Below, one piece after another: positions 1 to 64,000 of a stretch of 64,000 bases of DNA. The notes beneath the pieces were generated by a model that was not told the origin of the DNA, ran no database searches, and saw only the letters and a program-made list of their open reading frames with translations. Where the stretch lies: NCBI RefSeq assembly GCF_964355755.1, contig NC_092672.1, positions 13,822,501 through 13,886,500 on the forward strand, given 5' to 3'. Made by a program: the position numbers and the translations under genes. The DNA is from Antedon mediterranea (Eukaryota > Echinodermata > Crinoidea > Comatulida > Antedonidae). Position 1 is the first letter of the stretch. Every line of letters begins with the position of its first letter.

Positions 1-215
1 ACTACTTCCAACTACTAACAACTACAACTACAATTATAACTACAACAACTACAATTACAACTACAACTACAATTACAATTACAACTACAACAACTACAAC
101 TACAACAACTACAATTACAACAACTACTAACAACTACAACTACAACAACAACTACTACAACAACTACAACAACAACAACAACAACAACAACAACTACAAC
201 AATAATAGCATAGTT
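1..215. repeat. (AAC/ACT)n trinucleotide microsatellite
   Basis: Nearly pure runs of AAC and ACT triplets fill the left edge. The poly-valine reading on the minus strand is only the translation of this repeat. The tract lies upstream of the first recognisable ACSF2-like exon, so it is probably intronic. Confidence 0.95.
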
Positions 216-317
216 ATTAGTAACAATAGTAACAATAACAATATTATAACATATATTATGATAATTCAAAAAATGATTATTTGTTTAAATAGTAATGTTT
301 CTTTTTTAAAACCAAAG

Positions 318-3300
318 ATCAACAAGATAGCATTCGTCGGCAACATAGCTTACATTTCGACAACGCTACTTAGTCAAGTATGGCCACTTTTTTTTGGTAC
401 AACTTCTGTATTTTGTTCACCAGCCTACAACTTTGAAAAGTTTATTCAGGCTTCTGAAGCAGAAAGGTAAAGTATTCACAAACAATTATGCGCGGAATTC
501 AATAGTTTCCAATTCAGTCAGAGGGCAATGTTAACAGAGCGTGACGAGCATGTCATGTCATCTTCCGTTCCAATCTATTCAATACTGGTAGTTGTATTAT
601 TACAGTTGTTATTATAGAATAGTTGATCAATTGATCTAAAATTGTTTTTAGATGTACCTTTCTGTCGTTGAGCATTGATGGTGTGGTTAATCTTTTGTAT
701 AATCCTATTTGTGATAAGTACGACCTGTCATCATTTAAATCAGGTATAATATTACCAGTCTACTAAAAATCTCTTTATAATATGCAAAAACTATGTACAA
801 AAAACAAATACAATAACCCATGGACCTTGGCTTTCAAGTATATTACAACTCTCGGAGTATAAAACATCCATTGCTGAGCCATAAAGGGTATTTCTCATAA
901 TGTACATAACCAAATTCCTACTGAGAAACGATACATATATTTTCTGATGTTTTCTTTGACCATCAACATCATCAACCATCAACAAACAATGCACTATTGG
1001 GTAGTGGTAAAGTATGAGTCATACATAAAATGGGTAACTGTAACAAACGTTTACCTTCCTCAAAGCCCTATTATAATGATTCATACATAATTTAAACTCT
1101 TATACTCAACATACTGTACATTTGTAAAAATTGGCCTATTAATTCCTAATATAAATATCTGTTTTGCACGTGAGACAATTTTTTTTTTAAATTCTTTTTA
1201 AGGTTTTATCGCTGGTTCGCCGATACCTCCAGCTCTTATTTTCGAAATGAACACAAAGTTTGGAATTCGTTTGTTGGTATGTACAAAGTATTAAAATTAG
1301 GAGCTTGTTGATAGCCACGAACGTCTGCACATTGTATTAATTAAATTAATTTTAACTCTTTTTTGGCAATAGTTAGAATTGTTTAGACCACTAAAAAGAA
1401 ACACATTTAAACACATAAAATATAATTAAAAATTAAGGAAAGTATCAATCAATTTATTTGGTTAAATATTTAACAATGTTGCCAATGCTAAAAGTAAATT
1501 TTAAATTATCGGGGAAGATATTAGCGAGCTTTAGCAGGAGCACGTATAATGTCAACTATCCCAACAGTCAACTCGCAAGCTCAGTCTACTGTGTAAACAA
1601 ATAGATCTGCTCATGCGCAAGCAATACGAAAACCTTATTTCTGTAAAATAGCGTCAATAAAAACATTAACAGAAAAGTATCGAAACATGGAACACTCGTT
1701 TAAATTCTGCAAAATAGTTAAGAAAACAAAAATGACAAAGTTAAAGTTATGTTTTTAGTCGCGTGCGTGCAACGCGACACTTCAACTCACTATGTCGGTC
1801 GGTTGGTCGGTAAACCCTAACTTGAGCACGCGACTGCAGCCATGTATATGGCCTTGTTGATTAAACCAAACAGGTTGCAATATGCATGATAAAACATGCC
1901 TAGCTAGGCCTAGTATATGTCAAAAGGTATTCCATGATTTGATTTAATACGAGTGGCGTATGTTGTATGCGCTACACCCGCCGTCGAAGCGCGAAATCAA
2001 AACGAACAATTTACGCTGCAAATTAGTAGAATGTTGACGACATCCGTTAAAGTTAACGTTTTACATGCTCTTGCGAATTAAGCTCCCTATTTCTGCGTGT
2101 GTTACGTACATTTTTCTGTTGGCATTTGCATCATGTCAACTATAACAATGTTGGCAAATATTTAAAATTATTTGGAACATTTAACGTAAACCAATTTCAA
2201 CACACACGAACAATAATTGAAAATTAATAAGAAAGTATATCAATGAATACAATTATCGAAATGCTAAAGGGAAATGTTTTTCTTTCTGAGTTTGACATAT
2301 TGCGACTAGTACATTTTTTTTTCTCTTTCACTAGAATTTTTACGGGTCAACAGAAGCCACTATCATCAGTTCATTGACAGTCGATGACAGTCCAGATTTT
2401 TGGAATACATCAGGCCGTACCTTACCCAATACAGAGGTAAAGCCAATTGACTTATTTCTAATTGTCTTATCTCATTCTGTTTATAATAATATTAATAATA
2501 TATTGCTGCACTGTAGGCTAACATTTTAAATTCTACACTGTCAGCTTTTAGTAGTCGATGAAAAGGGTTGTCCCGTAGAACTGAGTGAAAAGGGAGAGAT
2601 ATGGGTACGTAGTCCGGTTGCGTTCAGAGGGTACTATGGTGATACTGAGAAAACAAAGCAGACGATCACTGAAAATGGATGGATTAAAACAGGGTACTAT
2701 CACAACTTTAATATCTAGAAAACAGCGTCACCTATTGTCATATTTAATTTATAGGCCGATGAACAGATAATTAAAGTAGTCGTAACAATTAATTTAAATC
2801 CTGTATTTGTCCATATTAATATGGACAATATTTAATTTACAAGAATAATAGCAAATAATAAAAGCAAAGTACCGCAGTACAGTAGGCCTAAGAAAAAATA
2901 ACGAAAGCGATTTGTTTGTGTAACTCTTCTTTTCCAGAGATGTTGGCAAGCTAACTGCAGATGGATACCTGAAAATAGTTGGTCGAACTAAGGTACAGGA
3001 ATCAACCTGACACGAAGCATTTTTACATACCGGTACCTTTTAATTTGCTAACTGTACCTGTGTTAACAGAGGCGACCTTCTTTGGAAAGTTTTAAAGAAA
3101 AAAAAGCTTCTGCGTTGCAAATTAATCCGCTCCAAATAGGGGTATATTGACGTTGACGTTTCTTAAATATTTCACTGGGTATCGGCTAATACATAAAGTG
3201 GTTTTATTACAGGACACAATTTTTAGAAGTGGTTCAAATATCCATCCTTCAGACGTGGAATGTGTAATAGTAACTCATCCTGCCATAAGCAATGTGCAGG

Positions 3301-4698
3301 TAAGTGTATCATTATTAGGTTTGTAACAATAATTTAGCACAGCTCCAACTCCTAAGGACACTGTTTTGCTGTTTGTTTCATAAAATTTCAATTTACATTC
3401 GTTAGAATATTGTTAATATTAAAACTTACTTAAAATCATACAAATTCAAATATCAATTCATTGATAATGGTATATTTATTAAAATCATCTTTAATGAACT
3501 GAATTGCGATAGATTAATCAATTTCAGGTTCTACCAATACCAGATTACAGGATTGGTGAAGATGTTTCTGCCTGTGTTGTGTAAGTTTATTTCATTTATA
3601 CCAAAAATAGAATAATATTACACTAAATGTATTATATTTCTCTAAAAAGACATATTGAAGATTTTTTTTAATAAATACAAGTTTTTATTTAATTAAGGAT
3701 AGGTCCTATTATTATCTCCAGACAAAACTAGTGTTGTACATTTTTTTAAATGTGCGATTTTCTAATTGTTATTCAAACTAAAGATTTTACGCAACGACAT
3801 AAGCACAACGCAAATAATTTGACTTAATCACGACACGACAAATTACCTAATACATTATTGATGTTTTCGTTTTTAACGGACGTGATAAACCTTATTAAAC
3901 TTTAAAGTGACTTATTCAAAGTCTGATTTTAATAATTATCTTTTTTCATGTTTTTTATAGACAATCTTTAACATAAATTAAAAGAAAAAATATTTACTTA
4001 TTATTTCAGATTAAACGAAGGTTATGATATCACAGAGGAAGAACTGAAAACTTTCTTTGAAGGAGAGGTGGCTACAGGAAAGGTATCCACCTCAAGATCA
4101 AACAAACACTGAAAGCTGACTCCCTATAGTTTATTTTATACAATTATCAGGCATCCATAAAAAACGACTTGAATAGACATTAAGAAGAATTTCAGAACCA
4201 AATTAGCATACCAAGTTTAAGTATCATATCACACTTTAAAATAAGAGCTGATTATGGATATTTTGTAGAACTCTATCCGTTGTGACACCATTATTAAGGT
4301 GATACAAACAAAATACATAACAATGTACCTATGTTTAACACTTTAATAAATATACTAAAACTTCATGTATTTTCTTTTTCAGATGTCAGATTTTATCCTG
4401 CCGTCTTACTTTCTAATATTTGACTCTTTTCCATATGGAGCTTCTGGAAAGGTACTGTATGGCGTTATTTTTATCTGGATGCCATAGGTCTATGGCATCT
4501 AAAAATGTATAAATTTATACAAATAAATATTTCAATGTACTAAACATACAACGTCTATATTGATTAGAACTGACTTTCTTATTTTTCTTTAATTATCATT
4601 TACAGGTGGATCGTAAGAAGTTGCAAGAGTTAGCTATTGGTCGAGTTAAATTACCAGAAACTCCTTACGTCGAAAAACGTGTAGAGTTACATGATTAA
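318..4698 (+). CDS. Acyl-CoA synthetase, ACSF2-like (3' eleven exons; 5' end outside window)
   Basis: Member of the AMP-forming acyl-CoA synthetase (ANL) family, which activates a carboxylate as acyl-AMP and then transfers it to CoA. Exons read by eye: 318-466, 652-743, 1203-1276, 2335-2436, 2545-2693, 2938-2992, 3213-3299, 3528-3580, 4010-4082, 4383-4451 and 4606-4698. All have AG/GT borders and join in frame to 331 residues plus TAA at 4696-4698. Visible landmarks in order are SPAYNFEKFIQASEAER, GFIAGSPIPPALI, the adenylate motif NFYGSTEA, YLKIVGRTKD (hinge), and GASGKVDRKKL, whose lysine matches the adenylation lysine. The order and spacing match human-type ACSF2, a mitochondrial medium-chain enzyme. 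Exon 7 has FRSGSNIHPSDVE where the family usually has RGGENIYP, so one glycine is serine. The first exon start is inferred from the AG at 316-317. Upstream exons and the targeting peptide are not in the window. A related ACSM-type ligase is the alternative name. Confidence 0.88.
1758..1834. mobile_element. 77-bp relic with GTCGCGTG/CACGCGAC inverted ends
   Basis: It begins GTCGCGTG and ends CACGCGAC, the same eight-base ends as the 786-bp element at 6323-7108, and shares the TATGTCGGTCGG-type internal sequence. It sits in the intron between ACSF2-like exons 3 and 4. No target duplication is visible. It is probably an internally deleted member of the same family. Confidence 0.45.
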
Positions 4699-4725
4699 AC
4701 CAAACATAACTGTTTATATAATTAT

Positions 4726-4731
4726 AATAAA
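4726..4731 (+). promoter_or_regulatory. Polyadenylation signal AATAAA
   Basis: AATAAA lies 28 bases after the stop codon of the ACSF2-like gene and is a suitable cleavage signal for a short 3' UTR. Confidence 0.6.
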
Positions 4732-5758
4732 TGTATACAATTAACTTTAACATTTGGACTTCGGGTGCAGTTACGTTATTATGTTATGAAGATAAATAAG
4801 GCATATAGCATGGATGATTCTAAAAATGTAGTTTAATGATGCTAATTATGGGATTGCATGCTCGTCAACAAAACGTTATTTAAAACTAGACAATCATGAC
4901 TTATTAATTCACCAATTACAACAATATATTATATATTATTATATATGCATTATAACAAATTTATTGAAGCACAATTAGGTCTTTTATTAGATTTTTATAA
5001 CAGGTATCTATTCAATCACCTTCAATCCTTCGTGATTAAGGGTCAAATTTTAATATTTACCAATCATAGAACATATAAAACCAAACAAAAACTAACATTT
5101 AACAAAAATGTGATGTTTTCTTATCCTGTTAATCAATCATACGCAATGTAAAAGAGCACTTACATCATTTCGTCCGTTGACATAAGGTCATCAAAGGTCA
5201 ACATTTTAATATGCGTTTTAGGTAGTAACAAATAAATGCAAAGTTGTCCAAATTATGATATCGATAGTTTTACAAGTAATCAAATTATTTGATCAGTAAA
5301 GTTTGTTATTTCATTATAATTTTGAATAATAATAATTATAATACTGTAATTAATCAAATCAGACTAAAAATGTTACGCTGACCTTAAATAAAATAAATGG
5401 TTAAAGCAAAACTTATTATGCAAAGATTGGTCAGAACATGGTTACATGCCTACAACTTTCATTTTGAGGCAATGAACTATCTGATTTGATCTGCTTCTTT
5501 ATGTTAGCAATATATCATTTTGGTTTTTTATTTGTCTAGATACTCATATAACTGAGAATACCTAGTTATATACTAGCCAGTCTCTGCACCTTAAATGGTT
5601 ACCAAAATGCAATTATGTGGTGTTTATCTAGATTTGGTAGTTTTGTAAAGGGAGTTTCCATTTGATTTTCACAGACCATTTGAGCACTTTGGTCTAACAA
5701 ATTGTACTATATTATTGGTTATCACGTTTTTTTTTATCCCCATTGCAATCACATAGTA
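4732..5758. other. Intergenic, no gene seen
   Basis: AT-rich sequence between the ACSF2-like gene and the LINE fragment. The one open frame (4945-5151) has no recognisable motif and looks like chance. Confidence 0.6.
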
Positions 5759-5759
5759 G

Positions 5760-7300
5760 TTACAAGATACAAGATAATTTTATTGTCAAAATTTTTCACC
5801 ATTTCGAGATATTTTTTGTACCTGAGTAGAATAAATAATACGATGTGATAACTATATAAATAAATACAAATGATACAAGTGACTATCTTGAAAAGTTTTT
5901 GTTAAATAAATTGCATGCTATGTACATTGTGAAACTCTGAAACGGTTTGTGGATATTTTACGGAGTTCTTTAGTGTTGCTCTCCCAATTTAGTTTATTAT
6001 CAATTATTAATCCCAAGTACTTATGACTTTCTACTATTTCAAAAATTTCATTATCAATTTCAATATTTACATGATTAGTTTTATTTTTCCTTCTAAAATT
6101 AACAATAACTTCTTTAGTTTTTTTGGCATTTAGTTCAAGAAAATTTTGTTTACAACACCAGACTACAAATTGTTCAACATATTCATTAAACAGGGATGCA
6201 TTATTATTTGAAATTAAACCAACTAGGCAAGTATCATCTGCAAACTTAACATTAAATGATTTACTTGGATCAATATCACTATAAAAATCAGAATATAATG
6301 AAACAAGGCCAACAGCCATTAAGTCGCGTGCTACAATGCATAGTGATACCGGACCGACAGACAAACAGACTGACAGACAGACAGACCGACAGACAGACGG
6401 ACCGACCGACATAGTGAACTATACTGACCGAAATTACTGAACATGTTTAAAAATGTTGAAATGTTTAAAAACATTTATATTTTTTTAATTTACACGTGCG
6501 TAGCCTGTCACATTTGACGTGCTCGTATAACGTAATTTCGAGTTGAAAATTAAGTCAAGAAAACAGAAATCGGGCAAAAAGTGTGCGCAATAACATTTAA
6601 CGCGCGCAAAAATCTGCGCACTCATGGCAATTTTGTAAACGCTTAAAATTGCCTGAAACGTACTCTTATTTCATCGAAAATAAATTTTGAAAATTTTAAG
6701 CGCGCGTACGCATGCGTTACATGCGCTACGCACGTAATTGTATTGCCATATGATGATTTATGCCCTGAAATTTATGAGTACCAAATTTTATTTAATTGTG
6801 ATTCATGGTTGTTAAGATATGATTACAAACGTGATTTCGTTAAATCGTGCGTAGACCGCGTAATTTTTTATTGCGCACCGTGAAAACATAACCACATCGA
6901 TTCCTGGCCATAAGGAATATTCTGTGAAAAATTGACTTAGCTAGATTAAACTGATATCAAGATAAGGTCATAAAGCGACAAAACGCATAGTGATACCGGA
7001 CCGACAGACAGACAGACAGACCGACAGACAGACCGACAGACAGACCGACAGACAGACAGACAGACCGACCGACCGACTTAGTGAACTATAGAGTCGCTTC
7101 CACGCGACTAAAAAGTAAGGGTGAGAGAACGCATCCCTGTGGTGCACCTGTATTACAAGTTAACTGCTTAGATACGCTACCTGTAAACTTAAAAATCTGT
7201 GTTCTTTCATTTAAGAAATCAAAAATCCAGAGATTTAATCGTGGATTTATTCAACTAGTATGTCCATGATATGTACATAGCAACCCTGTGATAAATCTTA
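5760..7300 (-). pseudogene. Non-LTR retrotransposon reverse transcriptase fragment, split by an insertion
   Basis: Read on minus, 7300 to 7109 gives a finger/palm segment ending in the RT motif NTGAPQGCVLSPLLF. The frame then breaks at a 786-bp insertion (6323-7108) and resumes with the catalytic FADDT motif, a KTK segment and YLGLIIDNKLNW, ending near 5918. This is the motif order of LINE RTs of the CR1/L2/Jockey/Rex type. The 3' side ends with an ACAAGAT-type short repeat around 5760-5790, as LINE 3' tails often do. The 5' part and endonuclease are absent. A stop interrupts the segment upstream of NTGAPQG, so it is a dead copy. Confidence 0.8.
6323..7108. mobile_element. Non-autonomous TIR element inserted in the LINE RT (TAA target duplication)
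   Basis: The ends are GTCGCGTG (6323-6330) and CACGCGAC (7101-7108), flanked by TAA at 6320-6322 and 7109-7111. A 3-bp TWA duplication is typical of PIF/Harbinger, so that superfamily is the best guess. Removing the element brings the two RT halves together. Inside are two GACC/GACA tracts (about 6350-6412 and 6998-7077). Each is preceded by GCATAGTGATACCGG and followed by TAGTGAACTATA, which indicates an internal duplication. It has no coding capacity. Confidence 0.7.
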
Positions 7301-8198
7301 AACCCATGTCCATGAATTTCTGGTGCACTAGCCTGTGCACCAAAAGGGCATATTCTCGCATTGCTCTAATTAAAATTAATTATCTCTAAAAAAAAGATTA
7401 ACTATGACTTTTGTTGTAGAGCACACATGTTTCACAACTTCCAGACACTATTCTATGAAGATTTTGGTAATTGCCTAGTTCTGCAAACAAGTTTTGATTA
7501 TCTTGATTATAAGCTGGAATTAAAATGAAAATATTTAGGTGTTTACCTAGATAAACGCATAAAGAAGAGAGTCTGAAATATAGATCTGAAAAAGACACTC
7601 TTACAGAAAATATATAATCATTCCTAGATGGAATTACTCTACTAAAACTAAAATATAAATATATATACAAAATAAAAATATAATATGAGGAAATTTTTAC
7701 AGTAATAAATTATAGTTTATACACAGCACAAGTACTTTCTTGTAACTAAGGATATGGTATATAGATGTGGATAGATTGCAGAGTAATAGAAGTTTTAGGA
7801 TGAATGGTATATTGTTTCTAAAGGGTAATTAAAACGTGAATGTTATCAAAGTTCCAACCACAGTTATAATTTACACTTTATTTCTGTAGACCAACGGGTA
7901 TATCTAATAGTGGAACCACAAAAATGTAGGATAGGTTAATTTCTAATTGGCAACCAAAGGGAATTCAGAATGTTTTTAGTTGTTTACTAAGATGCACACT
8001 ATCACACTTCATTGTTAAATTAGCCGTTCAATAGTTGTACAAACTTAAATTCCACAATTTACCTAACGGATGTCACTTACATCCTTCCGATATACTTAAT
8101 AACAACCATTTGATTTACTTGCTCCTGTGACAACACACTGGACCTTTAATACAGCGATGTCATATGAGTGGTAGCCCCCAAGAGGCCAAAATGTAGTT

Positions 8199-8199
<1 letters not shown>
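7301..8199. other. Intergenic, no gene seen
   Basis: AT-rich sequence. The minus-strand open frame at 7398-7670 is low-complexity and matches no family I recognise. Confidence 0.5.
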
Positions 8200-8242
<43 letters not shown>

Positions 8243-8267
8243 AGTAGTAGTAGTAGTAGTAGTAGTA
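8200..8267. repeat. (TAG)n microsatellite
   Basis: About 22 TAG/GTA units with one interruption (TAAG). Confidence 0.95.
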
Positions 8268-8386
8268 TTTAGCATTGCTTGTACAGTATCAGTAGAAATA
8301 ATATTATGTATTGTATATGTATACTCTGAATAAACTGGGGAAGCTTAACTTATTTGTGTTGTGTGTAAATGAAGGTATAATTAGCT

Positions 8387-8534
8387 ATTTTGACACATGT
8401 GAGCCCGATAAACAAAAACAAGGAAACAAGTATTGGTTGTAAAGTTATTTAATATGAATGGCAAGTCATCGTTGCAGCATGCACGTAAAAGGAAATCATA
8501 AAAAAGGAACATTGGGATGCTCTGAAAGGGCCAA
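8387..8534 (+). repeat. 148-bp direct repeat, copy 1
   Basis: Starts ATTTTGACACATGTGAGC and ends GGGCCAA. It is repeated at 8712-8859 with about one mismatch, an offset of 325 bp. Confidence 0.9.
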
Positions 8535-8711
8535 AACACATGTCTCAAAATCGTAATTGAAAACAAAATAAAAAGGGAGTGGAGGGAGGGAAGTGAAAAT
8601 TATTTTACTTAGCCAAAAACTGGCGTGGTAATCTGTTGACAGCGTGAGGTGAAGAGGATGAGATGCTCACGCTGTCAAAAGATGATTGCGAGGGCGCCCC
8701 GCAATCACGTG

Positions 8712-8859
8712 ATTTTGACACATGTGAGCCCGATAAACAAAAACAAGGAAACAAGTATTGGTTGTAAAGTTATTTAATATGAATGGCAAGTCATCGTTGC
8801 AGCATGCACGTAAAAGGAAAACATAAAAAAGGAACATTGGGATGCTCTGAAAGGGCCAA
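8712..8859 (+). repeat. 148-bp direct repeat, copy 2
   Basis: Second copy of 8387-8534. It lies directly outside the terminal tandem repeats of the DIRS-like element, so the pair may derive from that element's termini or from a local duplication. Confidence 0.9.
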
Positions 8860-8935
8860 CACAGTTGGCAACGAAGAGGCCAACGAAGCAGCCCAAATTA
8901 AGTGCAGGTAGAACCGATGACAAGCCATTCAGATG

Positions 8936-9400
8936 ATGGTGCAACATATATTGACACCCAGAACGTATAGAAACTATCTACATAGTCTACCTGGAGCAAC
9001 ATGTGTTGACTCCAGTACCCGGTTGACCATTAGCGCCTGATAGGTGGAGCAACCAAATATTGACATCGAAAAACGTATAGAAACACCTACATTAGTCTAC
9101 CTGGAGCAACATGTGTTGACTCCAGTACATGTTTAAGCATTTTAATTAGGTAGGCAGTGCAACCAAATGTTGGCACCGAAAAACGTATAGAAACAATCTA
9201 CATTAGTCTGCCTGGGGCAACATGTGTTGACTCCAGTACGCGTTTGAGAATTGAGTTTAATAAACGGTGCAACCATGTTGACACCGAAAACATATAAATA
9301 ACTTATTAGTCTACCTGGAGCAACGTGTTGACTCCGATTAAACATATGATTATAATTGGCGGTGCAACCTATGCTGTCACCGAAAGAAAACAAAAATGAA
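8936..9400. repeat. Tandem repeat of about 113 bp at the DIRS 3' end
   Basis: At least four units share TACCTGGAGCAACATGTG followed by TTGACTCCAGTAC and then a GTGCAACC...ACCGAAA segment. The units degrade toward 9400. The palindrome copies of the element keep only the first one or two units. Confidence 0.8.
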
Positions 9401-10138
9401 ATAAGTAAAACGATATACAGAAAAAATAAGTATCAAAGTTTGTTTAAGCTTGACGCTTAATACCCAGTCATGCTTAGGAAATATGCCAACCAGCCAGCAC
9501 CCATATTTACAACGCTGTATTTGACAAAGTTATGTGGTTCGACCATCGTCCAAAAATCAAAATGTCTTGGTGAGAGTGTCAAAGTTGGTGAAGGTCGGTA
9601 GCTCGACCGATTCTGAAAGAATGAGTGTTAAACTGTGTATGTTCCAGACTAGCATGGCGAGCTAATTGTTTATAGCATTAGTGTGTGTTCTGCGGCCTTG
9701 GAGACTACTGCTTCACTGGCTCTGAGGCATGCGAAGTAACATGAACAAGGCTCTGTATAGGATGAATTCGTATTTGGATTTCATGCTACCTCGCATATGT
9801 CCAATTAGCGTTAACAAGAATGTCGGAGGTGACCGGCGGTCTGATCGGTTTGGATGGAGAGTTCGTTTTTTGTTTCGCTACTCCTCTGCATAAATTGCTG
9901 ACTGCTGGATTTGCGGTAAGGTCTTCCATAAATGATACCCTGTGCACGAATGACACTGGGCTAAGGTAGTTTCGAATCGTGGAAATCGCCAGTGCATTTT
10001 TAGTCAGCTTACTTACATAGAGAACAATTGTCTGTGGAGTCGCTGGTAGCGGAAGGCTTAGTAATTTCCTGAATTGGTTAAAATTGTGCCGTTTGCTTTT
10101 ATAGTTACTAGCGGTTCATTTGCTTAATGAGTTCCACA

Positions 10139-10525
10139 TTAGCTCTCGTGTGAGGATCTTGAGTTGTTTAGTGGTTCGAAGTAGATTGGTTGTAAGTGCT
10201 TTGGTATCTTTAGCGGTGTGCGGTTCATACTGTGCTCCTCTAGCATGGCCTCCGTTTCCTGAAAACGAGAAAGAGCGTCACATATCCTGTTTTGCTTACC
10301 AGGGATGTGCCTGGCTGTAAACTGAATGTTGTTTAGTAGTAACAAAAGGACGATAGCGCGAACCACTCTCATGACCTTTTCGTTTGATGACAATTTTGTG
10401 TTAAGCACATATACATCAGCTAGGTTATCACAGTGGAAAACTACATGGGTGTTGGCTAGCTGTTTTGCAAAAATCGAAAGCATGACATAGATGGGGTAAA
10501 TTTCGAGAACCATGATGTCGAACAT
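10139..10525 (-). pseudogene. DIRS RNase H domain fragment
   Basis: A 128-codon open stretch. HVVFHCDNLADVYVL carries the active-site aspartate of the third RNase H strand, and RHIPGKQNRICDALSR is the C-terminal signature with the final aspartate. In this copy the stretch is uninterrupted and continues past the TTAA site that is occupied in the palindrome copies. Confidence 0.8.
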
Positions 10526-10915
10526 TTTCCAAGATTCCGGCCAGCGGCCTTGAATCCAGAACTTTTGGAAGGTCGCACCAAGTGCGGTTTTTGAGGCATC
10601 AGAGGAGAAATGTAAACGATGAGAGTCAAATTTTTGTGGGGGTGAAAAATGGTAACGCCATTGTGTTTGCTAAGAAAGTCGGCCCAAATTTGGAGATCCT
10701 CCTTTGCTGAGTCAGAAAGGTGAATAGTTGAAAAGGGGTTAGTTAGACCGGCCGTTAGGGCATTAAGCCTTCTTAGGAACGCCAGTCCAGAGGGTATAAC
10801 CCAGGTGGCAAATTGTAGCTTTTCAAAGAGATTGGGGGGCTCTCAATGTAGTTGAGTGAAGTTTTGAACTTTAAAGGGAGTAACGTAATTTTATTATCTC
10901 AGATGGAAGCCTGTC

Positions 10916-11299
10916 TTACATTTTCTGTAAATCAAGTTCAATACCCAGGAAGGAAATGGTGGTGGTGGGTGAAATTGTTTTGTGCGGTGCTAGAGGTATG
11001 CCACCGCGGTCAGCAAGCGCCTTGGATATCTTCAAGGAGTTCGCACACAGTTGGTGTGTGTCTTCAATGACGAGGATGTCGTCTAATATTTTCACGTTAT
11101 TGGGCTGTTTTAACTTGTTTATAAGGAAAAATTTTATTCCGTCAGAAAACTTATTGAATATTTGACACGAAGATCCGCCGCCTTGGGGAAGCGTTTTATC
11201 GTAGTAATACTGGCCTAACCACGTGAAACCTGTGAGGTGATATTGAGTGGGATGTAAATGTATTAGTCTGTATGCGTCGCTGGTGTCCGTCTTAGCCAT
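10916..11299 (-). pseudogene. DIRS reverse transcriptase domain fragment
   Basis: A 127-codon frame with TDTSDAYRLIHL (motif A), LPQGGGSSCQIF (motif B), ILDDILVIED (motif C, the DD pair) and FLGIEL (motif E region). The upstream part continues in the same frame as far as CRILHNLSYPYDSN near 11430. Confidence 0.85.
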
Positions 11300-12239
11300 G
11301 AATGCCGGGTGATTGTGTATGTCAATTATGTCTATTGCGTTGGCAATTGTTTCGTAATGAACTGTTATGCAAAACCCAGGGATGTTGTGATTGACAGCGT
11401 TTGAGTCGTAGGGATAGGAGAGGTTGTGGAGGATACGACATTTTTCAGGTACGGAATTTCCGGAAGGTTGTTGATGATAGCTTGGGAGTTAGTTGCTGTA
11501 AAAGCAGCCTCATGTAAGGTAGAAGCCATGAGCGAAACATTGGGTTAAGTAAGCGTGGTGTTTGTAACCAGATAGGAGTGCGCTTATTCTAGTGGGAATT
11601 ATTGGGATCCCGAGCACTGAAAAACGAGTGGCGATACTGACAGTTTGTCTGGACACATCTATTGAATCTGTTATGGTAGGAGAAGCCGAGTGGACGCTCC
11701 ACGGTTGGATGGGTTAGAGGTTTATGGTTAGCTCGTTGCGTCTAGTTTATGCAGGAGGTCGGCTCGAACCGATGACCAAGAGCAAAGTGTGTACTCAGTA
11801 GCCATTCAAAATTATCAGTCGTAAAAGTATCATTAATTTGGATGACTGTGCATGAGGTATTTAATATACTTAAAATAATTTAAGATGTCCTGCGTATATT
11901 TACTTAAATAAAATTGTGGCAAAGTCGTGAAAGGCCTAGTGCCAGTTGTGTTCGTTTAAGATGCGGCATTTGGGCTTAGGCACAAGTTCAAAGGTACCAG
12001 TGAACGTTAGCGTCAAAGCTTCCGCTGCACTGTTGAAGTCGAGCAGATTGTGCAGCTCGATGAATTTGTGGGAGATTATTTTCTCTTTAAGTTTTTGACA
12101 AGGTAGGGGGTTTGAGAAAGAGAGCTGCCGGTAGGTTCGGCTTACCGACATTAATCTCAACCACAGAAGTTACCAGGGTTTCGACGATATGCCTCATGTC
12201 CTTTAATTCTTATTTATGTCAAATTCAGGTACTGGTACG

Positions 12240-12261
12240 GTTCTTTTTTTTTTTTTTTTTT
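12240..12261. repeat. Poly-T tract
   Basis: A run of about 20 T next to the DIRS gag-like segment. On minus it reads as poly-A and could be the tail of another retroelement. Confidence 0.6.
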
Positions 12262-12454
12262 GGTGCCGTATTTTTTACCTCTTGTTAGTTCTTTTCCGTC
12301 CTGACATGGTGTATCTGTAAGAAAATCTTTGTGCAATTAAGACGGAAAGAAAAATGTGTGTGGACAGATATCATCAAGTTGCAGGGGAAAAGGGCCCTGC
12401 AACCATGTTAAAGGAGTGAATAAAAGATTGGAGACAAAAGTCAGCATTGGGGTA

Positions 12455-13480
12455 GAGAATGAAACCAGCATGATTCATTTAATGAAATGCTGTACTTAGA
12501 GGAGGGTGATAAGACACCACCGCCGTATGGGGTGATAGTAGGGGGACCAGCATGAGTCATATAACCAGCATGAGTCATATAATGAATGCTGTACTTAAGA
12601 GCATGAGTGATAAAACACCGCCGTATGTGGGGGTAGTTAATGAACCAGCATAAGTAATTATGTGGTGGTAGTAGGGAAACCAGCATGAGTCATATAATGA
12701 ATGCTGTACTTAAGAGCATGAGTGATAAAAACACCGCCGTATGTGGGGGTGGGTAATGAACCAGCATAAGAAATTATGTGGTGGTAGTAGGGTTAATGAA
12801 CCAGCATAAGTAATTATGTGGTGGTAATAGGGGAACCAGCATGAGTCATAATATAATGAATGAACCAGCATAAGAAATTATGTGGTGGTAGTAGTCATTG
12901 GTGAACCAGCATAAGAAATTATGTGGTGGTAGTAGGGTTAATGAACCAGCATAAGTAATTATGTGGTGGTAGTAGGGAAACCAGCATGAGTCATATAATG
13001 AATGCTGTACTTAAGAGCATGAGTGATAAAAACACCGCCGTATGTGGGGGTGGGTAATGAACCAGCATAAGAAATTATGTGGTGGTAGTAGGGTTAATGA
13101 ACCAGCATAAGAAATTATGTGGTGGTAGTAGGGAAACCAGCATGAGTCATAATATAATGAATGAACCAGCATAAGAAATTATGTGGTGGTAGTAGTCATA
13201 TAATGGTGAACCAGCATAAGAAATTATGTGGTGGTAGTAGGGTTAATGAACCAGCATAAGTAATTATGTGGTGGTAGTAGGGAAACCAGCATGAGTCATA
13301 TAATGAATGCTGTACTTAAGAGCATGAGTGATAAAAACACCGCCGTATGTGGGGGTGGGTAATGAACCAGCATAAGAAATTATGTGGTGGTAGTAGGGTT
13401 AATGAACCAGCATAAGAAATTATGTGGTGGTAGTAGGGAAACCAGCATGAGTCATATAATGAATGCTGTACTTAAGGGCA
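12455..13480. repeat. Higher-order tandem repeat spanning the palindrome edge
   Basis: About 40-bp units built on GAACCAGCATAAGAAATTAT plus GTGGTGGTAGTAGGG alternate with a longer CATGAGTCATATAATGAATG-type unit. The composite repeats at about 12,677, 12,978 and 13,284, a higher-order period of about 300 bp. Only 13,228-13,480 has a mirror in the right arm (63,532-63,784), so the palindrome's outer left edge falls inside this array. Confidence 0.9.
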
Positions 13481-13940
13481 AAATCAAATGTACATCTGAC
13501 CAATTACTCAACTCCCTGACGCACAGCTACTCCACAGTAGTTCAATATAATAGTTTTCCCATCCTGTGAAATGGCGTAGCCCAGTTTGATCTTTTAACCC
13601 TGTACTGTGTTTTGAATGGGCATCGGACGAACAGGAGATTCTTCTGTTATAATTTCTTTGATAATAACACAACAGCGGCAAGTACAATAAAGCTTCAGAC
13701 TGCTTTAATTGTTACTAAGAAACAAAAGCGCACACAGGTGTACGCCCGCGTCGTAGTACTGTTACGTTTGTTCCGTCACCACCCAAGATATTATAGCCGT
13801 TTAGATGTAGACTTTTGATTAATTGCGGTTACAGTTTGAATTTACTTATACTATCATCAACTGTATAAACACATTTTCCGAAAAATAACATTTAAAAATA
13901 AAAGAGACTGTGTTTAGGATTACTAAAAAGATAAACAAAA
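13481..13940. other. No gene seen (left arm); mirror 63,072-63,531
   Basis: Unique-looking sequence between the tandem repeat and the 5S relic. The open frames on + here lack family motifs. Confidence 0.5.
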
Positions 13941-14028
13941 GTCTACAACACTGGGTAGGCGGGAACAAGACCCGATCTTGCGGTGTTCGGACGAGAACCA
14001 GTGTATTCAACGTGGTATGGTTGTAGAC
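13941..14028 (-). pseudogene. Truncated 5S rRNA-like sequence (left arm)
   Basis: Mirror of 62,984-63,071, where it is described. It reads on minus here. Confidence 0.75.
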
Positions 14029-14673
14029 ATTATGTTACTTCAAGATTATATATTAAAATCCGTTTAAAGGAGAGCTACCTGCATGATCTTAAAGAAAGGT
14101 TATTTAGATAGAAAAAGGAGCTAAGTCTAATTTCAGTAGAGAATAGGCGTGACTTCTTAAACAAGACATTCATTGCCAATATAATAATTTCTCCACGATC
14201 TAATTTTATGAGTGATTATGTTTTTTTTTATTAATAACATACACCTAGATATACTTACCTTTCATTATGGTAGAGCCCGTACTGATGCTTTCAAATACTC
14301 AGGGATAGCACTGTTTCCTAAAATGTTTTCAGAAGTTGGTGTTACGATCAGAAAAAATCAACGTTCACCGATAGCAAAATATCGAATTTAATAACTTCTT
14401 TTTGTCAAAAGTTTTCAGCGATAACTTTACTAATGGTATATTCTGACGTCATGGATATACTTATGCAAAATTGTGTTGTTCATGTTTGTTTGCAGGTGTT
14501 ACATATTCATAATGATGTTTTTTATAATGATGATGATGCTGATGATAATAATGATGTTATTGATAGTAATGATGATGATATGATGCTGTTGATAATAATG
14601 CTTTTTTTTTATTTTTAAAAATGTTTCTTACAGGATCTACTCAACATTCAATGACTACACGGCTAACTGCTAC
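14029..14673. other. No gene seen; contains a (GAT)n tract
   Basis: A GAT/AAT-rich microsatellite occupies about 14,513-14,590. Mirror 62,339-62,983, with the repeat at about 62,422-62,499. Confidence 0.6.
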
Positions 14674-15717
14674 GGGTGTCACGAAACCTAAGACCACGAA
14701 AGCTAAGACCCCCTAAGACCTAAGATCACGAAAGCTAAGACCCAAGACCTAAGATTACAAATTCTAAGATATACTACAGCTTAAAAACAATACTTGTTTA
14801 TCCATCCATAATTTTAAACACAGTAGGTTTCATTTATTACCATAAATATAATTTAATACTACCGCAAAACACAGATAAACTCACATTATTTTCGCCCGTT
14901 GAGTAAATGTATATTTTTTCTTTACAACAAACAAACTTGACGGGTTGTTTGTTGGTATATATTTACTCCAATGTGTTGGTTCAGAGGATGTTTTTCTTAC
15001 GCACCTGCCTTTCTTGTATTTTGACTCCAAATTTGTTTACTAACTTTATCCTGAATACCACACTTTAAAATTAGGACTTATAAGTACTTTCAGAAGGAGA
15101 AACACATAATAACAAATAAATAAATCCTTTAAATTGATGATTTTACAGACGTGTTTCTTTGTATACTGTAATGTAACTCCTCGAGCTCCCCATGCTCAAT
15201 GTTTTTGTTTCTATGGAGCGCCAAAAAAGCAACAATAATAGTACAAGTATAAAAACAGAAAGAAAATGAAACAAAAAAACTTATCATGATTTTTAAGTTA
15301 AAATTTATTTGCCAGTATTTATTTCTTCGTACTTGCATGATTATACTATTATCATTACAATTTTGATTTTACATTGTTCCATCCACACTGTAGATGGACT
15401 CCACAGAGTTTTCAGCCCTCTATATAATTTTTGCTCTTTTGACGTTCAATAGAAACAAAAACATTGAACATGGGGTAGGCCTACCAGTGTACTGTAGGCT
15501 AGTCATTTTGTGTGCGAGAAAAACGTCTGTAAAATCATCAATTTAAAAATGTATTTGTTACTTTTTATGTGATTCTTTTTCATGAAAGTGCCAATTCTAA
15601 GGTGTGGTATTCAGAATAAATGTTGGGAGTTAAAATACAAGGCAGGTGCGAAAGATAAATATTTGTAATCTTAGGTCTTGGGTCTTAGCTTTCGTGATCT
15701 TAGGTTTCGTGACACCC
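14674..15717. mobile_element. Fold-back element with 10-bp target duplication (left arm)
   Basis: It begins GGGTGTCACGAAACCTAAGA and ends with the inverted copy. Both sides are flanked by TAACTGCTAC (14664-14673 and 15718-15727). Inner inverted repeats continue: TTGATGATTTTACAGACG pairs with its complement near 15,520-15,545, and the GCACCTGCC...CCACAC blocks also pair. The whole 1,044-bp unit can therefore fold on itself. It has no coding capacity. A 9-10 bp duplication fits Mutator-like elements best; assignment is inference. Confidence 0.8.
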
Positions 15718-15727
15718 TAACTGCTAC

Positions 15728-16864
15728 ATTCTATTCCTTCGAAGTGATGCAGGACTGTGCCTTTTAAGTGAGATATTTCCCTTAAATCCTAAGACTATTT
15801 TACTAAAGTGGTTTTCACAAAGGTTTTAAGATTATAAGTGAAATCCTTAACTTGGTCTATTTTTCCCTTAACTCAGAGGTCCCTTAGAAGTTTCCTTAGC
15901 TATTCAGTACCTTGTAGATAACTCCAATCTAGGCTAGATAGAGATGCTAGGCCCCCCTGTTGGTCTGCCCAGTAACAAGCCGGGGATTCATATATAAGTA
16001 TTTTCCTTAACCTAAGTGTGATTGGTGAATACGGCCACAGGGCCCTACGAGTAAAAGCCACTTGCTGTTAAGCTAAACTGACACCACTTCTAGTCTGGGA
16101 GCTAAAACACGTTTTATTTTCAGTACAAACATTATACGTCTGTGTAGATTCAACAAAATCGACATTTACTTTAATTTTGGCCATTCATAGCTAAAATGTA
16201 TACAAAATCGTAAAATATGCATATTTTGATTTTTATCGATTTCAATATTATCAAAATACTACAATTTAGCGATAACAAACATTTCCTCTTATAATTATTT
16301 TTATTTGCATAAACTTGCCGTATAATTTGTTTTGTTTTATATTTTGATTTTAGTAACGCTGAGATATTAATAAACAAAACCTTGTTTTATATAAATGTAT
16401 ACATCGACATTAACTAGTTTAATACAATGTATAATGAAACATAAATATATCAACTTACTTTAACGATAAACTATAATATTGATTGAATAATTGTTTCTTT
16501 TTTCTGTTTATTAGTTTGGATGATATGTTTTTATTTGTAGTTGAAAAGGGCAATTCTTTTTTGTTTTCATTTATGATAATGAGATAAAAGCTAGCTGAGT
16601 GTTAAAAACTATTTTTATAAATGAATGTATTAATCCATGCATTTGTTGGCAGAGCTAGCTGCACTTCGATTATCATACACAAAACACTTTGGTGTAATTA
16701 CCAGTAGTAGCGGCCCATTTCCACTCAGCTCTAAAGCTTAGTATTATTAGCTCCTTACCACCTTATACTCGGTAATAATATATTAGATTCAACAAAAAAG
16801 TTATAAAGTGATGGGCTATATACAGCAGATAACAGCGTGTATTATTCGAGCGACATGGTAGCTG
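15728..16864. other. No gene seen; mirror 60,148-61,284
   Basis: AT-rich sequence. The open frame at 16171-16377 (minus) is lysine/isoleucine-rich and has no recognisable domain. Confidence 0.5.
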
Positions 16865-17253
16865 CCTATTGACTATTTTCACATAAGTCATAATATTTAT
16901 GACATTAATTTAGCAGTCATTAGGTCATAACATTTATGACAATTTAAAGGTACATGTTAAGTCTCGGAATACGCTAGTTATAGTGTATAGTACAGGAAGC
17001 ACTAATTTCGGGGCTTCCTGGTACAGTATTGACTATTTTCACATAAGTCATAATATTTATGACATTAATTTAGCAGTCATTAGGTCATAAAATTTATGAC
17101 AATTTAAAACTACATGTTATGTCTCGGAATACGCTGGTTATAGTACATGAGGCTGTGATTTCCGGGCTTCAAGGTATTGACTATTTTCACATAAGTCATA
17201 ATATTTATGACATGATTGTGAAGCTGCCATTAGGTCATAAAATTTATGACTTC
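16865..17253. repeat. Tandem repeat of 146-159 bp with internal dyads (left arm)
   Basis: TTGACTATTTTCACATAAGT followed by CATAATATTTATGAC starts at about 16,870, 17,029 and 17,175. Each unit holds CATAA-n-TTATG dyads and ends in a GTCTCGGAATACGCT... segment. The third unit is partial. Confidence 0.85.
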
Positions 17254-17619
17254 AGAAATACAAGAATTTCTCTGTAAAAATAATTAGTAGACAAAGTTTT
17301 AGTGTGCTATACAAGCTTTTTATTAATGACAAAACATGAATACACTCATAAGGTGTTTTTTCTCAGCCGTACATCAAAGAATTAAAGAACTGATAAATTT
17401 TAACTATTTATTCACTAACACTGGTTATTAATTTAGAATGAATTAAACTCGGCTTCTAGTAAAATAAGTATTGTATGCATTACTAACTATTTATACGTGA
17501 TTGTAGTAGAAAATATTTAAAAGATATATACATTTCACAGGCACAGAATAATTCTAAACCGCCCAGTGAAATTTAATTATTTAATTTTAAACGATAAAGA
17601 TGAGGAAATCAGTGAGAAT

Positions 17620-17686
17620 GCCCAATCCAAGATCCGAACCCGGAACATTCTGCTTGATATGCAGATGACCATTAGACCACTGTCGT
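17620..17686 (-). repeat. tRNA-headed SINE-like unit (left arm)
   Basis: Mirror of 59,326-59,392, where it is described. Confidence 0.5.
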
Positions 17687-17833
17687 AGTACGGCGGAACA
17701 GTACTAGTCTCTCAATTGTATATACAGTATATATATAAACATCACAAGGCACAGAATAAATTTAATAAATTAATTTGAAAAGTTATATAAAATGTGACTG
17801 CAAGGCATGTGTCCAGTATCATGAATGCTATTT

Positions 17834-20800
17834 TCACCCCGGAAATGTGTAGTCGTCCTCCTCATTTGCCATCTCCGCATTATCTTCAACCTCCTCATCT
17901 GTACTGTCGTCCTCATCTGAAATGATGAATAAACCAAGGCCCTATTATTTAATAGACCTCTAAATAGTTGTATAATTTTTTTAGAAGCTCTGTGTAAACA
18001 AAATTTTAAAATAGAGAATCTTTTTTTTTAAATTTGTATTACTATATGTTTCAAATTGGGTCAGAAATTGATTATAGGTATTTTGAATATTGATTAAAAA
18101 TTAAATGCATGGGCTGTGTTTATACAAGTTTACAATACAGATAGCATAGTATGCCGTCCAAGTTATGAGAATACAGCTTAATATGCCGTTTTAAAATTCC
18201 TGAACAAAAAGTAGCAGTATATTGCACTACAAACATCAAATCATCAGCATTGTATTGCGACTTGAATGTATACAATATCGCTTGTATATTGTTCTTCGTA
18301 TTAGCATCCATGACAATAGATAAACAATAAAGTTAATTTAACTTAAACTTACCATCCGATTGGGCTCCATTTTCAAGCTGAATGCTGTTTTCAATTTCTT
18401 CTTTGAAACGAACTAATCTGGATCTTAATTCAGATTCCCCATCATTCTCGAGCAAGGTTATACAATTGCGCCGTTGCAAAATTATTTCCTTGAGCACTGT
18501 AATTATAATAACAATAAAATAGATTTCAATTGAATATTAAATTATTTTGTTAGTTCATTAATGTCGTTTGTACAAACGACAATAGTAATGACTCAAAGAA
18601 CAAGAATTTTTCCCATTTGATTGAATTTTAGCGACATGCCCAATTGTCACGCGGTATGTTTTTGGTTAACATCAATGAATGATTATTATGAGTTATGGTA
18701 TAAATGTATTATTTACCATTCCATCCTAGGCAATTTACAACTAAGTGACCTTCTCTGCTATGCCTTGTCACTAGTTGCTTAATTAGCAGTTCTAGTGACT
18801 TAGCCTTAATGACGCCACCAATTCCATTCATCATGCGTTCGTGTTGAGGGCTTACTAATAACGTGCGAATGGTGTCTAAAAAAAATATGAATCATCATTA
18901 AACTGTAGGCCTACATACTTACATTAACTTTCCTGTATATTTGAATATAATAATAATAATATCAATGGTACATTTCTTTTTTTTTTTCTTTTATTAGAAA
19001 CAAGAAGAAATAACCCCATTACCTCACCATCCACCTCATACCAAAAAGCAGTTAGTATTGCAAATTGGTGAACATTTTTTAGTAGACTGCCAATCAATGA
19101 ATGACCTATATTTATAATTGAATAAAAATGACTGAACTATATTTGTAAATACAATAACAAACTGGGTATACCTTGTTCTTCGCAGTACCAATACTGTACT
19201 TGCATGACTCTATCATTGTCTTTTAAAATAGTCATATTGTATAGCAGGTCCTCGTCATTGCAAACAACTACGATGACATCAGAAATCAGCATTTCTTTTT
19301 CACATTTCTACAAAAAAAAAGCATAGAAAAAATAATATAATAAGAATAACAACAGTAACAAAACCAGTAACAAAACCAGTGCAGTCTCAATGTTACTGTG
19401 TTATGCAAAAATTGCATGTGTCAGGCTTCGGGGGGTCAGTTAGAATGGGTAGAATTATAAAATAATATATATAATCTCTAAAAACAGTTTGAATATTTGT
19501 TCTGTTGTTTATATAAATCTATTAAAATCTTTCTTAGTAAAGCCACATTGATAGGCCGTAAAAAAACAATTTAGTTTCAAATTTGAAAACCCCTCACTAT
19601 AGAATGAATTACAAATATACAAAACAATATAAAATATTTAAAATATATCAAACCTCTGTCAGTACGAGCAGGCCACGATGTAACCCCATATTACTGGAAT
19701 TGGCAATATCTGTCAATTTTCTGCCAATAAACGGCCCAGACATAACTTGACACTTTGATCTTGTTCCATCTTCTGTTAAAATATCAACTGTTGACGCTTG
19801 AGGCTGACTTTGCCTTTGTTCCTCCCAAAACAGAGCATCTTGACAATGCATGAATAAACCTGGTGGAATTTCGCTTTTAGATAACTTCCCTTTCAAAAGA
19901 AATGTATTAAAATGTTTTTATTATTATTTATTCAATATTTTAATTTCTATAAGGGATAGTAGTTTTGTGTGAATAAAGTACCTTTGCATCGAACTGCATA
20001 ATATTAAATTGTTTCAATTTTGTACGAATTTTTAAAATCTGACAGAGTGGGACTTGGTTTTAGAAATATAGCACAAATACAGCGACTGAATTCTATTAGT
20101 AACATAGTAACCTTACTTGTTGTTAAAAAAGGCCGAAGAGCAGAATCGGTCGTGTGCTCCGGAAATCTTTCGGTCGCTTCCTTCCATGTCAGTACTTTAA
20201 TAGTTGTCAAAAATTTTCCTCTGATCACCTTTATCTGCTTAATCGACCGTGCTTTATTTTCAACCTCTTTAATGGACATTGTTCCGTCTGTTACAGATGA
20301 CAGCAATTCAAACTTGTCTTCTTCCGACAGGCCTTGTAGTGTCATGAAGAACTATAGAATTGTAAAAAAATGTTTAGTCACAATACTGATAACAAATAAT
20401 AAAGCGTTCCAATAAGGGTTCAAGAGGTTCAGTATAAACATTTCTCTCGTGTGGATAACAATTGAAGAATTTACAAAACAATTGTTAATGCACGTCATAT
20501 CATTTTTGAATAGGCCATTTTTTAGTTTTAACAAAGTTAATCACACTCCCCCCCCCCCCCCCCTTTAGAAAAAACAGGCCTATTTTAAAATGTTTTTTTT
20601 TGTAATAAATTAGGCCTAATTTTAATAAATTTTTATAGTTTGTTATGTTTAGATTTAACCTGTTAGTGGCGGTTTCATCGCTGTTGGTTGACAACTGTAT
20701 AAAATAAATAAATTAATAAATAATAGATTGTTTTTTACAAAGTTATTAACCCTTTGAATGAAGACGCGTTGTTTCTACCGCAAGTGACTGAGACTAATAA

Positions 20801-23800
20801 TTAACTGATTGTGTTTCTTGCTTGTTTGTTTTTGCCAAAAAAAAAGCATACACCAGTAATTGCTATTTATTGAGAGAATAAATGTGACAGAAAATAAATG
20901 TAAGAAACCTACCGACTGCTTCAATTGCTTTCCGGGTTTGGAATCCTTTACCGTTCCTGCATTATACTGGGCAAACAGCTTGGTAACCTTTGTGTAGCAT
21001 CGGTCCGTATACAATGATACTTGGAACATCGGTTCCATGGACGATATTATCTGCAATACAACGTTATTATTTATTATTACTATCCTTATTTATTATTATC
21101 GTTATTATCTTTTTATTATTGTTAATATCCTTATTTATTATATATTATTATTAATTACAACATTATTATTAATTATATCACCATTACATTATTAATTACA
21201 ACTTTATATATTAGAGTCCTAAATAACTTGTTTAAATAATATTAATAATACCTTTTTTTCGAACGATTGTTTGCCAATTGCCTCTGCACACTTTCTCCTC
21301 CATGTCGAAGTCGTTTTGGCATCTTTGTCATTGTAATCTTGCAAAATGTTACGGCATACTGCAACGTTGTCTTCAAAAGTTGCTTGGTGAGTATTACCTG
21401 TGACGAAATTATGTCGAGATGCCACAAGTAGTGATTCAGTTTTTGTTAGATCAAAATAGACTGCCACTTCTAATTGTTTAAATATATTCTCACTCATTGT
21501 TGATAGTGCTGTTCTTAAATGATTTCCGCCAAGTGAATAAAAAATACACTTCTCGTATTCTTGTTTGTTAAAGAAATCGTAATGTTCTTTATTAAGCAAT
21601 ACAGGTAGTATCGTGTTCACCAGACCGTCCTTTGTAAGCGTTTCTTGAATTTTTTTAACAAAATCTTGGTCGATCTTGCGAAGTAGTAAGTCCGATGGCG
21701 GCGCTACTATCGAACTTCTTGGCACAGCAACTAGACCTATAAACGTAAAATGACAGTTTGTTAAATATTACATCTTATGATTATACAACAAGGAAGTATT
21801 CTCCCCAGGATTTAGATCAAGCATCGTAGTAATCTTATGTCCTGGCTAATCTGGGTGTCGGTGACTAATATTGTCAGCCTACTACTACAATTTAGTGAAA
21901 TCATTTACCTGTATTTCACAATTCTAATATGAAACAACTTAATATAAATATGTCATTGTATTATTATTATGATAGGATTTTCATATTTAAAAACCAATTT
22001 TATTTTTTACTAAAATGGGGAATTCCACAGTAATTGCAAGTTGCGACATCAGTAAAAAACATTTTAAAAAATTGTTTTACATACAAAGTTGGACATTTTC
22101 AGAAAAAGGATACATTATTAAATTATATGAATTACAAAAAATGATTGACATTATATTTTAATATTAGTTTTATTTTTTAAATAACAATATATATCCTAAA
22201 AATTTAACGTTGCCATACAGTATAGGCCGTTTAGTCTAGGCCTAGGTAGTGTCAGGACATCATCACCCCCTGCCTGCTTGAGTGCATGGAGATCACCCTG
22301 CACATGTTATTTTTTTATATTTTAGTTAATTTTGAATTTATATAGGTATTTTGCACAATATCTAGGAAGGTTAGGCCTAGTGTATGTTAGCATCCGGGCT
22401 AGGTCTGGGTTTGCAAGGCTAGTAGTAGTCATGTGAAAGAAAATTGTCCAATCGAATGACCGGAATCTATTTATGCGTTTTATAATAACTGTTTGAAACT
22501 TAAATAACAATAAAACAAATAGAAAATAGAGTAACTATAAGAAGTTAAAACCTGTGTTCAAAATATCTTTAGTTCGTTCATCTTCGAAAAATGTGTTCAT
22601 CCGCTTTATATTTTAATAGGCCTAGTACGTATAATTACTTATCTAGCCAGATTATACTAATTTAACGTAACGAATTGTAGATACATTAAATCTAATCATG
22701 GTTAGGCCTATAGTTATTGTGAGTTATGTTTAAAATTACAGTTTTTGTTATCCAAGATCAAAGTGAATAACTATTATGTGACATATTCAACAAAACATTT
22801 GAAAAAATATAAAACAGTAACGTTTGTTTAATTGTAAACTACAGTAAAACAAAAGCAGATAATAATTATGCTTGTCCATGGGGCATGGTACAGTATGTAA
22901 CTTCAATAACAAATGTTTCATATACTAACCAATGATCTTTTCTTTGATTGTTTCGTCGATTGTCTTTATGTTAATTCTTGTTCTCTTTGTAGTTACGTTT
23001 TCAGCATCTTGAGCTTTTCGCTTTCGTAATGTTTGCAATGTTTTGGTAAGGTCGTCAATTGTCTTGCATTTGCAAAATGGGCAATTTTCGTCCGGTTTGA
23101 ATTTGCTCCACAATACTTTGGTTGCAGCAAGCGTACTACTACAGTCGCTTTCTTCTGTAACAATCTATAGTATTGCAAAATTGTTTTTAATTAAATAAAT
23201 AACTAAACATAGAAATTTATATAGTTGTTAAGTCTACACACTACACCCTAATATTCAGTGTTGGTGCTCTTGATGAAAATGCATTTTTTAAATCATATAT
23301 AAAACTTTAATGTTAAAAAAATGGTCAACAAAATTAGTATCAATGGTCCTATAGTAAAGATATATTACAATTTAGTTTTAGGCCTGAAACAACATTTCAA
23401 TTAATTAGATGAAATAAATAATCGAATAAATCATAATATATATTATAATCAGAAAGCCTATAAAATCCAAATATAATAGGCCTATTAAACAGCTGAAGAT
23501 TGTGCCCCTGGGAAAATACTAATAAAACTAATAATTGCGTGGCTTGAAACACTTTTTAAAACTGCAAAATGGAAAATAAAACATCTTTATAAAGTAATAA
23601 GACTGGTGAAGAATGGTTCCCTAAAAACATTAAAAGAAAATTATATTATTTAGAAGAACACAACAATCTTACCTTAAGCCAGTTTTTGCCTTTAGTTGTT
23701 TTGGTAAATTTTATAACCTTGCCTAACTGTTCACCATCAGAATGCTTTATTGCCCTAGTGTTATTAATTATTAGATAAGCAATGTTGTCTTCCTCTACAC

Positions 23801-23816
23801 AAAACCTCCAGTCCAT
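17834..23816 (-). CDS. ParB/sulfiredoxin-like domain protein, 11 exons (left-arm copy)
   Basis: Inverted copy of the gene at 53,199-59,178, where the protein is described. Exons on minus, first to last: 23673-23816, 22930-23164, 21252-21736, 20913-21050, 20117-20351, 19982-19993 (micro-exon), 19654-19889, 19172-19307, 18717-18875, 18353-18496 and 17834-17916. All splice borders are conserved and the frame is open. One coding difference from the right-arm copy was seen: position 20963 makes residue 318 Asn here and Tyr there. Confidence 0.82.
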
Positions 23817-23904
23817 TTTTATCAAATGCGATAACGAAGTGATCACAAACAATGTTGGGCGACGAGTGACGCACTTTCACACTGTTACGATCTTTTATTT
23901 GGGC

Positions 23905-23929
23905 CAGGGAGTTATTAGTCAACTCCCTG
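23905..23929. promoter_or_regulatory. 9-bp dyad upstream of the ParB-like gene
   Basis: CAGGGAGTT-ATTAGTC-AACTCCCTG lies about 90 bases before the ATG (mirror 53,086-53,110). A nearby AAATAAAAG could act as a weak TATA element. Any regulatory role is inference. Confidence 0.3.
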
Positions 23930-25076
23930 TTTGGGCATTGTTCACATTGTTTATACTAAAGCTACAGATCAGCAGGAAGAAAAACTCAAGTGCAAATCGT
24001 ATTTCATATCGATAACGAGTATTATTTGCACGATAGAGATCGATAAAATCTGCCAGTAATATATAATCATTTTCATAGATTAACTTATATATTTTAATCT
24101 ACTTATACTGTAGTAAAATAATTTTTACCATTTCAAACTAATTCATATTGGGCTCCCGTAATTTCACCTATGCTACACTGCATAATATATATATATATAT
24201 ATATCAACTATGTAAATACTTTATTTGCACATAACATAATAACATGATATAAAAAACATATGACCAAAAAATAAATAAATCATATATTCAAAAGTTTAGC
24301 GCCTCTAAAGGAAACATCAAATTGAAGTAAGAAATCCTGATATTTTAACTAAATTAAAATTCTTGAATTAAATTCCTTTTTTATAAGCAGTTGTATATTG
24401 TTTTGTATAATTGTAAATTTATATTATATTTATAAAATAAGAAATTTCGGTTGCAAATATGCTTTTTTTTAAATACAGTATTACAGGGATCTTTTATTAT
24501 TTGAAGTTTAGGTTGTTGGTGGGGTAGCCAATGAACATAAAATTATTGTATTTTGACTATTTCCATTTTGATTGGTCAATTTTGTCGTTAAAAACACGTC
24601 CGTATAAATTGTGCGTCTCTTTTGAATAACCTACTGTGTAATATTGAAGCTGTTTATAATTGTTTACCATGAATCATTAAAATATAAACATACGCCTATT
24701 TAAAATGAACTTAGAATAGTTATTAAATACATAAAAACAAGCTAGTGATCAATACTTTATTTTCTTGTAAAAAAATATGAATATATCGCGTATTATAAGA
24801 TAAAAGCGTTGATAGTATTCCAGATATCAACTTGAAAAATATAGCACAAAAAAAAAACAATTTTAAGCATTCATTGATCTAAACCAAAATTGTCCACTTT
24901 TTATGTACAAAAAAACAAAGTCATATCGGATAGACCATCATCAAATGTTCACGTATCTCTGAAATATTGTGTCGAACGAAAAGATTATTTCAATTTCAAA
25001 GTTGGCCTGTCAAACTAGGCGTTAGAAAAATAAATTAAACTAATATATAAAATTATATTGGACAAATCTATATTAT
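23930..25076. other. 5' flank of the ParB-like gene, no other gene seen
   Basis: AT-rich sequence with an (AT)n run near 24,187-24,204. Mirror 51,939-53,085. Confidence 0.5.
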
Positions 25077-26266
25077 AAGTGAGAGAGTTTGTCTGTTTGT
25101 TTGTTTGTCTGTTTGTTGGTTATACAAAATTTTGTTACTGCACGTAATCTTACATATGGGGTATCAAAATGACCGCAATTGTACCGGGAATGTTCTAAGC
25201 TATATTTCAACATCATCCGCCACCTAGGATCCAAGTTAGGGACCAAAATGTGGTCAAAACCCCCACTTTCGATGTTTGTTCGTTATAAAAATTTCTGTGT
25301 CTGCACGTAACCATACGTATGGGGTATCAAAATGATGGCAATTGTACCCGGAAGGTTTTAAACTACATTTAAAAAAATTCCCCCGACTCCTGGGGTTTTT
25401 GTGGGAGGGGTGGGGGCGGGGGGTGGAGTGGTGGTTTGTGATGTCATTTTTTGCTAGGGCTCGGGGTTGTAGGCTATCGAATTGTAAAAATATACTACAA
25501 AAGTTTGACAGTATTTTAATTATCCTCAGCAAGGCGTATATAGATTTACATATTTTATTCATTAACCAATATGACACCTATTCATTTACACATTTAGCAA
25601 AGTACTTTAACCATATCCAGCTGTGTATCGGTCTCTTGGATTGTCTCATTACAGACATCCATGGGGTGGGGATGTAGGCCTATGACCATGACTGAAACTG
25701 TATTTGGAATGTTTTAAACTACATTTGAAAACTGCCACTGAGGGATTATGGGTTGGGAGTGATAATAACACAATTTGTACTGGAACCGGCTTCAACACAT
25801 CACCCAGTGTATCTGGGGTGAGCGAAAATACTAGCGTAATGAAGTAGCCTATATGATTGGATTGTACTAGGAAAAGTTACTAAATTTGAACTGTCCAGGG
25901 GAGGAGTTAAGGTTTGTTGATGGTGGCTGGGGTGGTGAAAGGAGAAAGAAGGCTGGGGGACCGCAGTATCTAAATTACATATTTTAATTATCAGCCAATA
26001 TGACACCTATTCATTTACACAATTTACAACGTACTTCAACCATTATTAGACCCATCGTAGCTATGCATACTCCTATCAATTCGAAGCTTAGGTTGAATTG
26101 AATTTGTCCATCACTGGGAAGAATTTGTTTTTAAGAAAGAGTATGGGGTGTTATTGAAGAGGGGTGGAGGTTGGCGAGTATAGACAGATACTGGCGTCGG
26201 GTGTTATGTACTGAGAAGGCTGTAAACTAATTTTGAAACCCGCCCTGGGGCGGGTATAATTGCTAG
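25077..26266 (+). mobile_element. Non-autonomous Helitron (left arm)
   Basis: It starts TCTATATTATAA directly after an A (25,076). It ends with the hairpin CCCGCCC-TG-GGGCGGG (26,239-26,254), eight spacer bases, then CTAG (26,263-26,266) followed by T. A 5' TC, a 3' hairpin plus CTRR, and insertion between A and T are the defining Helitron ends. The interior has repeated GGGTATCAAAATGA..GCAATTG blocks and no Rep/helicase. The roughly 110-residue open frames on both strands are chance. Confidence 0.85.
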
Positions 26267-28433
26267 TAAATGATATGCACATTTAATAATACAATTTTGT
26301 TTTTGCATCCACATGATATTATTATATAATGAATTTTTCAATTGTGTAGCCAAGTCACACCTGTGGTACATTGGGTTAACTTTCACAATTCTTATTTGTT
26401 TTTTTTTCTTTTTTTCCATAATAGTGTAAGGTTATAGTAGGTCACCCCATGAATAAAGGTGCAATAGTATGATATATAACATTGTTTTATCAAAGTGCCG
26501 TTAAAATGAATAATTATAAAATATTATTATAATATATAAAAGTAAAGCCACATTAAATCGTATTTAATTAGGATAATATATGGATGCACCTTCCATTTGG
26601 TCGAGTGCCACTGTTGTAAAAGTGTAATCTCCAAATAAATTATTATTATTATTATTATTATTATGGGCAACACTAGCCCTATATCAGTGGAAGTGCTTTT
26701 ACAAAATTGAGAATATGAATATTTTACATCCATTTCAAAAGCTTCATTATTATTGCGATCTTTTAGACATTATGTGAGTTAAAAAACAGAAAATTAAAAA
26801 AACATTTAAATATAAATCCACTAGTCCTTTATAAGTGAAAGAATAAAATTGAGAATATGAAGCAAACAAGCACTGCCTGAGTGAACTGGAATAAAGAAAT
26901 AAAAACAAAGGATCAAGGCACAAGCTGAAAACAATGAAGATAGCTTGGTAGATATAAACAATTAGGAATGTATCTAAAAAAAAACAACTCAAATGGTGGT
27001 TAATATTGAACCTTAAACTTAGGTAGTCGATGGAATAATTTTACCGATCTGGGAGTATGTTAATGTTAAGATCAAACAGTTTTGTGGCTTTAAGTAGTAA
27101 TTCCAAGTTTTTTTTGTCTTTTGACAACCTAATATGTTCGTGTCATTGATATAAGATATTACACGAATGCGACATGTCTTTTGAATGCAATACATTGAAC
27201 GTTCTTTGCGGTTTCTGCAAGTATCAGTATTATTCATTTAGGCCTATATCATTCAGATTAGATATAATATTCAGAACCGGCGCAACGTTTTTGAAATTTA
27301 GTGGTAATTTAAGGTTGTGTATATTTGGAAGTCCAAACCCACGTCAGCTCGACTATGATTGGGACTAATGTTTAGAGCATTTTTAGGAATTCGGAGTTCT
27401 GTGCTGTTTCTGCGATTATCCCTTTATATCACATTAGATCAAAAAAAAAACCCAATGATATGTTATTGATATAAGGGTTTATCTCTGTCACGGAAATTAG
27501 GCATTAATAACGTCAAGGACATTACAATTTTGTCGCAATAATTGCCAACCCCAAAAACAACTATCACTCAAATCATGCTTGAAAAGGCACAACTTTATAC
27601 ACCCTTTATACTATAAAGTACTACTAATACTATAAAAAATGTACTACAATGATAGTTTTCAGTAATTACTTCTTATATGCATCATGCACACTAATTAATC
27701 AGTTTTGTCTTCTACATATAAATTTTGATAATGAAATTGTTTGCAACATCAATATAAACACTTCCAAAAGTGGCATACAGGGTCGGAGCCCCATGCCATT
27801 AGCTACCCATGATCATCATGTAGGCGTAGTGCCGTTAAAATGAATTATTATAAAATATTATTATTAAGCAAAGGTATAAATGTGTAATTTTATGAAAGCA
27901 TTTTGTGTCTCACAGTGTAGATATATCGCTTAATTATGGATTATTTAACCCTTTTAACCCTGGTGTGTTTATTTCTTTCTAATTAAAAGTCTAACCTGAA
28001 TTTTAAATCAATGAATAAAGAGTAACAGTGACCGTACCATGCATATAGGCTCAATAGAATTATAAATTTCAAAGAGTTTTGTTAAATTCGTTTATAATAT
28101 ATCAAAGTATAGCCACATTAAATCTTTAAAACAAGTTAAATCTAAACTTTAAATTCTATCTTCAAACAATTTCCTGTATGATCAAATCATCTTTTATGTA
28201 TATAATTTTCAGAAATGAATACTGTACCTTGTAATAATAATATAATAATATTTATTTTGAGCAACACATATTTAACAGTGGCACACATACAACATTTAAG
28301 CATATCAAAATATGTTTATACCTCCATGATTTAAGCAACACAATTACTTTAAAAAAAAAATATACAAAAACAATAGAAAATAAAAACTGAAACTACCTGT
28401 ACAACTTGTCATATTTAATTAATAGGATACCAG
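26267..28433. other. Dispersed-repeat fragments, no gene seen
   Basis: Holds an (ATT)n tract (26,638-26,663). A GTGCCGTTAAAATGAAT...TATAAAATATTATTA block occurs twice (about 26,495 and 27,830). Two inverted LINE-tail-like pieces with AATAATAAT, then TTATTT, then an ACAGTGGCAC end lie near 26,600-26,665 and 28,230-28,290. Mirror 48,582-50,748. Confidence 0.5.
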
Positions 28434-31400
28434 TAACCCATACAGACTAATACATTTACATCCCACTCAATATCACCTCACAGGTTTCACGTGGTTAGGC
28501 CAGTATTACTACGATAAAACGCTTCCCCAAGGCGGCGGATCTTCGTGTCAAATATTCAATAAGTTTTCTGACGGAGTAAAATTTTTCCTTATAAAAAAGT
28601 TAAAACAGCCCAATAACGTGAAAATATTAGACGACATCCTCGTCATTGAAGACACACACCAACTGTGTGCGAACTCCTTGAAGATATCCAAGGCGCTTGC
28701 TGACCGCGGTGGCATACCTCTAGCACCGCACAAAACAATTTCACCCACCACCACCATTTCCTTCCTGGGTATTGAACTTGACTTACAGAAAATGTAAGAC
28801 AGGCTTCCATCTGAGATAATAAAATTACGTTACTCCCTTTAAAGTTCAAAACTTCACTCAACTAAATTGAGAGCCCCCCAATCTCTTTGAAAAGCTACAA
28901 TTTGCCACCTGGGTTATACCCTCTGGACTGGCGTTCCTAAGAAGGCTTAATGCCCTAACGGCCGGTCTAACTAACCCCTTTTCAACTATTCACCTTTCTG
29001 ACTCAGCAAAGGAAGATCTCCAAATTTGGGCCGACTTTCTTAGCAAACACAATGGCGTTACTATTTTTCACCCCCACAAAAATTTGACTCGCAGCGTTTA
29101 CATTTCTCCTCTGATGCCTCAAAAACCGCACTTGGTGCGACCTTCCAAAAGTTCTGGATTCAAGGCCGCTGGCCGGAATCTTGGAAAATGTTCGACATCA
29201 TAGTTCTCGAAATTTACCCCATCTATGTCATGCTTTCGATTTTTGCAAAACAGCTAGCCAACACCCATGTAGTTTTCCACTGTGATAACCTAGCTGATGT
29301 ATATGTGCTTAACAAAAAAATTGTCATCAAACGAAAAGGTCATGAGAGTGGTTCGCGCTATCGTCCTTTTGTTACTACTAAACAACATTCAGTTTACAGC
29401 CAGGCACATCCCTGGTAAGCAAAACAGGATATGTGACGCTCTTTCTCGTTTTCAGGAAACGGAGGCCATGCTAGAGGAGCACAGTATGAACCGCACACCG
29501 CTAAAGATACCAAAGCACTTACAACCAATCTACTTCGAACCACTAAACAACTCAAGATCCTCACACGAGAGCTAATGTGGAACTCATTAAAATGGACCTG
29601 AAATGGATTTTCGATTTTTTTCATTTTAGAATGATGTTTTGGGGGCTATTAGGTGTTGCTAGAATGTATATTGTTACAAAATATAAATTGGCCCTTTTGG
29701 GGAAAGCCCCATTTGAAAATCAAAAAAATTCGCGGGTGACGTCACTTTGCGAATATATTCCTATCCCTCCAATGGACAATTTGCAGTTTTTTGGCTATAA
29801 TTCTTGAAATCTATGGATTATTTTCTAAAAAATGCTTGTGTATTTGCAGAAACGTATTTAGAATTTTTTTAGATAAAATTATTACCGTATAAACGGTTAT
29901 TCATCGAGTAAATGACGATTTAAAATCTTAAAATCAACGGTTTTTTTTCTGGCAATACCGAAGTTGGCCTGGCAACGTTGTCCGGGATACAGCTCCGTGC
30001 GCAATGATGCGTATCCATATTTTCCGTTCGTGTATTTTGTATCATTCGTAATTTATACTGCTAAAATATGTTAGTTTCTTTAGTTTTTAGTTTAGCAGAA
30101 TTAAATTAGTAATAACTAATATGAGATGATTATTTATTTGTCACGAATCAGGCAGTTCGAAAACGAATTTTATTCATATTTTACTTTGGCTTGACAATGA
30201 GCGCAGCAAGTTGTTGATATCGCTTTGGTCCTTGGATGCACATGAAACGGAGCCTCGCCGCATGATGTGGGTGGTGGATCGACTCCGCTCACTGGATTGG
30301 GGGCCTAGGCCTAGTAAAGGTTTGGGAGGTAGGCCTTCTAAATTCGGGTTTTAGAACAAACGAAGTACATTTTAGGGACCTATATTTCAACAACATTAGA
30401 TATTGAATAAATTAGTATTAGTGTTAACGCTTCGCGTATCTTTCCAGGCCGTCGATCATTCACTGACTATCGGGCGGCATACACGCTCTCTCGATATCAT
30501 TGTGTGTATATGTGACGTCGTGAATATAGAGGCTTCCGACGGCCGTTGAAATAGAATATTGCAATGGCGTGAGTAATTTTCGCTAATTTACCATGGTATC
30601 TTAAAATTTCGTTTACTCAAAATACTATACATTTTGTTTTTATTTGTATGGGTTTGTGTTAATTTGATACATTTAAATAACATGTGTGAATTTCTTGAAA
30701 ATCGAAATTCCATTTCAGGTCCATTTTAAGCAAATGGCACCATTTTAACCAATTCAGGAAATCACTAAGCCTTCCGCTACCAGTGACTCCACAGACAATT
30801 GTTCTCTATGTAAGTAAGCTGACTAAAAATGCACTGGCGATTTCCACGATTCGAAACTACCTTAGCCCAGTGTCATTCGTGCACAGGGTATCATTTCTGG
30901 AAGACCTTACCGCAAATCCAGCAGTCGGCAATTTATGCAGAGGAGTAGCGAAACAAAAAACAAACTCTCCATCCAAACCAATCAGACCGCCGGTCACCTC
31001 CGACATTCTTGTAACGCTAATTGGACATATGCGAGGTAGCATGAAATCCAAATACGAATTCATTCTATACAGAGCCTTGTTCATAATATGTTACTTCGCA
31101 TGCCTCAGAGCCAGTGAAGCAGTAGTCTCCAAGGCCGCAGAACACACACTAATGCTATAAACAATTAGCTCGCCATGCTAGTCTGGAACATACACAGTTT
31201 AACACTCATTCTTTCAGAATTGGTCGAGCTACCGACCTTCACCAACTTTGACACTCTCACCAAGACATTTTGATTTTTGGACGATGGTCGAACCACATAA
31301 CTTTGTCAAATACAGCGTTGTAAATATGGGTGCTGGCTGGTTGGCATATTTCCTAAGCATGACTGGGTATTAAGCGTCAAGCTTAAACAAACTTTGATAC

Positions 31401-31611
31401 TTATTTTTTCTGTATAACGTTTTACTTATTTCATTTTTGTTTTCTTTCGGTGACAGCATAGGTTGCACCGCCAATTATAATCATATGTTCAATCGGAGTC
31501 AACACGTTGCTCCAGGTAGACTAATAAGTTATTTATATGTTTTCGGTGTCAACATGGTTGCACCGTTTATTAAACTCAATTCTCAAACGCGTACTGGAGT
31601 CAACACATGTT
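28434..31611 (+). mobile_element. Truncated DIRS-type element carrying a nested transposon (left arm)
   Basis: Close relative of the minus-strand copy at 9.2-11.3 kb. It starts abruptly at RT motif A (DTSNPYRLIHLHP), covers RT (28,436-28,797), RNase H (about 29,000-29,575) and tyrosine recombinase (30,750-31,350), and stops at 31,611 inside the first terminal repeat. RNase H has a frameshift near 29,320. The recombinase shows LRASEAV, then after stops HSFRIGRATD and GRWSN; no clear nucleophilic tyrosine is visible. It is dead. Confidence 0.85.
29591..30725. mobile_element. TTAA-flanked TIR transposon nested in DIRS (left arm)
   Basis: Inverted ends AATGGACCTGAAATGGA are followed by near-matching TTTCGATTTT on both sides and flanked by TTAA (29,587-29,590 and 30,726-30,729). 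The older DIRS copy keeps a single TTAA at the equivalent place (about 10,123-10,126), giving a natural empty site. TTAA duplications are made by piggyBac and Kolobok elements; the ends do not show the piggyBac CCYT start. The 1,135-bp unit codes for nothing recognisable. Confidence 0.88.
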
Positions 31612-31650
31612 AGTAGTAAATAAGGTACTTCAGACCCGACCTTGATGTAT

Positions 31651-31951
31651 TTCCTGATTACGTAATATCCGCCAGGTGTTTCTAATGAAGGTCGTTTCCG
31701 CCAGGTGTTTCTAATGAAGGTCGTTCTTTTCCTGATTACGTATAGTTATGTAATTTCCGCCAGGTGTTTCTAATGAAGGTCGTTTTTTTCCTGTTATTGT
31801 AATAGTTATGTAATTTCCGCCAGGTGTTTCTAATGAAGGTCGTTCTTTTCCTGGTTTCGTACTAGTTATGTAATTTCCGCCAGGTGTTTCTAATGAAGGT
31901 CGTTCTTTTCCTGGTTTCGTAATAATTATGTAATTTCCGCCAGGTGTTTCT
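31651..31951. repeat. 60-bp minisatellite upstream of the 184-residue ORF (left arm)
   Basis: GCCAGGTGTTTCTAATGAAG recurs from 31,671, 31,700, 31,759, 31,819, 31,879 and 31,939 (the last partial). The period is 60 bp after a shorter first step. It starts 40 bp after the DIRS end and stops about 170 bp before the ATG at 32,122. Confidence 0.92.
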
Positions 31952-32000
31952 TTGTCTCTTATTTATTAATTTTTGGCGCGATGTTCTGGTACGTGGTGAG

Positions 32001-32008
32001 TGACGTCA
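32001..32008 (+). promoter_or_regulatory. CRE-like TGACGTCA
   Basis: A perfect 8-base CREB/ATF palindrome 114 bases before the ATG at 32,122, between the minisatellite and the ORF. Mirror 45,034-45,041. Function not shown. Confidence 0.35.
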
Positions 32009-32121
32009 TTACGTTATTTATGATTTAAGACGGTGTAACAAAGTGAAGCGGTTATTGTTGTACTATTTTCCAGTTGTTTTTGCATATTTTTGCGTAGAGT
32101 ATCTCTTTTCAGTATTTCATT

Positions 32122-32676
32122 ATGTCTGGAAGTATATATTTTTCGCAAGGGAGTTGTGCAGATAATGTTATAATAATTAGCGATGATGAGGAGACTGTTG
32201 TTGTTCCAGGCAGTGATATAGATGATCGTTACACGGAGGCCGAAGAGGTTATCCCCGCCGGTATAGATGAAGGAGTCGAGAGGAGTAACAGGCCTACAAG
32301 TTGTATATTCACGTACGTGGACGAGGTGGAGAGAGAATTTATGTTGAAAATGGAGCGTTTGGTTAAACAATTGTTTGCTGCTCAAGTGTTAGCCAAGTGT
32401 TGGGTTTTAAGTAAAGCGGCTTGTTATGGTTGTGAATTTGACAGGAGCAGTCAAAAAGATCATGATTTTTGTTGTATGAAGTCTCTAGAGGAACAGATTG
32501 ACTATTTTTATCGGGAGGTTCTGGATAAGAAGTATGTTTCAGTCGATACCGTTTACAACGAACTAAATATGCACGGAGAATATTCATTGCCTCGGTATAG
32601 ACATTTCGTTTATTTTCTTGTCAATACCCTGATTAATTCAGAGGCTATTTTTAAGCTGTTGTGCGAGGATATTTAA
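32122..32676 (+). CDS. 184-residue single-exon protein with SIM-like and zinc-like motifs (left arm)
   Basis: I do not recognise an orthologue. The frame is open from ATG to TAA without introns. Residues 15-24 read NVIIISDDEE, a hydrophobic core followed by Ser and acids, as in SUMO-interacting motifs. Residues 93-118 contain ACYGCEFDR...QKDHDFCC, so Cys101, Cys104, His114 and Cys117/118 could bind one zinc. The C-terminal third is probably helical. The gene is preceded by a minisatellite and a CRE-like site and followed 160 bp later by the PC4-like frame on the same strand. Compact intronless genes next to tandem repeats can point to a viral or mobile-element origin, but nothing in the sequence proves that. 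Confidence 0.6.
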   Translation: MSGSIYFSQGSCADNVIIISDDEETVVVPGSDIDDRYTEAEEVIPAGIDEGVERSNRPTSCIFTYVDEVEREFMLKMERLVKQLFAAQVLAKCWVLSKAACYGCEFDRSSQKDHDFCCMKSLEEQIDYFYREVLDKKYVSVDTVYNELNMHGEYSLPRYRHFVYFLVNTLINSEAIFKLLCEDI

Positions 32677-32771
32677 ATTGTGTTTCGCACGTGTCACGGA
32701 AACGATTGACCGGAAATAACAATCATTATCTTTTTAATTACTGTACTGGGCTACTTCTCTACTGAGCTGCA

Positions 32772-32778
32772 TATATAT
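32772..32778 (+). promoter_or_regulatory. TATA box before the PC4-like frame
   Basis: TATATAT lies 57 bases before the ATG at 32,836, a spacing that would leave a short leader. Mirror 44,264-44,270. Confidence 0.45.
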
Positions 32779-32835
32779 CCTGATTCAAGCGTAATCGTTC
32801 GTTTCACTCTCTGTAACTCTCTACAGTCTATAAAC

Positions 32836-33467
32836 ATGAGTTTCAACTGTTTACCTACTCCGAAATTAGCAATTGGTGAGAAAGCCCGTAGGACTATGAA
32901 AAGAGTTATGGGGAGTTCTAATGGTCAAGCTGACGAGTGTAGCAGTTTAAAATTACCAACGATGGCTTCTACATCAGCGAATATAATGGATTCTATAAAA
33001 TCTTTTAACGGTCAAACAGATGAGTGTAAAGGTTTGAGTAAAGCCTCAGGAATGAGCGCCCGAGATTTTGCCGTAATGACCGATGGTGTACCAAAGATTT
33101 CCATAACTTCAAAGAATCGGATTTTCTTGTCTGAAAAACGCCATGTAGTGGCCCAGCGATGGGGTGACGATGTTTATGTTTGTCTCAGAGAGTATTACTA
33201 AACGGAAGAATATGGTGCCTTCAAACCTGGACCTCTAGGTATTAATTTACCCGTTCTGCTGTGGCAAAAACTTTTCAACAATATTGATTTAATTATTCAG
33301 TCACTGGAAGACTTACAAAGAGACATTAACATGGTGGAGGCAGTAAGAATCCCCCTTTCGGACATAATTCATGTGGTAGTAACTGGAAAGAAGAACAATT
33401 TGTGTGTATTCGTCGCTATTACCAGTCTGAAGAAGGAGGAAAGTTTAAACCCGGTAAAAAAGGTGTA
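32836..33467 (+). pseudogene. PC4/SUB1-like coactivator domain, first copy, with in-frame stop (left arm)
   Basis: PC4 is a single-stranded DNA-binding transcription cofactor. The frame starts at ATG 32,836. It has a repeated N-terminal segment (NGQADEC...SLK and NGQTDEC...GLSK), then a PC4-like domain from about residue 86: ISITSKNRIFLSEKR, QRWGDDVYVCLREYY. A TAA at 33,199-33,201 interrupts it. The same frame continues with the rest of the domain (TEEYGAFKPGPLGINLPVLL, then WQKLF) and stays open to 33,467. The stop falls where the second copy has Gln, so a nonsense change is likely. It is present in both arms and so predates the palindrome, unless both arms share one sequencing error. Confidence 0.72.
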
Positions 33468-34675
33468 AACCTTCCAAAGAGTCAGTGGTTCAAGTTAATT
33501 GAAAAACACGGTGAAATACAAAAGATGATTGAGGAGGTTGGTAATGATAATGCAGCTACTGTTGAAGGAGGTGTTGACAAAAACGTTAATGGAGGACGTT
33601 TATTCAATTCAGAACATCATTTGCTACCTCCTGATAAGTTATCGGTGCAAAAGATAATAGGGGAAAATTTAGACTGTGATTACCTTCAACTTCTTGATAA
33701 AGGAGCAGCCGATACATTGTTTAAAAAATGTGAGGAAGAGATTGACTATTTTACCGGTGATTTTGCAAAGGTGAAAGTGTATGGAAAGTGGTTTAATATT
33801 CCTAGAAAACAGGTTAGTTCCATTATGTTTTTATCCGTGGTTTTGTATTAATGACTTGTTAATTACTTGTATATCGTTTCCTTTGTTTTTCTTTATTTAC
33901 CGCTGTGTAGCTATAGGTGTAATTTACTCTTTTACTGTAAATTATTTTATTTAGGCGTGTTCATTTACATCTCGCCAAATAATAAATGACTTTCTTTGTA
34001 TGGTTTCCTCTCTGCAGGTTTCGTTTGGCAATTCAGGCTTAACTTACAAATATTCAGGCAATACAGTACCAGCTTTACCGTGGCCACCATTCCTGAAAGA
34101 TCTCCGCGACCTTTTAAAATCGGTTACAGGACATTACTTCAATTTTGTTTTGGTCAACCGGTAAATATTCTTGTTTATTATTTTATTTATTTATTTATTT
34201 ATTTATTTTTATTGATTAAAAGGGTCTATAGTTTACCTCTAAAACGATTGAACATTATCAGTATTCATACTGGATGATTTCTGCAATTTGTTAGATAAGA
34301 TTGTTTTAATGGATAATTGGGGTTTTTTTTAGTCTCATCTTAAAATATCTTATTTTCTATTGTATTTTGTCGTTACTCTATAGATATGCTACTGGAAGTG
34401 ATTACATTGGCGAACACAAAGATGATGAGAAAGACATGGATCACTTTAGTTCAATCGCCTCTGTATCATTGGGGCAAACACGTATGTTTAGATTTCGACA
34501 TGGTGATGCGCGAGGTAAGAGTCCCAAAAGAATCATTGAGCCAGTAACTGTTGATCTTAAACACGGTACATTATTAATGATGAATTATCCCACTAATGAG
34601 TACTGGTACCATTCACTGCCTAAAAATCAATCCATCAAGCTACCAAGAATAAATCTCACGTTTAGAGATATTTAA
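33330..34675 (+). CDS. ALKBH2: ALKBH2-like DNA dealkylase preceded in frame by a second PC4-like domain (left arm)
   Basis: Three exons: to 33,812 (open from 33,330), 34,018-34,160 and 34,384-34,675. From the ATG at 33,525 they give an intact 240-residue protein, close to human ALKBH2 (261). ALKBH2 is a nuclear Fe(II)/2-oxoglutarate dioxygenase that removes 1-methyladenine and 3-methylcytosine from DNA. Family landmarks are LDCDYLQLL, EIDYFTGDFAKVKVYGKW and PRKQ, then GEHKDDE (iron His and Asp), RGKSPKR, YWYHSLP (second iron His) and PRINLTFR (2-oxoglutarate arginines). Directly upstream in frame, 33,387-33,524 encodes most of a PC4 domain (EEQFVCIRRYYQSEEGGKFK, PGKKGVNLPKSQWFKL). Its first strands (IPLSDIIHVVV) lie in another frame, with the shift at about 33,383. 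Whether PC4 and ALKBH2 form one protein is unresolved. Confidence 0.85.
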
Positions 34676-35193
34676 AGATGAGAGAAATGTTACGCAAACA
34701 TTACAGTCTTTAATAGTGATTGCAGATCTCAAGAATATCAACTGTTCATGATCTGTTCTCATTTAGTATAGTAGTACCAGTTGAATTATTTTTGTGATGA
34801 TATTCCTACAAATGGTTGTATTATTGTATTGAAGTTAATTCACTTAGATTTTGGCCTAATTCCATTGATCGTTAATAATCATGTGATTGTTTGTCATTGT
34901 GTGGATAATGATTAACTTTACGAATAATTTCTTAAAAGTAACTTGTAATGTATTTCTAATTGTTAAATACAATTTTTTATGTTTTTAATAAGTGTGTAAG
35001 TTTTTCTTTAAAGCATTTTAATCGTAATTTCAAGAGTAATATGTACTTGTAACGTTTGAACCGGACTGGTAGATTAAACAAAAAAAAAACAAAAACAACA
35101 AAAACAAAACACGTTATAATAACACTAATAACAGCACATATTTTCGTACATGTATCAATGATTTATCTACATATGTGTGATTAATATTATTAC

Positions 35194-35199
35194 AATAAA
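35194..35199 (+). promoter_or_regulatory. Possible ALKBH2 polyadenylation signal
   Basis: First clear AATAAA after the stop, giving a 3' UTR of about 0.5 kb. Mirror 41,842-41,847 (reads TTTATT on +). Confidence 0.4.
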
Positions 35200-38036
35200 G
35201 ACCATGTACATCTACGATATTTTTACTGTAAGTGGTATTGTAAATAAAAATTATGAATTCAATCGTGAGAAATGACCGATATCTGTGTATTATTTTATAT
35301 TACTTTTATCATAATTGCAAAAAAAAAAAAAAATTCAGAGAAATCATAATTATCGAATACAGAAAGACGTTTTGGTTACCAATTGTATTTCTTGACACTT
35401 AATACATTTTAACAGAAAACAAGACCTTCAACCGGAGCCAAAAGTGGAAATTTGTTTACGTGCAGGTTATTGCCATTAGATATTCTTAGAACTACTTTGG
35501 TTTTTATAAATATTGTCACTTTTTTTCTACACGTTTATCTACCGAGATTTTGTTTTCCTTTTTATGAATCTTCCGTTGTTCATAAGCATTATTAATTTTT
35601 ACAGGCCTTGTTCTTCGCTTTGCAGGCTAAATCTTATAACGGCATAGGCCTACATTTTAACGGTTCTTTGTAAATATCCTCTTATTGATTGTTACCTTTA
35701 GTTCTCTGAATGTTTTAATTTACCGTAGATGATGAAAAAATCCATTAATCTAGCACCATTTAATAAAAAAAAAAGGTTCCGCAGTAAATGGTTTATTTTT
35801 TATGGTATTGATGGAATCATCGAGGCACAATATTAGGCTGAAAAACATGACGTCACTATTTTAAACGGTTTATCATACAAGAACAATTAACCAATCACAA
35901 AACTGAGCTACTGATTTGCGTAGAAGTTTCTGGAAATGACAAATTAAGGAAACACGTACACTTTAATAAATATATATTAATTTTTATATAAATAATAGAC
36001 AAAACAAAAGGAAATACACCAAACAAATCATTTTCGTTATGAATTTATAATAACTTTAAATTTTGTCCATCACAGGAGACGCGTTTTCCAATTGTAAAAC
36101 AGTTTCGCATTGCGTCGCAACACATGCACATACTGCAAGTACCGTACCGTACTGTAACAAGTCTACTGATATGTATTTTGTTGGTCACTCATCATTTTAG
36201 CCAACACATTATTTAACTCATCAGGTGTAATATCTTTTCACAAATCCTTTATATCTTTACTTTTTCTTGACAACTCATAACAAACAAGAATAGTACTCTG
36301 AATGAGTGTGGGAGAGGTGTGTGGGAGTCCCATTCAACTAAACCTTGCCAATTTGTACTCGACCTACGATAAAACCATTTTTTAAAAGTCAACATAGCGA
36401 CGCGAGAAAAAATTGATAATAGGGATAAAAAGTTTTTCTTGCATTGTTATACAGTAATCTATGTTTTTCGGTGTTTACACCATCTCATTGTTTATAATTA
36501 CGTTTGTTAATATCGATAGTGTTTCTCTAGCAGAGTTATATTACTTGTTTATACTCGTATAGTTTGCAGTCCTCCATGTTGTTCGTATATTTTGTAAAAA
36601 GTGTACTTATGATTACTTTTAAAAACCAACTCATTTTATTTGCATTTTATCTACACCTCATGGTTAAAATGTGTTGTTTTTCATAGAGTGTGATGCTGCT
36701 TAAAACGTTATACTAGTATAACCACCAAAACGGTTTATTATCTGTAGGAAATCATCAATTGTAACATGCGGTAAACAATACAAATTAGTTTCACAAATTA
36801 TTAAAAAATAGCACAATTGTTACAAATGAATTTAAGAAAATAAAGGTGTACAGATTTTATTTCGAAAAAGTGTAGACCTAGACCTACAAAGATAATTTTA
36901 CATAAAGTGTACAGAATAAATTAACAAAAAAAGGTCACACATACATTAAACTAATTCTTATAAAAGTGTACAGTGTACTTTGGTTATCAGGTATATCAAC
37001 TTTAGTATTTTAAGTATAGGGCCTATTTGTGGCAAACACACGGTTCCTTTTAATTGTGGGTAGAGGCCTTTTGCCGTTCGTAATTCAAACTGTTCGTAAA
37101 ATTGAAGTTAATATTCTGAGATTAGGCCTATAGCCTATGATTGCAGCTTATACTAGTCAACGGTCTAAAAGAGCTGTATTGCAGGATGCTAAACATAAAA
37201 GTTCATTAATAAACAGTATATTATAACGATAAAGAAACGAATGTACGATACACCAATATAGCAATACAATAACTGATTAACTGAAAACTTGAAGTCTACT
37301 GTATTCCTACAATCATTCAAGTAGACATTGTTTGCTGAGTGTATGGTACTTTCTCCAAAGAGAATTCGAACGATGGGCTTTCGGACGTGTTTCTACGGTT
37401 ATCAGAACGGGTCGATAATGAAAAAAAAAACAAAAAAAAACAAACAAACTGCCTACTAACTCCCAAAAAATCAATACCTATAAATAAGCTGAACCTACCC
37501 CACTAAATAATCTCTTCCATACATCAAAATCGACCGAAAATGATCTGGACATTGAAAAGTGGACACGGTCGTCTGTTCTTCTTTTCTGTTTCCACGGCTT
37601 GGGACGACATCCCTGCTAGTGATGTACGGTAGCCATGCGGTCTACACACTTATGATGACCACATCGCATAACATGTTCAGGGAACTTATTTTTCAACTCT
37701 CTGATACAATGTTTAAATACAAGTAGACTGGAAACCATTTAGGAACAGGGGTTTCTAATAATAGAAGTTGTTTAAAACTTTAGTTATTGTCAAGGGGAAT
37801 TGTTCAAGACTTGGAGTAAAAATAGTCAAGACCGGGGGAAAATGGTCAAGACCGGAAGAAAATTAAATTTCACCATTTTATAAGTTTATAGTCATTTATT
37901 GTGTTAAAATTCATTTATTATTAGACCTGTATACGTATTCAATAACAAAAAATAACTTTGTTACATTAATAACATATCTTTAGTGGTTAAGGTAATATAT
38001 TATTTCTCTGTATACTGACGTCACAAATATAGATAA
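35200..38036. other. Inner left arm, no gene seen
   Basis: AT-rich with A-runs at 35,319-35,333 and 37,421-37,446. I see no exon with family motifs on either strand. Mirror 39,005-41,841. Confidence 0.6.
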
Positions 38037-38336
38037 AGAGAGACTGTAACTAAATGTTTATTACTTATTAGGGTTACAGGGAGAGTTCCATACAGCATTA
38101 AAAGGTCAATTAATGAGCCACCCAACTTAATTAAGTACCGGTACTTAACAAATGTGCTCAAACTCAATAAGGGTTACAAATCTACAAGAGACTGTAACTA
38201 AATGTTTATTACTTATTAGGGTTACAGGGAGAGTTCCATGCAACATTAAAAGGTCAATTAATGAGCCACCCAACTTAATTAAGTACCGGTACTTAACAAA
38301 TGTGCTCAAACTCAATAAGGGTTACAAATCTACAAA
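38037..38336. repeat. 150-bp tandem duplication near the palindrome centre (left arm)
   Basis: Two nearly identical 150-bp units (38,037-38,186 and 38,187-38,336) begin AGAGACTGTAACTAAATG. Each contains the dyad AAGTACCGGTACTT. The two differ at a few bases (CATACAGC against CATGCAAC). Confidence 0.95.
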
Positions 38337-38488
38337 AGAGGACATTTTATTTTTAAACCAGGGTTAAACATTAAAAGGTCAATTACTTGAACTCTGAACA
38401 TGGGAAAAATACTTGTGTCAATTGACACTTGAACTTGACATCTATACAAGGACGAATAGACTGTGACAATTAACCATGACCTCTGGTC

Positions 38489-38552
38489 AGCCGTTTTATT
38501 AGGGGGCTCTCAAATTTCGACGAAGTCGAAAACTGAAACCCCCATGCTTTTG
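38489..38552. repeat. Palindrome spacer (64 bp) with its own hairpin
   Basis: The arms stop pairing after CTCTGGTC / GACCAGAA. The spacer contains GGGGG ... CCCCC around TTTCGAC-GAA-GTCGAAA (38,515-38,531), so it can form an imperfect hairpin even though it is not part of the arms' perfect pairing. Confidence 0.85.
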
Positions 38553-38704
38553 GACCAGAAGTCATGGTTAATTGTCACAGTCTATTCGTCCTTGTATAGA
38601 TGTCAAGTTCAAGTGTCAATTGACACAAGTATTTTTCCCATGTTCAGAGTTCAAGTAATTGACCTTTTAATGTTTAACCCTGGTTTAAAAATAAAATGTC
38701 CTCT

Positions 38705-39004
38705 TTTGTAGATTTGTAACCCTTATTGAGTTTGAGCACATTTGTTAAGTACCGGTACTTAATTAAGTTGGGTGGCTCATTAATTGACCTTTTAATGTTG
38801 CATGGAACTCTCCCTGTAACCCTAATAAGTAATAAACATTTAGTTACAGTCTCTTGTAGATTTGTAACCCTTATTGAGTTTGAGCACATTTGTTAAGTAC
38901 CGGTACTTAATTAAGTTGGGTGGCTCATTAATTGACCTTTTAATGCTGTATGGAACTCTCCCTGTAACCCTAATAAGTAATAAACATTTAGTTACAGTCT
39001 CTCT
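38705..39004. repeat. 150-bp tandem duplication near the palindrome centre (right arm)
   Basis: Inverted copy of 38,037-38,336, so four units surround the centre within 1 kb. Confidence 0.95.
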
Positions 39005-42000
39005 TTATCTATATTTGTGACGTCAGTATACAGAGAAATAATATATTACCTTAACCACTAAAGATATGTTATTAATGTAACAAAGTTATTTTTTGTTATT
39101 GAATACGTATACAGGTCTAATAATAAATGAATTTTAACACAATAAATGACTATAAACTTATAAAATGGTGAAATTTAATTTTCTTCCGGTCTTGACCATT
39201 TTCCCCCGGTCTTGACTATTTTTACTCCAAGTCTTGAACAATTCCCCTTGACAATAACTAAAGTTTTAAACAACTTCTATTATTAGAAACCCCTGTTCCT
39301 AAATGGTTTCCAGTCTACTTGTATTTAAACATTGTATCAGAGAGTTGAAAAATAAGTTCCCTGAACATGTTATGCGATGTGGTCATCATAAGTGTGTAGA
39401 CCGCATGGCTACCGTACATCACTAGCAGGGATGTCGTCCCAAGCCGTGGAAACAGAAAAGAAGAACAGACGACCGTGTCCACTTTTCAATGTCCAGATCA
39501 TTTTCGGTCGATTTTGATGTATGGAAGAGATTATTTAGTGGGGTAGGTTCAGCTTATTTATAGGTATTGATTTTTTGGGAGTTAGTAGGCAGTTTGTTTG
39601 TTTTTTTTTGTTTTTTTTTTCATTATCGACCCGTTCTGATAACCGTAGAAACACGTCCGAAAGCCCATCGTTCGAATTCTCTTTGGAGAAAGTACCATAC
39701 ACTCAGCAAACAATGTCTACTTGAATGATTGTAGGAATACAGTAGACTTCAAGTTTTCAGTTAATCAGTTATTGTATTGCTATATTGGTGTATCGTACAT
39801 TCGTTTCTTTATCGTTATAATATACTGTTTATTAATGAACTTTTATGTTTAGCATCCTGCAATACAGCTCTTTTAGACCGTTGACTAGTATAAGCTGCAA
39901 TCATAGGCTATAGGCCTAATCTCAGAATATTAACTTCAATTTTACGAACAGTTTGAATTACGAACGGCAAAAGGCCTCTACCCACAATTAAAAGGAACCG
40001 TGTGTTTGCCACAAATAGGCCCTATACTTAAAATACTAAAGTTGATATACCTGATAACCAAAGTACACTGTACACTTTTATAAGAATTAGTTTAATGTAT
40101 GTGTGACCTTTTTTTGTTAATTTATTCTGTACACTTTATGTAAAATTATCTTTGTAGGTCTAGGTCTACACTTTTTCGAAATAAAATCTGTACACCTTTA
40201 TTTTCTTAAATTCATTTGTAACAATTGTGCTATTTTTTAATAATTTGTGAAACTAATTTGTATTGTTTACCGCATGTTACAATTGATGATTTCCTACAGA
40301 TAATAAACCGTTTTGGTGGTTATACTAGTATAACGTTTTAAGCAGCATCACACTCTATGAAAAACAACACATTTTAACCATGAGGTGTAGATAAAATGCA
40401 AATAAAATGAGTTGGTTTTTAAAAGTAATCATAAGTACACTTTTTACAAAATATACGAACAACATGGAGGACTGCAAACTATACGAGTATAAACAAGTAA
40501 TATAACTCTGCTAGAGAAACACTATCGATATTAACAAACGTAATTATAAACAATGAGATGGTGTAAACACCGAAAAACATAGATTACTGTATAACAATGC
40601 AAGAAAAACTTTTTATCCCTATTATCAATTTTTTCTCGCGTCGCTATGTTGACTTTTAAAAAATGGTTTTATCGTAGGTCGAGTACAAATTGGCAAGGTT
40701 TAGTTGAATGGGACTCCCACACACCTCTCCCACACTCATTCAGAGTACTATTCTTGTTTGTTATGAGTTGTCAAGAAAAAGTAAAGATATAAAGGATTTG
40801 TGAAAAGATATTACACCTGATGAGTTAAATAATGTGTTGGCTAAAATGATGAGTGACCAACAAAATACATATCAGTAGACTTGTTACAGTACGGTACGGT
40901 ACTTGCAGTATGTGCATGTGTTGCGACGCAATGCGAAACTGTTTTACAATTGGAAAACGCGTCTCCTGTGATGGACAAAATTTAAAGTTATTATAAATTC
41001 ATAACGAAAATGATTTGTTTGGTGTATTTCCTTTTGTTTTGTCTATTATTTATATAAAAATTAATATATATTTATTAATGTGTACGTGTTTCCTTAATTT
41101 GTCATTTCCAGAAACTTCTACGCAAATCAGTAGCTCAGTTTTGTGATTGGTTAATTGTTCTTGTATGATAAACCGTTTAAAATAGTGACGTCATGTTTTT
41201 CAGCCTAATATTGTGCCTCGATGATTCCATCAATACCATAAAAAATAAACCATTTACTGCGGAACCTTTTTTTTTTATTAAATGGTGCTAGATTAATGGA
41301 TTTTTTCATCATCTACGGTAAATTAAAACATTCAGAGAACTAAAGGTAACAATCAATAAGAGGATATTTACAAAGAACCGTTAAAATGTAGGCCTATGCC
41401 GTTATAAGATTTAGCCTGCAAAGCGAAGAACAAGGCCTGTAAAAATTAATAATGCTTATGAACAACGGAAGATTCATAAAAAGGAAAACAAAATCTCGGT
41501 AGATAAACGTGTAGAAAAAAAGTGACAATATTTATAAAAACCAAAGTAGTTCTAAGAATATCTAATGGCAATAACCTGCACGTAAACAAATTTCCACTTT
41601 TGGCTCCGGTTGAAGGTCTTGTTTTCTGTTAAAATGTATTAAGTGTCAAGAAATACAATTGGTAACCAAAACGTCTTTCTGTATTCGATAATTATGATTT
41701 CTCTGAATTTTTTTTTTTTTTTTGCAATTATGATAAAAGTAATATAAAATAATACACAGATATCGGTCATTTCTCACGATTGAATTCATAATTTTTATTT
41801 ACAATACCACTTACAGTAAAAATATCGTAGATGTACATGGTCTTTATTGTAATAATATTAATCACACATATGTAGATAAATCATTGATACATGTACGAAA
41901 ATATGTGCTATTATTAGTGTTATTATAACGTGTTTTGTTTTTGTTGTTTTTGTTTTTTTTTTGTTTAATCTACCAGTCCGGTTCAAACGTTACAAGTACA

Positions 42001-42366
42001 TATTACTCTTGAAATTACGATTAAAATGCTTTAAAGAAAAACTTACACACTTATTAAAAACATAAAAAATTGTATTTAACAATTAGAAATACATTACAAG
42101 TTACTTTTAAGAAATTATTCGTAAAGTTAATCATTATCCACACAATGACAAACAATCACATGATTATTAACGATCAATGGAATTAGGCCAAAATCTAAGT
42201 GAATTAACTTCAATACAATTATACAACCATTTGTAGGAATATCATCACAAAAATAATTCAACTGGTACTACTATACTAAATGAGAACAGATCATGAACAG
42301 TTGATATTCTTGAGATCTGCAATCACTATTAAAGACTGTAATGTTTGCGTAACATTTCTCTCATCT

Positions 42367-43712
42367 TTAAATATCTCTAAACGTGAGATTTATTCTTGGT
42401 AGCTTGATGGATTGATTTTTAGGCAGTGAATGGTACCAGTACTCATTAGTGGGATAATTCATCATTAATAATGTACCGTGTTTAAGATCAACAGTTACTG
42501 GCTCAATGATTCTTTTGGGACTCTTACCTCGCGCATCACCATGTCGAAATCTAAACATACGTGTTTGCCCCAATGATACAGAGGCGATTGAACTAAAGTG
42601 ATCCATGTCTTTCTCATCATCTTTGTGTTCGCCAATGTAATCACTTCCAGTAGCATATCTATAGAGTAACGACAAAATACAATAGAAAATAAGATATTTT
42701 AAGATGAGACTAAAAAAAACCCCAATTATCCATTAAAACAATCTTATCTAACAAATTGCAGAAATCATCCAGTATGAATACTGATAATGTTCAATCGTTT
42801 TAGAGGTAAACTATAGACCCTTTTAATCAATAAAAATAAATAAATAAATAAATAAATAAAATAATAAACAAGAATATTTACCGGTTGACCAAAACAAAAT
42901 TGAAGTAATGTCCTGTAACCGATTTTAAAAGGTCGCGGAGATCTTTCAGGAATGGTGGCCACGGTAAAGCTGGTACTGTATTGCCTGAATATTTGTAAGT
43001 TAAGCCTGAATTGCCAAACGAAACCTGCAGAGAGGAAACCATACAAAGAAAGTCATTTATTATTTGGCGAGATGTAAATGAACACGCCTAAATAAAATAA
43101 TTTACAGTAAAAGAGTAAATTACACCTATAGCTACACAGCGGTAAATAAAGAAAAACAAAGGAAACGATATACAAGTAATTAACAAGTCATTAATACAAA
43201 ACCACGGATAAAAACATAATGGAACTAACCTGTTTTCTAGGAATATTAAACCACTTTCCATACACTTTCACCTTTGCAAAATCACCGGTAAAATAGTCAA
43301 TCTCTTCCTCACATTTTTTAAACAATGTATCGGCTGCTCCTTTATCAAGAAGTTGAAGGTAATCACAGTCTAAATTTTCCCCTATTATCTTTTGCACCGA
43401 TAACTTATCAGGAGGTAGCAAATGATGTTCTGAATTGAATAAACGTCCTCCATTAACGTTTTTGTCAACACCTCCTTCAACAGTAGCTGCATTATCATTA
43501 CCAACCTCCTCAATCATCTTTTGTATTTCACCGTGTTTTTCAATTAACTTGAACCACTGACTCTTTGGAAGGTTTACACCTTTTTTACCGGGTTTAAACT
43601 TTCCTCCTTCTTCAGACTGGTAATAGCGACGAATACACACAAATTGTTCTTCTTTCCAGTTACTACCACATGAATTATGTCCGAAAGGGGGATTCTTACT
43701 GCCTCCACCATG
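42367..43712 (-). CDS. ALKBH2: ALKBH2-like DNA dealkylase with second PC4-like domain (right arm)
   Basis: Inverted copy of 33,330-34,675. Exons on minus: from 43,712 (ATG at 43,517) to 43,230, then 42,882-43,024 and 42,367-42,658. The translation is identical, with the same frameshift near 43,659 in the PC4 part. A partial further copy of intron 2 and the edge of exon 2 begins at 63,788. Confidence 0.85.
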
Positions 43713-44206
43713 TTAATGTCTCTTTGTAAGTCTTCCAGTGACTGAATAATTAAATCAATATTGTTGAAAAGTTTTTGCCACAGCAGAACGGGTAAATTAA
43801 TACCTAGAGGTCCAGGTTTGAAGGCACCATATTCTTCCGTTTAGTAATACTCTCTGAGACAAACATAAACATCGTCACCCCATCGCTGGGCCACTACATG
43901 GCGTTTTTCAGACAAGAAAATCCGATTCTTTGAAGTTATGGAAATCTTTGGTACACCATCGGTCATTACGGCAAAATCTCGGGCGCTCATTCCTGAGGCT
44001 TTACTCAAACCTTTACACTCATCTGTTTGACCGTTAAAAGATTTTATAGAATCCATTATATTCGCTGATGTAGAAGCCATCGTTGGTAATTTTAAACTGC
44101 TACACTCGTCAGCTTGACCATTAGAACTCCCCATAACTCTTTTCATAGTCCTACGGGCTTTCTCACCAATTGCTAATTTCGGAGTAGGTAAACAGTTGAA
44201 ACTCAT
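43575..44206 (-). pseudogene. PC4/SUB1-like domain, first copy, with in-frame stop (right arm)
   Basis: Inverted copy of 32,836-33,467 with the same stop (43,841-43,843). Confidence 0.72.
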
Positions 44207-44365
44207 GTTTATAGACTGTAGAGAGTTACAGAGAGTGAAACGAACGATTACGCTTGAATCAGGATATATATGCAGCTCAGTAGAGAAGTAGCCCAGTACA
44301 GTAATTAAAAAGATAATGATTGTTATTTCCGGTCAATCGTTTCCGTGACACGTGCGAAACACAAT

Positions 44366-44920
44366 TTAAATATCCTCGCACAACAGCTTAAAAATAGCCT
44401 CTGAATTAATCAGGGTATTGACAAGAAAATAAACGAAATGTCTATACCGAGGCAATGAATATTCTCCGTGCATATTTAGTTCGTTGTAAACGGTATCGAC
44501 TGAAACATACTTCTTATCCAGAACCTCCCGATAAAAATAGTCAATCTGTTCCTCTAGAGACTTCATACAACAAAAATCATGATCTTTTTGACTGCTCCTG
44601 TCAAATTCACAACCATAACAAGCCGCTTTACTTAAAACCCAACACTTGGCTAACACTTGAGCAGCAAACAATTGTTTAACCAAACGCTCCATTTTCAACA
44701 TAAATTCTCTCTCCACCTCGTCCACGTACGTGAATATACAACTTGTAGGCCTGTTACTCCTCTCGACTCCTTCATCTATACCGGCGGGGATAACCTCTTC
44801 GGCCTCCGTGTAACGATCATCTATATCACTGCCTGGAACAACAACAGTCTCCTCATCATCGCTAATTATTATAACATTATCTGCACAACTCCCTTGCGAA
44901 AAATATATACTTCCAGACAT
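44366..44920 (-). CDS. 184-residue single-exon protein (right arm)
   Basis: Inverted copy of 32,122-32,676 with an identical translation. Confidence 0.6.
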   Translation of the reverse strand: MSGSIYFSQGSCADNVIIISDDEETVVVPGSDIDDRYTEAEEVIPAGIDEGVERSNRPTSCIFTYVDEVEREFMLKMERLVKQLFAAQVLAKCWVLSKAACYGCEFDRSSQKDHDFCCMKSLEEQIDYFYREVLDKKYVSVDTVYNELNMHGEYSLPRYRHFVYFLVNTLINSEAIFKLLCEDI

Positions 44921-45090
44921 AATGAAATACTGAAAAGAGATACTCTACGCAAAAATATGCAAAAACAACTGGAAAATAGTACAACAATAACCGCTTCACT
45001 TTGTTACACCGTCTTAAATCATAAATAACGTAATGACGTCACTCACCACGTACCAGAACATCGCGCCAAAAATTAATAAATAAGAGACAA

Positions 45091-45391
45091 AGAAACACCT
45101 GGCGGAAATTACATAATTATTACGAAACCAGGAAAAGAACGACCTTCATTAGAAACACCTGGCGGAAATTACATAACTAGTACGAAACCAGGAAAAGAAC
45201 GACCTTCATTAGAAACACCTGGCGGAAATTACATAACTATTACAATAACAGGAAAAAAACGACCTTCATTAGAAACACCTGGCGGAAATTACATAACTAT
45301 ACGTAATCAGGAAAAGAACGACCTTCATTAGAAACACCTGGCGGAAACGACCTTCATTAGAAACACCTGGCGGATATTACGTAATCAGGAA
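45091..45391. repeat. 60-bp minisatellite (right arm)
   Basis: Inverted copy of 31,651-31,951 with the same number of units. Confidence 0.92.
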
Positions 45392-45430
45392 ATACATCAA
45401 GGTCGGGTCTGAAGTACCTTATTTACTACT

Positions 45431-48400
45431 AACATGTGTTGACTCCAGTACGCGTTTGAGAATTGAGTTTAATAAACGGTGCAACCATGTTGACACCGAA
45501 AACATATAAATAACTTATTAGTCTACCTGGAGCAACGTGTTGACTCCGATTGAACATATGATTATAATTGGCGGTGCAACCTATGCTGTCACCGAAAGAA
45601 AACAAAAATGAAATAAGTAAAACGTTATACAGAAAAAATAAGTATCAAAGTTTGTTTAAGCTTGACGCTTAATACCCAGTCATGCTTAGGAAATATGCCA
45701 ACCAGCCAGCACCCATATTTACAACGCTGTATTTGACAAAGTTATGTGGTTCGACCATCGTCCAAAAATCAAAATGTCTTGGTGAGAGTGTCAAAGTTGG
45801 TGAAGGTCGGTAGCTCGACCAATTCTGAAAGAATGAGTGTTAAACTGTGTATGTTCCAGACTAGCATGGCGAGCTAATTGTTTATAGCATTAGTGTGTGT
45901 TCTGCGGCCTTGGAGACTACTGCTTCACTGGCTCTGAGGCATGCGAAGTAACATATTATGAACAAGGCTCTGTATAGAATGAATTCGTATTTGGATTTCA
46001 TGCTACCTCGCATATGTCCAATTAGCGTTACAAGAATGTCGGAGGTGACCGGCGGTCTGATTGGTTTGGATGGAGAGTTTGTTTTTTGTTTCGCTACTCC
46101 TCTGCATAAATTGCCGACTGCTGGATTTGCGGTAAGGTCTTCCAGAAATGATACCCTGTGCACGAATGACACTGGGCTAAGGTAGTTTCGAATCGTGGAA
46201 ATCGCCAGTGCATTTTTAGTCAGCTTACTTACATAGAGAACAATTGTCTGTGGAGTCACTGGTAGCGGAAGGCTTAGTGATTTCCTGAATTGGTTAAAAT
46301 GGTGCCATTTGCTTAAAATGGACCTGAAATGGAATTTCGATTTTCAAGAAATTCACACATGTTATTTAAATGTATCAAATTAACACAAACCCATACAAAT
46401 AAAAACAAAATGTATAGTATTTTGAGTAAACGAAATTTTAAGATACCATGGTAAATTAGCGAAAATTACTCACGCCATTGCAATATTCTATTTCAACGGC
46501 CGTCGGAAGCCTCTATATTCACGACGTCACATATACACACAATGATATCGAGAGAGCGTGTATGCCGCCCGATAGTCAGTGAATGATCGACGGCCTGGAA
46601 AGATTTATTCAATATCTAATGTTGTTGAAATATAGGTCCCTAAAATGTACTTCGTTTGTTCTAAAACCCGAATTTAGAAGGCCTACCTCCCAAACCTTTA
46701 CTAGGCCTAGGCCCCCAATCCAGTGAGCGGAGTCGATCCACCACCCACATCATGCGGCGAGGCTCCGTTTCATGTGCATCCAAGGACCAAAGCGATATCA
46801 ACAACTTGCTGCGCTCATTGTCAAGCCAAAGTAAAATATGAATAAAATTCGTTTTCGAACTGCCTGATTCGTGACAAATAAATAATCATCTCATATTAGT
46901 TATTACTAATTTAATTCTGCTAAACTAAAAACTAAAGAAACTAACATATTTTAGCAGTATAAATTACGAATGATACAAAATACACGAACGGAAAATATGG
47001 ATACGCATCATTGCGCACGGAGCTGTATCCCGGACAACGTTGCCAGGCCAACTTCGGTATTGCCAGAAAAAAAACCGTTGATTTTAAGATTTTAAATCGT
47101 CATTTACTCGATGAATAACCGTTTATACGGTAATAATTTTATCTAAAAAAATTCTAAATACGTTTCTGCAAATACACAAGCATTTTTTAGAAAATAATCC
47201 ATAGATTTCAAGAATTATAGCCAAAAAACTGCAAATTGTCCATTGGAGGGATAGGAATATATTCGCAAAGTGACGTCACCCGCGAATTTTTTTGATTTTC
47301 AAATGGGGCTTTCCCCAAAAGGGCCAATTTATATTTTGTAACAATATACATTCTAGCAACACCTAATAGCCCCCAAAACATCATTCTAAAATGAAAAAAA
47401 TCGAAAATCCATTTCAGGTCCATTTTAATGAGTTCCACATTAGCTCTCGTGTGAGGATCTTGAGTTGTTTAGTGGTTCGAAGTAGATTGGTTGTAAGTGC
47501 TTTGGTATCTTTAGCGGTGTGCGGTTCATACTGTGCTCCTCTAGCATGGCCTCCGTTTCCTGAAAACGAGAAAGAGCGTCACATATCCTGTTTTGCTTAC
47601 CAGGGATGTGCCTGGCTGTAAACTGAATGTTGTTTAGTAGTAACAAAAGGACGATAGCGCGAACCACTCTCATGACCTTTTCGTTTGATGACAATTTTTT
47701 TGTTAAGCACATATACATCAGCTAGGTTATCACAGTGGAAAACTACATGGGTGTTGGCTAGCTGTTTTGCAAAAATCGAAAGCATGACATAGATGGGGTA
47801 AATTTCGAGAACTATGATGTCGAACATTTTCCAAGATTCCGGCCAGCGGCCTTGAATCCAGAACTTTTGGAAGGTCGCACCAAGTGCGGTTTTTGAGGCA
47901 TCAGAGGAGAAATGTAAACGCTGCGAGTCAAATTTTTGTGGGGGTGAAAAATAGTAACGCCATTGTGTTTGCTAAGAAAGTCGGCCCAAATTTGGAGATC
48001 TTCCTTTGCTGAGTCAGAAAGGTGAATAGTTGAAAAGGGGTTAGTTAGACCGGCCGTTAGGGCATTAAGCCTTCTTAGGAACGCCAGTCCAGAGGGTATA
48101 TCCCAGGTGGCAAATTGTAGCTTTTCAAAGAGATTGGGGGGCTCTCAATTTAGTTGAGTGAAGTTTTGAACTTTAAAGGGAGTAACGTAATTTTATTATC
48201 TCAGATGGAAGCCTGTCTTACATTTTCTGTAAGTCAAGTTCAATACCCAGGAAGGAAATGGTGGTGGTGGGTGAAATTGTTTTGTGCGGTGCTAGAGGTA
48301 TGCCACCGCGGTCAGCAAGCGCCTTGGATATCTTCAAGGAGTTCGCACACAGTTGGTGTGTGTCTTCAATGACGAGGATGTCGTCTAATATTTTCACGTT

Positions 48401-48581
48401 ATTGGGCTGTTTTAACTTTTTTATAAGGAAAAATTTTACTCCGTCAGAAAACTTATTGAATATTTGACACGAAGATCCGCCGCCTTGGGGAAGCGTTTTA
48501 TCGTAGTAATACTGGCCTAACCACGTGAAACCTGTGAGGTGATATTGAGTGGGATGTAAATGTATTAGTCTGTATGGGTTA
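45431..48581 (-). mobile_element. Truncated DIRS-type element carrying a nested transposon (right arm)
   Basis: Inverted copy of 28,434-31,611. It is 27 bp shorter because of the indel inside the nested transposon, and a base difference was noted at 48,101. Confidence 0.85.
46317..47424. mobile_element. TTAA-flanked TIR transposon nested in DIRS (right arm)
   Basis: Inverted copy of 29,591-30,725 but 1,108 bp long. It lacks the 27 bases found at about 30,413-30,439. Confidence 0.88.
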
Positions 48582-50748
48582 CTGGTATCCTATTAATTAA
48601 ATATGACAAGTTGTACAGGTAGTTTCAGTTTTTATTTTCTATTGTTTTTGTATATTTTTTTTTTAAAGTAATTGTGTTGCTTAAATCATGGAGGTATAAA
48701 CATATTTTGATATGCTTAAATGTTGTATGTGTGCCACTGTTAAATATGTGTTGCTCAAAATAAATATTATTATATTATTATTACAAGGTACAGTATTCAT
48801 TTCTGAAAATTATATACATAAAAGATGATTTGATCATACAGGAAATTGTTTGAAGATAGAATTTAAAGTTTAGATTTAACTTGTTTTAAAGATTTAATGT
48901 GGCTATACTTTGATATATTATAAACGAATTTAACAAAACTCTTTGAAATTTATAATTCTATTGAGCCTATATGCATGGTACGGTCACTGTTACTCTTTAT
49001 TCATTGATTTAAAATTCAGGTTAGACTTTTAATTAGAAAGAAATAAACACACCAGGGTTAAAAGGGTTAAATAATCCATAATTAAGCGATATATCTACAC
49101 TGTGAGACACAAAATGCTTTCATAAAATTACACATTTATACCTTTGCTTAATAATAATATTTTATAATAATTCATTTTAACGGCACTACGCCTACATGAT
49201 GATCATGGGTAGCTAATGGCATGGGGCTCCGACCCTGTATGCCACTTTTGGAAGTGTTTATATTGATGTTGCAAACAATTTCATTATCAAAATTTATATG
49301 TAGAAGACAAAACTGATTAATTAGTGTGCATGATGCATATAAGAAGTAATTACTGAAAACTATCATTGTAGTACATTTTTTATAGTATTAGTAGTACTTT
49401 ATAGTATAAAGGGTGTATAAAGTTGTGCCTTTTCAAGCATGATTTGAGTGATAGTTGTTTTTGGGGTTGGCAATTATTGCGACAAAATTGTAATGTCCTT
49501 GACGTTATTAATGCCTAATTTCCGTGACAGAGATAAACCCTTATATCAATAACATATCATTGGGTTTTTTTTTTGATCTAATGTGATATAAAGGGATAAT
49601 CGCAGAAACAGCACAGAACTCCGAATTCCTAAAAATGCTCTAAACATTAGTCCCAATCATAGTCGAGCTGACGTGGGTTTGGACTTCCAAATATACACAA
49701 CCTTAAATTACCACTAAATTTCAAAAACGTTGCGCCGGTTCTGAATATTATATCTAATCTGAATGATATAGGCCTAAATGAATAATACTGATACTTGCAG
49801 AAACCGCAAAGAACGTTCAATGTATTGCATTCAAAAGACATGTCGCATTCGTGTAATATCTTATATCAATGACACGAACATATTAGGTTGTCAAAAGACA
49901 AAAAAAACTTGGAATTACTACTTAAAGCCACAAAACTGTTTGATCTTAACATTAACATACTCCCAGATCGGTAAAATTATTCCATCGACTACCTAAGTTT
50001 AAGGTTCAATATTAACCACCATTTGAGTTGTTTTTTTTTAGATACATTCCTAATTGTTTATATCTACCAAGCTATCTTCATTGTTTTCAGCTTGTGCCTT
50101 GATCCTTTGTTTTTATTTCTTTATTCCAGTTCACTCAGGCAGTGCTTGTTTGCTTCATATTCTCAATTTTATTCTTTCACTTATAAAGGACTAGTGGATT
50201 TATATTTAAATGTTTTTTTAATTTTCTGTTTTTTAACTCACATAATGTCTAAAAGATCGCAATAATAATGAAGCTTTTGAAATGGATGTAAAATATTCAT
50301 ATTCTCAATTTTGTAAAAGCACTTCCACTGATATAGGGCTAGTGTTGCCCATAATAATAATAATAATAATAATAATTTATTTGGAGATTACACTTTTACA
50401 ACAGTGGCACTCGACCAAATGGAAGGTGCATCCATATATTATCCTAATTAAATACGATTTAATGTGGCTTTACTTTTATATATTATAATAATATTTTATA
50501 ATTATTCATTTTAACGGCACTTTGATAAAACAATGTTATATATCATACTATTGCACCTTTATTCATGGGGTGACCTACTATAACCTTACACTATTATGGA
50601 AAAAAAGAAAAAAAAACAAATAAGAATTGTGAAAGTTAACCCAATGTACCACAGGTGTGACTTGGCTACACAATTGAAAAATTCATTATATAATAATATC
50701 ATGTGGATGCAAAAACAAAATTGTATTATTAAATGTGCATATCATTTA

Positions 50749-51938
50749 CTAGCAATTATACCCGCCCCAGGGCGGGTTTCAAAATTAGTTTACAGCCTTC
50801 TCAGTACATAACACCCGACGCCAGTATCTGTCTATACTCGCCAACCTCCACCCCTCTTCAATAACACCCCATACTCTTTCTTAAAAACAAATTCTTCCCA
50901 GTGATGGACAAATTCAATTCAACCTAAGCTTCGAATTGATAGGAGTATGCATAGCTACGATGGGTCTAATAATGGTTGAAGTACGTTGTAAATTGTGTAA
51001 ATGAATAGGTGTCATATTGGCTGATAATTAAAATATGTAATTTAGATACTGCGGTCCCCCAGCCTTCTTTCTCCTTTCACCACCCCAGCCACCATCAACA
51101 AACCTTAACTCCTCCCCTGGACAGTTCAAATTTAGTAACTTTTCCTAGTACAATCCAATCATATAGGCTACTTCATTACGCTAGTATTTTCGCTCACCCC
51201 AGATACACTGGGTGATGTGTTGAAGCCGGTTCCAGTACAAATTGTGTTATTATCACTCCCAACCCATAATCCCTCAGTGGCAGTTTTCAAATGTAGTTTA
51301 AAACATTCCAAATACAGTTTCAGTCATGGTCATAGGCCTACATCCCCACCCCATGGATGTCTGTAATGAGACAATCCAAGAGACCGATACACAGCTGGAT
51401 ATGGTTAAAGTACTTTGCTAAATGTGTAAATGAATAGGTGTCATATTGGTTAATGAATAAAATATGTAAATCTATATACGCCTTGCTGAGGATAATTAAA
51501 ATACTGTCAAACTTTTGTAGTATATTTTTACAATTCGATAGCCTACAACCCCGAGCCCTAGCAAAAAATGACATCACAAACCACCACTCCACCCCCCGCC
51601 CCCACCCCTCCCACAAAAACCCCAGGAGTCGGGGGAATTTTTTTAAATGTAGTTTAAAACCTTCCGGGTACAATTGCCATCATTTTGATACCCCATACGT
51701 ATGGTTACGTGCAGACACAGAAATTTTTATAACGAACAAACATCGAAAGTGGGGGTTTTGACCACATTTTGGTCCCTAACTTGGATCCTAGGTGGCGGAT
51801 GATGTTGAAATATAGCTTAGAACATTCCCGGTACAATTGCGGTCATTTTGATACCCCATATGTAAGATTACGTGCAGTAACAAAATTTTGTATAACCAAC
51901 AAACAGACAAACAAACAAACAGACAAACTCTCTCACTT
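50749..51938 (-). mobile_element. Non-autonomous Helitron (right arm)
   Basis: Inverted copy of 25,077-26,266 with both termini intact. Confidence 0.85.
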
Positions 51939-53198
51939 ATAATATAGATTTGTCCAATATAATTTTATATATTAGTTTAATTTATTTTTCTAACGCCTAG
52001 TTTGACAGGCCAACTTTGAAATTGAAATAATCTTTTCGTTCGACACAATATTTCAGAGATACGTGAACATTTGATGATGGTCTATCCGATATGACTTTGT
52101 TTTTTTGTACATAAAAAGTGGACAATTTTGGTTTAGATCAATGAATGCTTAAAATTGTTTTTTTTTTGTGCTATATTTTTCAAGTTGATATCTGGAATAC
52201 TATCAACGCTTTTATCTTATAATACGCGATATATTCATATTTTTTTACAAGAAAATAAAGTATTGATCACTAGCTTGTTTTTATGTATTTAATAACTATT
52301 CTAAGTTCATTTTAAATAGGCGTATGTTTATATTTTAATGATTCATGGTAAACAATTATAAACAGCTTCAATATTACACAGTAGGTTATTCAAAAGAGAC
52401 GCACAATTTATACGGACGTGTTTTTAACGACAAAATTGACCAATCAAAATGGAAATAGTCAAAATACAATAATTTTATGTTCATTGGCTACCCCACCAAC
52501 AACCTAAACTTCAAATAATAAAAGATCCCTGTAATACTGTATTTAAAAAAAAGCATATTTGCAACCGAAATTTCTTATTTTATAAATATAATATAAATTT
52601 ACAATTATACAAAACAATATACAACTGCTTATAAAAAAGGAATTTAATTCAAGAATTTTAATTTAGTTAAAATATCAGGATTTCTTACTTCAATTTGATG
52701 TTTCCTTTAGAGGCGCTAAACTTTTGAATATATGATTTATTTATTTTTTGGTCATATGTTTTTTATATCATGTTATTATGTTATGTGCAAATAAAGTATT
52801 TACATAGTTGATATATATATATATATATATTATGCAGTGTAGCATAGGTGAAATTACGGGAGCCCAATATGAATTAGTTTGAAATGGTAAAAATTATTTT
52901 ACTACAGTATAAGTAGATTAAAATATATAAGTTAATCTATGAAAATGATTATATATTACTGGCAGATTTTATCGATCTCTATCGTGCAAATAATACTCGT
53001 TATCGATATGAAATACGATTTGCACTTGAGTTTTTCTTCCTGCTGATCTGTAGCTTTAGTATAAACAATGTGAACAATGCCCAAACAGGGAGTTGACTAA
53101 TAACTCCCTGGCCCAAATAAAAGATCGTAACAGTGTGAAAGTGCGTCACTCGTCGCCCAACATTGTTTGTGATCACTTCGTTATCGCATTTGATAAAA

Positions 53199-56100
53199 AT
53201 GGACTGGAGGTTTTGTGTAGAGGAAGACAACATTGCTTATCTAATAATTAATAACACTAGGGCAATAAAGCATTCTGATGGTGAACAGTTAGGCAAGGTT
53301 ATAAAATTTACCAAAACAACTAAAGGCAAAAACTGGCTTAAGGTAAGATTGTTGTGTTCTTCTAAATAATATAATTTTCTTTTAATGTTTTTAGGGAACC
53401 ATTCTTCACCAGTCTTATTACTTTATAAAGATGTTTTATTTTCCATTTTGCAGTTTTAAAAAGTGTTTCAAGCCACGCAATTATTAGTTTTATTAGTATT
53501 TTCCCAGGGGCACAATCTTCAGCTGTTTAATAGGCCTATTATATTTGGATTTTATAGGCTTTCTGATTATAATATATATTATGATTTATTCGATTATTTA
53601 TTTCATCTAATTAATTGAAATGTTGTTTCAGGCCTAAAACTAAATTGTAATATATCTTTACTATAGGACCATTGATACTAATTTTGTTGACCATTTTTTT
53701 AACATTAAAGTTTTATATATGATTTAAAAAATGCATTTTCATCAAGAGCACCAACACTGAATATTAGGGTGTAGTGTGTAGACTTAACAACTATATAAAT
53801 TTCTATGTTTAGTTATTTATTTAATTAAAAACAATTTTGCAATACTATAGATTGTTACAGAAGAAAGCGACTGTAGTAGTACGCTTGCTGCAACCAAAGT
53901 ATTGTGGAGCAAATTCAAACCGGACGAAAATTGCCCATTTTGCAAATGCAAGACAATTGACGACCTTACCAAAACATTGCAAACATTACGAAAGCGAAAA
54001 GCTCAAGATGCTGAAAACGTAACTACAAAGAGAACAAGAATTAACATAAAGACAATCGACGAAACAATCAAAGAAAAGATCATTGGTTAGTATATGAAAC
54101 ATTTGTTATTGAAGTTACATACTGTACCATGCCCCATGGACAAGCATAATTATTATCTGCTTTTGTTTTACTGTAGTTTACAATTAAACAAACGTTACTG
54201 TTTTATATTTTTTCAAATGTTTTGTTGAATATGTCACATAATAGTTATTCACTTTGATCTTGGATAACAAAAACTGTAATTTTAAACATAACTCACAATA
54301 ACTATAGGCCTAACCATGATTAGATTTAATGTATCTACAATTCGTTACGTTAAATTAGTATAATCTGGCTAGATAAGTAATTATACGTACTAGGCCTATT
54401 AAAATATAAAGCGGATGAACACATTTTTCGAAGATGAACGAACTAAAGATATTTTGAACACAGGTTTTAACTTCTTATAGTTACTCTATTTTCTATTTGT
54501 TTTATTGTTATTTAAGTTTCAAACAGTTATTATAAAACGCATAAATAGATTCCGGTCATTCGATTGGACAATTTTCTTTCACATGACTACTACTAGCCTT
54601 GCAAACCCAGACCTAGCCCGGATGCTAACATACACTAGGCCTAACCTTCCTAGATATTGTGCAAAATACCTATATAAATTCAAAATTAACTAAAATATAA
54701 AAAAATAACATGTGCAGGGTGATCTCCATGCACTCAAGCAGGCAGGGGGTGATGATGTCCTGACACTACCTAGGCCTAGACTAAACGGCCTATACTGTAT
54801 GGCAACGTTAAATTTTTAGGATATATATTGTTATTTAAAAAATAAAACTAATATTAAAATATAATGTCAATCATTTTTTGTAATTCATATAATTTAATAA
54901 TGTATCCTTTTTCTGAAAATGTCCAACTTTGTATGTAAAACAATTTTTTAAAATGTTTTTTACTGATGTCGCAACTTGCAATTACTGTGGAATTCCCCAT
55001 TTTAGTAAAAAATAAAATTGGTTTTTAAATATGAAAATCCTATCATAATAATAATACAATGACATATTTATATTAAGTTGTTTCATATTAGAATTGTGAA
55101 ATACAGGTAAATGATTTCACTAAATTGTAGTAGTAGGCTGACAATATTAGTCACCGACACCCAGATTAGCCAGGACATAAGATTACTACGATGCTTGATC
55201 TAAATCCTGGGGAGAATACTTCCTTGTTGTATAATCATAAGATGTAATATTTAACAAACTGTCATTTTACGTTTATAGGTCTAGTTGCTGTGCCAAGAAG
55301 TTCGATAGTAGCGCCGCCATCGGACTTACTACTTCGCAAGATCGACCAAGATTTTGTTAAAAAAATTCAAGAAACGCTTACAAAGGACGGTCTGGTGAAC
55401 ACGATACTACCTGTATTGCTTAATAAAGAACATTACGATTTCTTTAACAAACAAGAATACGAGAAGTGTATTTTTTATTCACTTGGCGGAAATCATTTAA
55501 GAACAGCACTATCAACAATGAGTGAGAATATATTTAAACAATTAGAAGTGGCAGTCTATTTTGATCTAACAAAAACTGAATCACTACTTGTGGCATCTCG
55601 ACATAATTTCGTCACAGGTAATACTCACCAAGCAACTTTTGAAGACAACGTTGCAGTATGCCGTAACATTTTGCAAGATTACAATGACAAAGATGCCAAA
55701 ACGACTTCGACATGGAGGAGAAAGTGTGCAGAGGCAATTGGCAAACAATCGTTCGAAAAAAAGGTATTATTAATATTATTTAAACAAGTTATTTAGGACT
55801 CTAATATATAAAGTTGTAATTAATAATGTAATGGTGATATAATTAATAATAATGTTGTAATTAATAATAATATATAATAAATAAGGATATTAACAATAAT
55901 AAAAAGATAATAACGATAATAATAAATAAGGATAGTAATAATAAATAATAACGTTGTATTGCAGATAATATCGTCCATGGAACCGATGTTCCAAGTATCA
56001 TTGTATACGGACCGATGCTACACAAAGGTTACCAAGCTGTTTGCCCAGTATTATGCAGGAACGGTAAAGGATTCCAAACCCGGAAAGCAATTGAAGCAGT

Positions 56101-59100
56101 CGGTAGGTTTCTTACATTTATTTTCTGTCACATTTATTCTCTCAATAAATAGCAATTACTGGTGTATGCTTTTTTTTTGGCAAAAACAAACAAGCAAGAA
56201 ACACAATCAGTTAATTATTAGTCTCAGTCACTTGCGGTAGAAACAACGCGTCTTCATTCAAAGGGTTAATAACTTTGTAAAAAACAATCTATTATTTATT
56301 AATTAATTAATTTTATACAGTTGTCAACCAACAGCGATGAAACCGCCACTAACAGGTTAAATCTAAACATAACAAACTATAAAAATTTATTAAAATTAGG
56401 CCTAATTTATTACAAAAAAAAACATTTTAAAATAGGCCTGTTTTTTCTAAAGGGGGGGGGGGGGAGTGTGATTAACTTTGTTAAAACTAAAAAATGGCCT
56501 ATTCAAAAATGATATGACGTGCATTAACAATTGTTTTGTAAATTCTTCAATTGTTATCCACACGAGAGAAATGTTTATACTGAACCTCTTGAACCCTTAT
56601 TGGAACGCTTTATTATTTGTTATCAGTATTGTGACTAAACATTTTTTTACAATTCTATAGTTCTTCATGACACTACAAGGCCTGTCGGAAGAAGACAAGT
56701 TTGAATTGCTGTCATCTGTAACAGACGGAACAATGTCCATTAAAGAGGTTGAAAATAAAGCACGGTCGATTAAGCAGATAAAGGTGATCAGAGGAAAATT
56801 TTTGACAACTATTAAAGTACTGACATGGAAGGAAGCGACCGAAAGATTTCCGGAGCACACGACCGATTCTGCTCTTCGGCCTTTTTTAACAACAAGTAAG
56901 GTTACTATGTTACTAATAGAATTCAGTCGCTGTATTTGTGCTATATTTCTAAAACCAAGTCCCACTCTGTCAGATTTTAAAAATTCGTACAAAATTGAAA
57001 CAATTTAATATTATGCAGTTCGATGCAAAGGTACTTTATTCACACAAAACTACTATCCCTTATAGAAATTAAAATATTGAATAAATAATAATAAAAACAT
57101 TTTAATACATTTCTTTTGAAAGGGAAGTTATCTAAAAGCGAAATTCCACCAGGTTTATTCATGCATTGTCAAGATGCTCTGTTTTGGGAGGAACAAAGGC
57201 AAAGTCAGCCTCAAGCGTCAACAGTTGATATTTTAACAGAAGATGGAACAAGATCAAAGTGTCAAGTTATGTCTGGGCCGTTTATTGGCAGAAAATTGAC
57301 AGATATTGCCAATTCCAGTAATATGGGGTTACATCGTGGCCTGCTCGTACTGACAGAGGTTTGATATATTTTAAATATTTTATATTGTTTTGTATATTTG
57401 TAATTCATTCTATAGTGAGGGGTTTTCAAATTTGAAACTAAATTGTTTTTTTACGGCCTATCAATGTGGCTTTACTAAGAAAGATTTTAATAGATTTATA
57501 TAAACAACAGAACAAATATTCAAACTGTTTTTAGAGATTATATATATTATTTTATAATTCTACCCATTCTAACTGACCCCCCGAAGCCTGACACATGCAA
57601 TTTTTGCATAACACAGTAACATTGAGACTGCACTGGTTTTGTTACTGGTTTTGTTACTGTTGTTATTCTTATTATATTATTTTTTCTATGCTTTTTTTTT
57701 GTAGAAATGTGAAAAAGAAATGCTGATTTCTGATGTCATCGTAGTTGTTTGCAATGACGAGGACCTGCTATACAATATGACTATTTTAAAAGACAATGAT
57801 AGAGTCATGCAAGTACAGTATTGGTACTGCGAAGAACAAGGTATACCCAGTTTGTTATTGTATTTACAAATATAGTTCAGTCATTTTTATTCAATTATAA
57901 ATATAGGTCATTCATTGATTGGCAGTCTACTAAAAAATGTTCACCAATTTGCAATACTAACTGCTTTTTGGTATGAGGTGGATGGTGAGGTAATGGGGTT
58001 ATTTCTTCTTGTTTCTAATAAAAGAAAAAAAAAAAGAAATGTACCATTGATATTATTATTATTATATTCAAATATACAGGAAAGTTAATGTAAGTATGTA
58101 GGCCTACAGTTTAATGATGATTCATATTTTTTTTAGACACCATTCGCACGTTATTAGTAAGCCCTCAACACGAACGCATGATGAATGGAATTGGTGGCGT
58201 CATTAAGGCTAAGTCACTAGAACTGCTAATTAAGCAACTAGTGACAAGGCATAGCAGAGAAGGTCACTTAGTTGTAAATTGCCTAGGATGGAATGGTAAA
58301 TAATACATTTATACCATAACTCATAATAATCATTCATTGATGTTAACCAAAAACATACCGCGTGACAATTGGGCATGTCGCTAAAATTCAATCAAATGGG
58401 AAAAATTCTTGTTCTTTGAGTCATTACTATTGTCGTTTGTACAAACGACATTAATGAACTAACAAAATAATTTAATATTCAATTGAAATCTATTTTATTG
58501 TTATTATAATTACAGTGCTCAAGGAAATAATTTTGCAACGGCGCAATTGTATAACCTTGCTCGAGAATGATGGGGAATCTGAATTAAGATCCAGATTAGT
58601 TCGTTTCAAAGAAGAAATTGAAAACAGCATTCAGCTTGAAAATGGAGCCCAATCGGATGGTAAGTTTAAGTTAAATTAACTTTATTGTTTATCTATTGTC
58701 ATGGATGCTAATACGAAGAACAATATACAAGCGATATTGTATACATTCAAGTCGCAATACAATGCTGATGATTTGATGTTTGTAGTGCAATATACTGCTA
58801 CTTTTTGTTCAGGAATTTTAAAACGGCATATTAAGCTGTATTCTCATAACTTGGACGGCATACTATGCTATCTGTATTGTAAACTTGTATAAACACAGCC
58901 CATGCATTTAATTTTTAATCAATATTCAAAATACCTATAATCAATTTCTGACCCAATTTGAAACATATAGTAATACAAATTTAAAAAAAAAGATTCTCTA
59001 TTTTAAAATTTTGTTTACACAGAGCTTCTAAAAAAATTATACAACTATTTAGAGGTCTATTAAATAATAGGGCCTTGGTTTATTCATCATTTCAGATGAG

Positions 59101-59178
59101 GACGACAGTACAGATGAGGAGGTTGAAGATAATGCGGAGATGGCAAATGAGGAGGACGACTACACATTTCCGGGGTGA
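53199..59178 (+). CDS. ParB/sulfiredoxin-like domain protein, 11 exons (right-arm copy)
   Basis: I know no named orthologue. Exons: 53199-53342, 53851-54085, 55279-55763, 55965-56102, 56661-56895, 57019-57030, 57123-57358, 57705-57840, 58137-58295, 58516-58659 and 59096-59178. All have AG/GT borders and all phases agree, giving 668 residues. Residues 76-81 are CPFCKC, a compact zinc-like cluster. Residues 95-111 are basic (RKRK...KRTR), a likely nuclear signal. Exon 3 (127-288) holds GGNHLRTAL at 196-204, then ASRHN at 232-236. This spacing resembles the ParB/sulfiredoxin fold, where a G-x-HR-x-xA loop binds nucleotide and an A-x-x-x-N helix follows. The last 27 residues are strongly acidic. 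The start is the first ATG of the open frame. Nuclear nucleic-acid or nucleotide binding is inference from these features. Both palindrome copies are intact, which suggests the gene is live. Confidence 0.82.
57019..57030 (+). other. Possible 12-nt micro-exon of the ParB-like gene
   Basis: TTCGATGCAAAG lies between TTATGCAG and GTACTT. It keeps the frame and adds four residues. Exons 5 and 7 also join in frame without it (664 residues), so it may be skipped, alternative, or not an exon. Confidence 0.4.
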
Positions 59179-59325
59179 AAATAGCATTCATGATACTGGA
59201 CACATGCCTTGCAGTCACATTTTATATAACTTTTCAAATTAATTTATTAAATTTATTCTGTGCCTTGTGATGTTTATATATATACTGTATATACAATTGA
59301 GAGACTAGTACTGTTCCGCCGTACT

Positions 59326-59392
59326 ACGACAGTGGTCTAATGGTCATCTGCATATCAAGCAGAATGTTCCGGGTTCGGATCTTGGATTGGGC
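59326..59392 (+). repeat. tRNA-headed SINE-like unit (right arm)
   Basis: Shows an A box (TGGTCTAATGG), an anticodon arm TCTGC-ATATCAA-GCAGA and a B box-like GGTTCGGATCT within a CCGGG/CTTGG arm. The presumed acceptor strands do not pair, so this is a tRNA-derived SINE or pseudogene, not a working tRNA. Imperfect direct repeats (TTATTCTGTGCCT...) at about 59,256 and 59,461 flank it and may be the target duplication. Confidence 0.5.
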
Positions 59393-59758
59393 ATTCTCAC
59401 TGATTTCCTCATCTTTATCGTTTAAAATTAAATAATTAAATTTCACTGGGCGGTTTAGAATTATTCTGTGCCTGTGAAATGTATATATCTTTTAAATATT
59501 TTCTACTACAATCACGTATAAATAGTTAGTAATGCATACAATACTTATTTTACTAGAAGCCGAGTTTAATTCATTCTAAATTAATAACCAGTGTTAGTGA
59601 ATAAATAGTTAAAATTTATCAGTTCTTTAATTCTTTGATGTACGGCTGAGAAAAAACACCTTATGAGTGTATTCATGTTTTGTCATTAATAAAAAGCTTG
59701 TATAGCACACTAAAACTTTGTCTACTAATTATTTTTACAGAGAAATTCTTGTATTTCT

Positions 59759-60147
59759 GAAGTCATAAATTTTATGACCTAATGGCAGCTTCACAATCAT
59801 GTCATAAATATTATGACTTATGTGAAAATAGTCAATACCTTGAAGCCCGGAAATCACAGCCTCATGTACTATAACCAGCGTATTCCGAGACATAACATGT
59901 AGTTTTAAATTGTCATAAATTTTATGACCTAATGACTGCTAAATTAATGTCATAAATATTATGACTTATGTGAAAATAGTCAATACTGTACCAGGAAGCC
60001 CCGAAATTAGTGCTTCCTGTACTATACACTATAACTAGCGTATTCCGAGACTTAACATGTACCTTTAAATTGTCATAAATGTTATGACCTAATGACTGCT
60101 AAATTAATGTCATAAATATTATGACTTATGTGAAAATAGTCAATAGG
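59759..60147. repeat. Tandem repeat of 146-159 bp with internal dyads (right arm)
   Basis: Inverted copy of 16,865-17,253. It begins about 580 bp downstream of the ParB-like gene's stop codon. Confidence 0.85.
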
Positions 60148-61294
60148 CAGCTACCATGTCGCTCGAATAATACACGCTGTTATCTGCTGTATATAGCCCA
60201 TCACTTTATAACTTTTTTGTTGAATCTAATATATTATTACCGAGTATAAGGTGGTAAGGAGCTAATAATACTAAGCTTTAGAGCTGAGTGGAAATGGGCC
60301 GCTACTACTGGTAATTACACCAAAGTGTTTTGTGTATGATAATCGAAGTGCAGCTAGCTCTGCCAACAAATGCATGGATTAATACATTCATTTATAAAAA
60401 TAGTTTTTAACACTCAGCTAGCTTTTATCTCATTATCATAAATGAAAACAAAAAAGAATTGCCCTTTTCAACTACAAATAAAAACATATCATCCAAACTA
60501 ATAAACAGAAAAAAGAAACAATTATTCAATCAATATTATAGTTTATCGTTAAAGTAAGTTGATATATTTATGTTTCATTATACATTGTATTAAACTAGTT
60601 AATGTCGATGTATACATTTATATAAAACAAGGTTTTGTTTATTAATATCTCAGCGTTACTAAAATCAAAATATAAAACAAAACAAATTATACGGCAAGTT
60701 TATGCAAATAAAAATAATTATAAGAGGAAATGTTTGTTATCGCTAAATTGTAGTATTTTGATAATATTGAAATCGATAAAAATCAAAATATGCATATTTT
60801 ACGATTTTGTATACATTTTAGCTATGAATGGCCAAAATTAAAGTAAATGTCGATTTTGTTGAATCTACACAGACGTATAATGTTTGTACTGAAAATAAAA
60901 CGTGTTTTAGCTCCCAGACTAGAAGTGGTGTCAGTTTAGCTTAACAGCAAGTGGCTTTTACTCGTAGGGCCCTGTGGCCGTATTCACCAATCACACTTAG
61001 GTTAAGGAAAATACTTATATATGAATCCCCGGCTTGTTACTGGGCAGACCAACAGGGGGGCCTAGCATCTCTATCTAGCCTAGATTGGAGTTATCTACAA
61101 GGTACTGAATAGCTAAGGAAACTTCTAAGGGACCTCTGAGTTAAGGGAAAAATAGACCAAGTTAAGGATTTCACTTATAATCTTAAAACCTTTGTGAAAA
61201 CCACTTTAGTAAAATAGTCTTAGGATTTAAGGGAAATATCTCACTTAAAAGGCACAGTCCTGCATCACTTCGAAGGAATAGAATGTAGCAGTTA

Positions 61295-62338
61295 GGGTGT
61301 CACGAAACCTAAGATCACGAAAGCTAAGACCCAAGACCTAAGATTACAAATATTTATCTTTCGCACCTGCCTTGTATTTTAACTCCCAACATTTATTCTG
61401 AATACCACACCTTAGAATTGGCACTTTCATGAAAAAGAATCACATAAAAAGTAACAAATACATTTTTAAATTGATGATTTTACAGACGTTTTTCTCGCAC
61501 ACAAAATGACTAGCCTACAGTACACTGGTAGGCCTACCCCATGTTCAATGTTTTTGTTTCTATTGAACGTCAAAAGAGCAAAAATTATATAGAGGGCTGA
61601 AAACTCTGTGGAGTCCATCTACAGTGTGGATGGAACAATGTAAAATCAAAATTGTAATGATAATAGTATAATCATGCAAGTACGAAGAAATAAATACTGG
61701 CAAATAAATTTTAACTTAAAAATCATGATAAGTTTTTTTGTTTCATTTTCTTTCTGTTTTTATACTTGTACTATTATTGTTGCTTTTTTGGCGCTCCATA
61801 GAAACAAAAACATTGAGCATGGGGAGCTCGAGGAGTTACATTACAGTATACAAAGAAACACGTCTGTAAAATCATCAATTTAAAGGATTTATTTATTTGT
61901 TATTATGTGTTTCTCCTTCTGAAAGTACTTATAAGTCCTAATTTTAAAGTGTGGTATTCAGGATAAAGTTAGTAAACAAATTTGGAGTCAAAATACAAGA
62001 AAGGCAGGTGCGTAAGAAAAACATCCTCTGAACCAACACATTGGAGTAAATATATACCAACAAACAACCCGTCAAGTTTGTTTGTTGTAAAGAAAAAATA
62101 TACATTTACTCAACGGGCGAAAATAATGTGAGTTTATCTGTGTTTTGCGGTAGTATTAAATTATATTTATGGTAATAAATGAAACCTACTGTGTTTAAAA
62201 TTATGGATGGATAAACAAGTATTGTTTTTAAGCTGTAGTATATCTTAGAATTTGTAATCTTAGGTCTTGGGTCTTAGCTTTCGTGATCTTAGGTCTTAGG
62301 GGGTCTTAGCTTTCGTGGTCTTAGGTTTCGTGACACCC
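61295..62338. mobile_element. Fold-back element with 10-bp target duplication (right arm)
   Basis: Inverted copy of 14,674-15,717 with the same target duplication. It was carried along by the palindrome and is not an independent insertion. Confidence 0.8.
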
Positions 62339-62983
62339 GTAGCAGTTAGCCGTGTAGTCATTGAATGTTGAGTAGATCCTGTAAGAAACATTTTTAAAAA
62401 TAAAAAAAAAGCATTATTATCAACAGCATCATATCATCATCATTACTATCAATAACATCATTATTATCATCAGCATCATCATCATTATAAAAAACATCAT
62501 TATGAATATGTAACACCTGCAAACAAACATGAACAACACAATTTTGCATAAGTATATCCATGACGTCAGAATATACCATTAGTAAAGTTATCGCTGAAAA
62601 CTTTTGACAAAAAGAAGTTATTAAATTCGATATTTTGCTATCGGTGAACGTTGATTTTTTCTGATCGTAACACCAACTTCTGAAAACATTTTAGGAAACA
62701 GTGCTATCCCTGAGTATTTGAAAGCATCAGTACGGGCTCTACCATAATGAAAGGTAAGTATATCTAGGTGTATGTTATTAATAAAAAAAAACATAATCAC
62801 TCATAAAATTAGATCGTGGAGAAATTATTATATTGGCAATGAATGTCTTGTTTAAGAAGTCACGCCTATTCTCTACTGAAATTAGACTTAGCTCCTTTTT
62901 CTATCTAAATAACCTTTCTTTAAGATCATGCAGGTAGCTCTCCTTTAAACGGATTTTAATATATAATCTTGAAGTAACATAAT

Positions 62984-63071
62984 GTCTACAACCATACCAC
63001 GTTGAATACACTGGTTCTCGTCCGAACACCGCAAGATCGGGTCTTGTTCCCGCCTACCCAGTGTTGTAGAC
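62984..63071 (+). pseudogene. Truncated 5S rRNA-like sequence (right arm)
   Basis: The first half matches animal 5S rRNA closely: GTCTACAACCATACCACG, then TTGAATACACTGGTTCTCG and TCCGA. About 30 bases of the middle are missing, where most of the internal promoter would be. The end is CCCAGTGTTGTAGAC followed by TTTT. The terminal helix GTCTACAAC/GTTGTAGAC is a perfect 9-bp pair. At 88 instead of about 120 nt it is a relic, possibly the head of a 5S-derived SINE. Confidence 0.75.
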
Positions 63072-63787
63072 TTTTGTTTATCTTTTTAGTAATCCTAAAC
63101 ACAGTCTCTTTTATTTTTAAATGTTATTTTTCGGAAAATGTGTTTATACAGTTGATGATAGTATAAGTAAATTCAAACTGTAACCGCAATTAATCAAAAG
63201 TCTACATCTAAACGGCTATAATATCTTGGGTGGTGACGGAACAAACGTAACAGTACTACGACGCGGGCGTACACCTGTGTGCGCTTTTGTTTCTTAGTAA
63301 CAATTAAAGCAGTCTGAAGCTTTATTGTACTTGCCGCTGTTGTGTTATTATCAAAGAAATTATAACAGAAGAATCTCCTGTTCGTCCGATGCCCATTCAA
63401 AACACAGTACAGGGTTAAAAGATCAAACTGGGCTACGCCATTTCACAGGATGGGAAAACTATTATATTGAACTACTGTGGAGTAGCTGTGCGTCAGGGAG
63501 TTGAGTAATTGGTCAGATGTACATTTGATTTTGCCCTTAAGTACAGCATTCATTATATGACTCATGCTGGTTTCCCTACTACCACCACATAATTTCTTAT
63601 GCTGGTTCATTAACCCTACTACCACCACATAATTTCTTATGCTGGTTCATTACCCACCCCCACATACGGCGGTGTTTTTATCACTCATGCTCTTAAGTAC
63701 AGCATTCATTATATGACTCATGCTGGTTTCCCTACTACCACCACATAATTACTTATGCTGGTTCATTAACCCTACTACCACCACTGA

Positions 63788-64000
63788 GAGACTAAAAAAA
63801 ACCCCAATTATCCATTAAAACAATCTTATCTAACAAATTGCAGAAATCATCCAGTATGAATACTGATAATGTTCAATCGTTTTAGAGGTAAACTATAGAC
63901 CCTTTTAATCAATAAAAATAAATAAATAAATAAATAAATAAAATAATAAACAAGAATATTTACCGGTTGACCAAAACAAAATTGAAGTAATGTCCTGTAA
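63788..64000 (+). repeat. Direct copy of 42,706-42,918 (start of a further arm copy)
   Basis: From GAGACTAAAAAAAACCCC to the window end the sequence matches 42,706-42,918 base for base by eye, in the same orientation. It covers ALKBH2 intron 2 and the edge of exon 2, at an offset of 21,082 bp. The junction (63,784-63,788, CACTGAGAG) has only two or three bases of possible microhomology. Confidence 0.93.

Follow-up and report, generated by a model that had tools for sequence, protein, structure and literature searches.

A near-perfect palindrome with a hairpin hinge and a third partial copy: a tentative case for recent inverted duplication

Introduction

In yeast, ODIRA amplification junctions use pre-existing interrupted inverted repeats of 2–14 bp with a preferred spacing of 40–80 bp, according to the excerpted text of PMC10766183, and these junctions can go on to rearrange, as an excerpt of PMC4689423 relates. 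Palindromes are named as a source of instability in the cited part of PMC8053094. In primates, the arms of X-chromosomal palindromes have a GC content above that of their flanks in the results excerpted from PMC8981503. Inverted copies can also be made in vitro. The excerpt of PMC12870357 recognizes fold-back reads by a strand switch within 200 bp and by a switch position near the read midpoint, the latter applying to reads and not to contigs, and cites fold-back artefacts as making up 1–4% of genomic reads and up to 20–30% in some cases. Amplification can moreover yield reads with multiple inversions, as the excerpt of PMC13265396 describes.

Here we analyze a stretch of 64,000 nucleotides (the window), most of which is occupied by two inverted arms. 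We lean, tentatively and with slightly less than even confidence, towards a genuine recent inverted duplication at a locus where one piece is present three times or more.

Results

Two inverted arms of nearly identical sequence

Self-comparison of the window yields a single inverted match, 13228–63784, with 99.785% identity over an alignment of 50,595 columns, the centre counted; the match is too long to be due to chance. The coordinates of all features are collected in Table 1. Sums of paired arm coordinates run from 77,012 through 77,015 to 77,042/77,041, and each step corresponds to an indel. Outside the centre the arms differ at 10 places, seven by substitution, one by a 27-bp indel and two by homopolymer indels, so that substitution identity (7 in ~25.2 kb) is ~99.97%, above 99.9%. 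An earlier sequence-only reading of the window had described a near-perfect palindrome at 13228–63784 with pair sums of about 77,012–77,042 and only a few differences per arm. The self-match bears out the first point, the steps traced to indels the second, and the ten differences the third.

Table 1. Coordinates of the features of the inverted duplication and its surroundings
Feature	Position	Strand	Remarks
Satellite array	12546..13480	.	outer end of left arm; units of ~40, 116, 156 and 301 bp
Left arm of inverted duplication	13228..38480	+	25,253 bp
Central spacer (hinge)	38482..38559	.	78 bp; 7-bp inverted repeat 38482-38488 / 38553-38559, 64-base loop
Right arm	38561..63784	-	25,224 bp; left arm reverse-complemented
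Shorter satellite copy	63532..63784	.	outer end of right arm
Junction bases TGA	63785..63787	.	3 bp; alternatively 2-bp expansion of TGAGAC at 42705
Third, partial copy	63788..64000	+	213 bp, 100% identical to 42706-42918; right-arm orientation; cut by window end
Arm substitutions	20706, 20710, 20963, 28914, 34822, 35132, 35962		left-arm positions; from the listing of all differences
27-bp indel	30413		present in left arm; clean, 2 bp microhomology
Poly-C length difference	20561		3 C; homopolymer indel
Poly-A length difference	35334		1 A; homopolymer indel
Retroelement pieces in left arm	28425..31611	+	98.0-98.7% identical to outside pieces 9219-11288
PC4-type region	32836..33525	+	upstream of ALKBH2-like chain; frame from 32836 meets TAA 33199-33201
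ALKBH2-like three-exon chain	33525..34675	+	exons 33525-33812, 34018-34160, 34384-34675; mirror copy 42367-43517
Other putative gene, two of its ORFs	20004..21767	-	21222-21767, 20004-20351; mirror copy in right arm; ORFs only

The hinge

The 7-bp arms of the hinge read TCTGGTC and GACCAGA, and the loop between them contains further stems, among them stems of 5 and 7 bp. The fold has a predicted energy of -15.1 kcal/mol (z -3.60), and none of 200 shuffled sequences was as stable. The sequence ATGACYTCTGGTC occurs twice in the window, both times at the hinge. A C/T mismatch (38481/38560) directly flanks the 7-bp arms. With substitutions placed at random over a 25-kb arm, simple arithmetic gives a chance of ~0.0025 that one of eight (the mismatch counted) would fall within ~8 bp of the hinge, and because chance placement so near is improbable, we read the mismatch as part of a pre-existing imperfect repeat. 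This suggests that the imperfect inverted repeat at the hinge is older than the duplication; part of the 7 bp could also represent copied arm plus one later mutation. Among 498,264 stretches of 30–120 bp sampled from positions 1–38400, a sample that includes the left arm, 76 have an exact 7-bp inverted repeat at their ends, which we count in favour of a real event at the hinge. Against this, a 7-bp repeat of the hinge type is not rare in itself, as such repeats with a span of 40–80 bp start at 163 left-arm positions (6.5 per kb).

By itself, the hinge fails to separate template switching in vivo from fold-back in vitro. A library or assembly artefact is a serious contender, to which we assign a probability somewhat below one half, nearly that of a real duplication. 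It would consist either of an in vitro fold-back at the hinge hairpin, as a fold-back read or an amplification chimera, or of two haplotype contigs joined head to head; the ten differences would then be allelic or stem from the consensus, and the join at 63784 would be another chimera, an error in the assembly graph or a true variant that one haplotype carries. The tiny spacer is in keeping with such an origin, as is the odd second join that stands in place of a mirrored 1–13227, and we judge the prior for artefactual palindromes of this kind in draft assemblies to be high. The switch at the hinge takes place within 200 bp, one of the two features by which the excerpt of PMC12870357 recognizes fold-back reads, and the authors of PMC7953838 state in the cited part that misassemblies are among the palindromes that they list from published assemblies.

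A second junction and a third partial copy

The palindrome limit falls within the satellite array, and past 63784 the contig enters a third copy rather than the mirror image of 1–13227. This copy begins mid-intron, and its positions 63964–64000 correspond to the terminal part of ALKBH2-like exon 2. Among the matches listed for the 213 bp, the only full-length ones are the two arms, the others being short and mostly AT-rich. The rearranged locus therefore carries this piece at least three times. With its second junction and third partial copy it is more than a two-armed palindrome, which alters the read depth to be expected over it; neither a simple palindrome nor a single head-to-head join explains both features. 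Of the structure proposed in the sequence-only reading, 13228–63784, the inverted arms stand and the end at 63784 does not, since 63788–64000 is a further arm copy; with the second junction and the third copy missed, that interpretation as a whole is upheld in part. We considered whether a transposon end had set the right boundary and judged this unlikely, as the 213 bp start mid-intron, run into the ALKBH2-like exon and have full-length matches only in the two arms. One satellite stretch was searched for in viral and prokaryote contigs, collections that say little about this DNA, and had no exact match there.

That the second junction leads into the same locus speaks for a real event, junctions of this sort being a feature of complex rearrangements, whereas under the error model it requires a separate cause of its own. 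The junction also bears on a further alternative, namely, that the palindrome is old and its arms have been kept alike by arm-to-arm conversion, as on mammalian sex chromosomes. Arm identity of ~99.97% does resemble the 99.97% given for human P6 in the excerpt of PMC3723533, and the clustering of differences described below (a post hoc observation) could mark unconverted patches. However, the 78-bp spacer and a third copy that begins mid-intron and is 100% identical over its visible 213 bp point to youth, and GC is not raised in the left arm relative to the flank (0.331 versus 0.352 in 1–13227), a weak test, as the flank contains satellite and retroelement. We therefore regard an old, converted palindrome as very improbable; long-term gene conversion between the arms is not required.

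Differences between the arms

Two distinct arm sequences, separated by a clean 27-bp indel and by substitutions, speak for a real structure. A molecule copied back on itself is not expected to bear such an indel and seven substitutions; these differences thus oppose single-molecule fold-back, yet they are compatible with a join of two haplotypes. A haplotype join, in turn, demands a heterozygosity of only ~0.03% over 25 kb, which is low for outbred invertebrates. On the side of the artefact, homopolymer length accounts for two of the ten differences, and the clustering of differences might reflect haplotype patches. Measured by the gap between neighbours, 6 of 9 gaps are under 700 bp (P 0.003, with a threshold picked post hoc); by a second measure, the largest gap, the distribution is unremarkable (P 0.25).

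For one substitution the direction of change can be read. The left arm contains pieces of a retroelement, presumably DIRS-like; it is interrupted by ~1.1 kb (29590–30728) and matches RVT_1 within 28426–28797 (2.8e-07), as does the copy outside the palindrome within 10916–11488 (5.5e-11). Because this outside copy matches the left arm at 28914, the right arm carries the derived base there.

The substitutions are of an unusual kind. A<->T changes account for 6 of 7 substitutions between the arms, compared with 21 of the 126 differences counted between the window's other repeats (Fisher 2.6e-4), and for 5 of 6 when the neighbouring 20706 and 20710 are taken as one event (1.1e-3); the control pools 10 repeat comparisons, some of them of overlapping repeat units, so that some of these 126 depend on one another. 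This excess departs from what ordinary mutation predicts; it weighs mildly, and to the same degree, against a plain mutational history and a plain allelic one. We considered ambiguity codes resolved at random as a candidate source. GC-biased conversion was rejected as a source, since such a bias picks the winning base and not the lifetime of a difference, and it is also opposed by the unraised GC of the arm.

Genes carried by the arms

The ALKBH2-like three-exon chain is open through splicing to its stop. Its last exon matches PF13532 (1.4e-19) and, among PDB entries, ALKBH2 chains (down to 1e-33). The PC4-type region upstream of it is less regular. The clear PC4 repeat (PF02229, 1.4e-11, the second repeat) sits in another frame than that opened at 32836, and no PC4 match was obtained with Pfam in the stretch after the TAA. 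That the first repeat spans this TAA is our own reading, the first half-repeat scoring 0.03 in Pfam, under the cut-off. Either the region is broken or its splicing differs, or it has been misread in each arm. All five of the blocks of the PC4–ALKBH2 region that were tested are letter-identical between the arms.

The other putative gene is a set of ORFs, of which seven were scanned; judged by the positions of the differences, these seven are free of arm differences. None of them reached a family above the curated Pfam cut-off, and two gave weak scores, DUF5886 (0.048) and UPF0731 (0.089); two of the ORFs had no NCBIfam match, and one gave weak matches to PDB entries, the best being ERCC-1 at 0.047. 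From a motif, this gene is at most tentatively labelled ParB-like. The earlier claim of two intact multi-exon genes per arm accordingly survives in part: the ALKBH2-like chain has an open frame, but in the PC4-type region upstream the frame is interrupted, and the second gene consists of ORFs of which 0/7 have a family above cut-off.

Relatives on viral contigs were not found for the ORF at 21222–21767, the last ALKBH2-like exon, the reverse transcriptase of the retroelement or the ORF at 32122–32673; the collections searched for relatives hold viruses and prokaryotes, and misses in them weigh little. Within the window, ARAGORN with bacterial settings reported no tRNA, and no Rfam family reached its gathering score. 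That the DNA is probably from an animal is judged from the kind of genes and repeats it contains.

Discussion

A possible course of events

The duplication could have arisen as follows. Copying to the right, a replication fork or a broken end would have met the imperfect interrupted inverted repeat at 38481–38560, where the nascent strand would have switched to the opposite strand and copied back as far as the satellite at 13228, with the right arm as the product. Through a further break or template switch, the satellite would then have been joined to intron sequence (42705/34336) in direct orientation, at which point the third copy begins; an equivalent route would be a longer inverted array minus a lost segment. 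The likeness of the arms would reflect their youth, the ten differences having accumulated since. The arms, the hinge hairpin, the two junctions and the third partial copy are directly visible in the contig; that the switch took place in vivo, in which order the steps followed and how old they are is inferred.

Several observations stand against a real duplication, namely, the occurrence of fold-back in vitro, the expected instability of the palindrome, the commonness of 7-bp repeats, the orientation of the third copy and the A<->T excess. With a spacer this short, a palindrome is expected to be more unstable still. We consider it unlikely that the germline of an animal carries a palindrome with 25-kb arms and a spacer of less than 100 bp, in an array of at least three copies formed by template switching of a fork at the hairpin, which would be transmitted despite its expected instability and would bear its own A<->T signature.

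Among the mechanisms named in the sequence-only reading, fold-back inverted duplication fits the hinge, with its imperfect inverted repeat and 64-base loop, and an artefact is nearly as likely. The window holds no positive evidence for breakage-fusion-bridge, and arm-to-arm gene conversion is unneeded, as a young duplication gives equal identity.

Comparison with known systems

The hinge has the same geometry as the fold-back and amplification artefact reads in the excerpts of PMC12870357, PMC6218980 and PMC13265396, but, unlike reads derived from one molecule, the arms here differ by a 27-bp indel and seven substitutions. If the locus is nevertheless an artefact, it indicates that a hairpin and a satellite can together create a spurious multi-copy locus and, with it, non-existent gene duplicates.

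As to palindromes in other genomes, the occurrence of inverted gene blocks within a single scaffold of an invertebrate genome assembly is shared with Adineta vaga and Folsomia candida, as far as the excerpts of PMC7953838 and PMC5490193 describe them; the Dscam2 block of F. candida has a synonymous rate of 0.2 in those accounts, whereas here no difference separates the arms in the five blocks compared. Arms of tens of kilobases with at least 99.9% identity recall the palindromes of the human Y and the primate X (excerpts of PMC3723533 and PMC8981503), from which the present locus differs by a tiny hairpin spacer, a third partial copy and an arm GC content that is not raised. Should the structure be real, it would serve as a test case for the persistence of a palindrome with almost no spacer.

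Closer in kind are duplications formed by fold-back. In the human fold-back inverted duplications of the excerpted PMC3907307, an inverted copy likewise follows a spacer edged by short inverted sequences, but those spacers (n=25) span 700–70,466 bp and 18/25 of the duplications exceed 1 Mb, compared with a spacer of 78 bp here. The yeast SUL1 ODIRA amplicons, as presented in the excerpts of PMC4689423 and PMC10766183, offer a match in this respect, the 64-base loop of the hinge, 78 bp overall, lying within the preferred 40–80 bp. They are, however, inverted triplications in which the middle copy is opposite to both neighbours, whereas the third copy here has the orientation of the right arm; its visible part, 213 bp only, runs parallel to that arm and does not fit the triplication pattern, for which a later deletion is a possible explanation. 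If the duplication is real, it would be a natural counterpart, probably from an animal, of the yeast inverted-amplification junction, in which the hinge, the second junction and part of the third copy can all be read.

Differences between the arms and other features of the window

Six of the seven substitutions that separate the two arms of the inverted duplication are A<->T exchanges (20706, 20710, 20963, 28914, 34822 and 35962), a larger share than that found between other repeats of the window (21/126).

The PC4-type region has the same sequence in the left and right arms, and the open ALKBH2-like exon chain adjoins it directly downstream. The 184-aa ORF gave no match in Pfam, where it was searched within a longer ORF, and none in NCBIfam.

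Features upstream of the ALKBH2-like chain
Feature	Position	Description
PC4-type region	32836-33525	TAA in upstream frame; clear PC4 repeat in another frame
Single-exon ORF, 184 aa	32122-32676	Upstream of PC4 region

At 5918-6418 lies a reverse-transcriptase remnant (RVT_1 0.01, below the cut-off), which is adjoined by GACA repeats. A second rearrangement junction is located at 63785-64000: the palindrome ends in satellite, and beyond it part of the arm sequence occurs for a third time, directly oriented.

The retroelement of the arm contains a piece of ~1.1 kb (29590-30728) that the copy outside the palindrome lacks. The ends of this piece are the inverted repeats AATGGACCTGAAATGG and CCATTTCAGGTCCATT, both adjoined by TTAA, and the site of the 27-bp arm-to-arm indel (30413) falls within it. 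We take the piece to resemble a small TTAA-inserting DNA transposon.
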